From Bacillota bacterium (GTDB lineage: Bacteria; Bacillota; Clostridia; Peptostreptococcales; Anaerovoracaceae), in NCBI GenBank assembly GCA_017459895.1, contig JAFUCA010000006.1:1-64000 (forward strand): DNA of 64,000 nucleotides, given 5' to 3'. Under the pieces are notes generated by a model. The model saw only the letters and a program-made list of their open reading frames with translations. It made no database searches and had not been told where the DNA came from. Positions 1-64,000 of the stretch are shown in pieces. The translations under genes and the position numbers were made by a program. Position 1 is the first letter of the stretch; every line of letters starts with the position of its first letter.

Positions 1-141
1 GCTGCCCGCTGCCTCCATGATCTCATAGTTGACAAAGTTCTCGGAGGCGATCATCTCGATCTTCGTCTCCTGACGACCGATCTCCCGCCGGATCGATGCA
101 GCCACTTCCGGGTCTGCCTTCTCTAAATAGTTGAAATACAT
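1..141 (-). CDS. glyA: Serine hydroxymethyltransferase, N-terminal part (gene runs off the window)
   Basis: The 47 visible codons start MYFNYLEKADPEV and reach the family signature IASENFV, which is diagnostic for the PLP enzyme that interconverts serine and glycine while loading a one-carbon unit on tetrahydrofolate. The ATG at 141 is preceded by the ribosome site GGAGTG. The rest of the enzyme, including the PLP lysine, lies outside the window. It follows the pucR-like gene in the same direction with a 37-base gap, so it could be co-transcribed. A folate one-carbon role fits the formimino-folate pathway further along, but that link is inference. Confidence 0.85.
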   Translation of the reverse strand, partial: MYFNYLEKADPEVAASIRREIGRQETKIEMIASENFVNYEIMEAAGS

Positions 142-178
142 ACTTCACTCCTTTTGTATTGAAACTTACAATAATGGT

Positions 179-1747
179 CTAACTTACCGCCCGCTCCAGC
201 CGCTTCAGCGCCAGCGCCATGGTCAGCCCCGGAATGACCCGGTTGCCCGTGATCTCCACGCCCAGCATCTCGTTGATCTTCTTCAGCCGGTATTGAACGG
301 TGTTGGTGTGGATGTCCATGAACTCGGCGGTCTTGCCGCTGTTCATGCCCGCATCCAGCACGAAGGTCTCCAGCGTTTCCAAAAGCTGGCGGCCCTTGTG
401 ATCCGTGGCCTCCCGGAACGGATCCAGCAGCTCCGCGTAATTCTTCTTGACGAATCCCCCCTGGATCTGGATGTTGATGCAGTTGGACACCAGGGTCAGC
501 TCGTACTTGGTGAACACCCGCTTGTAGGGGAACACGCTCTGCACGAAGGACCAGCTCTCGTTGATCAGCTTGTAGGCATCCGCCGCCCCCTCAATGCTGC
601 CCAGGCCCGTCACATGAAAGATCCGGGCTTTGCGGCTCTCCTTCATCTTATTGAACAGGGTCACGCAGTCACCCTGCTGCTGCATCCGCAGGTTCTCGTC
701 CCCCACGTTCAGGATCATCCCATAGGTCTCGTCGTTCTCCGTTATCTTGAGGATCTCCAGGTCGGTCTTCTTCTCGAAATCTGCAAAGAGCTGGCCTTCG
801 GTGGTCTTGGCCAGTCCTTTGGAAAAGAACGCGCAGACGATGTCCGCGCCATCGATCTTGGCCTCCTCCTGCAGCGTATATGCCAGGGACTTGTTGCCCC
901 GGATCAGCGCCTTGATGAACTCGGACCGGGCATCCCGTTCGGGGGTGTATTTCCACATGCCCATGGCCAGGCGGATGATCTCCGCCAGCTTGGTGATCTC
1001 GCCGGCGGTATAGGAATCCTCGTTGTCCACGATGAACATGTAGTACTTCTCGCTGCCGATGGTCACCGGGCCCCAGTAGGTCAGCACGCCGTTGACATCG
1101 ATCAGGGTGTACACCCTGGAATCGCCCTCGACGCCCCGCTCCCGGCCCAGCCGGATCGCATCCTGTATCGTCGCCTGGTGCCGGGTCTCGATGGTCAGCA
1201 CCGGGTTGAAATCCTCGCTCAGAAGAATCAGCTGGAAGTCATTGTTGATGGCTGCTTCCTTCACTGCCGACTGGAAGTTGCTGTGCTTCTCGAAGTTCAA
1301 CAGGTGGAAGATAGTATTGCTGATCAGGCTGTTGCGGAAGTTGTCTCCGTACAGCACCCGGTCCATCACTGCGGTGATGGCCGCCGAATAGCCGGCGGTC
1401 TGGGGCATGATCAGCAGCGGCAGCTCTTCTTCCTCCGCCGCGCGGATGACCTGATCCTCCAGCTTGCGGACGGCTCCGCCGGTCCTGTACACCGCCAGCG
1501 CGGCGCAGCCCTGGGAAGCCGCCTGGCGGATCAGCGCGCACTGAGCCCCGGCGTCCTCGCGGACCCCCGCGAAGCTGGTGAGCAGGATCTCCGACTTCTC
1601 CGGCTTCTCCGCATCCATCTCTGCGGGATCCGCCGCGTCCAGCACGGAAATGCCCCGCACCTCGTTATTCAGTTCTGTCCTTCCTGCCGCGACCTGCGCG
1701 CCCTGAAAGGCGTCCAGCTTCAGACAGTCTTCTACGGTTACTTTCAC
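179..1747 (-). CDS. PucR-family transcriptional regulator
   Basis: A 522-residue protein with the PucR layout: an N-terminal sensor domain (about residues 1-125, beginning [18 protein letters not shown]), a degenerate central region, and a C-terminal helix-turn-helix (about 465-515) with the typical [12 protein letters not shown] segment. PucR proteins usually control purine, amino-acid or polyamine catabolism; the target here is unknown. The start codon is GTG at 1747, and it overlaps the ftsH stop by four bases (GTGA), so translation is probably coupled to ftsH. Pairing a PucR regulator with ftsH is not a textbook arrangement. Confidence 0.85.
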
Positions 1748-4062
1748 TGGCGGTCATTCCCCTCTTCATCGTCTTCGGCCTCGTCAGCCTCGGTCTCTTC
1801 GTCGGCCGCGTCGGTTTCAGCTTCCGTCTCGTCGGCCTCAGCCGCTTCACCGTCGGTCTCATCCGCCTCGGCCTCGCCGGCTTCCTCAGCTTCCTCGGCT
1901 TCCGGCTCCTCCGCGGTCGCCGGCTCGTTCTCAGGCTCCGGGCCATCCTCGAGATCCGGGTCGTCCTCGATGTCCGGATCCTCCGGCGCCGGCTTCGCCA
2001 GCCTTTGCTCGTCCAGCGGCTTCGCCGTCATCGTGACGTCATCGTAGGTCATGACCTTTGGCTTGAAGCGGGCGTTCCGGCCCTGCTCCTCGATGGACTT
2101 TGCCAGATCGTTCAGTTTCTGGCGCTCGGCCTCCTCGCGCTCCTCGGCTTCCTTCTTCTTGCGGATCTTCTTCGCCTGACGGGCCTCCTGGCGGTTCTTC
2201 TTCTCCAGCTCCTCCATGTGACCCTTCAGCTCCTCGCCCAGCTCCTGGGGCGTCTTCTCTCCGTTGAACAGCGCCAGGAACTGCTCCCGGTCAAGGGTCT
2301 CAACGACCAGCAGCCCCTCGGCCACAGCCTTCAGCTGCTCCATATGCTCCTCCAGGATCGCCGTCGCAGCATCGTAAGCTTCCTCGATGATGGCCTTGAT
2401 CTCCTCGTCGATCTCGTTCGCCGTCTCCTCGGAATAATTCTGCCGCGTGGAGAAGTCTTTGCCGAGGAACACCTCATCCGATGAGCTGTAGTTGACCGGG
2501 CCCAGCTTCTCGCTGAAACCGTACTTGGTGACCATCTCTCTGGCCACATCCGTCGCCCGCTGGATGTCGTTGGAAGCGCCGGTGCTGATGTCGTCCAACG
2601 TCAGCTGCTCGGCGACACGGCCGCCCAGCAGGTGGATGATCATCTCCCGCATCTCTTCCTTGGTACCGTAGCTCTTGTCCTCCTCCGGCAGGGTCATGGT
2701 GAAGCCGCCGGCCATGCCTCTGGGAATGATCGTGATCTGATGCACCGGATCGGTCTTCGGCAGACAGTTGGCCACGACCGCGTGCCCCGCTTCGTGATAG
2801 GCAGTGAGCTTGCGTTCCTCTTCGTTGATGACCCGGCTCTTCTTCTCCGGTCCCGCGATGACCTTGGTGATGGCTTCCTCGATCTCGTCCATGCGGATCT
2901 GGATGCCGTTTCTCCTGGCCGCCAGCAGGGCCGCTTCGTTCAGCATATTCTCGATATCCGCCGGCGTGAAGCCAGGGGTTCTCCTGGCCAGCACCTTCAG
3001 ATCCACGCTGGGATCCAGCGGCTTGTTCTTCGAATGAACCTTGAAAATCTCTTCTCTTCCCACGATGTCCGGCCGGCCGATGACGATCTGCCGGTCGAAC
3101 CGTCCGGGTCTGAGCAGCGCCGGATCCAGCACGTCCGGACGGTTGGTTGCCGCCAGGATGATGATGCCGGTGTTCTCCGCGAATCCGTCCATTTCAACCA
3201 AAAGCTGGTTCAGCGTCTGTTCCCGCTCGTCGTGGCCGCCGCCCAGGCCCGCGCCGCGCTTACGTCCCACGGCGTCGCTCTCGTCGATGAAGACGATGCA
3301 CGGGGCGTTCTTCTTGGCCTGCTCGAACAGGTCCCGGACTCTGGACGCACCGACGCCGACGAACATTTCGACGAAATCGGAGCCGCTGATGGTAAAGAAC
3401 GGCACGCCCGCTTCTCCCGCGGTCGCCTTGGAAATATAGGTCTTGCCGGTTCCCGGCGGGCCCACCAGCAGGATTCCCTTCGGGATCCGCGCACCAAGGC
3501 TGTTGTACTTGGCGGGGTGTTTGAGGAAATCGACGATCTCCTCCAGTTCTTCCTTCTCCTCCTTCAGACCGGCAACGTCTTCAAAGGTGATCTTCTTCTG
3601 GTCGCCCTTCTGCAGCTTGGCCCGGCTTTTGCCAAAGGACATGGCCTTGCCGCCGCCGCCCTGCTGCTGCATGATGAACCAGAACAGGAAAATCATCAGT
3701 CCGACCATGATCAATGTGGGCAGCAGACTCAGCCAGATGGACTCCTTCTTCGGAGCCGGACTGGAAAGCTTCAATGTGCCGTCCTTGACCTGCGGCATGA
3801 TGTAATCTTCATAGATGAAACTCATGTCCACCGCGCTGTTGACATAAGTGTATACTTTGTCTCCGGACTTCAGCTCCGCCGTCAGCTGGGTCTCCTCCAC
3901 CCGGATGCTCTCCACCTCATTGCTCTTGAGGTAGCCGATCATCGTGGATTCCTTGACCTCCGTCATCTCCGGCGTACTGTCCAGATTAAAAAACCATATG
4001 AACCCGATAACGAGCGCGAATATGACGATCCATACGGTTAAATTTCTGCCTCTTTTATTCAA
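1744..4062 (-). CDS. ftsH: ATP-dependent zinc metalloprotease FtsH
   Basis: Membrane-anchored AAA+ protease that extracts and degrades membrane and short-lived cytosolic proteins. I see two membrane segments (near residues 9-25 and 115-135), Walker A GPPGTGKT, Walker B IVFIDE, the second region of homology ([20 protein letters not shown]) and the zinc site HEAGH. The start chosen is a TTG at 4062 with the ribosome site GGGAGG just upstream; a longer reading frame exists but lacks a site. The 772-residue product is longer than the usual 610-660 because of a charged tail, first Lys/Glu-rich, then very acidic with repeated EEA/DEA runs over the last 80 residues. The tail probably sits in the cytosol; its function is unknown. 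Confidence 0.95.
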
Positions 4063-4089
4063 GCTCTGTTTCCTCCCTGAATTACTCCA

Positions 4090-4111
4090 TTTTTGTCGGC
4101 GCCGACAAAAA
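4090..4111. promoter_or_regulatory. Perfect 22-bp palindrome upstream of ftsH
   Basis: Two arms TTTTTGTCGGC and GCCGACAAAAA abut with no spacer. The site lies 28 bases upstream of the ftsH TTG start and just downstream of the minus-strand AT-rich block (4112-4140) that should hold the promoter, so it probably overlaps the transcription start. The symmetry and place fit an operator; the regulator is unknown. It could also fold as a 5' leader hairpin in the ftsH mRNA. Confidence 0.55.
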
Positions 4112-4231
4112 TACAATGTAATTCTATCATGCAAGAACAAATAATTCAACGCTCTCAGGTGTAGATTCTGTGAAATCTGCGCTTTTTCAGTCATGATTGC
4201 ATTCCGCTGCCATTTCCCGTAAACTATAGCC

Positions 4232-4549
4232 ATGAGCAGAGCATTTGTAACCGACAAAGAAGATTGGGCCTATTGTGCAAAGGCTGGCGAGCGCTGTATG
4301 CACGCAGAGCCGGGCAAGGACTGTCGAAGAACGGACTGCGCGCACTATCACCGCCAGGCCGCGCCCATTTCCGATGCGGACGCACCCGGCCTGCGGATCG
4401 TCGCCCGGCGGAAGAAACAGCCCGCTTGGGAAGGTCGCCCGGCGGCGAAAAGCGAGGCCGGAAACGGTGCGAACCCTGGTGGGAAGACCCGCCGCGCCAA
4501 CATAAAAATGCCCCGCAAGTGGGGTGGCCGCAGCGGGAATATTTTTTAG
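4232..4549 (+). CDS. Small cysteine-containing hypothetical protein
   Basis: A 105-residue protein starting [15 protein letters not shown]. The N-terminal third has regularly placed cysteines (YC, RCM, DC, DC within residues 14-37) and a nearby histidine, which suggests a small zinc- or metal-binding module, while the rest is basic and rich in Arg, Gly and Ala. It is divergent from ftsH and precedes the C39-like gene by 32 bases, probably in one transcript. I recognise the Cys-spaced N-terminus as the kind of short conserved protein seen in Clostridia but cannot name a family. The dispersed word GCAAAGGCTGG lies in it (4277-4287). Confidence 0.6.
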
Positions 4550-4581
4550 ACCCCCTTAGTCCTAAAGGGAGGCAGCGGATC

Positions 4582-5448
4582 ATGGAACTAAGCTGCAACA
4601 ATGTTACCTATCGTTTCCCGGACGAGGCGCTTACCGGAACGGACGCTCCGGTCACGGAAGCGGTGGTACTGCGGCCGGCCGACCCGTCGGCGACCGATTC
4701 CGCAGGCATCACCTCGGCAGCGGCGGCCGCGAAGGCTTTGCCGGCTGAGCTGCACTATCACATCTACGCCCAGCGGCGACAGGGAAGCCGCTACCTCGCA
4801 GCCCACGGCTGCTCGCTTTGCGCGCTGGCAAGCCTGATCGGCGCAGTGCCCGCACCGGATGCGCCAGCCTTTGCATCGAATGAGGAGGCTGCGGAGATTC
4901 TGATGAGTCTGGAGGCAGCCCGAAATGCATTGCTGGGAGATCGCAGGCGGCAGCTACTCAGACTGCGGCCGTCGAAACTGGCAGGACCGCACACGTTGAA
5001 ACTGCGCGGTCCGCTGGCCCGCTCCGCGCGCATGCCGCTGAACATCGCCGGCGTTTACCGGATTCTGCAGTTGTTTATGGACGCGGAATATCTTGATTCC
5101 GGAGCGGAGAAGGATCCGGCAACGGACCAGCGGATCCGGACGTTTATTACTGACCGCGCCAGCCGGGGCATTCCTGTTCTGGCCACCGGCAAATCCATCC
5201 CTTCCCTCAGCGGCGCGCCCCTCTGCCCCCGCAGCGCCCACACGTTCCTGATCATCGGCATGAAGGATCCCTCTACTTTAATCGTTGCTGACTCCGCCGG
5301 CCTGAACGACGAACGGATCAAATTCGTGAATGTTGACACCGTCATTTCCGGAGTCCTGAGCTCCGGGATCCGGACCGCATTAAAAAAAGGTCAATACTAC
5401 TACCATCGTTTTCACGATGGCGGCTTGCTGTCGCCGCGGGAGTTCTGA
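4582..5448 (+). CDS. Putative C39-like cysteine peptidase
   Basis: A 288-residue protein. Starting at ATG 4582 (ribosome site AAAGGGAGG) gives MELSCNNVTYRFPDE. The pattern HGCSLCALASL (near residue 76) places a candidate catalytic Cys at the head of a helix, HTFLIIGM (near 235) a histidine, and VADSAG a following Asp, as in the peptidase C39-like (PF13529) fold. No signal peptide is visible, so it may act inside the cell or belong to a protein that has lost export. The middle (about 105-160) is Arg/Leu rich and not typical of the family. The substrate is unknown. Confidence 0.6.
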   Translation: MELSCNNVTYRFPDEALTGTDAPVTEAVVLRPADPSATDSAGITSAAAAAKALPAELHYHIYAQRRQGSRYLAAHGCSLCALASLIGAVPAPDAPAFASNEEAAEILMSLEAARNALLGDRRRQLLRLRPSKLAGPHTLKLRGPLARSARMPLNIAGVYRILQLFMDAEYLDSGAEKDPATDQRIRTFITDRASRGIPVLATGKSIPSLSGAPLCPRSAHTFLIIGMKDPSTLIVADSAGLNDERIKFVNVDTVISGVLSSGIRTALKKGQYYYHRFHDGGLLSPREF

Positions 5449-5469
5449 TCCTGGTTTCGCAATATCCGG

Positions 5470-5668
5470 GATTCCTTATTTTGCCCACGTATTCCCTATT
5501 AAATAAGGAATCTTAGTTGATTTACACCCCGGAGGCGTCCTTCTGAAGGCACGGATTCCTTCGAATTCCTTAAAAAGCGCTCTGATACAGACTGTTTTAA
5601 GGAATCGAAAACCGAGCCACGAGGGAATTCCTTAATATCAAGGGAATTGTGCAGGGATTTAAGGAATT
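5470..5668. repeat. Array of three 43-bp inverted-repeat modules, arm word ATTCCTTA
   Basis: Between the convergent C39-like gene and tilS. Modules at 5470-5512, 5564-5606 and 5626-5668 each have ATTCCTTA on the left, a 25-base centre and TAAGGAAT on the right. The outermost arm base changes symmetrically (G/C in the first, A/T in the third), which keeps the pairing. The right end runs into CCGGTTAT, also seen at the single module at 43861-43919. Function unknown; the loop is too large for an ordinary terminator. Confidence 0.8.
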
Positions 5669-5683
5669 CCGGTTATCGGTTCT

Positions 5684-6847
5684 TTAAGATATAATGACCC
5701 GGCCTTTCTTCACGGTCAGGCGATGCCCCCGGGGAAACTCGACGGTCTTCGGGGCTTGCTTTTTAGAAATGATCGCGTCTGCTGCACGCAGTCGCTCTTC
5801 GGAAATGTCGCTGGTGAGGCCTGCTTCCATGAATGCTCTCGCGACGACCCGGTGGCGGATGGCCTCGGGGAGATCCGCCAGGCCCTGCCGGTCCAGCACG
5901 ATCGGGGCGCCATGTTCGACAGTATCACCCTCGCCAGCTCCGACACCTGCCTCGCTCCCATCCGCAGCCGCACTGGTCTGCCGCAGCTGTCCATACGCCT
6001 CCTTGGCTTTCTGCCACAGGTATTCTTTGTCCGCGGCGGCGATCCGGGAAAGGCGGGCCAGAGCGCTGATGATGTTCGGGTTGTACTCATGCAGCAGCGG
6101 CAGGACTTCCAGCCGGATCCGGTTCCTCGTATAGATAGGCTCATGATTGGTATGATCGATGACAGGATGCAGATCGTTGTCATCACAGTACTGTTCGATC
6201 TCGGAGCGGGGCACGTCCAAAAGGGGCCGGATGACCGGGATTCCCTGTTCAGATCGCTTATAGGCGATGCCCGATAAGCCGTCTGTTCCGGTGCCCCGCA
6301 GGATCCGGTGCAGGATGGTTTCCGCCTGGTCGTTGGCGTTCTGAGCCACAGCGATTCTGACGCGCGGGTCGTCCTGCATCGCCGCTTCCCGGGTCAGCTC
6401 CCCGCCCGCAATCTCTTGGGCCATCTTCCCGCCCGCAATCTCCCGCGCCACGCACACGAAAGCATCGTACCGGGCTTTGCGGCCGGCTTCTTCCGAGGTC
6501 ATTCCCAGTTCCCGCGCCATAGCGTTCACATCCACAACAAACGACCGGCAGAGGGTTACCCGGCTGCCGGGAGCCGGCCCCGCGCCGGCTCCACCTCCGG
6601 CCCTCCTGCCCGCTTCCGCGCACAGCTTCTCGACATAGGCCTGGTCCCGCTCCGCATCCCCGGGGCGGAACTGATGATTGATGTGCACCGGATGGATCGT
6701 CAGATCCAGCTCCGCCGCCAGCCTTTGCAGCACGTGAAAGAGGCAGACCGAATCCGGTCCGCCGGAAAGCCCGAGGACGATTTGGTCGCCGGTATGGATC
6801 AGGTCGTGATCCTGAATCGTTTTTCGCACGGTATCGATCAGTGCCAT
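5684..6847 (-). CDS. tilS: tRNA(Ile)-lysidine synthase TilS
   Basis: Modifies C34 of the AUA-reading isoleucine tRNA with lysine, using ATP. The PP-loop SGGPDS (residues 29-34) and the following HINHQFR segment are clear, and the C-terminal EFPRGHRLTVKKGRVIIS resembles the end of the TilS substrate domain. At 387 residues it is between short and full-length TilS. Two odd insertions stand out: a Gly/Ala/Pro stretch near residue 82-96 and a tandem IAGG-containing piece near 135-158. The start ATG at 6847 has GGGAG nine bases upstream. Confidence 0.92.
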   Translation of the reverse strand: MALIDTVRKTIQDHDLIHTGDQIVLGLSGGPDSVCLFHVLQRLAAELDLTIHPVHINHQFRPGDAERDQAYVEKLCAEAGRRAGGGAGAGPAPGSRVTLCRSFVVDVNAMARELGMTSEEAGRKARYDAFVCVAREIAGGKMAQEIAGGELTREAAMQDDPRVRIAVAQNANDQAETILHRILRGTGTDGLSGIAYKRSEQGIPVIRPLLDVPRSEIEQYCDDNDLHPVIDHTNHEPIYTRNRIRLEVLPLLHEYNPNIISALARLSRIAAADKEYLWQKAKEAYGQLRQTSAAADGSEAGVGAGEGDTVEHGAPIVLDRQGLADLPEAIRHRVVARAFMEAGLTSDISEERLRAADAIISKKQAPKTVEFPRGHRLTVKKGRVIIS

Positions 6848-7678
6848 ATCACATTACTCCCTGCCTGACACTATTTTATATTTATTGGTACGCTTTTGCA
6901 ACGTCTGCTGCAGCCGGGGCACTTAGATATGCTTTCAAGGATACCCGCCGGCAGATTCTCTCCGCGGCAGATGTGCGACGACTCTGTCCAATAACAACTT
7001 TTTTATAGGCATTTTTGATGCATGCGGATCAAAAGCTCATACATTTTGGGATCCTTTTGGGACAAATCTTCGATTTCATACATTGGCGCATGGGAGGTTG
7101 TCCCGTTTTTTCTAATTTATGAGTTCGATTGGACCGAGATAGAGCATATGGATCGAACCGGCGAAAAAAAAGCGGCGTTTCGTTCCGTCATCGTCAAAAA
7201 AGCCAAATCTTAGTTCCGTTTCGTACCGCTGATTCAGATAACGACAGCGTCAGTCTGCAACAATCGTTCTTGTTCCTCATATGAGAGGGAGCCGTGGGCA
7301 ACTGGTTCACAAGCGGTGGGCAGTTGATGCATCGCCGTGCTTGAGCCTGGCGCCCGCCTGAAAAGTAACTTTCAGGTAGTACAATTGTACTTCCTTCGGC
7401 ATCACCTGTGGGAAATTCTGTCAGGAAAAGTGGTACAAACATACTACCCGGCAAAACACAAAAGAAGTGCCCCGCGGGATCTATCGCCGGACACTTCCCA
7501 TTCTTACGCCAATCGAATTTCACCGATCAGATCGGCTCGCACCAGGGCCTCAGCCGTAACTCCAGCCGCCGCCGCAGCTCCAACCGCAGCCCCTGCCGCA
7601 ACAACAAGCGCCGCCGCAGCTCCAACCACAGCCGCAACAACAAGCGCAACTGCTGCCACAGCCGCCTGCCTCAGCCGC
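6848..7678. other. 831-bp intergenic stretch: repeat element plus unassigned sequence
   Basis: The first part is the tilS promoter region and the J element (6985-7232). From 7233 to 7678 I see no convincing gene. A minus-strand frame at 7504-7704 encodes an Ala/Val-rich 66-residue peptide built on a partly duplicated DNA segment (7559-7650) and overlaps the end of the esterase remnant; it could be a small membrane peptide or an artefact of the repeat. A run of C and G around 7470 has no clear terminator form. Confidence 0.5.
6985..7232. repeat. Intergenic element J, copy 1
   Basis: About 245 bp that reappears in reverse complement at 17463-17712. Shared blocks include GTCCAATAACAAC, TTTTGATGCATG, GGATCC followed by GGGACAAAT, GATTGGACCGAGA, GAGCATATGGATCGAACC, GTTTCGTTCCG and CGTTTCGTACCG. 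Inside are inverted pairs GGGACAA/TTGTCCC (7059-7104) and GTTCGAT/ATCGAAC (7123-7158). Conservation is patchy along the length, as expected for a structured or protein-binding element rather than a gene. Confidence 0.75.
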
Positions 7679-9016
7679 TTATTTCTCCCCGTTCGGACGG
7701 ACATTCAGCAGCTCCCGCTGCGCCTGCCGCGGATCCTTCTCCAGGGACCAGGTCTCACCCATGACCATCGTACTGCGGTCAGCGGCGTCGTATACGGTCC
7801 ACTCCGGGATCAGCTCGTTGTTCGGATCTCCAGCCTTTGCGAAATGGTAGTAGGCGGACATCATCATGGGCTGCAGATCAGCCGGGAGCTTCGCTGGATC
7901 CCCCGAGAGCTCATTGTAGCCGTCATCGGTATTGCCCAGACCGAAGAGCATTCCCATGGAGTGCTGGGGCCGGTCGTAGGGCGAGATCTCCGGCTCCATG
8001 CCGTTGGCCTCACAGTAGCCGGCGATATCCTCGGCCGCCGGGCAGTAGGTCCAGAAGTAGGCGTAGGTGTCGGTGTACCCGGAGAGCGCTTCCGCTTCAT
8101 ATTCCGTACCCTGCACGTAGATCACATCGTTGTACAGATCCACCGCTGCCTTCACCGGATCTTCGTCCGTCGCGAGGAACGCATCCCAGTCGATCGCCGG
8201 AGTGCCGTCCTTTTTCACCGGATTGATATAGTACGGGACCTCCGCCGCGTAGTCCGTTCCCGCATCCGAAGACTTGGCCGCAATGTAGTTTTCCCAGACA
8301 GCCTCCGGGTCCTCCCAGAGATCGCCCTCTTCGCTCTCCCAGTCGTAGGCCGCCCAGTCGTTCTCGCCGCTCATGCAGCCGATCATGACCTTGACGCCCT
8401 TTGCGCTGCCATCCCGGATCCGGTCCCACCAGTCGGTCGGGATGATCTCACCGTCAGCATAGATCAGCCCCAGACCCTGCAAATTCTCAAAATACTGGTC
8501 CAGTCCGTTATCCTTGATGTCGGTGTCAGACAGAGCCAGAAATTCATCCAGCGTTTTGACCCCGAAAAGATCAAAGATCATCTGCGCTTCTTCCTGTTTT
8601 TTCTCCAGTGTACAGCCCGCCACCTGAGGCGCGCCGGACTCGATGATAGCCTTCTGAAAATACTGCGTCGCATCCTGCCCCTTCGCCAGCATATAGGAAA
8701 TCGCCATGCCGCCGCAGGACTGGCCGCAGACCGTCACATTGCCCGGATCCCCGCCGAAGCCTTCAATGTTCTCACTGATCCACTTCAGTGCCTGGATCTG
8801 ATCCAGCAGGTGCAGATTGACGGCACTGGCGTACTCGTCCGTGTATCCTTCCAGATCCTTCAGGTAGATGTTGCCGAACAGATTGGTCCGGTAGTTGATG
8901 CTGACGAACACCACGTCCTCACCCTCCGGGACATTCCGTACGAAGCTGTCACCCTCGTACATCGGATCGGTACTCTTCATGACTTCATTGTAGAGCGACG
9001 GACCCCGGGAGGCCAT
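7679..9016 (-). pseudogene. Type-B carboxylesterase, 5'-truncated
   Basis: The 445 residues match the para-nitrobenzyl esterase/carboxylesterase family from SINYRTN onward, including the nucleophile elbow GQSCGG (usual form GESAGG) and the IIESGAPQ strand. The first 100 or so residues of the family, with the HGG oxyanion segment, are missing: the frame begins MASRGPSLYNEVMKSTDPMY directly beside the LuxR remnant. There is no ribosome site at the ATG. With the oxyanion residues gone I expect no normal activity. It ends in unassigned DNA 5' of element J. Confidence 0.7.
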
Positions 9017-9027
9017 TACCCAGGTGG

Positions 9028-9582
9028 CTAGTTTTTCAGATTAATGATATAGATGAGCTCCATCCGGCTGCTGACGCCGGTCTTTTCATAGATGTTCTGC
9101 AGATGCTTCTTGACCGTATTGCGGGAAATGAACAGCGCCTCCGCGATCTCCGGGTTGTTCTTTCCCTCGTAGACCAGGCGCAGGACATCCAGCTCCCGGA
9201 CGGTCAGACCGTGCTGCATCGCGGCAAGTTCCAGAAGATCCGGCGCCTCCGCCTCCTCATCATGCAAAGGCTGGCCCTGCGCGGGTTTCCCCTCCGGGGC
9301 CCCGCCAGCCTTTGCAGAAGAATCCGGATAGAACAGTGGGCTGAAATCCTCCCGGAACAGGAACAGGAACGTCGCCAGGCCCATGAGAAACACGGCGGGC
9401 GCCGTTGTGTCCGGGATCCCCTCCGTCCAGGCGGAGATGAACCGTCCGGTGTAGAGACCCCCGTCCACGATCTGCTGCATGATGTCCCAGAGGCAGAAAA
9501 TCACCGAAACGAACCCGACGTAGCGCTGACGCCGGGAGCTGGTGGTGACGCGGAGGGCCTGTTCCAGCACGCGGTGGCTCAT
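9028..9582 (-). pseudogene. LuxR-type membrane regulator, C-terminal part
   Basis: The last 65 residues form a clear LuxR/GerE helix-turn-helix (LTVRELDVLRLVYEGKNNPE, then ISRNTVKKHLQNIYEKTGVS). Upstream are two hydrophobic segments (VGFVSVIFCLWDI and PAVFLMGLATFLFLF) joined to a Gly/Pro-rich linker holding two copies of the dispersed word in opposite orientation (9264, 9305). Only about two membrane segments remain where the multi-TM LuxR family has several, and the frame upstream runs antisense through the esterase fragment. So the gene is broken near 9545-9582. Confidence 0.6.
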
Positions 9583-10536
9583 TCCGGCAGCGTCAATCTG
9601 ACCTTCAGCCGGGACGACTTCAAGACCGTCGGTGACCGCTACGGCGCCGAGCAGACGGCGGGCAAGAGCCAGGCCCAGATCCTGATGGATGTGTCCGGCG
9701 CGAAAAACATGGACGATCTGATGGCCATCTCCGAGGAGGATATGATCCGGTACCTGTGCGATGAGACCGTCGACGAGTGGGAGGACACCATCACGGATTA
9801 TTACAACTTCCCGCTGCGGGGTGACGGCAGCATCATTCCGGAGGATCCCTACCAGGCCATCGCGGACGGGGTGAACAAGGATGTTGACTTCATCACCGGA
9901 ACCAACGCCGATGAGTGGAGATACTGGGTCGACGAGATGGGTCCGGAAGCGGTTGTCGGCCAGGGTGACGCGGACGCCGTTGCCGAAAACCTGGAGGCCT
10001 ACAAGGAAGCCATCGCCCAGGTCAAGTACGATGAAGCCATGGCTGCCGCGGCCAACGATGATGAGAAGGCCGCCGTCGACAAGATCCTGGAGCTGTCCGG
10101 CGAGACGGATCTCTGGTGGCAGCAGACGGAAATCGGCAATGAGACCGGCTTCCGCATCCCGTCCATCGTCTGCGCTCAGAACCATGCAAAGGCTGGCGGA
10201 ACCTCTTACATGTATTACTTCGAGAAGAAATCTGATTCCGAGGAATGGCTGGGGGCCTGCCACGCATCCGAGACCGCCTATGTCTTCCACAACCTGACCG
10301 GCGCCGGCTTCTCCGGCACCATGGATGAGGGACTGGCGGACAATATGTGCGCCGCCTGGGTCAGCTTCGCCACCGACGGCAACCCGTCCACCGACGCTGC
10401 GGAATGGACCGCCTACGATGAAAACGACCGGGCGACCATGATCTTCGGCGACGACGGTTCCCTGAAGATGGAGAACGATCCTCTGGGCGAGCAGCGCGAG
10501 CTCATGGAACCCTTCGCGTATTACTATCTGAAGTAA
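9550..10536 (+). pseudogene. Type-B carboxylesterase, C-terminal fragment
   Basis: In frame, GLFQHAVAHSGSVNLTF is the strand after the nucleophile elbow of a carboxylesterase, and GTNADEWRYW, the region around HASETAYVFHN (likely catalytic His) and a normal C-terminus YYYLK follow. The N-terminal 200 residues, including the catalytic Ser, are absent and replaced by the antisense LuxR remnant. It is on the opposite strand from the first esterase fragment (7679-9016), with related but distinct sequence, so two paralogues seem to have been broken by a rearrangement. Confidence 0.65.
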
Positions 10537-10624
10537 GGGCTGGGAGTGCCGCCGGCGTCAAGTGCCGGCGATAAGATCCGGCAAAACAGAAAACGGTCGG
10601 AACCTGTCTGGTTTCGGCCGTTTA

Positions 10625-10819
10625 TTAGAATCTGATATCGATTCCGCCCTGCTTCATTATTGCGTTTGCTGTATGGCGGGATTTAATTTTTGAATCTACC
10701 GTGATATTTCTGTTGGAAAGCGGACTGTACCAGATTTCGTGATCACCCTTGCCATGCCTGACAAAAAAACATCCGTTTCTCCTAAGTACTTCCCTAACTC
10801 TTCTCTCGTATTCCGCCAT
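10625..10819 (-). CDS. hicA: HicA-type mRNA interferase toxin
   Basis: A 64-residue basic protein with the HicA core: helix, then FFVRHGKGDHEIWY, with the family histidine in GDHEIW. HicA toxins cleave mRNA when their antitoxin is lost. The ATG at 10819 overlaps the last base of the hicB stop (TAATG), so the two are translationally coupled, with antitoxin first. The C-terminal end TANAIMKQGGID is also typical of the family. It appears intact. Confidence 0.85.
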   Translation of the reverse strand: MAEYERRVREVLRRNGCFFVRHGKGDHEIWYSPLSNRNITVDSKIKSRHTANAIMKQGGIDIRF

Positions 10820-11034
10820 TACGCATATTCCCTTTGAAAGCACTGAGGATTATATTGAATACTCGTCACTTCGGGCATATGATTCAGTGAAATAAGCTCC
10901 GCGGCGGCTGATCGCACACGTTCCACAAGAGCATCAAAAGAACCAGACTCCAGCACCAGTCCCGGGATATCATCGCTCGTGGCAATCCATACATCGGCTT
11001 CTTTATCCCATGCAAGATTCACATTGTATTGCAT
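10819..11034 (-). CDS. hicB: HicB-type antitoxin
   Basis: A 71-residue protein starting MQYNVNLAWDKEADVWIA, with the HicB beta-strand core and IPGLVLESGS loop that mimics and blocks HicA. It has no C-terminal DNA-binding domain, so repression by the complex would need another route. The start at 11034 has TAGGAGG seven bases upstream; an alternative ATG at 11052 has its own good site AAAGGAGG, giving six extra residues. The promoter is at 11113-11141. Confidence 0.82.
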   Translation of the reverse strand: MQYNVNLAWDKEADVWIATSDDIPGLVLESGSFDALVERVRSAAAELISLNHMPEVTSIQYNPQCFQREYA

Positions 11035-11112
11035 CACCAATCCTCCTAACATGCTTCCTCCTTTCTATTATAATCCTGAAGTCTCCGTGGGCAATAACAT
11101 TTTTCTGTATAT

Positions 11113-11141
11113 ATTCTACCCTTCTTTGATTTATGTGTCAA
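11113..11141 (-). promoter_or_regulatory. Sigma-A-type promoter of hicBA
   Basis: On the minus strand, TTGACA (11136-11141) and TAGAAT (11113-11118) are separated by exactly 17 bases, leaving a leader of about 70 bases to hicB. Confidence 0.7.
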
Positions 11142-11207
11142 CCATATTTTGACATTATTGTATGTTTTTTCTTTTTTTCGGGGCGATGACTCCGAATTAT
11201 ACCAGTT

Positions 11208-11300
11208 ATGGAGAAAGTGGCGAATCTGAACGTCTATAAGAAGCTGAACATCGAGGGCCGCCACCAGCTGATCAACCGGATCCTGACGGCAACGGAATAG
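11208..11300 (+). pseudogene. Tail of a LuxR-type helix-turn-helix gene
   Basis: Thirty codons starting MEKVANLNVYKKLNIEGRHQ and ending INRILTATE resemble the last recognition helix and C-terminus of a LuxR/GerE domain (compare HLQNIYEKTGVSSRMELIYI in the remnant at 9028). Nothing in frame upstream continues the domain, so it is likely a leftover of a deleted regulator. It overlaps nothing and sits between hicB and the secreted protein. Confidence 0.35.
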
Positions 11301-11303
11301 CCA

Positions 11304-12968
11304 TTACGGAATCGCGATCGGATCCACGGTACGCAGGATGCAGTCACCCATCCCGCCGGTGCCGTTGTTCATCAGGATCACCAGATGCTTGTCATCCACG
11401 AAGCAGCTTTCGATTTCTCCGATGGGCACGTTGTAGCTGCCCAGGTAGGCACCGTCGCTGATCCGGTACAGATCGATGTAGCTGGTGTTGCCCGCCACCC
11501 AGGTGCAGACCATGGCAACGCCGTTGTAGGCGCCGATGTCCTGGGCGTGGTTGTAGCGGATGCGCTTCCAGATAAACTTCTCTACGTTGAACTCATCGTC
11601 GCAGACGTAGATCTCGTTGCCCTTCGAAAGGCAGTATTTATTGTTCGTCCAGTCATAGGCGATGCCGGAGGTGACCTTCGGCAGCTGGAACACCTTCTCC
11701 CGGCTGCCCGTCTCCGGATCGTAGGCGGAACACTCCGCAGAGCGGATCTGCCGGTGGGTCTTCACGGTGTAGACCCGTTTCGTGTTCGGATTGTAGGTGC
11801 TGCCGTTGGCGTGGCCCATACCGCTGATGCCGGTGGTATCCAGCCGCTCGCCCTGATTGCTGTAGGTCACCAGGGCGCCGGTGCTGCCCCCGTGGTCCAC
11901 ATAGGTCACCACATAGTTATTCCCCACATGGCTCATGGACTGGGGAACGGAAGCTCCGCCGCTGCCGGAAATGTGCGCGACGACCTCCATGTTGGAACCG
12001 TCCAGGGTCATCAGGTTGTGAGAGCCGCCGTAGCTTTCGGCGCTCGCCGCAGTCGCCTTGACCTTCACCGCCTCCGACGGCTCGCTCTCGATCTGGTCCT
12101 CCCCGACGGTAGCTGTTGCCTTGAGCTTGTACTTCGCCTGATCCCGAGGCATCTCCACCGAGATCGTATCTCCGGTGAACTCCATCAGATCGCGGTATTT
12201 CTTCTTCGCGGGATCGTATCTGCGGAGGGTGTAGCCTTTGGCGTATTCCACCGGATCCCAGCGAAGGGTCACGGTCGTATCGGTCTTATCTCCGACTTTC
12301 ATCTGCGGGGTGTCCAGCGTATCCGGATAGACCGTGACTGCGACGGTCTTCTCCGCCGCCTTGTACTGATCGCCCTCCGCCACCTGAATGGTCACCTCCG
12401 CATGGCCGTCCTTCTTGTAGGACATGACGCCTTTTCTGGAAACGGCCACCACCGACGGATCGCTGGAGGTGTACGTGATGTCGCCGTGGGCCTCTGCCTC
12501 CAGCGGCCCCTTCTTGTCCTCCAGGCCGACGTATTTATCCTTTTCGGTTTCTACCGTTTGCTCCAGCTTTTGCGTCGTCACATTATCCGATGTGGCCGCG
12601 GAAAGCCCGCCGATCCGGTTGACGGCCGTGACGGTCACCCGGTATTCCAGATCCAGCACGTCCAGCTCGATCCGGCAGTGCGGCTCCTGCGCCCGGTAGA
12701 TCTTCGGCCGCTCTCCGTTGGTCTGCAGGAAGACTTCGTACCCGTCCGCATCGGCATCCTCCCAGTTCACCTCCAGCCCTGTGCCGTCCTGTTTCACATC
12801 CAGGCCCGTCACTTCGTACTGTCCCGTGCTGATCATGCTGGTGAAGGCAAGCGTTCCCATCGTCGCAACACAAGCGGCGACCATGAAAATCATCGCCGCG
12901 GTGTATTTCAGTGCCTGATGCCGGCCCTTGAACAGGCCTTTTTGAAGCCATCCCTTCAGTTGACTCAA
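11304..12968 (-). CDS. Membrane-anchored Fn3/Big2 protein with propeller-like C-terminus
   Basis: 554 residues. A short basic N-terminus and one hydrophobic segment (about 23-46) anchor or export the protein. Next come an Fn3-like domain (55-130), a Big2-type domain with the hallmark ITYTSSDPSVVAVSRKGVMS (about 150-225), a second Fn3-like domain (230-310) and a C-terminal part (320-554) with repeated strands such as NNYVVTYVDHGG and NKYCLSKGNEIYVCD, which look like beta-propeller blades. Start is TTG at 12968 with GGAGGA eight bases upstream. Likely cell-surface, ligand unknown. Confidence 0.7.
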   Translation of the reverse strand: MSQLKGWLQKGLFKGRHQALKYTAAMIFMVAACVATMGTLAFTSMISTGQYEVTGLDVKQDGTGLEVNWEDADADGYEVFLQTNGERPKIYRAQEPHCRIELDVLDLEYRVTVTAVNRIGGLSAATSDNVTTQKLEQTVETEKDKYVGLEDKKGPLEAEAHGDITYTSSDPSVVAVSRKGVMSYKKDGHAEVTIQVAEGDQYKAAEKTVAVTVYPDTLDTPQMKVGDKTDTTVTLRWDPVEYAKGYTLRRYDPAKKKYRDLMEFTGDTISVEMPRDQAKYKLKATATVGEDQIESEPSEAVKVKATAASAESYGGSHNLMTLDGSNMEVVAHISGSGGASVPQSMSHVGNNYVVTYVDHGGSTGALVTYSNQGERLDTTGISGMGHANGSTYNPNTKRVYTVKTHRQIRSAECSAYDPETGSREKVFQLPKVTSGIAYDWTNNKYCLSKGNEIYVCDDEFNVEKFIWKRIRYNHAQDIGAYNGVAMVCTWVAGNTSYIDLYRISDGAYLGSYNVPIGEIESCFVDDKHLVILMNNGTGGMGDCILRTVDPIAIP

Positions 12969-13142
12969 TGCGCTTTTCCTCCACGATAATTATATCGTTT
13001 TGCAAAGGCTGAGTAAACTGTTTTTAGCCCAGCAAATCTGGACTAATTTGGTCAAGATTGTACTTTTTGTGTTTTTTTGTTCGGTTCGCTACCAAATGTT
13101 GTGGTTTTATTGTATACTTGCGTCATATACAGGAGGTTTACT

Positions 13143-13430
13143 ATGGCAGTTACAATTACAGGAAACGCAGATCCGAAGGAAGCTCAGGCATACGTCGAAT
13201 ACCTGGAGAAGAAATACAATCGCAAGCTGGAGACTCTGGACGTCAACATCGACGGTGAGTTCGCGGATCTCAACTACAAATTCACCAATGTTCCCTTTGA
13301 GCGCATCCGCCGCATCACCGGCTATCTGGTGGGCACCATGGATCACTGGAACGACGCCAAGACCGCAGAGGAAGCCGACCGCGTCAAGCACTCCCTCGGC
13401 AGCGCCGGCGAAATGGAACAGCTGAACTGA
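13143..13430 (+). CDS. Small protein resembling the C-terminal region of anaerobic ribonucleotide reductase (NrdD)
   Basis: 95 residues, ATG at 13143 with the ribosome site AGGAGG. The segment RITGYLVGTMDHWNDAKTAE followed by DRVKHS matches the end of NrdD-type proteins and small stand-alone clostridial proteins annotated that way. The glycyl-radical segment and the cysteine usually before RITGY are not present (FERIRRITGY), so it cannot be a reductase by itself. The role may be structural or regulatory. A terminator follows. Confidence 0.65.
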   Translation: MAVTITGNADPKEAQAYVEYLEKKYNRKLETLDVNIDGEFADLNYKFTNVPFERIRRITGYLVGTMDHWNDAKTAEEADRVKHSLGSAGEMEQLN

Positions 13431-13452
13431 TTGTTGATAACCGATAATAAGC

Positions 13453-13490
13453 AATAACAGGCTGCAATCTTTCGCGGCCTGTTATTTTTA
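13453..13490 (+). terminator. Rho-independent terminator
   Basis: Arms AATAACAGGC (13453-13462) and GCCTGTTATT (13477-13486) with a 14-base loop, then a short T-rich tail. It ends the 13143-13430 transcript and may also serve the convergent ATPase gene. Confidence 0.75.
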
Positions 13491-13501
13491 TCGGAACACA
13501 C

Positions 13502-14920
13502 TCATACAAACAGATCTTCCATCGTCACCACAGATTGGATGAGATCAGCGTGGGTATTGTCTACCAGGCCGAAGGTTGTCACCAGGGTCGGATGTATCGC
13601 GTACTTTGTCCCGGTGCCCGTCCGCAGATCACTGATCTTGTGTCGAATACTCCTTGCCGCTGCAGATGTTATCGTATATTCCGTTCCGGAATATTTCATT
13701 TCGCAGAGGTTGATCACCTGATCTTTGCGAGCAATCAGAAGGTCAATCTGCGATCCGAAAAGTCCTTTCTCCGGATCCGCCGTGCATCGCCATGCGTTAA
13801 CATCCGTCAGCACCCCCGCAATGCCAAGCTTCTCTTTGATCTGTCGAACATGCTGCAGACAGACCTGCTCAAACGCCAGCCCCATCCAGGTATTGACCGC
13901 AGGCGTATTCAGCTGATTTCCCCAGAAATGTTCATCCGTTGGCTGATCGATCAGGAAATGATAGTAGAACAGGGTGAAATGGTCGATGAGTTGATATACA
14001 GCATCCTTGGCCTTTTTTCCAAAGGCTGTATATTTCCTGATGAAGCCGCAGCTCTCCAGCTCCTGCAGTTTCTTCGTCAAATCTCCCGAATTGGTCAACC
14101 CGGCGTGTGAGATGATTTTTTCCCTTGTCATGCCTTCCTTCCTTCGCGCCAGCGTCTCTACGATTCGGAGATAGTCCTCCGGGTGTTTGAATATCGCAGC
14201 GTATAAATACTGAAACTCATCCCCCAGCGGCGCATCTTCGGCAAACAGGATTCGATCGATGTTCTGGGTCAGGCTCAGCCCTCTGCGCAGGAAACTCCAA
14301 TAATATGGTACACCGCCAAATATCATATAGTACTGCAGTATCTGCTCCCGGTTCAATGCCAGCTTGCGGCTTCGAACGTATTCTTCGCACACAGCCAGAC
14401 GGAATGGCTTCAGATGAATCTGCTCCGTCAACCGATTGTAAAGCCCGCCTTTATGATGAATCACCTTCGACAACATCCACGATGTGGCCGAAGTGCAGAC
14501 GATCAGTATGATGTCCTTCCGCGCCGAAGCCCACCCGTTCCAAAAATGTTCCAGCGCACGCAGCATATTGCTTCTGGGCGTATCCATCCAGGACAATTCA
14601 TCGATGAATATGATCTTCCTGTTTTCGGTCGACTGCCGAATCAGATCCTTCAGTTTTTCAAAGCCTTCCGCCCAGTTTCTCGATGGCTTTCCCGGTTCCA
14701 GTCCCGCATCTTTTAACGACGCATCAAAAGCAAACAACTGCTCCTGTAAAGAACCATCTGAAATCCCGGCATGCTGGAATGTGAACCGATTTTCGTAAGT
14801 CTCTCGGATCAGAAACGTTTTCCCGATTCTCCTTCGCCCATAGACTGCAATAAAGTGAGACTGTGTGTCTTCCAACGCGCCGCGCAGAATCTGTATTTCC
14901 GATGTTCTTCCGATGATCAT
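13502..14920 (-). CDS. P-loop ATPase with C-terminal nuclease-like domain (ATPase_2 / DUF234 type)
   Basis: 472 residues. Walker A GRRRIGKT (residues 28-35), Walker B KIIFIDE with the SWMD that follows, a winged-helix region around 265-310 (GLTNSGDLTKKLQELESCGF), and a C-terminal DUF234 domain whose QIDLLIARKD and LCEMKYSG give the D and E-x-K of a PD-(D/E)XK nuclease fold. Such proteins are widespread in archaea and anaerobic bacteria and their role is unsettled. Its 5' side is an AT-rich stretch holding two large inverted repeats (14941-15067). The low GC of this flank hints at acquisition by transfer. Confidence 0.8.
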   Translation of the reverse strand: MIIGRTSEIQILRGALEDTQSHFIAVYGRRRIGKTFLIRETYENRFTFQHAGISDGSLQEQLFAFDASLKDAGLEPGKPSRNWAEGFEKLKDLIRQSTENRKIIFIDELSWMDTPRSNMLRALEHFWNGWASARKDIILIVCTSATSWMLSKVIHHKGGLYNRLTEQIHLKPFRLAVCEEYVRSRKLALNREQILQYYMIFGGVPYYWSFLRRGLSLTQNIDRILFAEDAPLGDEFQYLYAAIFKHPEDYLRIVETLARRKEGMTREKIISHAGLTNSGDLTKKLQELESCGFIRKYTAFGKKAKDAVYQLIDHFTLFYYHFLIDQPTDEHFWGNQLNTPAVNTWMGLAFEQVCLQHVRQIKEKLGIAGVLTDVNAWRCTADPEKGLFGSQIDLLIARKDQVINLCEMKYSGTEYTITSAAARSIRHKISDLRTGTGTKYAIHPTLVTTFGLVDNTHADLIQSVVTMEDLFV

Positions 14921-14940
14921 GAGTTCTCCCTCTAAGAAAT

Positions 14941-15067
14941 TAATTCACTTAATCTCATTAATAATCTGAGATTAAGTGAATTATATCGTCGCTATCTATG
15001 AATTGTCAATAGGTTATCTCATTATAATTCGCTTAATCTTATCAAATAAAACATATTAAGTGAATTA
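14941..15067. repeat. Two 43-bp inverted-repeat modules, arm word AATTCACTTAAT
   Basis: Module 1 (14941-14983) has 16-base perfect arms (TAATTCACTTAATCTC and its complement) around an 11-base loop. Module 2 (15025-15067) has 13-base arms with one mismatch and a 17-base centre. They start 84 bases apart and lie directly upstream of the ATPase gene (start 14920). They fit paired operator sites for that gene or a structured leader. Confidence 0.75.
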
Positions 15068-15089
15068 TAACTCTTCAAACTTTCAGTCC

Positions 15090-16037
15090 CTACTGCTGCC
15101 GGAGGGCATTGAGCAGCGACGGCACCAGCTGCTTCTTGCGGCTGACGATGCCCGGGAGCCTGGCCGATCCCCCGGGCGTTTCCACCAAAGGAGCGTCACC
15201 TTCCGCAGCTTCCGCCCCGAAGGCCTCTTTGACCAAAGCCTCTGCCCCCTCCCCGTTCCAGATCAAAAGGCTGGTCTGCTCCTTGATATTCGTCAGCATG
15301 AAGAACACTAAGTCCGTACCAGCCTTTGCGCGGGCAGAAGCGGCGTAAGGCTGCAGAAGCGCCCTCGCCTTCTCCAGATTCTGCTGGCTCATGAAGCTGG
15401 CCTGTCCGACGCCGATGGTAACCTCATCCAGCGCGAATTTCTTGAAATCGGCGAAGAAAATCTCTTCGGCGGATTCTCCCTCGAGGTCCTCTGCTGCCTC
15501 GAACATATCCACCGCCAGCTCCATCGCATCGATCCCCGCGATCTCCTCCAGCTTCGCCGCCACCTCCTGATCCAGCGGAGTGCAGGTAGGGGATCGGAAC
15601 GCCAGCGTATCCGAAAGGATCGCAGCGAGAAGCAGACCCGCCACCAGCGGCGTCGGAGTAATCTGCTTCGACTGATAGATCTGATAGATGATGGTCGCCG
15701 TACAGCCCACCGGCCGGTTGATAAAATAGATGGGGCCTTCGGTCTGCAGATTGCCGATCCGGTGATGATCGATCACTTCCAGGATCTCCGCCTCCTCCCA
15801 GCCTTCCACGCACTGGGAGTTCTCGTTGTGGTCCACCAGAATCAGCTGTTTGCGTTTCAGGTTCAGCAGATTTCTGCGGCTGATCAGGCCCAGATACCGC
15901 CCCCCGGCGCCGCAGACCGGAAAATACCTGTGCCGCACAGACCCCATGATCTCCCTCACATCTTCGATGGGCTGGGCAGGCCGGAAGGTCAGCAGATCCT
16001 CCGCCGGTGTCATATGGGCCGTGATTGGGATCCTCAA
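15090..16037 (-). pseudogene. CBS-type family II inorganic pyrophosphatase, 5'-truncated
   Basis: The frame holds one CBS segment (TPAEDLLTF to GRYLGLISRRNLL), then the family II motifs LILVDHNE and EVIDHHRIGN, a C-terminal DHHA2 domain, and the end SRKKQLVPSLLNAL typical of these manganese enzymes. The N-terminal DHH part with the first metal motif (GHxxPDTDS) and the first CBS repeat are missing; an in-frame stop lies immediately before the TTG at 16037 and no ribosome site is visible. Without the first motif the metal centre cannot form. Sequence decay otherwise is small, so loss looks recent. Confidence 0.65.
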
Positions 16038-16183
16038 TCAGATAGGGACGCCCCTGTCCTTCGTAGCGGGTTTTTCCCAGATGATGGAGGATAAGATATG
16101 CAGTCAAAAGAAGAAAAGAAGGTCATCCGGGTCATACGCGACTCCCTGAAAACCTTCTCCATTAATACTATCAGCGGAATGGT

Positions 16184-17275
16184 CTATTCTTCGTCGTGCC
16201 ATAGTTCAATGTATTCCCTGAATCTGGGAAGCTCAACCGAGATGTATCCCCGCCGGCTGGTATCAAGAAGATGCTTTTGAACCAGCCGCGAACGCAGAGA
16301 ACTGAATCCGCTGGGGCTCTCCATCTGTGCTTTGATCTCGGAGACTTTTCCTGTATCGGAACACGCGATCCTGCGAACGAGGTCTTTTTCGCCTCCTGTA
16401 AGAGTTTTCCAAATCAGATCGTAAGAATCCTGAAACAGGATCCTGTCGAATGAAGGCATAAGATCGTCCAGAGTTTCTTCTGGGTACTTTTGAAAATATA
16501 AGGATCCGAGTACCTGATAGGCATACGCATACCCGCGTGTAAACTTCGCGAGCCGAACCGCTTCCCGCTCCTCTACGTTCAGGAGTTTCACGTACATTGC
16601 TGCAATATCATACATATTCAGCGCATTGATCTCTACGGAGTCGCTTCTCTTAAAAAAAGTCAGATTTGCTTCATTCGCAAAGTCTTCTACATTCTTAGCA
16701 AGGCCGGTACAGACAAAGTAGATTTTTTTGCGGTCATCGAGAAGCATGGCTCCCCAGATGGAAAGGAATTTTACCATCGCATCTGTCTTCGCAATATCAT
16801 CAATTCCTACCAACACCTTATACCCTTTGTCGTTTGCCTTCTGAATCATTTCCGAAAGCGTTGCTTCTTCCGAGTAGTACAGCGGGTTTTCTTCAGTTGT
16901 CCTTGTTACGCCAACATCGGCAGATCCTTTTGCTATAACTGCGCCTGCCTCGACGGAACCATGGCTGGTGATGGATGTGATTGTCTTTTTCTCATCGATA
17001 AACTTCTCTCGGCTCAATTTCGCGATCAATGTTGTCGTCGGATCACCTGCCGAGGACAGTGTGTATACCAACCAACCTTCCTTCGCCGCCATCGTGTTAA
17101 TGACATTCCGGTACTCAACGGATTTCCCGGATCCCCGCAGCCCCACGATCTTATAAATATATCTTGAGGATGCATTGCTGCTGAACTGGTCAATGATGAC
17201 ATCCGCATAGTGCATGTTTATAAAGGCTTCTCCGGCTACGCCGGGGGTTCTGGTGAAGGGATCGACTCGATTCAT
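16184..17275 (-). CDS. Orphan P-loop ATPase
   Basis: 363 residues with Walker A GLRGSGKS (residues 45-52) and a Walker B-like KVLVGIDDIAK near 150-160. The C-terminal third, ending in a segment GFSSLRSRLVQKHLLDTSRRG, resembles a winged helix as in ATPases of the AAA_16/ORC-like group. No membrane segment. Directly upstream are at least five copies of TTTGTGAT (17293-17368), and the minus-strand TATAAT-like block lies just beyond, so the leader carries the repeats. The role is unknown; it is not related in sequence to the ATPase at 13502. Confidence 0.7.
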   Translation of the reverse strand: MNRVDPFTRTPGVAGEAFINMHYADVIIDQFSSNASSRYIYKIVGLRGSGKSVEYRNVINTMAAKEGWLVYTLSSAGDPTTTLIAKLSREKFIDEKKTITSITSHGSVEAGAVIAKGSADVGVTRTTEENPLYYSEEATLSEMIQKANDKGYKVLVGIDDIAKTDAMVKFLSIWGAMLLDDRKKIYFVCTGLAKNVEDFANEANLTFFKRSDSVEINALNMYDIAAMYVKLLNVEEREAVRLAKFTRGYAYAYQVLGSLYFQKYPEETLDDLMPSFDRILFQDSYDLIWKTLTGGEKDLVRRIACSDTGKVSEIKAQMESPSGFSSLRSRLVQKHLLDTSRRGYISVELPRFREYIELWHDEE

Positions 17276-17292
17276 CTCTCTGATTTCTCCTG

Positions 17293-17368
17293 TTTGTGAC
17301 GGTTTATTTCATTTGTGATCATTTGTGATTCTTTTTTGCATTTGTGATTTTTTGTGATCAATTGTGAT
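17293..17368. repeat. TTTGTGAT direct repeats in front of the ATPase gene
   Basis: TTTGTGAT occurs at 17312, 17322, 17341 and 17351, plus near matches at 17293 (TTTGTGAC) and 17362 (TTGTGAT). Within groups the spacing is exactly 10 bp, one helical turn, so a protein could bind all on one DNA face. This iteron-like layout suggests autoregulation by the ATPase. Two copies form TGATCA joins. Confidence 0.7.
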
Positions 17369-17462
17369 TATATCATCCTGCAGGAGAAACGGCAAGGGAT
17401 AACGTCGAATCAGAACAAATACGAAGATCCCAGGACCCCTTTTCATACGGTCATCAGGCTCA

Positions 17463-17712
17463 GGCACGGCGGTACGAAACGAGATTAAAATTTAGCTATT
17501 TTGATGATGGCGGAACGAAACACCGCATTTCTTTCGCTGGTTCGATCCATATGCTCTGTCTCGGTCCAATCAAACTCATAAAATATAAATAATCGGGACA
17601 AATCTCATTCGCCGATGTTTGAAACCGAGGATTTGTCCCAAAGGATCCTAAGATATTCGAGCTTTCGATCCACATGCATCAAAAGAGCCTGTTTTGTCGT
17701 TGTTATTGGACG
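17463..17712. repeat. Intergenic element J, copy 2 (inverted)
   Basis: Reverse complement of 6985-7232, with blocks such as CGGTACGAAACG, GGAACGAAACACCGC, GGTTCGATCCATATGCTC, CTCGGTCCAATC and GGATTTGTCCC. The inverted pair GGGACAAAT/ATTTGTCCC is at 17595-17639. The GTTCGAT pair keeps one arm and has a single change in the other (ATCAAAC). Confidence 0.75.
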
Positions 17713-17784
17713 GAGCCTGGCAAGTCAGTGCATCTCGCAGGCGATGCGTGAACAGTAACATCCCGGGATTACCTGTAATGCCGC

Positions 17785-18555
17785 TCACAGCATCACCGTC
17801 ATGGTCAGGGTGTGTTCCTGCGGATCCCGGATCACTTCCCGGCTTCCGCCGCGCCGGGAGGTGACCTCATCAACAATACGAAGTCCCATGCCATGCTCAT
17901 CCGCTCCGGATTTCCGGCTCCGAAAGGTAATGCGCTCCCGGGGATCAACCGCGTTGGTCACCGAGATCCGAACCGGCGCCTCTCCGGGGCTATCCCCGCC
18001 GCAGCAGGAGCTGTCCCCGCCGCAGCAGGGGCTGTCTCCGCCGCAGGCAGGCCCGTCTCCGCTGCTTCCGCGCGCCCCTTCCTGCTGCTCCACTCTCAAA
18101 CAGACCCTCCGTCCTGCCGGATCCCCAATGCGAAGACTTGCCTCCAGGGCGTTCTCCAGCAGATTCTGCAGAACCTGGCAAAGCTCATCCTCCCCGGGAA
18201 GCTCCTCCGGTTTGGGGATCTGCAGTTCGCAGCAGTACGAAACGCCCGCTTCGCTGAACTGCCGTTTTTTCAGCTCCAGCACCGACCGGAGCAGGGGCAT
18301 GCTGCCGAGAGGGTCTTCGGGCTGCGCTGCGATTTCCGTTTCCAGCTCCAGCGCCTGCACCAGTCCTGCAGCGTCGTGATGAAAATGCCGGATCCGCTTC
18401 ATGCGCTCCGCCAGCGACTCGCTGTAGATGCGGACCGCCTCCATATTTTCCTGCAGCATGCGATTCTCATCTTCAATTCGTTCGATATAGCGAAATCCGA
18501 TGTGCATCACTGCCAGCAGCGGCAGGATCCCCATCAGCGCTATCAGAACACCCAT
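17785..18555 (-). CDS. GHKL-type sensor histidine kinase (AgrC-like), short form
   Basis: 256 residues. One N-terminal membrane segment (5-20), then a coiled coil, an H-box-like HFHHDAAG (about 57-64), the N box LLENALEAS and the G box DEHGMGLRIVDE. It would phosphorylate the LytTR regulator encoded upstream. An unusual insert between the N and G boxes consists of repeated seven-residue units CGGDSPC / CGGDSSC / CGGDSPG (21-bp repeats, DNA 17985-18055). The gene overlaps the one before it by 13 bases. Confidence 0.8.
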   Translation of the reverse strand: MGVLIALMGILPLLAVMHIGFRYIERIEDENRMLQENMEAVRIYSESLAERMKRIRHFHHDAAGLVQALELETEIAAQPEDPLGSMPLLRSVLELKKRQFSEAGVSYCCELQIPKPEELPGEDELCQVLQNLLENALEASLRIGDPAGRRVCLRVEQQEGARGSSGDGPACGGDSPCCGGDSSCCGGDSPGEAPVRISVTNAVDPRERITFRSRKSGADEHGMGLRIVDEVTSRRGGSREVIRDPQEHTLTMTVML

Positions 18556-19823
18556 GGCTGCACCTCCGTCATAGCCCGGATCTTCCGGCCTCCTCCGGCG
18601 CGAAGGTCCTCCACCGTCACAGAGCTTCCTTTGGCCGCCCTCTCCAGATGCCGCCGCGGGAAGCGGGGGATGTGCTCTCCCGCAAGTTCCAGCACGAACA
18701 CCAGCTGATTCCGGCAGCGCATTATCCGCAGCGTCACGCTGTCCACCCGGCTTCTGCGGCCTTTCCCGTCATCCAGACAGACTTCCTGCGCCCAGTGCAG
18801 CAGGATCCAGGCGATCTGCGCCGCCTGTCCGCCGCACCCTGCCAGCGATCCGGCGCGAAGGCTCACCCTTACCCCCTGCTCCCCGAGTTCTTTTGCAAAA
18901 GCTGTCAGGACGGCGTCGGTCACAGGCTCATCGCAAAAAGTCCCGCTTTGCAGCTGCCGCAGATATTCCTGCATTTCCCCCAAATGCGCCTTCTTCTGAT
19001 CCATATCCTCCCGCGAAAGACGCTCCAGCCTTTGCTCGATCTGCTGCAGTGAAGCCTGCCGGCGCGTCAGCTCCTCCGCCTGCTCCCGGATGGATATGCG
19101 GTAGGCCTGCTGCATTTCGATCTGCCGGCGCAGCGCTTCCCGGCGGCTCGTTTCCCTGGGGATCCGCCGCGCGAAATAGACAGCCGAGAAAACCGTCACT
19201 CCGGAAAAGACCATCAGCATCACGAACTGAGCGATGGTAAACGACAGGATATCCGCCAGCTGAGACATGGTCAGCGCCGCGATCATCAGAATGATCACCA
19301 GGCTTACCAGTCCCCGGTGACGCGCTTCAATACGGGCGATCCTCCGTATGATCGGCCGGGTCAGCCGAAACAGGATTGAGAACAGAAGGAGCGCCAGCGC
19401 GCCCGCCAGAAGCGTCGACGGCGTATCCATCCCCATAAACGTCATTTGCCAGCTTCTGCCCATGATCAGATTCGTCAGGCTGGAGCCCAGCAGGGAGGAA
19501 ATGCCTGAAACGAAATCCGACACCAGGGCAATCACACCGATGCGAAGGATGTCTGTTCGCCAGGTATAATAGAGCACCGCGTAGGAAGCCACGGCCGTAA
19601 CCAGGAGGAAGAGGATCCGCAGACTGCTGATCAGGCTCCCCTCCATTCCGCAATATACCGCCGCGCTGAAAAACGACGCTGCCACAGCCTTTGCACTGAA
19701 ATATCCGGCCCACAGTGCCAGCCCGCGGCGCCTGTCGAACACCAGATCCATGATCCGCAGATTCATGTACATCGCCGTGAAAGAGACCAGACTGTTGTTC
19801 AGCGTCAGAACGAATACCGTCAT
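18543..19823 (-). CDS. Polytopic sensor protein with degenerate kinase end
   Basis: About 426 residues with six or so membrane segments in the first 220, a long coiled coil (RREALRRQIEMQQAYRISIR to QQIEQRLERL), and a C-terminal region with no clear N or G box. So it resembles an AgrC/ComD-like receptor that has lost ATP binding. The start taken is ATG 19823 with the ribosome site GGGGAGGGG; a GTG at 19841 is an alternative. It sits between the response regulator and the GHKL kinase; the three genes probably form one signalling operon, the receptor and kinase acting together. Confidence 0.65.
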   Translation of the reverse strand: MTVFVLTLNNSLVSFTAMYMNLRIMDLVFDRRRGLALWAGYFSAKAVAASFFSAAVYCGMEGSLISSLRILFLLVTAVASYAVLYYTWRTDILRIGVIALVSDFVSGISSLLGSSLTNLIMGRSWQMTFMGMDTPSTLLAGALALLLFSILFRLTRPIIRRIARIEARHRGLVSLVIILMIAALTMSQLADILSFTIAQFVMLMVFSGVTVFSAVYFARRIPRETSRREALRRQIEMQQAYRISIREQAEELTRRQASLQQIEQRLERLSREDMDQKKAHLGEMQEYLRQLQSGTFCDEPVTDAVLTAFAKELGEQGVRVSLRAGSLAGCGGQAAQIAWILLHWAQEVCLDDGKGRRSRVDSVTLRIMRCRNQLVFVLELAGEHIPRFPRRHLERAAKGSSVTVEDLRAGGGRKIRAMTEVQPWVF

Positions 19824-19844
19824 TCCCTGACCCCTCCCCACACA

Positions 19845-20573
19845 TCAAACCAGCGAAACATCTTCTGCCCAGGCCAGATAGGTCCTTCGAAAGGAGCTTT
19901 GATATCCCCGGCTGATGAGGATCTCGGCACCCCCTTCCATGATCACCGACTTCCCCCGCAGCTCCCGGATGCGGGGCAGGCTGACAATATAGCTGTTATG
20001 GCACCGCACGAAGCTTTTCGCGGAAAGTCTGGCCTCCAGCGTCGGAATGCGCATTCTGGTTTCATAGGGGCCGGAGGTAGTCTCGATGCGGGTGATCCGT
20101 CCCTGGCGCTCCATGTACAGGATCTGCTCGCAGGGGAGCTTGATCAGGCTTCCGTCCAGACCTGAAATGAGCAGCTCGCGGCGCTGCGTATCCTCAATGT
20201 ACTCCAGCTTTTGGAAAATTTCCGGCAGACGCTCCATGAACTGGGGCTTCAAAACATACCAGATGTGTTCCGTCCGATAGACCTCCAGGGAGTAGTGGAG
20301 GTAATTGGTCAGAAATGCTACCTGACAGGACGGACACCGTTCGTTGACGATCCCGGCGAGATCGATTCCCTGCTCCTCTCCGCCGAACTCGATATCCATG
20401 AAACAAATCTGCGGAGCAAGCCGTTCCGTTTCTCTCAGAAACTCCCCGGGATCCTCGAAACACCGCACTCTGATCTCTCTGCCGGTGTCCTCCGCGAATT
20501 CCCGCAGCATCTTCTCTGCCAGCACCAGCCAGCTGCGCTCGTCATCACATACCATTACATTCCAGGTTCTCAT
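19845..20573 (-). CDS. LytTR-family response regulator
   Basis: 242 residues: receiver domain with the acidic pair VCDDE and phosphorylation site CFMDIEF (D about 52-55), and a C-terminal LytTR DNA-binding domain (ILYMERQGRITRIETTSG, then KSFVRCHNSYIVSLPRIREL). These regulators control peptide-sensing, bacteriocin or surface genes. Start chosen is ATG 20573 (MRTWNVMVCDDE); an ATG eight codons earlier has no ribosome site. The divergent gene at 20808 for a surface protein is a plausible target. Confidence 0.88.
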   Translation of the reverse strand: MRTWNVMVCDDERSWLVLAEKMLREFAEDTGREIRVRCFEDPGEFLRETERLAPQICFMDIEFGGEEQGIDLAGIVNERCPSCQVAFLTNYLHYSLEVYRTEHIWYVLKPQFMERLPEIFQKLEYIEDTQRRELLISGLDGSLIKLPCEQILYMERQGRITRIETTSGPYETRMRIPTLEARLSAKSFVRCHNSYIVSLPRIRELRGKSVIMEGGAEILISRGYQSSFRRTYLAWAEDVSLV

Positions 20574-20807
20574 GCTTGTCTTCTCTTTCTCAGTCATCGG
20601 TTGCCGGGCTCTGCAGCCATCGCCGGCGGCAGAACGCCCCGCATGCATATTATACCAGTCCTGCAAAATTTCGAGAAGATGCTCTCCCCTTCGGCCTGCG
20701 CAGTTTTTGCGCGATATCGTGCAGTTTCTGCCGGGGTCGTTGAGGAGCCGGGACGCGGGGGCTAAAATAACACCGACCTGTATTATTGAACTGAGAAGGA
20801 GGAATTT

Positions 20808-22673
20808 ATGAAAAACCCGATAATGAAATTCGGTCTTCTGCTGGCTGTGATCCTTGCCACGATGGCAATGACCGCATTCGCCTACGCGGACGAGGATGAG
20901 TGGTATGCGACCCCCACCATTGGAGGGCAAAACGTGCTGCTACAGGACTCGGATGGAGACCTGTCGGTCAATCCCGACCTGCCGAAGGGTGTCTCCTATA
21001 ACAAGGCGACGAACACCCTCACTCTGTCGAACTGTACCATCAAAGCCGGTTCCGGCACCGACGCTTACATCGAGTCCTGGTACAGTGATCTGAACCTGGT
21101 CCTGAAGGGGACAAATAAGTTTACCGGACTGCGGGGCAGCCAGCCGCAGGGACTTGCCTTTTTTGGTATCGTCACGCAGCAAAATGAGCTGCACATCAGC
21201 GGCAGCGGTTCCCTCACCATGGACTTTTCCGAGACGACCGGTCCGGTCTTTGGGATCTGGGGAAACCGCAGCATCTCCATCAGCGGCTCAACCCTGAATA
21301 TCACAGGAACCGGAAGCACGCCGCGGGACGGCTTCTTCTACGGCATCAGCATGGATGCCGGTTACAATTACGCCGACGAGGAAGCTTATGACGAGGAAGA
21401 GGAGGAATCTTCCGAGCCCTCCGACGAGGAGTTCGCGGTCACCATTCAGAACGCGAAGGTGAACATCTCCAATGAGTCCGCCGGGGAAGGAATCAATATC
21501 GGCATCGACAGCCAGGATTCGGATCTGAAGATCGAAAACTCCACCGTTCAGCTGGACATGACCGGCGGCGGCGCCTGGGGCATCGGCTGCGGCTGGGTCT
21601 CCGGTGACACGGCTTACGGCGGCAAGCTCTCCATTGATGCTGCCTCCAACGTCACCATCCGTCTGCAGAAGCCCAGCGACTACTACGTCGATCAGGGGGA
21701 CGTCTTCGCTGCCTACTGCTTCGACACCAGCGGGATCGCCTCGAAGTACATCTACACCGGCAACCCCGGTACCGCTGCAAAGCTGACCGGCAAGTCCGCG
21801 TTCCTCGCGAGCGATTATTATGACGGCCGGCTGGAGGTTAAGGACCAGTTCCTGGAGTTCGCATCTTCGGAGAGAACCCACGAGAACCCCGTGCTTCCGG
21901 GGGGATCCGACGTGACCGAGCCAACGGATCCGAGTGACCCAAGCGATCCGACCGACCCAACGAATCCGACTGACCCGACTGAGCCGAGCGACCCGACGGA
22001 GCCGACCGATCCGACCGATCCGACTGGTCCAACAGATCCAACGGACCCGAGCGATCCGGTGGAACCAACAGATCCGACGAAGCCGACGAACCCGACAGAT
22101 CCGACCGACCCGACGGAGCCCTATGTCCCGGAGATCACCATCGGAAACGGCATCATCGGCAGCGTGACCGCAAGCCCGCGGACCTTCACCTACAACGGGA
22201 AGCTGCAGATGCCGAAGATCATCGTCAAGGACACCGATGGCACCGTCATTCCGGCCAGCCAGTACTCCCTCAGCTACGGCATCAAGGGCAAGGAGATCGG
22301 CATCTATGAGATTCGGCTCTCTTTCAGAGACCAGTACCTGTGGAGCGCAGATGAAGTCGCCACCTACACCATCCTCCCGGCCAAGAGCAAGGTCACTAAG
22401 GCAAAGGCTGGCAAGAAGAAGGTGAAACTGACTGCCAAGAAGGTCGGAGGCAAGTATATTCAGTATCAGTTCGCCGTCCGCAAAGCCGGAACATCGAAGT
22501 GGAAGTATTACACCTCCGGCAAGAACACCCTGACGGTGAAAAAGCTGAAATCAAAGAAGAAATACCAGATCATGGTCCGCGCCTTTGCTGAATCCCGCGG
22601 CGAGAACAACCAGTACTGGGAAAAGAAAGTCTACGGCACCTGGTCGAAGATCAAGACGGTTAAGGTTAAGTAG
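20808..22673 (+). CDS. Secreted surface protein with Asp-Pro-Thr linker
   Basis: 621 residues with signal peptide (MKNPIMKFGLLLAVILATMA, cleavage near AYA-DED), a 330-residue beta-strand-rich region with repeated asymmetric strands (LTLSNCTIKAGSGTDAYI; LNITGTG), an 80-residue DPTDPS/NPTDPT linker (residues 370-440), a small domain with FTYNGKLQMPKIIVKD typical of Ig-like surface repeats, and a Lys-rich Fn3-like C-terminus (KVTKAKAGKKKVKL...). The same C-terminal type occurs in three other proteins here. Ribosome site AGGAGG. Probably displayed on the cell wall; no sorting motif (LPxTG) is visible. Confidence 0.7.
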   Translation: MKNPIMKFGLLLAVILATMAMTAFAYADEDEWYATPTIGGQNVLLQDSDGDLSVNPDLPKGVSYNKATNTLTLSNCTIKAGSGTDAYIESWYSDLNLVLKGTNKFTGLRGSQPQGLAFFGIVTQQNELHISGSGSLTMDFSETTGPVFGIWGNRSISISGSTLNITGTGSTPRDGFFYGISMDAGYNYADEEAYDEEEEESSEPSDEEFAVTIQNAKVNISNESAGEGINIGIDSQDSDLKIENSTVQLDMTGGGAWGIGCGWVSGDTAYGGKLSIDAASNVTIRLQKPSDYYVDQGDVFAAYCFDTSGIASKYIYTGNPGTAAKLTGKSAFLASDYYDGRLEVKDQFLEFASSERTHENPVLPGGSDVTEPTDPSDPSDPTDPTNPTDPTEPSDPTEPTDPTDPTGPTDPTDPSDPVEPTDPTKPTNPTDPTDPTEPYVPEITIGNGIIGSVTASPRTFTYNGKLQMPKIIVKDTDGTVIPASQYSLSYGIKGKEIGIYEIRLSFRDQYLWSADEVATYTILPAKSKVTKAKAGKKKVKLTAKKVGGKYIQYQFAVRKAGTSKWKYYTSGKNTLTVKKLKSKKKYQIMVRAFAESRGENNQYWEKKVYGTWSKIKTVKVK

Positions 22674-22697
22674 TGTTTTCAAGTTGAATATGATCCA

Positions 22698-22729
22698 CAG
22701 GGGCTGCCGCGGCAGCCTCTGTTTCTTTT
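22698..22729 (+). terminator. Terminator after the surface protein gene
   Basis: Arms of 12 bases, CAGGGGCTGCCG and CGGCAGCCTCTG (one G:T), then TTTCTTTT. Confidence 0.75.
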
Positions 22730-22740
22730 CACGGGACGGC

Positions 22741-23004
22741 CCTACCATATTCTCCGTAAAGTCAGCAAAAATGGTAGGGGTCTACCATATCAGAGGAGAA
22801 GTCATTCAAAAATGGTAGAACAGAGCGCTCACAACCTTATTGAAGCGCTTAAATTGTATTTGTTTGCTTCATGCGCCTCCGATTATATCACAACATTGCT
22901 CTTTTTGTCTCTGCTGATACCTGTCCCCTACCACCGATTTGCAAAAGCTGGAGCATATGGTAGGTTGCTACCATTTTTGAACAGAAACAGCGATTTCGTG
23001 GTAG
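22741..23004. repeat. Four inverted-repeat modules, arm word CTACCAT
   Basis: Modules at 22742-22777 (36 bp), 22782-22818 (37), 22928-22963 (36) and 22968-23004 (37). They form two pairs with the same 40-bp start-to-start distance, 186 bp apart. Left arms CTACCAT or CTACCAC, right arms ATGGTAG or GTGGTAG. Modules 1 and 2 share an inner right half ending CAAAA before ATGGTAG, and module 4 shares it in reverse. Module 3 contains GCAAAAGCTGG. Confidence 0.8.
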
Positions 23005-23180
23005 GCAGCACTGTGAAGCGTACCCCAATCGACCACACGACCCCGCCCCGGCCATCCATCCGCCCCGCACCGGATACTCCGCACCGGATGCGGCCGATCC
23101 CGGAATCGCCCTTTTACCGGGCCCCGTTTCATGTTATACTATCTGTAACGTATCATGAGGAGAAAGGAGCGTGCCGCACC

Positions 23181-24341
23181 GTGCCGGCGCAAACGACGAT
23201 TATGTACAAAAACGCATTACGAGCAGCCTGGGCTGAAATCAATGTTACCAATCTGGACTTTAATATCCGCAAGATCCGTGAGAAGGTCGGTCCCAGCCGC
23301 AAGATCACGGGAATCATCAAGGCCGACGGGTACGGTCACGGCAGCGTGAAGGTCGCTGATGTGCTTCGCGCCAACGGAATCACCTCCTTCGGCGTAGCCA
23401 CCCTGTCCGAGGCGGTCCGCCTGCGGGACGCCGGGTTTGTGACCGAGGAGATCATCGTCATCGGACTGACCCCGGATCCTTATGTGAACACGCTGGTCGA
23501 GTACAATCTGACCTGCGTCACCGGCAGCTACAGCAACGCGAAGGCGATCTCCGATGCCGCTGCAAAGGCTGGCAAAACGGTGAACGGCTACATTGTCTGC
23601 GACACCGGCATGGGACGGATCGGTTACCAGCCGGAGGATCCGAACGCGGTAGAGGAATCCGTCCGGATCAGCCAGCTTCCGAACTTCCACATTCAGGGCA
23701 TCTTCTCCCACTTCGCGACAGCGGACGCGGCGGACAAGACCTATTCCACCATGCAGGAATCCAGATTCCTTTCATTCTATAAGAAGCTGGTGGATAGGAA
23801 CATCAAGATCCCCTACCGTACGCTGGCCAACAGCGCGGCGATCATGGAGATCCCGACGGCGCATTTCGATCAGGTGCGTCCCGGCATTATCCTGTACGGA
23901 TGCTACCCCTCCCACGAAGTGGACAAGAACCAGCTGGAACTGAAGCCGGCCATGTCCGTCAAGGCGAACATCGTCCATCTGAAGAAGGTTCCGGTCGGAA
24001 CCACCGTCAGCTACGGCCGCCGGTATACGGCCACGAAGGAGAGCCTGATCGCCACCATCCCGCTGGGTTACGCGGATGGATTCCCGCGTCCCTACTCCAT
24101 GAAGGGCAAGGTCATCGTCAACGGTGTGCTCGCCCCGCTGGCCGGCAACATCTGCATGGACCAGTGCATGGTGGATGTGACCAACGTACCTTACGTCCGT
24201 CCGGGAGATGAAGTCACCATCATGGGCAAGGACGGCATCCACGAGATCCTGGCGGACGACATCGCCGATGCCACCGGCACCATCAACTACGAGATCGTCT
24301 GCGCATTCGGCCAGAGACTGCCGAAGGTGTACGTGTATTAA
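23181..24341 (+). CDS. alr: Alanine racemase
   Basis: PLP enzyme that makes D-alanine for peptidoglycan. The PLP lysine lies in GIIKADGYGHG (about residue 47), the RPGIILYGCYP and YGRRYTATKESLIATIPLGYADG segments follow, and the end VCAFGQRLPKVYVY is typical. Starts in frame are GTG 23181, eleven bases after AAAGGAG, and ATG 23202 (MYKNALRAAWAEIN); I prefer the first but the second gives the usual N-terminus. A strong hairpin ends the gene. Upstream is the CTACCAT array. Confidence 0.93.
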   Translation: MPAQTTIMYKNALRAAWAEINVTNLDFNIRKIREKVGPSRKITGIIKADGYGHGSVKVADVLRANGITSFGVATLSEAVRLRDAGFVTEEIIVIGLTPDPYVNTLVEYNLTCVTGSYSNAKAISDAAAKAGKTVNGYIVCDTGMGRIGYQPEDPNAVEESVRISQLPNFHIQGIFSHFATADAADKTYSTMQESRFLSFYKKLVDRNIKIPYRTLANSAAIMEIPTAHFDQVRPGIILYGCYPSHEVDKNQLELKPAMSVKANIVHLKKVPVGTTVSYGRRYTATKESLIATIPLGYADGFPRPYSMKGKVIVNGVLAPLAGNICMDQCMVDVTNVPYVRPGDEVTIMGKDGIHEILADDIADATGTINYEIVCAFGQRLPKVYVY

Positions 24342-24360
24342 AGAGAATTACATAAGAACG

Positions 24361-24395
24361 CACAGACCCTGCATGAAGATCATGCAGGGTCTGTG
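24361..24395 (+). terminator. Hairpin after alr
   Basis: Perfect 15-base arms, CACAGACCCTGCATG and its complement, with a 5-base loop. There is no long T run, so it may act as a mRNA 3' stabiliser as much as a terminator. Confidence 0.65.
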
Positions 24396-24525
24396 CTTAC
24401 TATGGAATGTTAGGTATGTTGGACCATCCGGATGCACTCCTCAGATTATCCGGATGGGATCTTGGCTTCGCCGCGGGGCTTCCTCTTCCCAGTTTCATCC
24501 TATCATCGCATCCGCCTTCGTTCAA

Positions 24526-24552
24526 GCAAAAAGCCCCGGGATTCCGGGGCTG
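24526..24552 (-). terminator. Terminator of the gntR-type gene
   Basis: On the minus strand AGCCCCGG and CCGGGGCT pair around AATC, followed by TTTTTGCTTG. It lies 42 bases past the regulator stop. Confidence 0.75.
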
Positions 24553-24593
24553 GGGTTGTTCTATCTTCGGCTTTTGTATACGATTTTAGCGCG

Positions 24594-25265
24594 TTAAAAC
24601 GATTTGTCTCCGACCCACCGATCCATCGCTCGCTGAGAGGAGTTCTTCAGATGCGTTCTTGCCGCTTCGATCGCCGCCGCTTCATCCCGGGCCGCGATCG
24701 CCTGGAAGAGAGCCTCGTGCTCCTCGTAAATCTCCGTCAGGTACTGCTCTTTTTTCAGCGCCTCCTTCCGGGCAAGGTGCACATACTCCTGATACGTCTT
24801 CATCGTCTGTACGATAAACCGGCTCTCGGTCATCCGATAGATCATCAGGTGAAATTCCTCATTGGCCTGCAGCAGCTTCTCATAATTGTTCTGCTGCGTG
24901 TAGACCCGCATCCTCTCCAGCTGCTCCTCCAGCTGCCGGATGGCGCGGGCATCCGCACACGAAATGACCCTGCGGATCGCCAGCTCCTCCACCGCTGCGC
25001 GAACCGCATAGATGTCCTTCATGTCCTCCTTGCTGAAACCCCGGGCGAAACAGCCTTTGTTCGGAATGTATTCGATCAGCTGCTCCTTCTCGAGCTGGCG
25101 GAACGCGTCCCGGATCGGAGTCCGGCTGACCTTCAGCTCCGCCGCAATGATGTTTTCTGTGAGTTTCTCACCCATGGCATACTCGCCGTGAAGGATCCTG
25201 TTTCGCAGGATCTCTGTCACTTCCTCGGCGAGAGACCGATTCCCCCTCATTTCTTCCTGCTTCAT
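24594..25265 (-). CDS. GntR-family regulator (FCD type), likely hut regulator
   Basis: 223 residues. N-terminal winged helix (SLAEEVTEILRNRILHGEYA, then VSRTPIRDAFRQLEKEQLIE) and C-terminal all-helical FCD ligand domain (ANEEFHLMIYRMTESR with metal-binding type histidines). Start ATG 25265 has GGAGGG seven bases upstream. It lies 72 bases after the hut operon in the same direction, so it probably senses a histidine-pathway intermediate and controls the operon; that is inference from position. Confidence 0.82.
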   Translation of the reverse strand: MKQEEMRGNRSLAEEVTEILRNRILHGEYAMGEKLTENIIAAELKVSRTPIRDAFRQLEKEQLIEYIPNKGCFARGFSKEDMKDIYAVRAAVEELAIRRVISCADARAIRQLEEQLERMRVYTQQNNYEKLLQANEEFHLMIYRMTESRFIVQTMKTYQEYVHLARKEALKKEQYLTEIYEEHEALFQAIAARDEAAAIEAARTHLKNSSQRAMDRWVGDKSF

Positions 25266-25337
25266 GCCGACCCTCCTTACCAAACCAATGTCTGCGTGAG
25301 CAGTAACTGCTGTTACGAAATGATACTGCGCTTCTCT

Positions 25338-26234
25338 CTAGAGCAGATGGTTCTCGATCACCTGCACATCCGGCTGGAAGTCCTCGATCTGCAGATAATA
25401 CTCCGCCGTGTCAAAGAATGCCTGCATCGGCGCCAGTCCGATGATCTCGGTCCCGATGACCGGAACGCCGTATCTGGCCGCTTCCGCTCTGACCAGCTCG
25501 GTGACTCTGTACAGCGGTGTCACCGTGAAGTCCGTCATATTGATGGAGACCTGCGCGATGTTTCTGTCCTCCAGCATGACGCCCATGGCCTTGACGCACT
25601 TCAGGCCGCCGCTGGATTCCCGGATGATCTTGCCGATCTTCGTGGCGATCTCCAGATCCGGTGTGCCCAGATTAATGTTGAACGCGATGAGCGGAGGTCT
25701 GGCACCAACGGCAACGCAGCCGCCGGTGGGGTGGATCCTCTGTCCGCCGAAATCCGGGATCCAGTCCGGATCCTTCACCTTCTCCGCCATGCCCTCGAAC
25801 TGTCCCTTGCGGATCTTCGCCAGGTTCTGTCTGTGGGGCGCCGACGCGGACTTCTCATACAGGAAGACCGGCAGATCCGCTTCCTCCGCGATCCGCTTGC
25901 CGACGCGGTGCGCCAGCTCGTCGCATTCCTCCATGGTCGCTTCCTTGATGGGAATGAACGGCATGACATCCACACAGCCCATTCTCGGATGCGCGCCCTC
26001 GTGCTTCGTCAGGTCGATCAGCTCGACGGCCTTCTTCGCCAGAGCGACGCTCGCCTCTTCGCAGCCCTCCGGACTTCCCATGTAGGTGATGACGGTCCGG
26101 TTGTGATCCTCATCCGATGAGTAGTTCAGCAGGGTGCAGCCCGGTGTGTTCCGGATCTGATCGACGCATGCCTCGATTACTTCTCTATTTCTTCCTTCAC
26201 TGATGTTCGGTACGCTCTCAATTATTTTCGCCAT
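25338..26234 (-). CDS. ftcD: Glutamate formimidoyltransferase
   Basis: 298 residues, the stand-alone transferase domain that moves the formimino group of N-formimino-L-glutamate to tetrahydrofolate, yielding glutamate. N-terminus MAKIIESVPNISEGRN and motifs HEGAHPRMGCVDVMPFIP and KGQFEGM are characteristic; the first gives the catalytic histidine. It lacks the cyclodeaminase half found in the animal fusion enzyme; that activity is encoded next door (26235). Start and previous stop abut, so coupled. Last step of the pathway in this operon. Confidence 0.95.
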   Translation of the reverse strand: MAKIIESVPNISEGRNREVIEACVDQIRNTPGCTLLNYSSDEDHNRTVITYMGSPEGCEEASVALAKKAVELIDLTKHEGAHPRMGCVDVMPFIPIKEATMEECDELAHRVGKRIAEEADLPVFLYEKSASAPHRQNLAKIRKGQFEGMAEKVKDPDWIPDFGGQRIHPTGGCVAVGARPPLIAFNINLGTPDLEIATKIGKIIRESSGGLKCVKAMGVMLEDRNIAQVSINMTDFTVTPLYRVTELVRAEAARYGVPVIGTEIIGLAPMQAFFDTAEYYLQIEDFQPDVQVIENHLL

Positions 26235-26861
26235 TTACAGCGCCTCCTCGATTTCTCCATAGATTCTCTCTGCAATAACTTCTCCGTCCGCCAGCATCTT
26301 CCGGCCGGCCGTCTCATATTCCGCTGCCAGGGCTTCGTCCTTGACTCCCGGCAGATTGATCTTCACATTCAGCCACGCGCCCCGCATGCAGGTCATCAGG
26401 TTCAGGACCCCGACGCCGTAATCGCTGTCGCAGTTGCGGTTGTAGTGTCCCTGCAGCCGCTCGGCCAGCGCCAGCCCCTCGGAGGCCATCTCCATGACGT
26501 GGAACGGAACCTTCGTCGCCTCCAGCGTGCCGTCCGCGATGGCCTGTTTTCTCGCCGCCTTCTCCTCGTCGGTGCCCTTGGGCATCTTAAAGGCTGCCGC
26601 CACCAGATTAAAGGCCGCCGTATCGTCGTCGATCGCCTTCGCGAACCCTTCGTACAGGGCTCCCGCCTTTTCCCGGATCTCCGTGCAAAGGCTGTGCTCC
26701 TCAGCATATTTCTCCTTGGATGTGGTCAGGTCGCAGACCATCGCCAGGAGAGCTGCGCCCTGTGCCCCGGCCAGCGCGCTGACGGAGCCGCCGCCCGGCG
26801 CCGGAGCGTCGGACAGGAGAATGTCCAGATATTCGTTTAACTTTAATTCGATCAGCTTCAT
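26235..26861 (-). CDS. fchA: Formimidoyl-tetrahydrofolate cyclodeaminase (FchA family)
   Basis: 208 residues, all-helical; the SDAPAPGGGSVSALAGAQGAAL motif after the start is the family signature. It releases ammonia from 5-formimino-THF to give 5,10-methenyl-THF. The ATG overlaps the hutI stop (TAATG), and the gene abuts ftcD. Separate transferase and cyclodeaminase genes are usual in histidine-fermenting anaerobes. Confidence 0.93.
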   Translation of the reverse strand: MKLIELKLNEYLDILLSDAPAPGGGSVSALAGAQGAALLAMVCDLTTSKEKYAEEHSLCTEIREKAGALYEGFAKAIDDDTAAFNLVAAAFKMPKGTDEEKAARKQAIADGTLEATKVPFHVMEMASEGLALAERLQGHYNRNCDSDYGVGVLNLMTCMRGAWLNVKINLPGVKDEALAAEYETAGRKMLADGEVIAERIYGEIEEAL

Positions 26862-28096
26862 TATTTCACCAATACTCCCTTCTTCATTACGTGCTGTGCC
26901 AGATTGGACCCGAAGCGGTAGCAGACCATTTCGAAGTCCGGTGCGTTCCAGATGACCAGATCCGCCTGTTTGCCCGGTTCCAGCGTTCCCAGCAGATCTC
27001 CTCTGCCGCAGCCGCAGGCCGGGTTGATGGTGACCGCGGTCAGCACTTCCTCCGGAGTCATGCGGTACTTCAGACAGCCCAGATTGATGGCAAACTGCAG
27101 GTTCAGCGACGGGCAGGAGCCCGGATTGAAATCGCTGGCGATGGCCACCGGGATGCCCTTCTCGATCATCCGCTTCGCCGGCGCAAAGGTCTTTCCCAGG
27201 TAGAACGATGTCGCGGGCAGCAGCATGGCGGTGGTTCCTCCCTCCGCCATGGAGTCCATGCCGTCCTCCCGGATGGCGATCAGATGCTCCGCCGATGCGG
27301 CGTGCAGTTCTCCCGCCAGCTGGGATCCGCCGATGGCTTCGATCTCGTCCGCGTGGATCTTCAGTCCGAAGCCCAGCTCCGCTGCCTTCTCCAGGTACCG
27401 GCGGCTCTGCTCCGCGTTGAAGACGGAATCCTCACAGAAGATATCCGCGAACTCCGCCAGGCCTCTGCGGCGGACCTCCGGCATCAGCTCTTCGCACATC
27501 ATATCGATGTAATCGTCCCCCCGGCCCTCGTATTCCGGCGGAACCGCGTGAGCGCCCATGAAGGTGGGTACCACGTCCATCGGATGCTTCTCCCCGAGGG
27601 CCCGGATGACCTCCAGCATTTTGATCTCGTTCTCCGGATCCAGTCCGTAGCCGCTCTTGGCCTCGCAGGAGGTGATGCCGAAATCCAGCATCTCATCCAG
27701 GAACGCCTCAGCCTTTGCATAAAGCTCCTCAAAGCTTGCCTCCCGGGTCTTGCGGACGGTGTCGAGAATGCCGCCGCCGGCCCGCAGGATGTCCAGATAG
27801 TCCGCTCCCGCCAGCTTCATGGCGATCTCGTGCTGCCGATAGCCGCCGAAGATCAGATGGGTGTGGCCGTCGAACAGTCCCGGCGTGACCAGCTTGCCCT
27901 CCGCGTCGATCACCTCGTCAAAACCTTCTGCCGCCGGCTCCCTGCCGCCGGATGTGATCTCGCGGATGATCCCGTCCTCGATGACGATGGCCGTGTTCTG
28001 ATATTTTTCGTTAATTCCTTGTTTGCTGCCCTTGTGGCTGTAGCTGCCCACCGGTGTCTGGAGGCAGCCGATATTTCGAATCAGGGTCTTGCCCAT
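26861..28096 (-). CDS. hutI: Imidazolonepropionase
   Basis: 411 residues of the amidohydrolase family; opens the imidazolone ring to N-formimino-L-glutamate. Metal motif GLFDGHTHLIFGG near residue 75, the KIHADEIE strand and SDFNPGSCPS near the end are characteristic. Third step of the operon. Start ATG 28096 is preceded by a G-rich ribosome site. Confidence 0.95.
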   Translation of the reverse strand: MGKTLIRNIGCLQTPVGSYSHKGSKQGINEKYQNTAIVIEDGIIREITSGGREPAAEGFDEVIDAEGKLVTPGLFDGHTHLIFGGYRQHEIAMKLAGADYLDILRAGGGILDTVRKTREASFEELYAKAEAFLDEMLDFGITSCEAKSGYGLDPENEIKMLEVIRALGEKHPMDVVPTFMGAHAVPPEYEGRGDDYIDMMCEELMPEVRRRGLAEFADIFCEDSVFNAEQSRRYLEKAAELGFGLKIHADEIEAIGGSQLAGELHAASAEHLIAIREDGMDSMAEGGTTAMLLPATSFYLGKTFAPAKRMIEKGIPVAIASDFNPGSCPSLNLQFAINLGCLKYRMTPEEVLTAVTINPACGCGRGDLLGTLEPGKQADLVIWNAPDFEMVCYRFGSNLAQHVMKKGVLVK

Positions 28097-28117
28097 AGGA
28101 ATCCCCCCCCTTGCTGT

Positions 28118-30142
28118 TTATTTCACGTATTCATCCACGATGCGATCGACCAGATCATCCGCCGCAACGTACGGAATGGTGATGTGGCCCTTGCCATCGT
28201 AGTTGGCATTGTATGCGACCGATGTCTCCACCGCGTTTTCGTTTCTGGCCCAGTTTCTTCTGGCGACGCCGCCCATGACGTCCCACATCATGGCCGAATG
28301 GAGGATCTTGTCGACCCGCTCGCTGCCGTCCAGCAGCAGGCCGAATCCGCCGTTGATGGCCTTGCCGATGCCTACGCCGCCGCCGTTATGCAGCGCGCAC
28401 AGGCTCATGCCTCTGGCCGCGTTTCCTGCAAAGCACTGGACCGCCATGTCCGCCATTACGTTGGAGCCGTCCTTGATGTTGGAGGTCTCCCGGAACGGGG
28501 AGTCCGTTCCGGATACGTCGTGGTGGTCTCTGCCCATCATGACCGGGCCGATCTTGCCTTCTCTGACCAGCTTGTTGAATGCCAGTCCGATGTCCCTGCG
28601 GCCCTCGGCATCCTGGTACAGGATCCGCGCCTGGGTTCCGACGACCAGCTTGTTCTTCTCGGCGTCTCTGATCCAGATCCAGTTGTCTCTGTCCTGACCG
28701 CGGCGGTTCGGGTCGATGACGTCCATAGCCGCCTGGTCGGTGGCTCTCAGATCCTCGGGCTTGCCGGACAGGCAGACCCAGCGGAACGGGCCGTAGCCGT
28801 AGTCGAACAGGATCGGACCCATGATGTCCTCGACGTAGGACGGCCAGATGAATCCGTCCTTGTCGTCGACGCCGTTCTTGGAGATCTCCTTGACGCCGGC
28901 GTCGTACATCGCCTTCATGAAGGAATTGCCGTAGTCGAAGAAGTAGGTTCCCCTCTCCGTCAGAGCCTTGATGGCCTGATAGTGTCTGTGCAGGGTCTTG
29001 TCCACCTCTTCACAGAACTTGTCTCTGTCCTCGTGGAGCATGGCGGTTCTCTCTTCGAAGGTCATGCCCACCGGGCAGTAGCCGCCGTTGTATACGTTGT
29101 GGCAGGAGGTCTGGTCGGAGAGCAGATCGATGTGGAAGTCTCTCCTGACCGCCTCTTCCAGCAGGTCGACGATGTTGCCGTGGTATGCGATGGAGATGCC
29201 TTCCTTCGCGGCCAGCTTTTCTGCGGCCAGCTTGAAGATCTCGTCCAGATCGTCGCTGACGGTGTCGACCCAGCCCTGGCTGTGTCTCGTCTCGATTCTG
29301 GAAGCGTCCACCTCGGCGAAGATGCCGACGGCGTTCGCGATGTTGGCGGCCTTCGGCTGCGCGCCGCTCATGCCGCCCAGGCCGGAGGATACGAAGGTGT
29401 GTCCCGCCAGGTCTCCGTCCTCAGGAACGCCCAGCTCTTTGCGCCCCGCGTTGAGGATGGTGTTGAATGTGCCGTGGACGATGCCCTGGGGTCCGATGTA
29501 CATCCAGCCGCCCGCCGTCATCTGTCCGTAGTTGGCGACGCCCATCTGCTCGGCGACCTCCCAGTCGTCCAGGTTGTCGTACATACCGATCATCATGGAG
29601 TTGGTGATGATGACCCGCGGCGCCTCCGGCTTGGACGGGAACAGTCCCAGCGGATGTCCGGATTCGACGACCAGCGTCTGCTCTTCGGTCATGACTTCCA
29701 GGTACTTCTTGATCAGCCGGTACTGCAGCCAGTTCTGGCAGACCTGTCCGGTCTCGCCGTAGGTGACCAGCTCGTAGGGGTACAGCGCCACCTCAAAGTC
29801 CAGGTTGTTGTCGATCATGACCTGGAACGCCTTGCCCGCCAGGCAGTTGCCCTTATACTCATCGATCGGCTTGCCGTAGAGCCTGCCCTCCGGGCGGTAT
29901 CTGTAAGCGTAGACTCTGCCGTAGGTCTTCAGCTCCTCCATGAACTCCGGAGCCAGCGTCTCATGCAGCTCCTCCGGAACGTATCTCAGCGCGTTCTTCA
30001 GCGCGATCCTGGTCTGTGCCTTCGTCAGGCGGAAGCCTCTGTCCGGAGCCCGGCGAATACCTTCCTGGAACTGCGGATACTCCGGCAGTTCATTTCCCAG
30101 TTTGATGGTCATTGCGTTTCCGATCGATTTGTTATCCAACAT
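28118..30142 (-). CDS. hutU: Urocanate hydratase
   Basis: 674 residues, the longer form of the NAD-dependent enzyme that turns urocanate to imidazolonepropionate. Segments GGWMYIGPQGIVHGTFNT, SGLGGMSGAQPKAA and NYDGKGHITIPYV are conserved. It lies between hutH (38 bases before) and hutI (21 bases after). I find no copy of the dispersed word in this gene, unlike most of the window. Confidence 0.95.
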   Translation of the reverse strand: MLDNKSIGNAMTIKLGNELPEYPQFQEGIRRAPDRGFRLTKAQTRIALKNALRYVPEELHETLAPEFMEELKTYGRVYAYRYRPEGRLYGKPIDEYKGNCLAGKAFQVMIDNNLDFEVALYPYELVTYGETGQVCQNWLQYRLIKKYLEVMTEEQTLVVESGHPLGLFPSKPEAPRVIITNSMMIGMYDNLDDWEVAEQMGVANYGQMTAGGWMYIGPQGIVHGTFNTILNAGRKELGVPEDGDLAGHTFVSSGLGGMSGAQPKAANIANAVGIFAEVDASRIETRHSQGWVDTVSDDLDEIFKLAAEKLAAKEGISIAYHGNIVDLLEEAVRRDFHIDLLSDQTSCHNVYNGGYCPVGMTFEERTAMLHEDRDKFCEEVDKTLHRHYQAIKALTERGTYFFDYGNSFMKAMYDAGVKEISKNGVDDKDGFIWPSYVEDIMGPILFDYGYGPFRWVCLSGKPEDLRATDQAAMDVIDPNRRGQDRDNWIWIRDAEKNKLVVGTQARILYQDAEGRRDIGLAFNKLVREGKIGPVMMGRDHHDVSGTDSPFRETSNIKDGSNVMADMAVQCFAGNAARGMSLCALHNGGGVGIGKAINGGFGLLLDGSERVDKILHSAMMWDVMGGVARRNWARNENAVETSVAYNANYDGKGHITIPYVAADDLVDRIVDEYVK

Positions 30143-30180
30143 AGCGATTCTCCTTGTTTATTTCATTACTATTCAATGAC

Positions 30181-31722
30181 TTACTTCAGCTTAACGACCT
30201 TCTCGACCGCATCGATGATGCCGCCGTCCTTCACGAGCTCGTCGAACTTCGCCAGTTCCGGCTCCATGATGATGTCTTCCTCGATGGGATCCGCAAACTT
30301 ACGGATGTACTCGTAAGCCGCTCTGGTGGCCGGCGCCAGATTCTTGATGCCGTCCTGCCCCAGTTCCTCCCGAAGCCAGATGGCCTGCGCTGCCGCGGAA
30401 AGCTCGATGCCGATGACTTTCTGCGCGTTGTCCAGTACCATGGCTGCGGTTCTGGCGGCTGTGGTTCCCATGGACACGTGGTCCTCCTGGTTCGCCGATG
30501 TCGGGATGGAGTCGACGCACGCCGGATGGTCGTAAATCTTGTTCTCGGAAACCATCGATGCCGCCGCGTACTGGGCGATCATGTATCCGGAGCAGACGCC
30601 GCCGTTCTTGGTCAGGAAGGCGGGCAGTCCCTCGGAGATCGCCGGGTTGACCAGCCGCTCGATCCGCCGCTCGGATACGTTGGCCAGCTCGGAGATGGCG
30701 ATCTTCAGGAAGTCAAAGGCCAGGGCCATCGGCTGTCCGTGGAAGTTGCCGCCGGAGATGACCTCGTCGTCCTCGGCAAAGACCAGCGGATTGTCGGTGA
30801 CGGCGTTGAGCTCTCTGGCCACGATGTCCCGCACGTAATAGATCGCATCCCTGGAGGCGCCGTGAATCTGCGGCGCGCATCTCTGGGAGTACGGATCCTG
30901 CACTCTCGTATCATGCAAAGGCTTGGCATTCCCGGATCCGTCCAGCAGCTTGTTCAGGTTCTCCGCCTCGGTGATCTGACCCCTCTGTCCGCGGATCTCG
31001 TGGACCTTGTGGTCATAGGCCTTGCGGATGGCCTGCTGTGCTTCGCCGGTCAGTGCCACAGCGATGTCCGCGATCTTGAGCAGCTTAAAAGCGTCCCACA
31101 GAACATTCAGGCCGACGGCCGTCATCATCTGTGTTCCGTTGTTGAGCGCCAGACCTTCTTTGGCCGCCAGTTCGACCGGTTTGATGCCCGCGTCCTTCAT
31201 GGCTTCCTTCGCCTCGATGATTTCTCCCTTATATTCTACCATGCCTTCGCCGATCAGTCCAAGGGCAATGCAGGAAAGCGGCGCTAAATCTCCGGAGGAT
31301 CCGACGGATCCCTTCTCCGGAACGATGGGATGGATGCCCGCGTTCAGCATATCGACCATCGTCTGGACCGTGGAGAACCGGATGCCGGAGTAACCGCGGC
31401 AAAGGTTGTTGCAGCGCAGCAGCATGGCCGCCCTGACGTATTCCACCGGGTACGCCTCGCCCATCGCGCAGGTGTGGCTGATGATCAGGTTCTTCTGCAG
31501 TGCGGCGGTCTCTTCCTGGGAGATCGCGACGTTGGCAAACTTGCCGAAGCCGGTGGTCAGACCGTAGATGACCGCCCCTTCCTCCAGCTTTTGCTCGACG
31601 TACTCCCGGGATTTATTCATCGCCTCTCTGGCTTCCCCCGCGATGATGACCGTCTCGCCCTCGCGGCAAACTCGAATGACTTCCTCGATTAACAGATCCT
31701 TACCATTAATAACAACTGCCAT
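30181..31722 (-). CDS. hutH: Histidine ammonia-lyase with an unusual MIO triad
   Basis: 513 residues; removes ammonia from histidine to give urocanate. The region YGLTTGFGKFANV and the MIO-forming site VGSSGDLAPLS (residues 141-151) are clear. The cofactor triad is Ser-Ser-Gly rather than the usual Ala-Ser-Gly. The serine that forms the methylidene and the glycine are kept, so it can still cyclise. First gene of the operon, start ATG 31722 with AAGGAAGGAG. A single 44-bp inverted repeat (31753-31796) is upstream. Confidence 0.93.
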   Translation of the reverse strand: MAVVINGKDLLIEEVIRVCREGETVIIAGEAREAMNKSREYVEQKLEEGAVIYGLTTGFGKFANVAISQEETAALQKNLIISHTCAMGEAYPVEYVRAAMLLRCNNLCRGYSGIRFSTVQTMVDMLNAGIHPIVPEKGSVGSSGDLAPLSCIALGLIGEGMVEYKGEIIEAKEAMKDAGIKPVELAAKEGLALNNGTQMMTAVGLNVLWDAFKLLKIADIAVALTGEAQQAIRKAYDHKVHEIRGQRGQITEAENLNKLLDGSGNAKPLHDTRVQDPYSQRCAPQIHGASRDAIYYVRDIVARELNAVTDNPLVFAEDDEVISGGNFHGQPMALAFDFLKIAISELANVSERRIERLVNPAISEGLPAFLTKNGGVCSGYMIAQYAAASMVSENKIYDHPACVDSIPTSANQEDHVSMGTTAARTAAMVLDNAQKVIGIELSAAAQAIWLREELGQDGIKNLAPATRAAYEYIRKFADPIEEDIIMEPELAKFDELVKDGGIIDAVEKVVKLK

Positions 31723-31752
31723 ATCTTACTCCTTCCTTACCGAACATATATG

Positions 31753-31796
31753 TCTTTGATTTATAAGCTATTTATTCACATTAATTGTATCAAAGA
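31753..31796. promoter_or_regulatory. Inverted repeat upstream of hutH
   Basis: TCTTTGAT and ATCAAAGA around a 28-base AT-rich centre. The centre holds AT-rich candidates for the promoter (TTGATA and TATAAA on the minus strand), but their spacing is 22, so I do not assign them. The layout resembles the modules in the intergenic arrays. Confidence 0.45.
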
Positions 31797-31932
31797 TGTT
31801 CTGGTAAGACTATACTTTTAGCAAAATTTGGCAGCTTGGTAATGCGTTAACGCTGTAGCAGGGCAGAGCGGCACAGCGCCGGCCGGGGTGGTGGTTATTG
31901 GGTCTGGCCGGCAGGTCACTCGATCTGGGGTT

Positions 31933-32200
31933 TTGTCACGAGACAAACGAGTTTTGTCCCCGCCGTGACAATCGGTTTTGGGAATTGTCACGCCCCAACA
32001 TAAAAACGTCCTTCTCGTGACAAATTCTGCCTTCATCTCTTGCAAAGGCTGGTCTCTTTGTCACAGCAACCACCTTTTTTATGTTTGCTGTGACAAACCA
32101 ATGCTTCGTTTGTCACGGGACCTGCGATTTTGGTCTCCACCGTGACAATTGACTTGAGAAATTGTCACGCGCCGGCACGAAAAGGGTCTTCCCGTGACAA
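31933..32200. repeat. Array A: five 39-bp modules, arm word TTGTCACG
   Basis: Modules start at 31933, 31985, 32058, 32110 and 32162, each exactly 39 bp: TTGTCACG, 23-base centre, CGTGACAA. Offsets are 0, 52, 125, 177, 229. In module 3 both arms change together (TTGTCACA and TGTGACAA), keeping symmetry. The centres differ but tend to have a T- or A-rich middle followed by GTC. The word GCAAAGGCTGG sits in the 34-base gap between modules 2 and 3. Confidence 0.88.
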
Positions 32201-32280
32201 AGCCCCCTGCGGATCAGGAGAAAGACTTCTTTCCAGCTGGTCAGAAACCACGTTCCGATGCTCCCCTGCCATTTGCCTGG

Positions 32281-33201
32281 TTACATATACGGCTGCACCC
32301 GTCTGCGGATCAGTTCATCGAGCTTTTCCAGCTTCACCAGATCTCTTTCAAAAGTCAGGATCAGATGGTTATCATCGCAGAGACCTCCCTGTCGATATGC
32401 AGCAATCTTCTCCATATTATGCGCACGATACCCATCTTCATGGATACGCCCCAGATGCTCCCATATGATATACTGACCGTCTGCCGTCCGGATCACAAAA
32501 TCCGGGTAATAATTCTTATATCGCTTCCCGCCGGTTCCGAACACGCCTCCAGTCACCCCATCCATCCACCCGACCTCCAGGCTGATTTCCGGCTCATACC
32601 GATATGGGATCCCCCGGATCTCCAGCGCATTCCCAATAGACTGTTCCGATTTGGATCTGACTTTGATCCCGGAATACGTTTCGAACTTCCGCTGCTCCGG
32701 ATGCAGGTTGTTTCTGCGATATTCCTCTTTGACCCACCGAATCTGCTCCTGTGAGCAGGTAATGTGCAAAACATCCAATCCAGCCTTTCCGTATTTGTCG
32801 AGCAGCTCTTCGATCGGGGTCAGCGCTTCCTCCAGCATCCGGCGGACTCCTGATGCTGATTTCGCCTGCCTCTGCTGTTTCTCTGTCATGCCCCACTCCT
32901 GCATTTCCTCACCTGTTGCATGATACACCAGCATCATGCTGATCTTCCTGCTTTCGAGCAAAAGCTGCAGATACTCTTTTCGCGCAAGCTGATACACCAG
33001 CGCCAGATCTTTTGTGATCCCCTGTACATGACCGTCCCTGACGCTTTGAAAATATAGTTTATTTCTGCGCGGAACGATGCGAAGCCGCCCTTTCGGAAGG
33101 CCGGCCAACTCTCTCTTGAGGATCTCGGATTTCCTCTTCTCCAGTTCTAATATCAGATCCAGCGTTGACTGAAATGCTCTAAGTTCAATATTGGTTTCCA
33201 T
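32281..33201 (-). CDS. Nuclease-like orphan protein
   Basis: 306 residues, start METNIELRAFQS at 33201. The N-terminal half is helical and charged; the C-terminal part has YYPDFVIRTADGQYIIWEHLGR, in which PDF and WEH fit the D and E of a PD-(D/E)XK or Vsr-like nuclease fold, preceded by SKSEQSIGNALEIRGIPYRYEP, where the first acidic residue would be expected. No partner gene lies beside it. A good promoter and a 40-bp inverted repeat precede it (33211-33260), suggesting tight self-control. Codon choice is less GC-biased than in neighbours, which hints at transfer. Confidence 0.6.
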   Translation of the reverse strand: METNIELRAFQSTLDLILELEKRKSEILKRELAGLPKGRLRIVPRRNKLYFQSVRDGHVQGITKDLALVYQLARKEYLQLLLESRKISMMLVYHATGEEMQEWGMTEKQQRQAKSASGVRRMLEEALTPIEELLDKYGKAGLDVLHITCSQEQIRWVKEEYRRNNLHPEQRKFETYSGIKVRSKSEQSIGNALEIRGIPYRYEPEISLEVGWMDGVTGGVFGTGGKRYKNYYPDFVIRTADGQYIIWEHLGRIHEDGYRAHNMEKIAAYRQGGLCDDNHLILTFERDLVKLEKLDELIRRRVQPYM

Positions 33202-33210
33202 AAAAAACAC

Positions 33211-33260
33211 CTCGCACAGATTATTTGGTAAATAATACCATCTTTGCGAGGCTTTGTCAA
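33211..33260 (-). promoter_or_regulatory. Promoter of the nuclease-like gene inside an inverted repeat
   Basis: On the minus strand TTGACA (33255-33260) and TATTAT (33232-33237) are 17 bases apart. An inverted repeat, CTCGCANAGAT and ATCTNTGCGAG at 33211-33250 (40 bp), encloses the -10 and an inner pair TGGTA/TACCA (33226-33240). Confidence 0.75.
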
Positions 33261-33299
33261 TATTTGGCAATTCATCTGAGCCGCAGAACTCCTGCTCCG

Positions 33300-33770
33300 T
33301 CAAAACCGAAACTCTCCGCTCTTGCCGCCGGATTTCTCCACCAGGTGCACGTCCCGGATGACCATCCGCTTGTCGATGGCTTTGCACATGTCGTAGATGG
33401 TGAGGAGCGCGGTGGATACGCCGGTCAGGGCTTCCATTTCAACGCCGGTCTTCCCGTCGGTGACCGCCCGGCAGATGGCCTTGATCTCGCAGGCGTCCCC
33501 GTCCACTTCGAAGGTGACCGCCGCGTTGGTCAGTGACAGGGGATGGCACATGGGGATCAGCTCCGAGGTGCGTTTCGTGGCCATGATCCCAGCGACCTGG
33601 GCCACCGTCAGCACGTCCCCCTTCTTCACCTTATGGCCGGCGATGGCGTCCATCACTTCCCGGCTGACCGAAATGGTCCCCTCGGCGATGGCGATGCGAT
33701 GGGTTACGTCCTTATCGGACACGTCGACCATGCGCGCGTTTCCGTTGTCGTCAAAATGTGTGAATTCCAT
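33300..33770 (-). CDS. moaC: Cyclic pyranopterin monophosphate synthase
   Basis: 156 residues. Second step of molybdopterin synthesis, converting the MoaA product into cPMP. Family signatures [25 protein letters not shown] and [11 protein letters not shown] are present. Start at ATG 33770. Last gene of the molybdenum cluster, 16 bases after modC. Confidence 0.95.
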
Positions 33771-33786
33771 GGCGTTCTCCTTTTTC

Positions 33787-34929
33787 TTATTCGTGCAGCA
33801 GCATGACCGATTCTTCCCGCAGCTGCAGCCAGTCCGGGGCCGGTCGTTCATCCAAAAGCTGGCGCTGCGCGTCCTGAACGAACCAGCAGATCAGCTCCTG
33901 TCCGTCCTCCGGCCGGATATAATACCGGCGCTCAAAGGGCAGCTCGTCTGTGCCGGACAGCAGGAACGGAATGCTGTTCTCCCTGCGCTCGCCCCAGACC
34001 GGCTCGAAGAAATGGGCCCGGTATCCGATGGCGCAGATCCCTTCCGGGATCTCCTTCTGCAGGTGAAGCTCCGTGCCCCACTCCAGAAGCTTCAGCGTGT
34101 GGCCGTCCAGCCTTTGGGCGGCGGAAAAATTCTTGCAGCCGGTCATCTTCGCGACCGACGCCGTGCCCGGATCATCGAACAGCTCCTGCGTCTTGCCCCG
34201 GGCAAGCACGGATCCCTGGTCGAGGATCACCAGTTCCTCCGCGAACCGGTAGAGCTCGTCCCGGCTGTGGGAGACCATGATCACCTGGCCCTCGTAGTCC
34301 TCCAGCATGGTCATCAGCTCGTGCTGCAGCCGCTCCTTCAGGTGCTGGTCCAGAGCGGAAAACGGCTCATCCAGCAGAATGAGATCCGGCCGGTAGGCCA
34401 TTATCCGTGCCAGCGCCACCCGCTGCTGCTGCCCGCCCGAAAGCTCTCCCGGCAGGTGGTTTTCCAGGCCCTGCAGGTGGAAGCGTTCGATCATTTCCCC
34501 GACCCGCTCCCGCCGGCTGCGGCCCGCCGTCCGGAGGCCGGCTCCGATGTTCTGGGCCACCGTCATCGTCGGAAACAGCGCGTAGTTCTGAAACATGTAG
34601 CCGACGTTGCGCTTCTGAGGCCTGCGGTCGATGCGCCGCGCCGAATCGAACAGGACGGCGCCTTCCGCCTGCCCGCCGGATCCCGCCGATGTCTCACCGG
34701 ACCCCGTCGCTGTCTCGCAGGATCCCACCGGTTTCTCCCCTCCGCCTTCCGGCGTTCCGATCACGATCCGGCCTTCGTCGGGACGCTCGATCCCGGCGAT
34801 GCTCTTGAGGGTCATGCTCTTGCCGCAGCCGGAGGGCCCCAGGATCCCGATGCGCCGGGCATCGCTTTCAAAGGATATGTCGAGGTGAAAATCCCCGAGT
34901 TTTTTTCGTATGTTGACGGAGATCCCCAC
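33787..34929 (-). CDS. modC: Molybdate ABC transporter ATPase
   Basis: 380 residues: Walker [10 protein letters not shown], signature [14 protein letters not shown], Walker B LILLDEP, followed by a TOBE-like end. Start is GTG 34929 with AGGAG. Between Walker A and the Q-loop is an insert of about 34 residues rich in Gly, Ser, Thr and Glu ([18 protein letters not shown]), absent from usual ModC proteins. It supplies ATP energy to the ModB permease. Confidence 0.93.
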
Positions 34930-34959
34930 TGCGATCCGCTCCTCCTGCTCTGCTCTGCA

Positions 34960-35655
34960 CTACCACCGTTTGATGTTTTTCATGTTCCTGCCGGTGAACA
35001 GGTTCACCAGAAAGATGATCAGAAACGCGATCAGCAGTACGACGATGACCCAGAATCCTGCCGTCACGTAGTCTCCGTCCTGGATGACCATGGCGATCCG
35101 CTGGGAGACGGTGCCGGTCTTTCCGGGGATGTTTCCGGCCAGCATGGAGGTGGCGCCGTATTCCCCCATCGCCCTGGCAAAGGTCAGGATCGTTCCCGAC
35201 GCGATGCCGGGGCCGGCGGTCGGTACCACGATGCGCCAGAAGATACTCATCTCCGACATTCCGAGGGTCCGGCCGGCGTAGACCAGATTCGCGTCGATCT
35301 GCTCAAAGGCTGCCCGGGCGTTCCGGTACATTAACGGGAATGCGATCACCGTTGCCGCAAGAATGCAGCCCAGCCAGGTCTGCACCACCTGAATGTCCAG
35401 CTGCTGGTCAAGGAAGATCCCGATGGGTCTGCGCCGGGAGAAGATCAAAAGCAGGATGAAGCCAGCCACCGTCGGCGGAAGCACCATCGGCAGCGTCAGA
35501 ATCCCGTCCGCCACAGCCTTTGCGCGGTAGGAAAGCTTCACCACCTTGCGGGCCGCGAACAGCCCGAAGAAGAAGGAAATGATCGTTGCGACCACGCCTG
35601 TCTTCAGGGATATGATCAGTGGACTCCAGTCCAGACCCTCGAGAAATTCCGACAT
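34960..35655 (-). CDS. modB: Molybdate ABC transporter permease
   Basis: 231 residues, five or six membrane segments, with the permease coupling motif RTLGMSEMSIFWRIVVPTAGPG (EAA-type). The N-terminal motif SLKTGVVATIISFFFGLFAA and ARAMGEYGATSMLAGNIPGKT are typical of ModB. Lies between modA and modC. Confidence 0.93.
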   Translation of the reverse strand: MSEFLEGLDWSPLIISLKTGVVATIISFFFGLFAARKVVKLSYRAKAVADGILTLPMVLPPTVAGFILLLIFSRRRPIGIFLDQQLDIQVVQTWLGCILAATVIAFPLMYRNARAAFEQIDANLVYAGRTLGMSEMSIFWRIVVPTAGPGIASGTILTFARAMGEYGATSMLAGNIPGKTGTVSQRIAMVIQDGDYVTAGFWVIVVLLIAFLIIFLVNLFTGRNMKNIKRW

Positions 35656-35667
35656 AAAATACTCCTG

Positions 35668-36531
35668 TTACTCTACGTTTGTATCGAACAGATGCTCATC
35701 GTACAGCGCCTTGGCGTCGTCATCGGTAAAGTAGGCGAGGACATCGGCCGCTGCATCGGTCTCTGCTTCATCCGCGTCCTGATTGACGATCTGTGCGATC
35801 GGGTAGATGATGTTTCCTGTAACGTCATAGGGAACGGTCTCCAGAATTTCCACATCCCCATCGTGCCCATAGGTGTCGGACAGATAGACCGTGCCAACCT
35901 CACAGGATCCCTCCTGCACCGCCGCCAGGACCTTGCTGACGTTGCCCTGCTCACTGATCTCCACGCCGCCCAGCGCATCGGAGACTTCCTTTGTCGTGAT
36001 GGCCGCCGGGTCCTCGGCCTCGTCCAGGATTCCCAGGTTGATCAGCGCCTGACGGGTGTACTTGCCCACCGGCACGCTGCCGTCCGCCAGCGCGATGCTC
36101 TTCGCATCCTTCAGCGTTTCCAGACCTTTGACGGCTGTACCGCTGTCCGGATAGGTGACGACGACCAGCTGGTTGTTCAGCACGTTGCTTCTGGTCCCCT
36201 CGACCACCAGGCCTTCGCCTTCCAGCTCATCCATCTGTTTCTGCGCTGCGCTGAAGAACACATCGCAGGGGGCGCCCTCTTTGATCTGCTCCATCAGTGT
36301 GCCGGAGCTGTCGCAGTTGAGCACGATATCCACCTCCGGATTGGCTTCCTCGTAGTCCGCTTCCAGCAGCTCCAGAGACGACTGCATGCTCGCCGCCGCG
36401 AACACCAGAACCTGCGTCTTATCCGCGGATGCCGAATCGTCCGCCGCCCCGTCATCGGAGCCGGAGCCGCATCCCGCGAAGACGAACGCCATTGCAAGGG
36501 TTAATAACAGTACCAATAACTTCTTGTTCAT
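35668..36531 (-). CDS. modA: Molybdate-binding lipoprotein
   Basis: 287 residues with a lipoprotein signal peptide and lipobox FAGC (Cys near residue 21). The mature part starts with TQVLVFAAASMQSSLELL, a ModA signature whose Ser residues contact the oxyanion, and contains GAPCDVFFSA. It captures molybdate (or tungstate) outside the membrane. A fairly typical length. Confidence 0.93.
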   Translation of the reverse strand: MNKKLLVLLLTLAMAFVFAGCGSGSDDGAADDSASADKTQVLVFAAASMQSSLELLEADYEEANPEVDIVLNCDSSGTLMEQIKEGAPCDVFFSAAQKQMDELEGEGLVVEGTRSNVLNNQLVVVTYPDSGTAVKGLETLKDAKSIALADGSVPVGKYTRQALINLGILDEAEDPAAITTKEVSDALGGVEISEQGNVSKVLAAVQEGSCEVGTVYLSDTYGHDGDVEILETVPYDVTGNIIYPIAQIVNQDADEAETDAAADVLAYFTDDDAKALYDEHLFDTNVE

Positions 36532-36599
36532 AAAAATCCTCCTTTTGCGATTGTGGTTTTTTATGACTCATGTGACTGACTTGACTTGTTTTCCCGCGG

Positions 36600-37562
36600 C
36601 TATTTCCGCGCGCACTCCCCGGCCCGGCCCAGCAGGATCTCCAGCCCGTGGCGCAGGCTCGGAAGCACGAATTCCAGGCTTTCCCGGACCGCTTTCGGGC
36701 TTCCCGGCAGGTTGATGATCAGGGTCTGTCCCCGGATCCCGCTGGCCGCCCGCGAAAGCATGGCCCGCGGGGTCTTCGTCATGGAGTAGGCCCGGATCGC
36801 TTCGGCGATCCCCGGCGCCATCCGGTCGCACACGGCTTCGGTGGCCTCCGGCGTGACGTCTCTCGGCGCAAAACCTGTACCGCCGGTGGTGAAGATCACG
36901 TTGACCTGCCGCTGATCCGCCAGGCGGATCAGTTCCTTTTCGATGGTCTGCCGATCATCGGGAATCAGCACTTCTTCGATCACTTCGTAGCCATCCTCTG
37001 TGACCATCTGCCCGATCAGCGGGCCGCTTTCATCCACGCGCTCTCCCCGGGCCCCCTTGTCGGACAGGGTGATCCAGGCTGCGGTGAAGGGCCGGTCCTT
37101 GGCCGGCGGGATCTCGATGACTTCATCCCCCGGCCGGATCTCGCCGCCCCGCAGGACTTTGGCAAACACGCCTTCTCTGGGCATGATGCAGTCCCCCACC
37201 AGATGGTAGATGGCGCAGTGGGTGTGGCATTCCTTGCCGATCTGGGTCATCTCCAGCAGGACGCCGGAGTTCGCAGCATCCGCTTTCGTGCCGCCGATCC
37301 GGAACCGGGTCCCCACCGGCAGGTTCCGGAAATCGAACCCCTCGATGATCAGGTTCTCTCCGAAAGCGCCGAAGTCGACCTCCGCGCCCCTTGCCCGGAA
37401 CGCCTCGATCTTCTCCAGTCCCAGCAGGCTCACCTGGCGGTGCCAGTTTCCCGCATGGGCATCCCCTTCGATCCCGTGGTCCTCCCGCAGCACCGCCGAT
37501 TCCACCGGCACCTTCTGCGTTCCCTTTTTCTCACTGATACATATGGCAATCAGTTTTCCCAT
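36600..37562 (-). CDS. MOSC domain fused to MogA/MoaB-type domain
   Basis: 320 residues. N-terminal MOSC domain (1-150; DHGIEGDAHAGNWHRQVSLL, and CHTHCAIYHLVGDCIMPREG) and C-terminal MoaB/Mog domain (155-320; FTTGGTGFAPRDVTPEAT and LPGSPKAVRE). Mog activates molybdopterin with AMP before molybdate insertion; MOSC domains deliver or bind sulfur or cofactor. The fusion suggests one protein for late cofactor steps. The true start is ATG 37562; a longer frame reaching into array B is not supported. Sits between moaA and modA. Confidence 0.9.
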   Translation of the reverse strand: MGKLIAICISEKKGTQKVPVESAVLREDHGIEGDAHAGNWHRQVSLLGLEKIEAFRARGAEVDFGAFGENLIIEGFDFRNLPVGTRFRIGGTKADAANSGVLLEMTQIGKECHTHCAIYHLVGDCIMPREGVFAKVLRGGEIRPGDEVIEIPPAKDRPFTAAWITLSDKGARGERVDESGPLIGQMVTEDGYEVIEEVLIPDDRQTIEKELIRLADQRQVNVIFTTGGTGFAPRDVTPEATEAVCDRMAPGIAEAIRAYSMTKTPRAMLSRAASGIRGQTLIINLPGSPKAVRESLEFVLPSLRHGLEILLGRAGECARK

Positions 37563-37578
37563 GGTATTCTCCCTTCGA

Positions 37579-37846
37579 TTGTCACGCCACGCGCAGTTTC
37601 TGCCTCCGGCGTGACAAAACGTTTTCACGATTGTCACGAAACAATCATTTTTTACTGTCTGCGTGACAAAGACGTTCTCTTGATTCACCTGGTAAAACTC
37701 GTTTTGTCACGAACCGCTCTATTTTTGCTGTTTCCGTGACAATGGACGGAGTAAATTGTCACGCCACGCGCAGTTTCTGCCTCCGGCGTGACAAACGGTT
37801 TCCAAGATTGTCACGAAACGATCATTTTTTGTTGTCTGCGTGACAA
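37579..37846. repeat. Array B: five 39-bp modules, arm word TTGTCACG
   Basis: Modules start at 37579, 37631, 37704, 37756 and 37808, each 39 bp, with offsets 0, 52, 125, 177, 229, identical to array A. Modules 1 and 4 have identical 23-base centres, modules 2 and 5 differ by three bases in theirs, so the array also shows an internal duplication. In modules 1 and 4 the arms extend to TTGTCACGCC. The array lies in the transcribed gap between moaA and the MOSC-Mog gene. Confidence 0.88.
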
Positions 37847-37897
37847 TTTCGTTTGGCCGTCGGTTCTCGGCCTTCTTTTACAGACAGGAACTCTATC

Positions 37898-38899
37898 TCA
37901 TCCTCCGATCTGCATCATCGCCCGCCGGTCGACGCTGCCGCGGTCCTCGAACGTGTGTCCTGCCGGTTTCCGCTCGATGGCCTCCGCCAGCGCCCGCCGC
38001 AGCGCATCTTCCGATCCGTCTTCGAGGGCCGGTTTCATGCTGATGCTGTCCTCGTAGCAAAGGCAGGGCTTCACTTCGCCCTGGCTGGTCAGGCGGATCC
38101 GGTTGCAGCTCCCGCAAAAGCTGGCGTGCATGGCGCTGATCAGCCCGATGGAGCCGGCCGCGACACTCTCCACGGCTTTGGTTTCCATCGCCGCATCCCC
38201 GTCCAGTCGGTAATACACCGCCGGGCCGTTGCCGTGAACGCGCTCATCCCGCACCAGGTTCGGATACAGCTGCTCCAGCCTTTGCAGGACCGTCTCGTTG
38301 GAAATCCCCGTCTCCGGCCGGCCGAAGCCGATGGGCATAATCTCAATGAACCGCACATCGATCCCCCGTTCGAAGGCCAGCCGGGCGAAATCCGGCAGCT
38401 CGTCCTCGTTGAAATCCTGCTGCAGCAGGCAGTTGATCTTCGTAGGAATACCGCTCTGTATCGCGGCATCCAGGCCCCGCAGGGTCTCCTCCAGGCTTCC
38501 GCCGCCGGTGATCTTGCGGTAGCGGTCCTCCCGCAGGGAATCCAGGCTGATGTTGATTCCGTCGATGCCGGCCTGCCGCAGCGCTCCGATCTCCCGGGCC
38601 AGCAGCTGGCCGTTGGTGGTCATCGTCACCTGCTCCACGCCGGGGATTCCTTTCAGCTCCGCGCAAAGCCCCGTACAGCCTTTGCGCACCAGAGGCTCGC
38701 CGCCGGTCACTTTGAACTTGCGGATGCCCAGGGATACCGCCGCGCCGCAGATGCGCAGAATCTCCTCAAACGTCAGGATCTGCGACATGGACACCTTCTC
38801 GATCCCCTCCTGGGGCATGCAGTAGCGGCAGCGAAGATTGCACCGGTCCGTGATGGAGATCCGCATATAATCGATGTTTCTGCCCGACGAATCTAACAT
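37898..38899 (-). CDS. moaA: GTP 3',8-cyclase
   Basis: 333 residues; radical SAM enzyme that starts molybdopterin synthesis. N-terminal cluster motif CNLRCRYCMP (residues 20-29), GGEPLVRKG, and C-terminal second cluster CGSCNRIRLTSQGEVKPCL. Start ATG 38899 overlaps the upstream gene by seven bases. The family's C-terminal GG tail is present (MQIGG). Confidence 0.95.
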   Translation of the reverse strand: MLDSSGRNIDYMRISITDRCNLRCRYCMPQEGIEKVSMSQILTFEEILRICGAAVSLGIRKFKVTGGEPLVRKGCTGLCAELKGIPGVEQVTMTTNGQLLAREIGALRQAGIDGINISLDSLREDRYRKITGGGSLEETLRGLDAAIQSGIPTKINCLLQQDFNEDELPDFARLAFERGIDVRFIEIMPIGFGRPETGISNETVLQRLEQLYPNLVRDERVHGNGPAVYYRLDGDAAMETKAVESVAAGSIGLISAMHASFCGSCNRIRLTSQGEVKPCLCYEDSISMKPALEDGSEDALRRALAEAIERKPAGHTFEDRGSVDRRAMMQIGG

Positions 38900-39930
38900 T
38901 TTCCAAACCCGCAGTTCGGGAAGGTGCAGACCTCACAGTCCAGACACAGCCCGCCGCGCCCCATCTTGTCGAAATCAGCTTTTGTCAGGATCTCGCCGGC
39001 GATGATCCGCGGAAGGACGAGATCAAAGATCGTCCGCTTTGCGTACATCACGCAGCCGGGAAGACCCATCACCGGAATCTGCTGATCGCCGTAATACGCC
39101 AGCAGGAACATCGCCCCCGGCAGAACCGGCGCTCCGTAGGTCACCACGCTGCCGCACACGTTGCGAATGGCCGCCGGGGTCTTGTCATCCGGATCCACAC
39201 TCATGCCTCCCGTGCAGAGGATCATGTCCGCGCCTTCCTCCAGCAGCTTTCGGATCGCCGCCTCGATGTGCGCGTTATCGTCGTCGCTGTATTCGTGGCC
39301 GACCACCTCCGCGCCGAACTCCGTCACCTTATCGACGACCACCGGCGTGAACGTGTCCCTGATCCTGCCGAGGAACACCTCGTTTCCCGTCGTGACGATA
39401 CCGACCCTTTTCTTCTGCAAAGGCTGGACGCGCAGGATGGGGCTGCCGCCGCTCATCTGCTTCGCCTTCGCCTCGACTTCCTCCATCTTCTCTTTTTCGA
39501 TGACCAGCGGGATGATCCGGGTCCCGGCCAGCTTGTCACCCGCATGAACCACGAAATTGCCGTGCCGGGCAGCGATCATCATCTGGCCGAAGGAGTTGAC
39601 CATCTGCAGGGTCTGCTCATCGATCTTCAGGATGCCGTCGCAGGCAGCCCGCAGCTCGATCTTGCCTTCCTTCGCCTCGCCCCGGGTGATGTTCTCGCCC
39701 AGACAGATCCGGCAGAGCACCTCCGCCGCTTCATCCTCGTGCATCATGGTCTCATCGTTTTCCCAGACGTAGATATGGTCCTTGCCCACGCTGAGCAGCA
39801 CCGGAATGTCCTCCTCCCGGATCACGTGCCCTTTGCGGAACACCGGTCCCTTGCTGACGTCCTTGATGATCTGCGTGATGTCGTGGCAGAGAACCTGTCC
39901 CACGGCATCCACGGTCTTTATTTCTTTCAT
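38893..39930 (-). CDS. MoeA-like molybdopterin-binding protein with Cys-rich tail
   Basis: 345 residues. The central MoCF-binding domain (KKRVGIVTTGNEVFLG and ILCTGGMSVDPDD, with PGAMFLLAY) matches MoeA/MoaB folds, while the N-terminal portion has no normal MoeA domains. The C-terminus LCLDCEVCTFPNCGFGKC carries five cysteines in the last 17 residues, suggesting a metal or iron-sulfur site. Start ATG 39930 with AAAGG; an alternative lies eight codons upstream. First gene of the molybdenum operon. Confidence 0.82.
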   Translation of the reverse strand: MKEIKTVDAVGQVLCHDITQIIKDVSKGPVFRKGHVIREEDIPVLLSVGKDHIYVWENDETMMHEDEAAEVLCRICLGENITRGEAKEGKIELRAACDGILKIDEQTLQMVNSFGQMMIAARHGNFVVHAGDKLAGTRIIPLVIEKEKMEEVEAKAKQMSGGSPILRVQPLQKKRVGIVTTGNEVFLGRIRDTFTPVVVDKVTEFGAEVVGHEYSDDDNAHIEAAIRKLLEEGADMILCTGGMSVDPDDKTPAAIRNVCGSVVTYGAPVLPGAMFLLAYYGDQQIPVMGLPGCVMYAKRTIFDLVLPRIIAGEILTKADFDKMGRGGLCLDCEVCTFPNCGFGKC

Positions 39931-39966
39931 CTTATTCGACCTTTCTTTTTTCATGACTTACGCACT

Positions 39967-40035
39967 ATTATACATGAATCTGTGTCGAAAAAATGTTGTT
40001 GTAACAACATTTGATTTGTTTTTGTTCCAACAAAA
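39967..40035 (-). promoter_or_regulatory. Promoter and paired palindromes of the molybdenum operon
   Basis: A -10 TATAAT lies at 39967-39972 on the minus strand. Just upstream is a palindrome, arms AAATGTTGTT and AACAACATTT around GT (39991-40012), covering the likely -35, and a second one, TTTTGTT/AACAAAA around CC, at 40020-40035. Shared core TGTT-NN-AACA suggests two operator sites for one dimeric regulator, possibly molybdate-responsive. Confidence 0.65.
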
Positions 40036-40064
40036 GAGAATCGCCGATTTCTCGACGATTCTCT
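40035..40064 (-). terminator. Terminator of metG
   Basis: Arms AGAGAATCG and CGATTCTCT around a 12-base centre, followed on the minus strand by a T-rich TTTTGTT tail. It abuts the second palindrome of the next promoter. Confidence 0.7.
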
Positions 40065-40077
40065 GAATGCTTCGTTT

Positions 40078-42174
40078 TTATTCCACCGGATTGCCGTCGG
40101 CGGCGACGGTCTCGACGAACTCATAGCGCTCCTTGCCATCGACTTCGTTGTCCGCGTAGAGGATCATGCCCTTGGACTCCAGGCCCCGCAGCTTCCGGGG
40201 CTTCAGGTTGGCCACCACGACGACCTTCTGGCCCACGCAGTCCTCCGGCTTGTAGAAGTCCGCGACGCCGGAGATGATCTGCCGGATCTCGGTTCCCATC
40301 TTCACCTGGAAGACCAGCAGGCGGTCTGCCTTCGGATGCTTCTCCGCCTTCAGGATCGTGCCGACCCGCAGGTCCAGCTTGGCAAAGTCATCGTATTCGA
40401 TGGGATCCTTCAGCTCCAGCGGAATGCTCTCTGCTTCCGCCGCTGTTTCTGCTCCTGCAGCGACCTCAGCCGCCCCGGCTGCCGAAGCTTCCGCGGCCTT
40501 GGCATCCTTCTCCTTGGCCCGGGCCGCGCTTCCCTTCACGTGCACATCCGCAGCCTTTGCGCCCAGCTCGTACAGCGTATCCAGCTCCTTGTCGATGTCC
40601 AGCCTTTGGAAGATCGCCGCGCCCTTCTTGACCTGCTCACCGTTCATCATCTCAAATTCAAAGGCGTCCTCCCAGGCGACCTCCGCGTACCACAGCCCCA
40701 GCTGCTTGCGGATCGCGTCGGACGTCGTGTGCATGAAGGGGTGGATCAGCACGGAAATGATCCGGATGGCCTCCGCCAGGTTGTGCAGCACGTTGTCCAG
40801 ACGGGCCTTCTTCGTCTCGTCCTTGGCCAGCGCCCAGGGCATGGTCTCGTCGATGTATTTGTTCGCCCGGCGCACCAGGATCCAGATCTCCTCGAGGGCC
40901 ATGTTGAACTTGAACTCGTCCATCTGAGCCTCGACCTTCGGGGCCGCGCCCAGAGCGGTCTCCCGCAGCTGCGCATCGTAATCCGCGCCGGCCGCTTCGA
41001 TCTCCTCCGCCGTCATCCGGCCCGCCTCCGTCAGCTCCGGAACGAAGCCGCCGTTGTACTTCTCGATCATGGCGACGGTCCGGGACACCAGGTTGCCCAG
41101 GTCGTTGGCCAGGTCGTAATTCAGCCGCTTCAGCATGACCTCATTGGTGAACATGCCGTCCTGGCCGAAGGTGTACTCCCGCAGCAGGAAGTACTTCAGG
41201 GCGTCGATGCCGTAGCGGTCGATCAGGACCACCGGATCGATGACATCCTGTCCCTTGGCCGCCTTGGACTTGGAGACCTTCTCGCCTCCCAGCAGCAGCC
41301 AGCCGTGGCCCCGCACCTGTTTCGGCAGCGGCAGATCCGCGCTCATCAGCATCGCCGGCCAGATGATGGAATGGAACCGGACGATCTCCTTGCCCACCAG
41401 GTGGACGTCCGCCGGCCAGTATTTGTCGTACTTCTCCGGCTCGTCCGGCCAGCCCAGGGCCGTGATGTAGTTCGAAAGCGCGTCCAGCCAGACGTAGATG
41501 ACGTGCTTCTCGTCGATGGGCACCGGAATGCCCCAGTCAAACGAAGACCGGGAAATGCAAAGGTCTTCCATGCCCTGTTCGATGAAGGCGATCATCTCAT
41601 TGCGGCGGGATTCCGGCTCCAGAAACTCCGGTGTATTGTGGAAAATATCCAGCAGCTTGTCGGCGTATTTGCTGATCTTGAAAAAGTAGGCCTCCTCCTT
41701 CGCCTTGCTGACCTCGCGGCCGCAGTCCGGGCAGTATTTGCCGTCCACCAGCTGGTTCTGGGTCCAGAAGGATTCGCAGGGCGTGCAGTACCAGCCTTCG
41801 TATTCGCCTTTATAGATATCGCCCTTCTCATACATCTTCATGAACAGCTGCTGCACCCGTTTGATGTGCCGCGGCTCCGTGGTCCGGATGAAATCGTCGT
41901 AGGAGATCTCCATGGTCTTCCACAGGTCTTTGATCCCCGCCACAACCTCATCGACATACGCCTGCGGGCTGACTCCCTTGGCGTCGGCCAGGGTCTGGAT
42001 CTTCTGTCCGTGCTCGTCGGTTCCGGTCAGGAACATGACGTCGTAGCCCTGCAGCCGCTTAAAGCGCGCCATCGCGTCGGCCATCACCGTGCAGTAGGTG
42101 TGTCCGATGTGCAGGTTCGAACTGGGATAGTAGATCGGTGTTGAGATGTAATAGGTTCCTTTGTCTTTTGCCAT
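40078..42174 (-). CDS. metG: Methionyl-tRNA synthetase
   Basis: 698 residues. Class I signature [16 protein letters not shown] loop (KMSKS variant), zinc knuckle CTPCESF...YCPDC, and a C-terminal EMAP/Trbp111-type tRNA-binding domain ([21 protein letters not shown]). An Ala/Glu/Lys-rich linker of about 35 residues joins the body to the C-terminal domain, longer and lower in complexity than usual. Independent of the cofactor operon that follows on the other side. Confidence 0.95.
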
Positions 42175-42208
42175 TTGCTTCTTCCTCCAAAAGGCTGGTC
42201 CGGCCTTT

Positions 42209-43123
42209 TTACAGATATATATTTGGTTCTTTTCGCTCCGGATACCCCAGCTCCAGCTCAGTCTTGTGGTACAGGTATCCCTCGTCGTCGAAATACAGCG
42301 CGCCCTCCGGGCACTTCTTCTCGCAGCCGCAGCACTTGATGCAGATGCCGTCCACCACCCCCGGCGCTTCCGGTTTGATGGACCCCATGGGGCAGGCCTC
42401 CACGCAGATGCCGCACTTCGTGCACTTCGCCGCGTCCAGCTTCGGCTTCACCTTCAGGATGTTGATGTGGTTTCCCTGCCGGTCCCGGGGCCTGTAGTAG
42501 GGGCGGATGGGCTCCTCCCCATCCACTTCGACGGGCTCATGCAAAGGCTGGCCCTGCCCGGATCCGCCGTCCTGCCCGGCTGCTTCTGCTGCCAGGCCCT
42601 CGATCTTCGCTGCGGCAGCCTTTGCAAAATCCGCCGCGATCCGAAGATCCTGCCCGTCCGGCCGTCCGGCCGCCAGCACCCGGGAGAAGGAATGCTCCCC
42701 GATGAAAGCCGCTGCCGCCACGGTTCGAAATCCCTGCGCCTCGAGGATGTCCCGCAGCTCGATAAGGGCGTCGTCAAAATTCCGGTTGCCGTAGAGCACC
42801 ACCGGGATCGCCATCGCCCCGCCGCCTTCCAGCGTGTTCAGAAAGGGCAGCAGCACGTTGGGCACCCGGCCGGCGATGACCGGCACGCCGAAGGTGACGA
42901 TGTCCTGCGGCTCAAAACGGTAGACCTGCTCCCTTGCCGCCGGCGGCGTGAAATTGATGTCCGGCGCCTTGGCAAAGCTGCAGGCAGCTGCCTCCGGATC
43001 CTCAGCCCGGCTGCCGGCCCGGGCGAGCCCCTCCGCGACCGTTGTTACGATCTTCTCGGTGGTTCCCGTCCCGCTGAAGTACATTCCCCGGACGCGAAAC
43101 AGCGGCAGTTCTATTTGTCCCAT
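42209..43123 (-). CDS. EFR1-type flavodoxin-ferredoxin protein
   Basis: 304 residues: N-terminal flavodoxin-like domain ([13 protein letters not shown] phosphate loop at 14-26, [12 protein letters not shown]) and C-terminal double 4Fe-4S domain ([29 protein letters not shown]). It should carry low-potential electrons in the cytosol. A low-complexity insert between the domains ([17 protein letters not shown]) holds two copies of the dispersed word, in opposite orientations (42541, 42616). The start overlaps the kinase-like gene by 13 bases. Confidence 0.9.
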
Positions 43124-43758
43124 ATGGTGGTGCCTCTGCGAATCTGCCGGTTCGTATATTCAATGATGATGTCGACGATGTCCTCGATCTCCAGATAACC
43201 GCTGTCCAGCGAGAAATGATAGTTGACCGGCTCGCCCCACTTGCGCCCGGTGTGGTAGGCGTAGTAGTTCGCTCTGGCCTTGTCCGTGTCCTTCATCATC
43301 TTGCGGACGTTCTCCTCGGGCACGCCGTATTCCTCAACCGCCCGCTTGATCTTGTCTGCCTCCTCCGCATAGATGAACACGTTGGTCGCGTAGGGCAGAT
43401 CCCTCAGGATATAGTCCGCGCAGCGTCCGACGATGACACAGGAGCCTTCCTCCTCCGCCAGCTTGCGGATCGTGTCGAACTGCGCCAGGAAAAACCGCTC
43501 GTTCAGGGACAGGCTCTCCGGGCCGGCCTCTCCGGTTCCCATGGCCGATGCCAGGCTGTACAGAAAACTGTTCTTCGCCCGCTTCTCAGCGCCTTCGATC
43601 ATTTCCCTGCTGAAGCCGGATTCCTCCGCGATCCGATCCAGCAGCTCCTTGTCGTAATAAGGAACGCCCAGCTTTTCGGCCAGTCTGCGGCCGATCAGTC
43701 TGCCGCCGCTGCCGAACTCACGGCTGATGGTGATGACTCTCTTCTTCTCGTCGCTCAT
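43111..43758 (-). CDS. Cytidylate kinase-like protein
   Basis: 215 residues, starting MSDEKKRVITISREFGSGG at 43758 (site AGGAGG). The P-loop-like ISREFGSGG and the ligand-binding region GRCADYIL and KRAVEEYGV are those of the cytidylate-kinase-like family (PF13189), found mostly in anaerobes. The true substrate is not known. Co-transcribed with the EFR1 gene. Confidence 0.88.
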   Translation of the reverse strand: MSDEKKRVITISREFGSGGRLIGRRLAEKLGVPYYDKELLDRIAEESGFSREMIEGAEKRAKNSFLYSLASAMGTGEAGPESLSLNERFFLAQFDTIRKLAEEEGSCVIVGRCADYILRDLPYATNVFIYAEEADKIKRAVEEYGVPEENVRKMMKDTDKARANYYAYHTGRKWGEPVNYHFSLDSGYLEIEDIVDIIIEYTNRQIRRGTTIWDK

Positions 43759-43860
43759 GTTTTCCTCCTGTATTTCCTGCGGCTCGCGCCGCGTATGGTC
43801 CAATCTTTATTATACTGCGTCTGCCCCGGTTTGAAAAGGGGCAAGGGGTGATGGTGCTGA

Positions 43861-43919
43861 ATAACCGGGGTTCCTTATTTCATGTGGTGTTTGCCAGCTT
43901 TTTAAGGAATTCCGGTTAT
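43861..43919. repeat. Single inverted-repeat module of the ATTCCTTA family
   Basis: Core TTCCTTA and TAAGGAA spaced as in the 43-bp modules at 5470-5668, with arms lengthened by ATAACCGG and CCGGTTAT into a 59-bp inverted repeat. It lies between the CobC-like stop and the kinase-like gene start. Confidence 0.75.
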
Positions 43920-43924
43920 TGCCG

Positions 43925-44545
43925 TCAGAACTCCTCGTGTCTGCAGATCCCATCGTCCTCCAGCAGCAGCAGGTAGCCGTGGCCGGGATTCGGAAGCCAG
44001 CCGTACATGTTGTCGTGCACCCCCGGCCAGATGTAGTTCATAATGGAAGAGATCGTCCCGCCGTGGCAGATCACGATGCTCCTGGCATCCTGCTCGTGGT
44101 GGCGCAGTTCCAGGCTGCGGATGCTGTGCCGGGCCCGGACCTCTTTGAATCCGCGGATGACCCGCTCACTGAACTCCCGGATGCTCTCCCCGTTCGGCGG
44201 CGCCTTCGTGTCGTTGGTAGCCGTGATCCAGTCCCGGTATTCTTCGTATTCCATCAGCTCTTCATAGCATTTCATCTCGAAGTCCCCGAAGTTGATCTCC
44301 CGCAGGTCTTCGATGATCTCATGGGGCTGCTCTCCATAGATCAGCTCCAGCGTTTGCAGGGTGCGCCCCAGTCCCGTCGTAAAAAACTGCGCACCGGTTC
44401 CGTCGGGGTAGACGCCTTCGTCTCTGAGCCGCTTCAGCTCATCGATCCCTTTCTGCGCCAGTGGAACATCGGTGGCTCCGTAGTAAAGCCGCCGCACATT
44501 GCCTGTCGTGATGCCGTGTCTGATCAATGCGATCTGTGATTTCAT
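43925..44545 (-). CDS. Histidine phosphatase, probable alpha-ribazole-5'-phosphate phosphatase
   Basis: 206 residues with the RHG catalytic motif (LIRHGITTGN, residues 7-16), TGLGRTLQTLELI and the second histidine in VICHGGTIS. Because it lies with cobU, cobS and cobT, a CobC role (dephosphorylating alpha-ribazole phosphate or adenosylcobalamin phosphate) is the best guess; sequence alone cannot separate it from other histidine phosphatases. Confidence 0.78.
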   Translation of the reverse strand: MKSQIALIRHGITTGNVRRLYYGATDVPLAQKGIDELKRLRDEGVYPDGTGAQFFTTGLGRTLQTLELIYGEQPHEIIEDLREINFGDFEMKCYEELMEYEEYRDWITATNDTKAPPNGESIREFSERVIRGFKEVRARHSIRSLELRHHEQDARSIVICHGGTISSIMNYIWPGVHDNMYGWLPNPGHGYLLLLEDDGICRHEEF

Positions 44546-44577
44546 CTCGCTTATTACTCCTGTCTGCTCCTGTCCGT

Positions 44578-44919
44578 TTATTTGATTCGCTTGCCGATGC
44601 CGCAGAACACCCGCCAGACTTCCTCCGCCTCCGATGCCAGATACAGCATCAGCCGCCCGTTCATTTCCCGGTACGCCCGAGTGCGCGCGTCCATGGGCAC
44701 GATGCCCTGGGAAACGTCGCGTATGATCAGGATCTTGTCCTGCCAGTCGGCCTTCCTCCGGCGCATCTCATCGGCGGCCTCCCGCCGGTCCTCCGGCTCC
44801 TCCGCGCAGCAGTCCCAGACGAACTGCTCCAGGCCGGAGACGATCGGTGCGTCTTCTCCGAATTGTTTTCGCGCAAAATCTGTCTTACCCTGGTATGCCC
44901 CTCCGAAAATCAGGATCAT
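44578..44919 (-). CDS. CobU-like nucleotide-binding protein, short
   Basis: 113 residues from ATG 44919 (site AGGAGG). P-loop GGAYQGKTDFA and the end SQGIVPMDARTRAYREMNGR, LMLYLASEAEEVWRVFCGI, match the first and last parts of CobU-type kinases. It is much shorter than CobU (170-180) and a fuller homologue is at 45838, so it may be a second specialised kinase or partner. Confidence 0.75.
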   Translation of the reverse strand: MILIFGGAYQGKTDFARKQFGEDAPIVSGLEQFVWDCCAEEPEDRREAADEMRRRKADWQDKILIIRDVSQGIVPMDARTRAYREMNGRLMLYLASEAEEVWRVFCGIGKRIK

Positions 44920-44971
44920 GTCCTTCCTCCTATGTGTTCTCCCGGCTGCTGCCGCCGCTGCCGTCCGGCCC

Positions 44972-45841
44972 TCAGCCAAGCAGCAGCGCCCCGGCCAGCA
45001 TCCCGGCCATCTCGCCGCTGGTGATTATGTGCCCCGAGATATCTCCGTTCATTCCGCCGAGGGACCTGCGGTCCAGAGCGCCGATAATCACCCCGGTCAA
45101 CGCGCAGACGGCGGCGGAGGCGAGCATTATGATTGCCGGCGCCTCGCGAAAGGCCTGGCCCATCAGCGCCGCCCCCTGCAGCCCGATGAATCCGCCGGCA
45201 GAATCCGAGGCCGGGATCGCCAGCACCGGAAGCTGCAGGCTTACCAGCACGCATCCTGCCAGCACCGCCGCTGTGATGATCACCGCCGGAGCAACCTTCC
45301 GGGCAGCTCTGCCGGTTCCAAAATCCGTGGTCACATACTGACTCGTTTCCATCGGCCGGCAGCTCAGAACGGTCACTGCGCTGACACAGCGGGATGTGGT
45401 TGCCACGGCAACAAATGTCAGTGTCCCCCAAGCCCAGCTGCCGGACATGGCTGCGGCGGAAGCGGCGAAAATGAGAAGCATCAGCGCCATGCTGACCGCC
45501 GCAAAAGACCCCGTGTGGGGGTCCTTGAGGATCCTCCTTCGCACCTCCAGCTTCGGATGCCGCGGCATCACTGCGTCGCATACGTCCATGAATCCATCCA
45601 GATGAATGAATCCGGTCATGACAAAATAGCCGGCGGTCACGACCGCGCCCGCCAGAACCGCCGGTGCGCCCAGCATGCTGACCGCAGCCCAGACCAGGCC
45701 GGTGATCAGCGCCAGCCCGGTCCCGACCAGCGGCAGCATCGCCACCATCGCCTCCCGGTCATCGTCGTTCCATTGTTTATACGGGCAGGGGATCCAGCAA
45801 AAGCATCCCCATGCCATCAGAAAGCCTCTCAGATATTTCAT
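44972..45841 (-). CDS. cobS: Adenosylcobinamide-GDP ribazoletransferase (cobalamin synthase)
   Basis: 289 residues, polytopic membrane enzyme. The signature GFIHLDGFMDVCDAVM and RRILKDPHTGSFAAVS holds the metal/phosphate acidic residues. It joins GDP-cobinamide and alpha-ribazole phosphate. The ATG overlaps the end of cobU by four bases. Confidence 0.93.
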   Translation of the reverse strand: MKYLRGFLMAWGCFCWIPCPYKQWNDDDREAMVAMLPLVGTGLALITGLVWAAVSMLGAPAVLAGAVVTAGYFVMTGFIHLDGFMDVCDAVMPRHPKLEVRRRILKDPHTGSFAAVSMALMLLIFAASAAAMSGSWAWGTLTFVAVATTSRCVSAVTVLSCRPMETSQYVTTDFGTGRAARKVAPAVIITAAVLAGCVLVSLQLPVLAIPASDSAGGFIGLQGAALMGQAFREAPAIIMLASAAVCALTGVIIGALDRRSLGGMNGDISGHIITSGEMAGMLAGALLLG

Positions 45842-46596
45842 TCTTCTTCCGTATTACGTCGCTCTTCGGTATCGCGCCGCTTTTCCGCATCGCGTCGTTC
45901 TTCTGCATCGCGCCGTTCTTCCGTATCGTGTCGCTCTTCGGTATCGCGCAGTTCTTCCGCATCGCCTATCGGCGATTTCCATTCTTCGATCCGGCCGGCG
46001 GATACCTCGACCACCCGCTCGCACGCTTCTGCCAGCGCCCGGTCGACGGCTGCCAGCGCCCGCCGGTAATCCTCTGTCATTGTATCATAAGTTTCTGCGT
46101 CGCCATAGATGTAGTCCGAGACAAACACCGTGTTTCCCGTGGCTCTCGCAAAGGCTGTACAGTCTCGGGCGACCCGCTCCCCGGCATCGGGATCGTAATT
46201 CCCCTCCGCATCGAACATCTCGTTACTGAGCAGCGCCGTAACGCTGTCCAGCAGGAACACTCCCTTCGGATCCACCGGCGCGCTTTCAGGGGCAGCTGTC
46301 AGCGAGCTTCCGGGGCTAACTTCCGGCCCGCTTTCGGGGGCATCTGCCGGCCCGCCGTTCGATGCATCCCTGCGCAAAAGCCCGGGGAGGTTCGTTCCCT
46401 GCTCCAGGGTCTGAAATCCCCAGCCGGCCCGCTCAGATACATGCCGCCGGATCCTCGCCCGGTCTTCCTCGTCATGGGGGATCATCGTTGCAATATAATA
46501 GAGAGGGACCTTCTGTTCCTCTGCCATCTGTTTGGCAATATTCTGGGCGAAGTAGGATTTGCCATTCTTTGCTCCGCCGCTGATCAGTACATTCAT
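45838..46596 (-). CDS. cobU: Adenosylcobinamide kinase / guanylyltransferase with repeat tail
   Basis: 252 residues; the family is about 180. P-loop SGGAKNGKS (6-14) and FLLDSVTALLSNE are characteristic. Two additions: an insert of Ala/Pro/Gly/Ser near 75-110 and a C-terminal tail of six near-identical six-residue units (RRDAEE, RRDTEE and variants), coded by 18-bp repeats at 45838-45955. The tail is highly charged and probably helical. It phosphorylates cobinamide and transfers GMP to it. Confidence 0.88.
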   Translation of the reverse strand: MNVLISGGAKNGKSYFAQNIAKQMAEEQKVPLYYIATMIPHDEEDRARIRRHVSERAGWGFQTLEQGTNLPGLLRRDASNGGPADAPESGPEVSPGSSLTAAPESAPVDPKGVFLLDSVTALLSNEMFDAEGNYDPDAGERVARDCTAFARATGNTVFVSDYIYGDAETYDTMTEDYRRALAAVDRALAEACERVVEVSAGRIEEWKSPIGDAEELRDTEERHDTEERRDAEERRDAEKRRDTEERRNTEEE

Positions 46597-46640
46597 CTCA
46601 GGTTTTTCTCCGGTATGTTTTTGTCCGATGGCTTTTCACG

Positions 46641-46816
46641 ACTCTGCCAAAAGTTGCTTTGCCAGCCGTACTGGCAGAGTTTTCGTTGTCCTGTCCGTAA
46701 AAACTCTGCCAGTCCTGTCCAATGAGTTTCCCTTTGGCAGAGTTCTCGGGTCTTATGGCCTGTCTATCAGCGTCTTTCTCTGCCAAAATCGGCTTTTTCT
46801 CTGTGATTGGCAGAAT
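46641..46816. repeat. Array of three inverted-repeat modules, arm word CTCTGCCA
   Basis: Modules at 46641-46680, 46703-46743 and 46777-46816 (40, 41, 40 bp) with arms ACTCTGCCA / TGGCAGAGT and, in the last, one arm mismatch (TCTCTGCCA, TGGCAGAAT). Start offsets 0, 62, 136. Lies between cobT and cobU inside a probable operon. Confidence 0.8.
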
Positions 46817-46826
46817 GGATCCCCGT

Positions 46827-48146
46827 TCAGAAACACCCCCCGCGGCGGACTTCCTCCAGGTAATCGTCGTTGATCTCTGCCTCCTCGAAGGTAGCCATGT
46901 TCCGCATGACGCCGCAGGCGCCGCGGATGATCTCAAAGGCGATGGGGCATCCGCTGCCTTCTCCGAGCCGCATGCCCAGCGCCAGGAACGGCTCCAGGCC
47001 GGGGCTGTGCTCTGTCAGTCTCCGCAAAGCAATCGTATATCCCGGTTCCGCCGATTGATGCGACGCGAACATGACGTCCGCCGCAGCCGGCAGGATCTCC
47101 GCCGCGGCAAGCGCGGCAACAATGGAAATGTAACCATCGATCACCACCGGGATGCGCTCCATCGCCGCCCCAAGATAGGCGCCTGTCATCGCAGCGATAT
47201 CAAAGCCTCCGCAGCGGGTGAGGATTTTCAGGATCCGGTCCAGCCGGGCGGCGAGGAAGGCCGGCGCGTCAGCTTCGCCATGCAGTTCATTGCCCGCATC
47301 GCTCGCGCCGCGGCTAGCATCCTGCGTGTCACTCCCTGCATAATCCGCGTCGGCTGTATCACATACACCCTCCTGCGCATCGTCTATTCGCGATTGCCAT
47401 TCCTCCAGAATCTCACCTACGATCTGCTGTTTCCGCTGAAATCCCGTGTCGTTCACACCGCCGCCCCGGCCGCAGGTCTGACCAGCCTTTGCACCGGTAA
47501 TGCACGAGAGGACCGCCGCGCTGGTGGTCGTGTTGCCGATGCCCATTTCTCCAATGCCAAGAATATCGAAGCCCTTATGCGCAGCCGCGCGGACCATTTC
47601 GATTCCGGTTTCCACCGCCTGCAGCGCCTCCGCCTCCGTCATGGCCGGCCCGGCAGCGATGTCCCAGGTTGCGGGACGGATTTTGCGATCGATGATTTTA
47701 TGGGTGTCCCGAAAAGGGATCGTATCGTAAAGCTCCGCCGGAATGGGATCCTTCACCCCCATGTCCACAATCAGGAGCTCACTTCCGTAGCTTCTCGCCA
47801 GGGCGCCGACGCCGGTCAGCCGCCTTGTGAAATTGATAGTCTGCGCCCGGGTCACGCTCTGGGGCGCCGATGCCACCCCCTGCTCCACCACCCCGTTGTC
47901 AGCGCAGAAAACGATCACGCAGCCTTTGCCCGGGAAGGCATCTGCCGGGATCGACCGTCCGGTGATGCCCGCCATGCGCGCGGCGATCGTCTCCAGGCCG
48001 CCCAGACTGCCCGGGGGCTTGGCCAGATCGTCCAGCCTTTGCATGGCCGCATCTATGACGGTCCGGTCCGCCGGCTCAGCCCGTTCCAATGCCTGTATGA
48101 GCGCCTGCGTTCGCTTGATGATTGCCTCCTCGTCCTTCCTGATCAT
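46827..48146 (-). CDS. cobT: Nicotinate-nucleotide-dimethylbenzimidazole phosphoribosyltransferase
   Basis: 439 residues from ATG 48146 (site AGGAGG); the family is about 350. PGSLGGLE, VVIDGYISIVAAL and GEMGIGNTTTSAA are CobT signatures, the last near the substrate pocket. A polar insert (about residues 272-302, rich in Asp, Ala, Gly) accounts for part of the extra length. Makes alpha-ribazole phosphate. First gene of the salvage group. I looked for a cobalamin riboswitch upstream and saw none. Confidence 0.93.
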   Translation of the reverse strand: MIRKDEEAIIKRTQALIQALERAEPADRTVIDAAMQRLDDLAKPPGSLGGLETIAARMAGITGRSIPADAFPGKGCVIVFCADNGVVEQGVASAPQSVTRAQTINFTRRLTGVGALARSYGSELLIVDMGVKDPIPAELYDTIPFRDTHKIIDRKIRPATWDIAAGPAMTEAEALQAVETGIEMVRAAAHKGFDILGIGEMGIGNTTTSAAVLSCITGAKAGQTCGRGGGVNDTGFQRKQQIVGEILEEWQSRIDDAQEGVCDTADADYAGSDTQDASRGASDAGNELHGEADAPAFLAARLDRILKILTRCGGFDIAAMTGAYLGAAMERIPVVIDGYISIVAALAAAEILPAAADVMFASHQSAEPGYTIALRRLTEHSPGLEPFLALGMRLGEGSGCPIAFEIIRGACGVMRNMATFEEAEINDDYLEEVRRGGCF

Positions 48147-48230
48147 TCGCGCCGTCCTCCTGCCTGCTATTGTACCACAAAGCGTCCGTAAATTTCCGGA
48201 AATCCGTTTCTTGAACCCCGCCCAAATCAT

Positions 48231-48259
48231 TTGCAAGCTTCTTGTTATGGGTGTATAAT
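48231..48259 (+). promoter_or_regulatory. Promoter of the 48306 surface-protein gene
   Basis: TTGCAA (48231-48236) and TATAAT (48254-48259) are 17 bases apart, and the gene has a ribosome site GAGGAGGAG at about 48291. Confidence 0.7.
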
Positions 48260-48305
48260 GACATATGTGAAATTTTCAGAAAATTCCTTGAGGAGGAGTG
48301 ATGAG

Positions 48306-49730
48306 ATGAAGAAGAGAATGATTGCCCGGAAGGCTCTCGCCTTTTCCCTGTCTCTAGTCATTGCGGTCACGTTCATTCCGATGTTGGGCGGCGCAGCCTT
48401 TGCAGAGGAAGCTGGCGCAGATGACGAAGCCATCACGGAAACCGTCGAGACCCTGCCGGATGTGGATGTGGAGGCAGAGGTAGATGGAGATGCGGATGTT
48501 GATGTTCATGGCGCTGCGGCGCAGGATACAGTGGATGTGACCGTTCCCGACCCGGCCCCGGCCGCTACAGAGGAATCCCCGGAAGCGGCAGCGCCGGCAG
48601 CGGGGCAGGACAGCAATGATACCGCGGAAATGACCGAACCGGCGGATATCTCAGACAACCTTACCGTTGATCCCGAAGCACTTCCATCAGCCGTTCTGAA
48701 CGGTATCAGTCTTGACGGGGATCCAGCTGTTATCAACAAAAGTTCCATATTCTCGTGGAAGAGCTATTATACAGGTCTCGGACATATTTCCGCGAAGCTG
48801 ACCGGAGATAAACGCTTCGGCCTGCTTTATGTGTTTGCTCCATCCTCAGGCTCTACATTCGCCTTAAAGGATTTCGGGAAAAAAACGGCTACGATCAACG
48901 AGAACGTCAACCTATCCGGTCTTGATCCCGGTTACTACAGCCTTCTTCTTCAAGTATATAATACGGCTTCGAGTACGGAGTTGTCTGAGCTTTGGTATGT
49001 AGAGAATATCCCAGTGACAATTTCGGACAAACCCACCTACAAAGGCGTCTTCGAAGTATATTCCAAGAAGCTGAACATTTATCCCTACAACATGACCGGG
49101 GGGAATGCATCCTACCGGCTCTATCTGGAGTACAGCGCCAACGGGGGCAAAAGCTGGCAGCGCTCGGGCTACATGCAGCGTGATTCCATCAAGCTTTACA
49201 TTCAGCAGGGATTCACGATTTCCGGGCTGAAGGCGAATAAGAAGTACCAGACACGGCTCCGCTACGGAGTGACCGCAACGAAGGCCGACGGCTCTACCGG
49301 ACTTCTGCTCGGCCCTCCCCTGAACACCGGGGTCAAGAAGACCGGCAAGGCGAAGAAGCCGCCCATCAAGTCCGTGAAGGTCAAGGCGGTGAAGGTCAAA
49401 TTCCACAAACACCGTGTTGCCGGACACTATGAATGGACGGGATACAGCTACATCTGGATCGGACCCTATACCGAGAAATACTATACCTGCAAGTACAAGG
49501 TGACGGTGAAGCTGAAGAAGAAACCCGGAACCAAGGGGATCTACATCAACGGCAAATACCTGAAGGGCAACAAGAAGAAGTACACCGCCACCTTTACCCC
49601 GTACCCGAACTATTTTACCAAGAAACCGCCCAAGGGTCAGAAGTTCAAGGTGACCATCAAGTCGTATCAGGCCAAGAGCTACGGCGGCTTCTCCCCGGCC
49701 TATTCCAAGAAGAAAAAAGTAAAGCGCTAG
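48306..49730 (+). CDS. Secreted surface protein with Lys-rich C-terminus
   Basis: 474 residues, start MKKRMIARKALAFSLSLVIA; signal peptide cleaved near AFA-EEAGAD. A 110-residue acidic, Ala/Pro/Thr-rich linker follows, then beta-rich domains (ISLDGDPAVINKSSIFSWKS, YRLYLEYSANGGKSWQRSG Fn3-like), and a basic C-terminal part (KKTGKAKKPPIKSVKVKAVK) with many Lys and Tyr, no LPxTG. The same kind of tail recurs in the proteins at 20808, 50860 and 56816. Function in adhesion or wall association is inferred. Confidence 0.65.
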   Translation: MKKRMIARKALAFSLSLVIAVTFIPMLGGAAFAEEAGADDEAITETVETLPDVDVEAEVDGDADVDVHGAAAQDTVDVTVPDPAPAATEESPEAAAPAAGQDSNDTAEMTEPADISDNLTVDPEALPSAVLNGISLDGDPAVINKSSIFSWKSYYTGLGHISAKLTGDKRFGLLYVFAPSSGSTFALKDFGKKTATINENVNLSGLDPGYYSLLLQVYNTASSTELSELWYVENIPVTISDKPTYKGVFEVYSKKLNIYPYNMTGGNASYRLYLEYSANGGKSWQRSGYMQRDSIKLYIQQGFTISGLKANKKYQTRLRYGVTATKADGSTGLLLGPPLNTGVKKTGKAKKPPIKSVKVKAVKVKFHKHRVAGHYEWTGYSYIWIGPYTEKYYTCKYKVTVKLKKKPGTKGIYINGKYLKGNKKKYTATFTPYPNYFTKKPPKGQKFKVTIKSYQAKSYGGFSPAYSKKKKVKR

Positions 49731-49747
49731 ACTTCGCCACCTTTCTC

Positions 49748-49780
49748 AAAATCCCCCTTGTGCGCAGGGGGGATTTTTTG
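49748..49780 (+). terminator. Terminator after the 48306 gene
   Basis: Arms AAATCCCCC and GGGGGATTT with a T run (ATTTTTTG). Confidence 0.85.
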
Positions 49781-49838
49781 TTACCATGGATTTACCTATC
49801 CGGCTTTGAGGTTTGAGATCATTTGAGGAGTGTATCAG

Positions 49839-50804
49839 ATGAACAGACAATTGCGCGGCAGCATTATGCTGTTTCTTACCGCTTTTATCTGGGGCACCGC
49901 CTTTGTCGCCCAGAAGAGCGGCATGGACACCATCAGCCCCGTCGCCTTCAACGGAATCCGAACGGTGATCGGCGGCATTTCGCTGCTTCCCGTCATCGCC
50001 ATCATGAATCTGCGGGCAGGTGCAAAAGCTGGCGAGTCCCCTGCGGACCAGCACCCGGATCCCGCGGATAAGAAGCAGCAGACGAAGCTGCTCTGGATCG
50101 GCGGCATCTGCTGCGGCCTCTTCCTGATGGCCGCCGGCAACGTTCAGCAGATCGGCATGTTTTATACGACGGCGGGCAAGACCGGATTCGTCACCGCCCT
50201 GTACGTCATCATTGTTCCCATCGCCGGCCTGTTCCTGAAGAAAAAGATCCGCCCGATCTTCTGGGCCTGCGTGGCAGCCTCCGCCGTGGGCCTTTACCTG
50301 CTGTGCATTCCCGCGGAGGGCGGCTTCGGCGGCATCAACAAGGGAGACATCATCGTCTTTGTCTGCGCCTTCCTGTTTGCCGGACACATCCTCTGCATCG
50401 ACTACTTCTCGCCGAAGGTGGACGGGGTCAAGATGTCCTGCATCCAGTTCTTCGTGGCGGGCGGGGTTTCCTGCCTTCTGATGTTCATCATCGATCCGGC
50501 GCTCGGATTCACCCTGCCCACCCTGGCGGATCTGCAGGCCGGGTGGTTCCAGCTTTTCTATGCCGGCGTCATGTCCTGCGGCGTCGCTTATACCTTCCAG
50601 GTCGTCGCCCAGGCCGATGTCAACCCGACCCTGGCCTCCATGCTGCTGTGTCTGGAATCCGTATTCGCCGTGCTGGCCGGCGCGGTGCTGCTGGGGGAAG
50701 GCATGGGCGCGCGGGAGATCATCGGCTGCGTCCTGATGTTCGCCGCGATCCTGGTCGCCCAGCTTCCGTCAAAGGAAGAAACCGAAAACCCGGATAAGCT
50801 CTGA
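49839..50804 (+). CDS. EamA/DMT-family transporter
   Basis: 321 residues, about ten membrane segments in two EamA halves; N-terminus QLRGSIMLFLTAFIWGTAFV and PTLASMLLCLESVFAVLAG are typical. It probably exports a small metabolite such as an amino acid; the substrate is unknown. A hydrophilic insert of about 35 residues between segments 2 and 3 (AGAKAGESPADQHPDPADKK) is not usual and holds GCAAAAGCTGG. Start at ATG 49839 (site GAGGAG). Confidence 0.88.
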   Translation: MNRQLRGSIMLFLTAFIWGTAFVAQKSGMDTISPVAFNGIRTVIGGISLLPVIAIMNLRAGAKAGESPADQHPDPADKKQQTKLLWIGGICCGLFLMAAGNVQQIGMFYTTAGKTGFVTALYVIIVPIAGLFLKKKIRPIFWACVAASAVGLYLLCIPAEGGFGGINKGDIIVFVCAFLFAGHILCIDYFSPKVDGVKMSCIQFFVAGGVSCLLMFIIDPALGFTLPTLADLQAGWFQLFYAGVMSCGVAYTFQVVAQADVNPTLASMLLCLESVFAVLAGAVLLGEGMGAREIIGCVLMFAAILVAQLPSKEETENPDKL

Positions 50805-50811
50805 CAGACGG

Positions 50812-50841
50812 ACCGGGCCGGGACTTTCAGTCCCGGCCCGG
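50812..50841. terminator. Bidirectional terminator
   Basis: Arms of at least 12 bases (CCGGGCCGGGAC and GTCCCGGCCCGG) with loop TTTCA between convergent genes ending at 50804 and 50860. Confidence 0.8.
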
Positions 50842-50859
50842 ATCGCATTTCTTACTTAC

Positions 50860-53800
50860 TCACTTAACGGTCACTTTGATCTTTGCCGCTGCCCCGTTCT
50901 GGGCGTATGCGTACACGTAACACGTGCCTTTGGCGATGCCCTTGATGACACCCTTCTTGCTGACGGCTGCGATCTTCGGATTGGAAGATTCATAGGAAAC
51001 CGCCCGGTGCTTCCTGACCTTCAGCTTCTTGCTCTGGGGAACCTGTTTCCCTGCCAGCTTAAAGCTCTTCTTCATCTTGACCGTCACTTTGTTTTTCTTC
51101 GCCTTTGTCTTCACGGACTTCGGGTTGCCCACCTTGCCGCCCTTGGTGGCCGCGTGGATCACCTTCGAGGTCGTGATGACGTTATTGTTCCTGTCCACAG
51201 CGATGATCAGGAACTTGTAGTACTTGCCCTTCTTCACCTTCACGGTCTTGTGGTTGTTTCCGGTGAGGCGGGTAAATTTCGCGCTGGTGCCGCTGACGAC
51301 CTTCTGTTTCTGCAGCTTGTTGCTGGTTCCGCACTGATTTCCGTAGATGACATAGCTCTTCGCTCCGCTGACCTTCTTCCAGGTGACCGTGACGGATGTC
51401 TTCGTCTGCTTCGACGATCTGGCCTGCAGCAGTCCGAATACGGTTCCCGCCGGATCCGCATCGCTCTTCATCTGACCGATGGCCTGCTCTGCCGCTTCCA
51501 AAGCCGCTCCCGGGCCGAAGGCGGTTCCGTCCTCGCCCTTCGCCTGGGTCCTGTCTCCGGGCTGCGGAGTCTCTCCTCCCGGCGTATCAACGGCGGGCAG
51601 CTTTTCGATGACTTCGGTCCTCTTCGCGCCGCATCTGGTGCAGGTATAGGTCTTCTCGCCCTCCTCTTCAGTCGTGGCTTCCTTCGTCACCTCTCCCGCA
51701 TTCCAGCTGTGTCCGTTCACCTCATCGATGGGAATCGCCTGTCCGAGAGCGATCTTCTCGCCGCAGTCCAGACACCAGGTGTCTCCCGTATAGCCTTCTT
51801 CCTGACAGGTTGCTTCCTTTACGTCCCGCAGCTCCGTCTTCTCATGATCGCACTCGGAGCGGGTCACCTGAACCGGGGCGCTCAGCGTTTCGTAGTTCTC
51901 CGCGTCCTCTCCGATGTACACGGCCGTGAACGTCATCGCCTCGCCAACGGGAAGCTGCGTTCCGAGATCTTCCTTCGCGAAGACCCATCCCTCGGATCCC
52001 GCCAGAATCTCATCCGTCAGCTGATCGGTTTTGTTTGGTACGCTGTATTCCCCGGAGGGCATCACCGGCGGATGTTCTGCTTTGGCGACGGTAAGGGTCA
52101 CGCCCACCTTCACTGCTTCGTAATTCGCCCTGTCCGCGGGGATAAATTCCGCTTCATACTCTGTCTTGCCGCTGTCGCTGACGGAAGGCTCCTGGGTTTT
52201 GTCCGTCCAGCGGAAGCTTCCGGCAACTTCTGTCTTGTCCACTTCGCTGTACTGCGCCGCCCCCTCCAGCTTCGATGCGGCCAGGCTCTGGCCGTAGGTG
52301 ATCTCCGATGCGGATATGTCCCCGATCATAGGAACAGCCTTTGTCACCGTAACCGCCGTCTCCGCCGTTACGCTGCTGTAGTTCCTGTCGTCCAAAGGCT
52401 GGAATACGCACTGGAAGTTTCCTCCCGGCACCTCCGGAACAGTCTGCGGATCGGCCCATGCCCAGGTGCCCTCCACCGATGCCTTGCCCCCGGCAAGCTC
52501 CCGCTCACCCAGGGTTACCACCGGATGGTATGCAAAGGCTGGCGCTTCCGGCGCGGCCTCTACGGCAGGCACTGCCTTCTGAACGGTCACCTCCAGCGAT
52601 CCTTCCACCGGAGCGTAGTTGCTGCTGTTCGGATGGAAGCTCCACTTCACCGCATGGGTTCCTGCATCGAGAATGCGCTCCGGATCCTCCAGGGCGAAGG
52701 TGCCCTGCAGCTCGGTTCTGCCATCAATGCCCACAAAGACAGCGTTGTTTACCTTCAGCTCCTCCAGCTTTTGCCCGTAGATGAGCTCGCCGGCTGCGGT
52801 GATCTCCTTGCCGCCTTTGATCTGCGGTTCGGCCGGCGTCACTTCGTATTTCAGCAGCTCGCTGGTCACAGTGTTATTGTTGTCCCCCGGATCCGTCACC
52901 TCCACCTTGAGGCTGTAGGCTCCAGCCTTTGCAGGCGACCAGGTGTAATTATCCGTATACTGCGCCGCCCGCAGATCGGTTTCGGTTCCCTCCGGATCGA
53001 TCCCGATGAACCGGTACGTCAGCGTTCCCTTGCCGCCCTCGGCTGCCGCCGTCAGCTTCACCGTGCCGCCAAACTGCTGGGACGTCTCGGGGTCTGCCGT
53101 CAGCGCAACCGACTCCAGCGGCTTGACGATACGGAACGTGAAGGTCTGCTTCACCTCCGGGTTGTAGGTGGGGTAGATGAGCAGTTCAATATCGCCTGCC
53201 CGATGGAAAGTGATTTCTCTTCCCGTCTTGTCTACTGTGCAGCTCTCCGGATCCACGGGTTCAATCGTAATATCTCTATACCGGCTTTCTACACTTGATG
53301 GTGTTATGCTGTAGACCCAGTACTGAGCCACATCGCCGGCTTCAAGCCCTGCGGGGGGCTGGTATCTGTATCCGGAGTTTTCGCTTTTTTTATCGCGCCA
53401 GGCAATCGTAAAATTCGTCGGCACCGCCGCTGTGATCTCTTCACCGCATGCTTCACATCGCAGCGTGGCGGTTCCATCTTCAACTCCGGCCAGCTGATAA
53501 TCGTGCACATGGATCTTGACCGTGTTACTGCTGACTACCCGATTCCCATCGTTTTTATCTGTGACATCGACCCGATAAACATATTCTCCCGGATCGTTTA
53601 ATGTCACCCTGTACCAATACATCGTACTGCCTTCACGTACAACGGACTCCGTCCCATCACTGTTTAGCTGCAAGAAGACGTACGTCAGGGATCCTTTTCC
53701 GCCTTCCGGCACAGCATCCAATCTCACCGTTTCTCCCGGCGATACTTTTTCCGGGGTTGCTTTCAGAGAAACGCTTTCCAGTTCCTTGACAATTGTAACG

Positions 53801-55446
53801 GCACAGATCTTTGTATTCGTTGGATTGAATTTCGGATAAACTGTAATCTTGTAAGTCCCCGCCTTCAGGAATGTGACCATCTGAGTATCTTCATCGATGA
53901 CGCAATTCTCGGGATCGCTGGACTCCACTGTGAACTCAGACAGTTCCAGATCAGAATCTGCGGAATAACGAATCGAATCGATGCTGTATTTGACAACGGC
54001 ACCAGCCTCCATTCCGCTGGGAATCGCAGACGAGTAGCTTGCAAAGGAAGAATTTGTTGGTTTCGTCCACCATACGCTAAAGGATGTCGGCACCTTCCCT
54101 GTTGTCTGCTCATTGCATTTGCTGCAGGTTACTGTTGCAAGGCCGTTCGAAACATCATCAAGTTCATATTCGTGGCCTTTCTTCGCTTCCTTTATGATCG
54201 GATTTCCCGGATCATTTACGGGCACCTGATAGAATGTTTCTTTTCTGTTATTCCAGGTATACCAGACGATATTTCCATCACAGAGGATCGGAGCACAGTC
54301 GGAAAGCTTCCCTTCGAGCGAATAGATCTCCGATGTTTTCTTCCCGTTTCCATCTACAAATGTGTATCGAACGGTTTTGTCCTCATTCCACAGCACCAGG
54401 AAACGGTCGGCACTGATCTTAACCATATGCGGTGTTGTTGTCGTCCCTTCACCTTCGCTGATTGATGTCAGCCAATTGGTTCCGACAATATTGCCTGTAG
54501 ATTTATCCACCGCTGTTACGAAAACATTCCGCGTGTTCTGCTTATTGTATGTGTCGTCCTGCACCACAGAATTGCCGGCGACAAGGTAACAGCTGCTGCC
54601 AGCTTCAAGCGCTCCCACGGATGCTCCCGTATAATTGTTCTCTTTGTTGCCTGCGAATTTAAATATGCTGTAACTCCCGATGCCGGAGGAGCCGGTGAGA
54701 TTGCACTGATTCAGCATGATCGCTCTGGGATATGCGTCTCCATGATCAACACCAACGATCTTACCATCATTGATCATTACAAACTGATTGAAGGAGTGGC
54801 TGGCGTACCCGAATCTGGAGTATTCAACTTCTGTGGCAGACTCTTCGATATTCATCTGATTCGTGTTGACCAGAATCGAGACGTTTGCCTGATGATGATA
54901 CCCGTCATCAGATTTATACATTTCATGACAGGTTCTGATGATCAGCTTGCCGCTGCTGCTGGCCATCCGGCAGCTTCCCGCATCGAAAGGATGATATGTG
55001 TTCGCTCCATTCAGGCTGCAGGAGCCAATACGATTCCAGTCGGTATCATACTTCGTGACCCGGTAGACCTCCACACTATCACTTTCGTTCACATTATTCT
55101 GCCCACTTACAATGTAGTACGCATTTCCATCACTGTGGAAACCCCCGAACAACGGCAGTTCCTGAGGAATGCTCTTTCTGGCAACGGTATTAAACTGCTT
55201 ATCGTAATAAACAGCTGTGATGCCCTCCTTCGCATTGCCCTGTACGCGCATATACCCGTCACCCTCTTTGATCAGGTAGGAATATACACACTTACCATAT
55301 ACAGAATAGTCCTGCGCACCAACATTCGAGCCTGTCAAGCTGATGCATTCTGGATTCTCTTCCGCTTCTGCAAAAGCTGGCATTGCTCCGATGGCCATCA
55401 ACATGATTGCCATTAACATGATGATATAGATGGATCGTTTCTTCAT
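50860..55446 (-). CDS. Large multidomain surface protein (1528 residues)
   Basis: Signal peptide MKKRSIYIIMLMAIMLMAIG. Residues 40-420 show repeated beta strands that may form a propeller (SVYGKCVYSYLIKEGDGYMR, RFLVLWNEDKTVRYT). Then a GHEYELDDVSNGLATVTCSKC zinc-ribbon-like piece, Ig-like domains with the repeated ESVSLKATPEKVSPGETVRL / GGKGSLTYVF pattern, three MBG-type repeats (EVTVQKAVPAV; TVTKAVPM), two cysteine pairs (CDHEKTELRD...CLDCGEK; TCTRCGAK), an Fn3-like domain and a Big2-like C-terminus (ESSNPKIAAVSKKGVIKGIA). Likely an adhesin-type wall protein; no sorting signal. Confidence 0.7.
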   Translation of the reverse strand: MKKRSIYIIMLMAIMLMAIGAMPAFAEAEENPECISLTGSNVGAQDYSVYGKCVYSYLIKEGDGYMRVQGNAKEGITAVYYDKQFNTVARKSIPQELPLFGGFHSDGNAYYIVSGQNNVNESDSVEVYRVTKYDTDWNRIGSCSLNGANTYHPFDAGSCRMASSSGKLIIRTCHEMYKSDDGYHHQANVSILVNTNQMNIEESATEVEYSRFGYASHSFNQFVMINDGKIVGVDHGDAYPRAIMLNQCNLTGSSGIGSYSIFKFAGNKENNYTGASVGALEAGSSCYLVAGNSVVQDDTYNKQNTRNVFVTAVDKSTGNIVGTNWLTSISEGEGTTTTPHMVKISADRFLVLWNEDKTVRYTFVDGNGKKTSEIYSLEGKLSDCAPILCDGNIVWYTWNNRKETFYQVPVNDPGNPIIKEAKKGHEYELDDVSNGLATVTCSKCNEQTTGKVPTSFSVWWTKPTNSSFASYSSAIPSGMEAGAVVKYSIDSIRYSADSDLELSEFTVESSDPENCVIDEDTQMVTFLKAGTYKITVYPKFNPTNTKICAVTIVKELESVSLKATPEKVSPGETVRLDAVPEGGKGSLTYVFLQLNSDGTESVVREGSTMYWYRVTLNDPGEYVYRVDVTDKNDGNRVVSSNTVKIHVHDYQLAGVEDGTATLRCEACGEEITAAVPTNFTIAWRDKKSENSGYRYQPPAGLEAGDVAQYWVYSITPSSVESRYRDITIEPVDPESCTVDKTGREITFHRAGDIELLIYPTYNPEVKQTFTFRIVKPLESVALTADPETSQQFGGTVKLTAAAEGGKGTLTYRFIGIDPEGTETDLRAAQYTDNYTWSPAKAGAYSLKVEVTDPGDNNNTVTSELLKYEVTPAEPQIKGGKEITAAGELIYGQKLEELKVNNAVFVGIDGRTELQGTFALEDPERILDAGTHAVKWSFHPNSSNYAPVEGSLEVTVQKAVPAVEAAPEAPAFAYHPVVTLGERELAGGKASVEGTWAWADPQTVPEVPGGNFQCVFQPLDDRNYSSVTAETAVTVTKAVPMIGDISASEITYGQSLAASKLEGAAQYSEVDKTEVAGSFRWTDKTQEPSVSDSGKTEYEAEFIPADRANYEAVKVGVTLTVAKAEHPPVMPSGEYSVPNKTDQLTDEILAGSEGWVFAKEDLGTQLPVGEAMTFTAVYIGEDAENYETLSAPVQVTRSECDHEKTELRDVKEATCQEEGYTGDTWCLDCGEKIALGQAIPIDEVNGHSWNAGEVTKEATTEEEGEKTYTCTRCGAKRTEVIEKLPAVDTPGGETPQPGDRTQAKGEDGTAFGPGAALEAAEQAIGQMKSDADPAGTVFGLLQARSSKQTKTSVTVTWKKVSGAKSYVIYGNQCGTSNKLQKQKVVSGTSAKFTRLTGNNHKTVKVKKGKYYKFLIIAVDRNNNVITTSKVIHAATKGGKVGNPKSVKTKAKKNKVTVKMKKSFKLAGKQVPQSKKLKVRKHRAVSYESSNPKIAAVSKKGVIKGIAKGTCYVYAYAQNGAAAKIKVTVK

Positions 55447-56182
55447 TCTCGCTCACCTCTTGTTGTCCGGATACTACATCTCATAGCCTGAGTATACCAG
55501 AAATCGATCCATTCCGCAGTATTAGTCTGCGCCTTTTGTTGCAGGTTTTGGCCTGCGGGCTCGGGCCGGTTTTTCGGGGTTTTGTGGGATTTCTCTCGGT
55601 TTCTGCGAAATTACAAAGGCTGGCGGGTTCTTCGCAGAAATGAGTTCCGTGCGTTCCTCGTCATTGAAGCCTTTTCTGCGAAAAGGGCCTTTATCAGCAA
55701 TATGTCGCAGAAAAAAACAGCTTTTTTGTATTTTTTCGGATCAAGGGCTGTTTCGTAAGTTGTCAGGACAGCCTCAATGCACTTCTTTTTCTGCGAAGAT
55801 TTTTTGTGCGAAGACCTTTTCGCAGAAACCCGGGACCAATGGCGCTTGGGCTTTTATTCTTTCCGCGAACTGGTTTCTAGAGTAATGTGATTTCGCAGAA
55901 ACCCGGAAGAAAGTCACCGATGGATGACTGTCCTGCTGCCCGTCTTCCGGATTACAGTAACCGCACTTCCGGACTCCCCCGCAAGCATAGATCTACTGAT
56001 CACAGATCAAAATCTCTGCCCACTTATCCGTGGCATTGCTTCCCGCTGTAAGCGGAAGCGGTTTTAAATTGAGCCGCAGCACAATTTGTTGTCTGATAAA
56101 ATCTGAGTGATTGATCACCAACAGGGGAAGGTACCGCATTTCAATAGCCCTCTAATAATATTGCGTAATTTATGTAATTTCG
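55447..56182. other. 736-bp non-coding stretch between divergent genes
   Basis: Holds the 1528-residue gene's promoter side, the TTTCTGCGAA array (55600-55901), and AT-rich sequence up to the hicB promoter. Between 55902 and 56180 I see no gene. The 56050-56075 segment has a short inverted repeat (TTCCCGCTGTAAGCGGAAG). Confidence 0.55.
55600..55901. repeat. Array of four inverted-repeat modules, arm word TTTCTGCGAA
   Basis: Modules at 55600-55640 (41 bp), 55673-55713 (41), 55788-55828 (41) and 55860-55901 (42). Left arms TTTCTGCGAA or TTTCCGCGAA, right arms TTCGCAGAAA or GTCGCAGAAA. Offsets 0, 73, 188, 260, so modules form two pairs spaced 73 and 72. Module 1 contains ACAAAGGCTGG. Confidence 0.82.
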
Positions 56183-56219
56183 TTGACTTTGTGCAATTGA
56201 TGCAGTACGATAGAATTGC
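56183..56219 (+). promoter_or_regulatory. Promoter and operator of the decayed hicAB locus
   Basis: TTGACT (56183-56188) and TACGAT (56206-56211) with 17-base spacing. An inverted repeat GCAATT (56193-56198) / AATTGC (56214-56219) covers the -10, as expected of a HicB operator. Confidence 0.6.
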
Positions 56220-56231
56220 AAGGAGGCCCTA

Positions 56232-56288
56232 GTGAAGGGGAAAGAACTTGTGAAACTGCTCATACGGAAAGGGGTCGAATCATGTTAA
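56232..56288 (+). pseudogene. HicA toxin remnant, 18 codons
   Basis: Starting at GTG 56232 after AGGAGG, the frame reads MKGKELVKLLIRKGVESC and stops. This matches the first helix of HicA (MKGKELIKLL). The stop overlaps the hicB start (ATGTTAA), so the toxin has lost everything after its first helix while the linkage to the antitoxin was kept. Confidence 0.65.
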
Positions 56289-56665
56289 AAGTATATCCCG
56301 CTGTTTTTCATGAAGAAGAAGGTTTCTGGGTCGAGTTCCCCGATCTTCCTGGATGTCAGTCCTGCGGAGCAACCCTTGAGGAGACTTTTTTGATGGCCAG
56401 TGAAGCGCTGGAACTGTTTCTTGCGGATCTTCTGGAGCAGGGCAAGTCGTTACCACAGCCGCGTAATATCCGGGATGTTGAACCTTCCGACAATTCCATA
56501 GTAAGCTACATTTCTGCAGACCCAAACAAATACCGCAAGAATACAAAGGCTGTACGGAAGACCCTGTCCATCCCTGCCTGGCTTGCTGATGAGGCTAAAG
56601 TGCACAATCTCAGCCTGTCAAAAATACTGCAGGATGGTTTGAAGGATGCGCTGGGTCTGTCTTAA
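56282..56665 (+). CDS. hicB: HicB-family antitoxin with C-terminal DNA-binding domain
   Basis: 127 residues starting MLKVYPAVFHEEEGFWVEF, HicB core with FPDLPGCQSCGATLEE, and a C-terminal RHH-type helical region (VRKTLSIPAWLADEAKVHNL). Unlike hicB at 10819, this one can bind DNA. Its toxin is a remnant, so it is probably an orphan antitoxin acting as a repressor or a guard. Ribosome site GGGG is weak. Confidence 0.85.
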   Translation: MLKVYPAVFHEEEGFWVEFPDLPGCQSCGATLEETFLMASEALELFLADLLEQGKSLPQPRNIRDVEPSDNSIVSYISADPNKYRKNTKAVRKTLSIPAWLADEAKVHNLSLSKILQDGLKDALGLS

Positions 56666-56675
56666 GAATCATTTC

Positions 56676-56741
56676 AAGGATAGCCTCACCCTCACCATTC
56701 CTGCCTGGCTCAACACCTATGCGGAAAGACACAATATAAGC
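56676..56741 (+). pseudogene. Fragment repeating the HicB C-terminal domain
   Basis: Codons KDSLTLTIPAWLNTYAERHN resemble the HicB segment VRKTLSIPAWLADEAKVHNL that ends 80 bases earlier. It is a partial duplicate or the tail of a second HicB, with no start of its own. Confidence 0.45.
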
Positions 56742-56815
56742 TGCCGCCCCGGTTTTTACTCCGATGCGGCAGCCCTTCGCGTATCTTTTGCTCTTGTTCT
56801 GCTCTTATTTGATTC

Positions 56816-59800
56816 TTATTTCACCTTTATGGCCTTACGGGTCTCACCGTAGTAGATCTTTCCCGCCACCTTCTTGAAGGGGCGGACCTTCACGTAAACC
56901 GGCTTTCCCTTTTTCGGCCGTTTGATGGTGACCTTTGTCTTCTTTGAACTCCGGACCGTTTTGACCTTGGCCTTTGTCATCTTCTTGTTTGGCGAATAGA
57001 TGATCTGATAGCCGCTGGCGTTCCTGTACTTCTTAATGGTGACCTTCACCTTTTTCTTCCCGGATTTCACCGCCTTATGACCGGTCGATGCAACGTACCG
57101 GTAAATGCTGCCGGACCAATTGCCGCAGATCCACTGTCCCCGGCTGTTCTTCTCAAAGACCGTTACCTGTACCTCGTAGACGCCGTTCCTGGCAAGGCCG
57201 CTCACGGTGGTCTGCGTCTTTCCTCCGGTCCACTGGTATTTCCATGCACCGGCCGCCTTGCTGCGATAGCGCAGGCGATAATTCAGGGCGCCCTTCACCG
57301 CCGGGATCTTTAAGGTCATGTTCTTTTTCTTAACATTGACCTTCGAAGCGATCTTCGCAGACGGGATCACTGGGATCGAGCGGTCCACCGCAGCCAGCGC
57401 AGCAGCGGCGTCGGTGGGAGTGATCGAATCGCGATCCTGTCCCTGATAAATAACCAGCGCGAGGTCGGTCAGTCCAGCCTTTGCCTGCTCCGGCGTCAGC
57501 TTTGCCATCGCCTCCTTCAGCAGGCTGCTGTTTGCATCCTGCGCAGCAAGAATATTGGCGATTTCCTTAGCAAACGTGTCAACGAAGGCCTTCTGCTCCT
57601 TCGCCTCTTTGACGATCAGGTCCGCCATGAACGCCCAGGTATCCTCGTTTCCTTTCTGCTGCATGTACTCTCTGGAACCGATCATCCGAAGCAGATCCTC
57701 CAGGGCGATCCGGTCGAAGCTTCCTCCGGTAACCTTCAGTTTCGTCACGGCGTCCGGATCCATCAGAATGTGGCCCTCGATGCGGCCGCCCTCAATGCGC
57801 AGGCCTCCCGACGCTTTCACTGCGGCAGTTGCTTCGCTGCCTGCGATCGTTCCCTGATGATCGGACTCATCGATTATCGTCATCTCCCCATCGGAACCGA
57901 TGCTTAACAGCGCCTCTGGCGTCTCCTCCGCGCCTGCCGTTTCTGCTGCCGACAGGCGGCACCCGTTCAGATCCAGTGTCACCGGTTTCGCGGTCTGCCA
58001 CAGACCGCTGCCTTCCGCATCCTGGAACAGCCGTATCCGAAGATCCGCATCCAGCTCCTCCTGCGCAGACAGAGTCTCAAAGGCCCAGTCCAAAGACCTG
58101 CAGCACAGCAGCTGTCCATCGCTTCCTGTCAGCACCGCCGCGATCCCTTCTCCCGGTGCATCCGGATCTGCCGGATCGAACGTCCAGTGATCCCCGGACC
58201 CCAGGTCGATCCTGTTCAGCATGCGAACGCCCGGGTGCTGATACTCTTCCGGAAGCGCGCCGTCTTCCATGATCCTCATCCTGCTTCCGGCATAGGGGAA
58301 TTCGGTCTCGCCCAGTTCCTTCTCCATTGCATCCAGCAATTGATCCAGTGACACGCCGAAGGTCTTTTTGCTTCCGGTTTTTTTCTTCCACTGGTCGATG
58401 GTATAGCCGCCGGCAAGCTGTTCCTGCACCAGCCGGGAAATGATATCCTGTCCCTGAGGGAGGTACTCCGCATCCCTCATCAGGGCATCCCAGGCCGCAT
58501 TGGTCCCGGCGGTCTGTTCGCTGTTGTTCATCCGGTCCACTCCCAGCCGCTGGCTCATCTGAAGAACTCTTTCATTCTCCATAATGCTCCGGAGGACAAA
58601 GCTCTTCAGCGCGTTCATTTCTTCGCTGTCATGGGCCGCCGTTGCCGTAACGTATTCTCCTGCCGCTCCTGCAAAGGCTGAGGGGCCCCGGACCAGACCG
58701 TATTTTGACGGATCCGGATTCGGAAACTCTGCCGCTGTCACGAACCGGCCGAGGCTGCGTCCCTGAGATCCCTGGGGCGCGACCAGATCATACTCCGCCA
58801 GCTTCCGCTCAAGGGACAGCCAGGTGCTGACCTTATCTCCCGTATCCAGTTCATCCCAGGCGGGACTGACCATTCCGGCCGCCGGCATGGCCGCTTCCGC
58901 AAGCCCCTCCGCGCTGCTCAGCAGATAACAGTCCTCCGGCGCGGCCTCTGATTTGCCCAGCCGCAGATCCTCTCCCAGCCGGACGAAGTCCTGCCAGCTG
59001 CCGATCTTTTTCTGTACCTCCGCGGGATCATCCGTCCCGAGCAGGGCTTTGGCAACTGCCCTGTCATACAGGAATCCGCCAGGATCCACCCGATAGGCCA
59101 GCGCGTACAATTTATCGGCGCCATCCTCATTTGCCATCGTCTCATCCTTCGTGAACGAGTACGCCTTCCCCGGGAAGCTGTCAAATCCGAGGGCTTTCAG
59201 ATCGACCGCCGCATCTGAACCAAGCTGTTCCCGGATCATAAAGGCTGGCCAGGCGATCAGATCCGAAGCTTCGGCCCCGTTTCTCGTCTGGAATTCCTCT
59301 TCCAGATACTCCTGGTAAAACCGATACTTCGCTTCGGTGCCGGCTGTGCCGAGCTCCATGCCTTCGTCTGCTTCGATATATTCGATGTGTTCCGCCAGCT
59401 CCGGATACAGACCCTGAATGGTACTGATCAGCTCCGGCATTCCGCTTCCCTTCAGGCAGGTGACCCAGAGAACGTCGTTTTCCTGGAATTCCAGGTCTTT
59501 CAGTTCCTCCGGCAATGCCTCCGGATCCATGATTTCCATCGGAACAGAGAGCTCATAGGTCTGCTGATTGTACTGCAATACTGCGGATACCGTCAGCTTC
59601 TGACCTTCCTTCGCATCCTCCTTCGCCCGGATGAACGAGCCTTCGATCTCCGCCAGCTGCAGGCCGATCTCATCCAGCGTGTATTCGCCGATCACCTCCT
59701 CCGGGAAGGCATCCGCGGAAACAGTCACCACCTCCAGATCCGGTATTATATCCTCGTAGCTGTCGTCCTCCTCGTAAGCGTCCGGATCCTCCGGCTCTCC

Positions 59801-61627
59801 TTCTCCAGCTTCTTCTTCCTCTTCCAGATCCATCTCATCCTCGTAGACATACATCGCAAAAGGCACGGCCCTCTCAGCGCCCAGGGTCAGCCAGGTGTTT
59901 GTCTCCGGCACGAATCTGGGGAAAAGGGTCAGCTCCGTCGAGACGGTCACCGAGTCGCCGGCAGGCGTCCTGACCTTGCAGCTGATCGTAATGGAGGCCG
60001 GCTCTGTCAGGGATCCCGTCACAGTCAGCCGCTCTTCGCCGGAAACCTGCTGCAGCTTCGCCTTGACCGCATCTGCAGCTTCTCCGGCAACCGAGGCCTT
60101 CCAGCTGCCGGTCGTATAGCCCTCCGCGAAATTTTCGAGGGAAATGTAGGAGTCGTTCAGAGCGCTCTGCTGAACACCAACGCTCAGTGTCGCTGTTTCC
60201 CCAAGGATCACTGCCCGGCTGTTGTTGTTAAAGATCCTCGGCGACAGATCCCGAATATCAAAGGTCTCATGCAGATATCCGTATTTCGCGCAATAATCCT
60301 CGACCAGGATCGACGACTCCGTTTCGTCGTCGTAGTCCACCGTCAGCTTGGGGAACGTCTGAAAGATCAGTTCCCCCGCAGGACGCAGCTGCCCCGCCTC
60401 CACCGGCGGATCCCCTTCCACCAGAGGGTTCTCCAGCGCGTCTTCCAGATCTTCGGCCCACAGGGTGCTGATCTTGCGGATCTTCGGGCAATTGCTGCAG
60501 AGCGGGGCCACCGGCTGCAGTTCTCCCAGATTGATCTGCTCCAGATCCGCCTTGTCCCGGAAGGCGTTCGGTAAGATCTCTACCACATCCATCACTTCGC
60601 CGTTATACTTGAACTGGGCGGGTACGGAAACCTTTTTCGCAGACCCATGGTATTCCACGATGATCGCTTCCTCGTCATCTGCATATACTTTATAGGTCCA
60701 GTCGCCCTTGGTCACGACTTCGGATCCGTCGATCAGCTCATACCCGAACCTCTCACAGTAATCCCTGATCGTCCAGACGTCCGCGTCGTCCTCGCTGTCG
60801 TCCCACCAGCAAAAATCACTGTCCTCGCATAAGATCTGGATCCGGTCACTGTCGACCGGCCCGAGGATCATCGGTCCTGCTTCTCCCCTTCGGAAACCGG
60901 CCTCTGTATTCTGCAGCGTCACCTTCTTCAGCTTCGGACAATTGATGAACAGATAGGCCGGGAAATCGGAATAATACAGATCCGCTTCCTGAAGAGCCTC
61001 GCATCCTTCAAAGGTTCCCGGCAGGATCCTGGTGATCTCCATCGGGTTCCATGACGGATGCTGATCCGCGTAATCATCCAGATCATCCTGTACATTCTCC
61101 AGCGAAGCGGATTTCAGCTTCGCATCGGTTCGCGTACATTTCGTGACATAGCAGTAGGAACGGAGATCCTCATCGATACCAAAAAAGTCACTGTCTTCCT
61201 CCGACACGGATGTCAGCCGGAGCAGTTCCCAGCTGCCGCGGCTCTCCCGGATCCCCTCGGTGAAGATCCCCTCCTTTACCAGCGTTCCGCCGTAGCTGTT
61301 TTTACCTGTGATCGTGATCCTGTACCCTGCATCTTCCGGGGAGCCCTCCAGCTCCAGATCGTAATCGACGCCCTCCTGCAGGGACACCGCCGTTCCGTCT
61401 TCCGCCACATGCACCAGCCGCACAATAGGCTTACGCGTCTGCGGATCCGAACCGTCCCATTTCACATATCCGGTCAGATAAACCACGCTCTGATCCTGCA
61501 GGTCTACGACTTCATCCGCCTCAGCGACGGCCGGAAGGAAGCAGCCGGCGACTGTCAGCACTGTGATCACCAGCGCAGCTGCAAGCTTTCCGCTCCATGG
61601 CCTGTGCTTATCGTTTCCCTTTGTCAT
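56816..61627 (-). CDS. 1603-residue surface protein: leucine-rich repeats plus solute-binding-like domain
   Basis: Signal peptide (ALVITVLTVAGCFLPAVAEA). Residues 60-420 contain BspA-type leucine-rich segments (ILPGTFEGCEALQEADLYYS, ILPNAFRDKADLEQINLGEL). Residues about 720-1140 resemble a bacterial ABC sugar-binding protein (MIREQLGSDAAVDLKALGFD, YALAYRVDPGGFLYDRAVAK, LGTDDPAEVQKKI). The C-terminus (1430-1603) is a Lys-rich Fn3-like pair. Combining an SBP-like domain with LRRs on one surface protein is unusual. Start ATG 61627 with AGGTG. Ends convergently with the HicB fragment. Confidence 0.7.
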   Translation of the reverse strand: MTKGNDKHRPWSGKLAAALVITVLTVAGCFLPAVAEADEVVDLQDQSVVYLTGYVKWDGSDPQTRKPIVRLVHVAEDGTAVSLQEGVDYDLELEGSPEDAGYRITITGKNSYGGTLVKEGIFTEGIRESRGSWELLRLTSVSEEDSDFFGIDEDLRSYCYVTKCTRTDAKLKSASLENVQDDLDDYADQHPSWNPMEITRILPGTFEGCEALQEADLYYSDFPAYLFINCPKLKKVTLQNTEAGFRRGEAGPMILGPVDSDRIQILCEDSDFCWWDDSEDDADVWTIRDYCERFGYELIDGSEVVTKGDWTYKVYADDEEAIIVEYHGSAKKVSVPAQFKYNGEVMDVVEILPNAFRDKADLEQINLGELQPVAPLCSNCPKIRKISTLWAEDLEDALENPLVEGDPPVEAGQLRPAGELIFQTFPKLTVDYDDETESSILVEDYCAKYGYLHETFDIRDLSPRIFNNNSRAVILGETATLSVGVQQSALNDSYISLENFAEGYTTGSWKASVAGEAADAVKAKLQQVSGEERLTVTGSLTEPASITISCKVRTPAGDSVTVSTELTLFPRFVPETNTWLTLGAERAVPFAMYVYEDEMDLEEEEEAGEGEPEDPDAYEEDDSYEDIIPDLEVVTVSADAFPEEVIGEYTLDEIGLQLAEIEGSFIRAKEDAKEGQKLTVSAVLQYNQQTYELSVPMEIMDPEALPEELKDLEFQENDVLWVTCLKGSGMPELISTIQGLYPELAEHIEYIEADEGMELGTAGTEAKYRFYQEYLEEEFQTRNGAEASDLIAWPAFMIREQLGSDAAVDLKALGFDSFPGKAYSFTKDETMANEDGADKLYALAYRVDPGGFLYDRAVAKALLGTDDPAEVQKKIGSWQDFVRLGEDLRLGKSEAAPEDCYLLSSAEGLAEAAMPAAGMVSPAWDELDTGDKVSTWLSLERKLAEYDLVAPQGSQGRSLGRFVTAAEFPNPDPSKYGLVRGPSAFAGAAGEYVTATAAHDSEEMNALKSFVLRSIMENERVLQMSQRLGVDRMNNSEQTAGTNAAWDALMRDAEYLPQGQDIISRLVQEQLAGGYTIDQWKKKTGSKKTFGVSLDQLLDAMEKELGETEFPYAGSRMRIMEDGALPEEYQHPGVRMLNRIDLGSGDHWTFDPADPDAPGEGIAAVLTGSDGQLLCCRSLDWAFETLSAQEELDADLRIRLFQDAEGSGLWQTAKPVTLDLNGCRLSAAETAGAEETPEALLSIGSDGEMTIIDESDHQGTIAGSEATAAVKASGGLRIEGGRIEGHILMDPDAVTKLKVTGGSFDRIALEDLLRMIGSREYMQQKGNEDTWAFMADLIVKEAKEQKAFVDTFAKEIANILAAQDANSSLLKEAMAKLTPEQAKAGLTDLALVIYQGQDRDSITPTDAAAALAAVDRSIPVIPSAKIASKVNVKKKNMTLKIPAVKGALNYRLRYRSKAAGAWKYQWTGGKTQTTVSGLARNGVYEVQVTVFEKNSRGQWICGNWSGSIYRYVASTGHKAVKSGKKKVKVTIKKYRNASGYQIIYSPNKKMTKAKVKTVRSSKKTKVTIKRPKKGKPVYVKVRPFKKVAGKIYYGETRKAIKVK

Positions 61628-61651
61628 TTCGTCACACCTCGCTTCTTTGTC

Positions 61652-63892
61652 TTATATAAGGGCCTTGATATATTTCATATACAGCTTTCCGCGCCAGCCT
61701 TTCTCCTTGTAGGCGGCGGTACAGGTTTCCATGCTGTAAGCGTATAACTCTTCATAATCCGCAACGCTCATGGTTCCGTCGCGGAACCGGTATTTCTGCA
61801 GCATCTCCCGCAGGTGATCCGGCAGTCCCGCTTCACTGTCTCCCCTCATCCAAAGGCTGGCCTTCAGCCAGGGCAGCAGCGCCTCTAACCGGTCTTCCGG
61901 CCGGAGCCTGCGCAGAATCCGGCTGCGCCGCTTCAGGATCCTGCGGCGGCGAAGCAGGATCAGTGCCGCCGCGAGGAGCAGCGCCGCGAGAAACGCTCCG
62001 ATGATGATCTGGATCATCCTTTTGAAGTCGCCCGGCTCCTTCTCCTGGGGTCCTTCGTTACGGTTGCTTTTGCTTTGCATCTGCTGCTGCGTCTGCTGTT
62101 TCTGCTGGTAGATCTCCTCTACGAAATCCGGGGTCACTTCCACCGGGACCCATCCGATGCCGTCCTTATAGATTTCCACCCAGGCATGCATATGGCTTCC
62201 GGAGATACGCTTCTGGTATTCCGGAAGCTCTCCGGATGTCCCGGACAGATCCACGTCTGTACTGAGCCTTGCATGGTAGCTCTGCCTGCCCAGACTGGCA
62301 AGATACCCCTCCGCGTACCGGGCCGGGATTCCAAAGTACCGAAACATCAGAACTCCCGCCGATGCGTAATAGCAGGAATTTCCCTGCCTTTGGGCAAACA
62401 TGAACCGGTACAGTGGATCCTTCAGAAGCGAGGGCCCGGTGCTGATTCCGGGCGCATCGTTCTTCAGCCACCGGCGGATGGTCTGCGTCGCCTCCAGGTA
62501 GCCCTCTCCATCGGAAGCCTCCAGCTGTTTTCGCAGCAGCGCCTCGGCCTGGGGATCCAGTTCCAGATAATTATCATATACGAACGTCCGGTACTCGACC
62601 TGCGCCTCACGAAAATCCTCCACCGAAGCATCGGCTCTGCGCGTATTCATCCATGCAGGGTTTCCTGCGGAAAAAGCCTCCGAAGTGTCGTACAGGATCG
62701 TATCGTATTCCATAACCGACGCGTCGTCCTCCGTCTGCCGGATATTCATATCCCGGTGGATCCCTTTGATGGTTCGGATGTCCGCGTCACTGATCCCATA
62801 TGGGATGTACAGGAATTTTCGGTTTGCTTTCAGGTTGGCAACCACCACGCGGCTCTTCCTGCCGCCGATCGTCTGACCATTTTCCTCCAAAAGCTGCAGG
62901 TACTGATAGTTCTGGGCCAAGGGGAAAAAGTCCCTGGTTTTGAGCCAGACGAACAATCCCGCCTGTTTCTTATTGTAGCGGGAAACATCGATCTCCTGCC
63001 ATCTGCCGTTCTGATACGTTCCTCCTACATACCCCTTGAGGTAATAGTTGCCGGACACATCCGCCCCGACGATCAGCCTGGTCCGATCATTTCCGCGATA
63101 GCCTGCAGCCTTTGCAAGATCCCCCCGGGGCGAGTCCTGCTCGCCGTAACGAAGGGTCTCCGCCTGATCGCTGACAGTCATGCGCATCGTATCCGCCAGC
63201 GCGCCTGGCTGATAGCTTCCCCACCGCATATAGGAAAGGCTGGCCGCCAGAGCCAACGCCAGCAGCAGGACCAGCAGGGCCGTCATCGATCTCTGTCCGA
63301 TCTGCCCGGATCTGCTCCAGATGACCGCGCCGGCAGATGCCACAACACCGAAGCAGCAGGCTCCGTAAGCTGCGGTGGCGTACAGGAACGCGATCAGCCC
63401 GATCAGCAGCGCCTGCACCAGCACGAACAGGAAGATCCTGCGCCGGTTCAGAAGCTCACTGTACAGGTAGGCCATGAGAAAAATCAGCGCAGAGGCAAAC
63501 AGGTCCACCCCCAGCTGCTGGGAAATCTGCTCCGGAAGCACGTAGTAGTAGACATCCGTGCCGTAGTGAACATTGAACAGGGCAATGCCGCCGTTCACCA
63601 TCTGCAGCAGCCCGGTTCGGAACAGGCCTCTGCCCGCCGTGACCAGCAGCGCTGTCAGCACGATGACCGCACCCAGAACCAGCTGCTGAAACCGGTGCGA
63701 GTTGATGCTGGCGCAGACCGTGCCGATGCCCGCCGCCGGAAGAAGCCAGCGCCAGTCCGGGGTCTCGATGAAGCCCTGTCCCAGAAGCAGCGCGGTGCCG
63801 AAGCTCGCGATCGCCAGCAGGATCAGCTTCCCGTAGTCCGTCCGTACGGTCTCTTTATTCAGATATATGATAAAGCCGTCTGCCGGATTCAA
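61652..63892 (-). CDS. Membrane protein with transglutaminase-like domain (TgpA type)
   Basis: 746 residues. Seven or so membrane segments at the N-terminus, a periplasmic/extracellular region with transglutaminase core (catalytic Cys in GNSCYYASAGVLMFRYFG, His in GSHMHAWVEIYKDGIGWV) and one C-terminal membrane segment (IIGAFLAALLLAAALILLRR). The start taken is TTG 63892 with GGGAGGAAAGG; a longer TTG at 63910 is possible. Such proteins usually sit with a DUF58 gene and a MoxR ATPase. Confidence 0.85.
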   Translation of the reverse strand: MNPADGFIIYLNKETVRTDYGKLILLAIASFGTALLLGQGFIETPDWRWLLPAAGIGTVCASINSHRFQQLVLGAVIVLTALLVTAGRGLFRTGLLQMVNGGIALFNVHYGTDVYYYVLPEQISQQLGVDLFASALIFLMAYLYSELLNRRRIFLFVLVQALLIGLIAFLYATAAYGACCFGVVASAGAVIWSRSGQIGQRSMTALLVLLLALALAASLSYMRWGSYQPGALADTMRMTVSDQAETLRYGEQDSPRGDLAKAAGYRGNDRTRLIVGADVSGNYYLKGYVGGTYQNGRWQEIDVSRYNKKQAGLFVWLKTRDFFPLAQNYQYLQLLEENGQTIGGRKSRVVVANLKANRKFLYIPYGISDADIRTIKGIHRDMNIRQTEDDASVMEYDTILYDTSEAFSAGNPAWMNTRRADASVEDFREAQVEYRTFVYDNYLELDPQAEALLRKQLEASDGEGYLEATQTIRRWLKNDAPGISTGPSLLKDPLYRFMFAQRQGNSCYYASAGVLMFRYFGIPARYAEGYLASLGRQSYHARLSTDVDLSGTSGELPEYQKRISGSHMHAWVEIYKDGIGWVPVEVTPDFVEEIYQQKQQTQQQMQSKSNRNEGPQEKEPGDFKRMIQIIIGAFLAALLLAAALILLRRRRILKRRSRILRRLRPEDRLEALLPWLKASLWMRGDSEAGLPDHLREMLQKYRFRDGTMSVADYEELYAYSMETCTAAYKEKGWRGKLYMKYIKALI

Positions 63893-63910
63893 TCCTTTCC
63901 TCCCGATCAA

Positions 63911-64000
63911 TCATTGCTCTGCCCGCAGATATGTTACATTATCGTAAGGGAAGTACTGCTGCGGCTCGGTGTCCGTCACGTAAAGGATCTGAGAGTATTT
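63911..64000 (-). CDS. C-terminus of an upstream gene (likely DUF58-type)
   Basis: Thirty codons (KYSQILYVTDTEPQQYFPYDNV... EQ) end at TGA 63911, just before the transglutaminase gene. The tail alone is not diagnostic; the DUF58 suggestion comes from the common operon order. Confidence 0.35.
   Translation of the reverse strand, partial: KYSQILYVTDTEPQQYFPYDNVTYLRAEQ

Follow-up and report, generated by a model that had tools for sequence, protein, structure and literature searches.

A dispersed clostridial DNA word with clade-specific dialects, a probable DNA uptake sequence

Copies of the word in the window

The window analysed here is the whole stretch of 64,000 nucleotides at the start of one contig of an uncultured Clostridia genome (G000). 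Its genes include those for FtsH, TilS, a carboxylesterase, MoaA, a CobT-type phosphoribosyltransferase and alanine racemase; these names, first given by a sequence-only reading, are matched by Pfam. Scattered over the window are 29 exact matches to the 11-base word GCAAARGCTGG, 14 on the plus strand and 15 on the minus strand, listed here with strand, form and location (gene coordinates and strand in brackets).

1998-2008, minus, GCAAAGGCTGG, in the ftsH-like gene (1744-4257, minus)
4277-4287, plus, GCAAAGGCTGG, called intergenic; overlapped by an ORF without Pfam match (4264-5448, plus)
4864-4874, minus, GCAAAGGCTGG, called intergenic; overlapped by the same ORF
6718-6728, minus, GCAAAGGCTGG, in the tilS-like gene (5684-6847, minus)
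7830-7840, minus, GCAAAGGCTGG, in the carboxylesterase-like gene (7679-9016, minus)
9264-9274, plus, GCAAAGGCTGG, in the LuxR-type gene (9028-10290, minus); forms an inverted pair with 9305-9315, as its first arm
9305-9315, minus, GCAAAGGCTGG, in the same LuxR-type gene; second arm of that pair
10186-10196, plus, GCAAAGGCTGG, in the same LuxR-type gene
12563-12573, minus, GCAAAAGCTGG, in a gene with fn3 and Big_2 matches (11304-12968, minus)
15319-15329, minus, GCAAAGGCTGG, in the DHH/DHHA2/CBS gene (15090-16037, minus)
19025-19035, minus, GCAAAGGCTGG, in a gene without Pfam match (18543-19841, minus)
22401-22411, plus, GCAAAGGCTGG, in a gene without Pfam match (20808-22673, plus)
22941-22951, plus, GCAAAAGCTGG, in the alanine racemase-like gene (22812-24341, plus)
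23562-23572, plus, GCAAAGGCTGG, in the alanine racemase-like gene
31584-31594, minus, GCAAAAGCTGG, in the aromatic amino acid lyase gene (30181-31722, minus)
32042-32052, plus, GCAAAGGCTGG, called intergenic
38114-38124, plus, GCAAAAGCTGG, in the moaA-like gene (37898-38899, minus)
38275-38285, minus, GCAAAGGCTGG, in the moaA-like gene
39417-39427, plus, GCAAAGGCTGG, in the MoCF_biosynth gene (38893-39954, minus); GCAAAGGCAGG at the aligned position in L073
42541-42551, plus, GCAAAGGCTGG, in the 4Fe-4S gene (42209-43123, minus)
47482-47492, minus, GCAAAGGCTGG, in the cobT-like gene (46827-48236, minus)
48032-48042, minus, GCAAAGGCTGG, in the cobT-like gene; GCAAAGGCAAG at the aligned position in L072
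49147-49157, plus, GCAAAAGCTGG, in a gene without Pfam match (48231-49730, plus)
50022-50032, plus, GCAAAAGCTGG, in the EamA transporter gene (49830-50804, plus)
52532-52542, plus, GCAAAGGCTGG, in a gene with Big-type matches (50860-55446, minus)
52764-52774, minus, GCAAAAGCTGG, in the same Big-type gene
52922-52932, minus, GCAAAGGCTGG, in the same Big-type gene
55370-55380, plus, GCAAAAGCTGG, in the same Big-type gene
57474-57484, minus, GCAAAGGCTGG, in a gene without Pfam match (56816-61627, minus)

The sequence-only reading had counted 28 copies, split 14 and 14, between 1998 and 63115. The balance stands and the exact number does not; no exact copy lies beyond 57484, and 63115 is the end of a one-mismatch copy. 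"Intergenic arrays", as it had described some of them, is too strong, as the copies are dispersed with few close pairs only.

Abundance and distribution

The word is far more frequent than base composition predicts. In 100 dinucleotide shuffles of the window it occurred 0.09 times on average (largest 1), and sites with at most one mismatch numbered 60 against 2.7 in the shuffles. The whole genome (2.5 Mb) holds 762 copies, 381 on each strand, versus 5 for the reversed-pattern control, a count nowhere near random; GCAAAGGCTGG occurs 300 times on the plus and 301 times on the minus strand (control, 3), where strands are the contig strands of a draft assembly. Thus, the scattered word noticed earlier is real in both the window and the genome.

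The core GCAAARGC was found 243 times in 386,546 sampled bases of the genome, or 0.63 per kb, which gives about one per 1.6 kb including near matches and agrees with the one per 1.5 kb estimated earlier. The H. influenzae genome is ~1.8 Mb. Exact copies are sparser here, 762 in 2.5 Mb, than in H. influenzae, for which the available part of PMC1939737 cites 1,471 nine-base copies.

Spacing of the copies is not more regular than random. Close neighbors numbered 10 versus 6.4 expected in 713,061 bases of genomes using GCAAARGCTGG (TGG genomes) and 7 versus 4.9 in 432,804 bases of those using GCAAARGCA; the inverted pairs among them (4 and 2, against a quarter of expectation, 1.6 and 1.2) show no clear excess. 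One word-poor 20-kb stretch that was looked at contains ordinary chromosomal genes, which counts against an uptake function.

Constraint at the DNA level

In 396,546 sampled bases of the genome 139 copies were found, 110 of them within called genes. The coding copies use all six codon phases (30, 27, 25, 14, 10 and 4), bearing out the several phases claimed earlier, and shuffling of synonymous codons (n = 20) left 1.9 copies (maximum 4); codon usage does not predict the word. The exact copies are surrounded by a halo. They number 109, with 170 further copies at one mismatch, where 40 letter-shuffled control words gave means of 0.2 and 7.9 (maxima 1 and 33). Two-mismatch copies (174; mean 117) fall inside the range of the 40 shuffled words (maximum 290). 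Single changes are tolerated at positions 1, 2, 6 (G to A) and 11, and almost never at 3-5, 8 or 10.

Relatives could be aligned at 51 of the 110 coding sites, and 137 of 185 aligned pairs are gap-free within six codons. Residues at the sites are mostly little conserved (amino acid identity 0.33 versus 0.55). The copies therefore seem to result from point mutations where the protein tolerates them; since gaps exceed those at random sites in the same alignments (21.6% of 185 versus 14.3% of 3,434, p = 0.01), some insertions are possible.

Dialects in the genus

Among the genomes searched, strong enrichment appeared in one uncultured genus (around UBA1191). Dialects emerged from enrichment analysis without a preset word and from counts in 49 genomes of this genus. 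GCAAARGCTGG is used by five genomes and GCAAARGCA by 25 others (GCAAAGGCAAC in one); weaker words, GCAAARGCTA and TGCAAAGGGC, occur in a few. The core GCAAARGC is common and the difference falls in the GCTGG end. Both dialects are found at one aligned position in three cases (L133:15680, window 48032 and window 39417), and one genome, G281, has a mixture at position 9, where 44% of 59 cores read T and 42% read A, with both letters on each of 8 contigs.

The dialects are clade-specific. In the MetRS tree, the four TGG genomes having MetRS form one clade (93/94), nested in a larger one that gathers every strong-word genome having MetRS; by this protein, the relatives are clostridial MAGs and Anaerovorax.

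Competence genes and the pilus operon

ComEC, ComEA and pilus genes, the machinery that the sequence-only reading had named, were all found in the window's genome, ComEC and ComEA as profile matches over cut-off. The pilus operon encodes a GspF/ComGB-like protein, small pilin-like proteins and one PilT-like ATPase. The first scores 143.5 bits with T2SSF, over cut-off, and 124 bits with the ComGB model, under the cut-off of 240. The ATPase is PilT-type (TIGR01420, 411 bits, cut-off 319) and stays under the cut-off of the ComGA model (121 bits, cut-off 300). Pfam and NCBIfam gave no pilin family for the pilin-like proteins; one of them matches DUF4860. The candidate pilin-like genes (L133:12138-13816) lie at about 334.1-335.8 kb of the window's own contig, C34.

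Presence of PilT or ComEC shows no significant link with the word. PilT was found in 19 of 30 word genomes and 8 of 19 others (p = 0.24), and ComEC in 21 of 30 and 12 of 19 (p = 0.76), among drafts of which many are incomplete, with the weak-word genomes G274 and G255 counted as without word. Two genomes with strong words, G273 (96% complete) and G006 (91%), gave no PilT match. ComEA is near universal (over cut-off in 43 of 49).

Three PilT types occur: i) type A (89-100% identity) in G000, G011, G010 and G001, all TGG genomes; ii) type B (68-71%), the best match in ten genomes, all GCAAARGCA; and iii) type C, in genomes that use GCAAARGCA or GCAAARGCTA or lack a strong word. There is thus no one-to-one match of dialect and pilus type, as types B and C both occur with GCAAARGCA. 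In the fifth TGG genome no pilus operon was found, and a type-B PilT contig in G010 is taken as contamination. In the PilT trees the branch of G003 was flagged as long.

G003, a near relative of the TGG genomes, has another dialect and carries the operon type of GCAAARGCA genomes. Its PilT groups with type B; forcing it with type A gave a p-AU of 0.004, or 0.019 with four far rows removed. Its GspF, PilT and four pilin-like proteins match type B better, whereas its MetRS falls outside the main type-B clade (p-AU 0.0017) and, outside the operon contig, 14 of 16 ORFs that have matches in the two sets score higher with TGG genomes. Operon type and the window's dialect go together, in one near relative against the rest-of-genome tree. 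G278 and G284 carry type B and are placed elsewhere by MetRS, with dialect unchanged; the operon therefore moves or evolves on its own in any case. A single dialect switch carries the operon argument.

Comparison with known systems

Like the DUS of Neisseriaceae, the word is short, non-palindromic and strand-balanced, has hundreds of copies at tolerant positions, a conserved inner part, variable ends and dialects that follow clades, and occurs with pilus and com genes. In contrast, the word itself is unrelated (inner GCAAARGC), the host is clostridial, with no outer membrane expected from taxonomy, and no ComP-like protein was found with the pilin models of Pfam and NCBIfam. Inverted pairs, frequent in Neisseriaceae according to the available part of PMC3630211, show no clear excess here. 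Known systems often have such pairs as terminators, and uptake does not require them. The Pasteurellaceae USS shares the strong over-representation, the near-match halo and at least two types per group, but is another word (inner GCGG, in the portion of PMC12616744 at hand), and no AT-rich extension was seen next to the 29 window sites. A family homologous with either was considered and rejected, given the core and the clostridial MetRS relatives.

The operon resembles the ComG competence pilus of Firmicutes in its GspF/ComGB-like protein, small pilin-like proteins and single ATPase, but differs in the PilT type of that ATPase and in pilin-like proteins without pilin-family match. In pneumococcus, the accessible part of PMC12040237 attributes DNA binding to charged minor-pilin residues. 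HIP1 of cyanobacteria is likewise very abundant, short, present in coding DNA and typical of one lineage; it is a palindrome, unlike the word here, which has dialects.

Proposed mechanism and alternatives

Judged from sequence, the word probably serves an uncultured, naturally transformable clostridium as an independently evolved DNA uptake sequence, read by the pilus operon. The pilin-like proteins would bind word-carrying DNA, the PilT-like ATPase would retract the pilus, and ComEA and ComEC would pass one strand into the cell. Recombination would favor word-carrying alleles, so that copies would accumulate by point mutation where proteins tolerate them. In the window's lineage, a change of pilus operon may have shifted the preferred word from one like GCAAARGCAGG to GCAAARGCTGG. 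The uptake-like signal suspected earlier is supported, as near-random counts, polarity and a codon-usage origin were absent, and the dialects and pilus-type match point the same way.

Some other protein that binds or modifies DNA across the chromosome (nucleoid, repair or methylation) could instead have the word as its site, or the word could be HIP1-like. Any DNA-binding protein that diverges would account for the counts, strand balance, halo and dialects, and presence of the pilus or ComEC shows no significant link with that of the word. We consider this unlikely, as the word is not a palindrome and G003 is grouped with genomes of like dialect by its pilus operon, but not by MetRS, ComEC and most of the other genes tested. 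Rather improbable is an uptake tag that ComEA or another surface protein reads, with the change of operon in the window's clade a coincidence. Such a reader would suit the near universal ComEA, the single event behind the pilus argument and the sharing of GCAAARGCA by types B and C; against it, the Neisseria DUS receptor is the minor pilin ComP in the available text of PMC3868556. In pneumococcus, the accessible part of PMC12040237 attributes DNA binding to charged minor-pilin residues.

A polarized signal, whether a Chi-like recombination site or a segregation or terminus signal, has very little probability. GCTGG is also part of E. coli Chi, but this end is the part that differs among dialects, and polarity is absent genome-wide (381 versus 381), in the window (14 versus 15), where the sequence-only reading had already seen none, and relative to gene strand (59 versus 51, p = 0.50). 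Least credible is a repeat spread by a mobile element or insertion, or a side effect of codon use. The excess of gaps speaks for spread, but 78% of aligned sites are gap-free, the aligned sites are weakly conserved, conservation around the 29 window sites does not clearly reach beyond about 12 bases, and both the six phases and the synonymous shuffle argue against it; a mobile repeat was rejected.

Significance

Neisseriaceae and Pasteurellaceae both have an outer membrane, and taxonomy suggests that bacteria of the present genus are monoderm. As far as the available portions of PMC3630211, PMC5031613, PMC1939737 and PMC7811141 go, uptake sequences have been described only for those two families. 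We somewhat favor the wider proposal that a third, independently evolved self-DNA uptake system is present here, the first in Firmicutes, with a GCAAAG dialect family across the genus and a PilT-driven com pilus, that operon replacement switched the dialect of one lineage, and that G281 is in transition. If true, this independent case would mean that uptake words evolve repeatedly and, if the hosts are monoderm, that word preference is independent of crossing an outer membrane. Since the genus holds dialects, apparent losses and one intermediate, receptor and word could be matched by comparison. Dialects would then predict DNA exchange partners among gut species, and the word suggests which DNA might serve to transform these uncultured bacteria.

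Abundance and placement of the word

The sequence-only reading had described GCAAARGCTGG as an over-represented, dispersed and genome-wide word with 28 copies in the window. This proved right, and the signal is stronger than reported. The window holds 29 exact copies (14 on the forward and 15 on the reverse strand; shuffle mean 0.09) and 60 with at most one mismatch (2.7 in shuffles), and the whole genome (G000; 2,495,951 bases in 55 contigs) holds 762, 381 on each strand, versus 5 for the pattern read backwards. Placement was counted in a 396,546-base sample of G000, with L022, a contig duplicating part of the window's contig, and a 10 kb overlap excluded beforehand. By gene calls that are crude (the one at 9103-10536 (+) is wrong, Pfam supporting 9028-10290 (-)), 59 of the 139 copies lie on the gene strand, 51 on the opposite strand and 29 in intergenic sequence, an intergenic share of 21% versus 14.7% of the bases (p = 0.054). 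The coding copies use all six codon phases, where several had been claimed.

Swapping the codons of identical residues inside each gene left on average 1.9 copies (maximum 4 in 20 shuffles) versus the 110 observed. Codon use and amino acid sequence thus fail to explain the word, which rules out a by-product of codons or composition. A Chi-like polarity, against which the sequence-only reading had cited the strand balance within the window, is ruled out by the balance genome-wide and relative to genes (59 versus 51). A longer repeat or mobile element is ruled out by the sequence around the 29 window sites, which shows no clear conservation past about 12 bases, and by the mostly gap-free alignment of the sites in relatives. 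Regular spacing was not seen; with a coefficient of variation of 0.90 (random range 0.85-1.17), the spacing of the copies fits random placement. Close inverted pairs are frequent in known uptake systems, going by excerpts of two papers (PMC3630211, PMC1852404), but terminator-like close inverted pairs are in no clear excess here.

Two sampled pieces are poor in the word: L013, a 20-kb stretch, with one copy and L017 with two. L013 was considered as a mobile element and rejected, as the 10 scanned of its 16 called genes include SMC, an EngA-type GTPase, a fatty acid synthesis protein, a PASTA protein and other chromosomal functions. The next most over-represented words in the G000 sample, CGTGACAA (48 versus 6.9) and AATTGTCACG (16 versus 0.26), are unrelated to the uptake-like word and possibly mark a regulator site.

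Distribution and dialects

The host genus is uncultured. A search with its methionyl-tRNA synthetase (MetRS) gives 54 loci, nearly all from metagenome-assembled genomes (goat, horse and others), those with RUG names being rumen genomes; among the matches UBA1191 (L087) is fairly near, and Anaerovorax (L117) and a Mogibacterium genome (L108) are more distant. The family would be Anaerovoracaceae. Across the 49 genomes of the genus, GCAAARGCTGG is found 762 times in G000, 440 in G011, 435 in G001, 408 in G010 and 334 in G281 (the TGG genomes), and at most 43 times in the rest. A variant word, or dialect, GCAAARGCA, reaches at least 150 per Mb in 25 genomes apart from G281 (549 copies), the highest count being 1,020 in G265 (reversed-pattern controls 17-137). 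Outside the genus, GCAAAGGCTGG occurs at most 12 times in each of 240 genomes, and GCAAAGGCA at most 184 times (in a 4.2-Mb genome) in each of 145 genomes, where its density, with genome sizes rounded, reaches no more than about 63 per Mb; these counts cover those two words only, and unrelated words may exist in those genera.

When k-mer enrichment was run with no word supplied, GCAAAGGCTGG and its parts ranked top in G000, G001, G010 and G011, and GCAAAGGCA/GCAAAAGCA in G007 and G008; G003 gave GCAAAGGCAAC, G274 GCAAAGGCTA, G269 the degenerate GCAAAGGCC/GCAAAATCC, and both G199 and G184 a weak TGCAAAGGGC. No such word was prominent in the samples of G205, G210, G268, G276, G259, G160, G261 and G255. 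Whole-genome counts of TGCAAAGGGC are 96 in G184, 58 in G255 (unevenly split, 17 and 41, between strands), 57 in G199 and 56 in G276, with controls of 0-6 and at most 34 elsewhere, which means that sampling had overlooked a weak signal in G255 and G276. GCAAARGCTA is found 151 times in G274 (control 25), followed by G265 (57) and G269 (55). The top k-mers of G160, from which the word is absent, are CCTATAGGCC (5 versus under 0.05 expected) and CCTTAAGC (16 versus 2.0) in the sample L177-L180 and L150; they are possibly another signal or a repeat.

Of the 59 cores of G281, 44% have T at position 9 and 42% have A, and because both forms occur on each of 8 sampled contigs this genome is not a bin mixture. 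In G012 GCAAARGCAGG is the most frequent form, with 5 of just 17 cores. G269 is 98% complete and has no PilT match, while its sister genome G275 uses GCAAARGCA and has the pilus; the 37 sampled cores of G269 show no clear base at position 9 (C 38%, T 32%), and its dialect has possibly been decaying since pilus loss.

A MetRS tree was built from 42 genomes, leaving out seven of the 49, G010 included, without a usable MetRS. The 25 strong-word genomes in the tree all belong to a single clade (100/100), the other four of whose 29 members, G266, G267, G269 and G274, are weak; the remaining 13 genomes lie outside. A clade of G000, G011, G001 and G281 (93/94) sits inside a group that also includes G003, G012, G280 and G006 (96/97), and a second analysis gave a similar grouping. 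The simplest account would be an older GCAAARGCA-type word and a single switch to GCAAARGCTGG via GCAAARGCAGG and a mixed stage. Both dialects are found at one aligned position in three places. At position 15680 of L133 (G000 C34:322001-342000) the TGG form stands in G000 and G011, GCAAAGGCAGT in G007 and GCAAAGGCAGC in G004, with no word in G010 and G264; the counterparts of window positions 48032 and 39417 are GCAAAGGCAAG in L072 (probably G003) and GCAAAGGCAGG in L073 (probably G281). The MetRS match itself (window 40078-42174) is interrupted at about query residues 543-578 in most other listed genomes of the genus and runs without a break in G011, G001, G003 and G281, a pattern that suggests an insertion confined to one clade and fits the tree.

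Near matches and the origin of copies

Exact copies of GCAAAGGCTGG number 109 (mean 0.2, maximum 1 for 40 letter-shuffled words) and copies with one mismatch 170 (mean 7.9, maximum 33), while the 174 with two mismatches (mean 117) fall within the shuffled-word range (maximum 290). Single changes are concentrated at positions 1 (36; G>C 22), 2 (17; C>G 13), 6 (34; G>A 30) and 11 (55); they number 10 at position 7 and 15 at position 9, and total 3 at positions 3-5, 8 and 10. As far as sequence counts can tell, this halo has the pattern of a protein-read word. In Haemophilus and Neisseria, according to an excerpt of Bakkali (PMC1939737), the over-representation of uptake sequences drops as mismatch load rises, and their evolution via point mutation is cited there.

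Homologues fetched from relatives span 51 of the 110 coding sites and give 185 site/relative pairs, of which 137 are gap-free within six codons. Among the gap-free pairs, the full word is retained in 3 of the 11 that involve TGG genomes, none of the 10 that involve GCAAARGCA genomes and 1 of the remaining 116; GCAAARGCA stands at the aligned site in 0, 2 and 2 pairs, respectively. Within the same alignments, amino acid identity is 0.33 at word sites versus 0.55 at random sites, and gaps affect 21.6% versus 14.3% (p = 0.01). Since identity is low at the sites and the majority of pairs are gap-free, most copies seem to have arisen by substitution where change is tolerated; small insertions may account for a minority.

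Competence genes and the pilus operon

Of the genes that the sequence-only reading had proposed to look for, comEC, comEA and a pilus operon are present in G000. ComEC is above the cut-off in 33 of the 49 genomes (G000 copy C8:79117-81018) and ComEA in 43 (C11:16019-16213). The pilus operon lies on L133:

11070-14891 of L133: pilus operon (GspF-like protein, four small proteins, PilT-family ATPase)

The small proteins are encoded at 12138-13816 of L133, and their type-B counterparts on L136; one is pilin-like (104 residues) and three have an N-terminal hydrophobic stretch, one of these matching DUF4860. No pilin model matches them; 'pilin-like' denotes predicted candidates, by size, hydrophobic N-terminus and operon position. 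Gene order is much alike in the relatives examined. Among genomes of the genus, presence of the word shows no significant association with presence of PilT or ComEC, and such presence was rejected as its determinant.

The PilT-like gene occurs twice in G000 at 100% identity, on C14 (L022, a 9.1-kb contig) and at C34:335836-336888 (L133), the former probably a duplicated or strain-variant contig of the draft assembly. A full-length PilB-type match stands beside a PilT-type one in G003:C3 (L142), G280:C24, G261:C49 and G009:C135, additional to, or in place of, the com-type operon; in G003 a protein whose N-terminus is that of a classic pilin is encoded immediately upstream.

PilT matches with E below 1e-20 are found in 28 of the 49 genomes, G280 having just a more distant ATPase. 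By identity to the G000 protein, type A (89-94%) is found in G011, G010 and G001, all TGG genomes, and was not found in G281, also a TGG genome; type B (68-71%) is found in ten genomes, all GCAAARGCA; type C (50-58%) is a mixed group of 13. Types B and C both occur with GCAAARGCA. A second PilT contig of G010 (L143, G010:C27) is of type B, near that of G264 and with a near-identical small pilin-like protein; it is probably bin contamination and was excluded from the trees. When the receptor was sought through divergence inside the operon, no single protein was singled out, because the pilin-like proteins all differ strongly between types and GspF is the most clearly discordant.

G003 sets the operon apart from the rest of its genome. 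Off the operon contig, sixteen G003 reading frames have matches in both sampled sets. Of these, 14, MetRS and ComEC included, are nearer the TGG genomes (overlapping reverse frames are counted, which makes the entries interdependent), and the remaining two are the PilT of a separate pilus and its reverse frame. The operon is nearer type B in GspF (70% versus 40%), PilT (75% versus 70%) and all four pilin-like proteins, the preceding transglutaminase-like gene being ambiguous. Constraining G003, a long branch in the PilT tree, to type A is rejected (p-AU 0.004; 0.019 without four far rows). So is constraining its MetRS to the ten-genome clade holding most type-B pili (p-AU 0.0017), a clade that MetRS itself recovers and outside which it places G278 and G284. 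The contig is native to G003, since its G+C (0.60) and AAC/AAT words fit the remainder of the genome and the genes located downstream of the operon in type-A genomes, which we take to be aroA-, aroB- and HtrA-like, have homologues about 9 kb downstream versus 2.6 kb in G000; none of these homologues turned up in the type-B loci sampled.

Because the operon and most other genes compared in G003 side with different groups, the operon has a history separate from theirs; in the window's lineage it changed along with the word. This is support for a link between pilus and dialect, not proof, because it is one event, G278 and G284 carry type B discordantly with MetRS and with no dialect change, and GCAAARGCA is common to types B and C.

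Reading of the word

The word belongs neither to the DUS family of Neisseriaceae nor to the USS family of Pasteurellaceae. In a literature search with subscription papers and preprints outside its scope, no over-represented DNA uptake sequence was reported for Firmicutes/Bacillota and no UBA1191 paper treated such a word by title; the dialect papers listed concern Neisseriaceae, Pasteurellaceae or transformation in general. For Veillonella parvula, subject of the one Firmicutes screen found, an excerpt (PMC5397411) gives no word of at least 10 bases reaching at least 100 occurrences. Terminator pairing and the gene-presence comparison give the uptake reading no support. In most respects that sequence can reveal, the word looks like a DNA uptake sequence, and this organism probably takes up DNA under its guidance by way of the com pilus.
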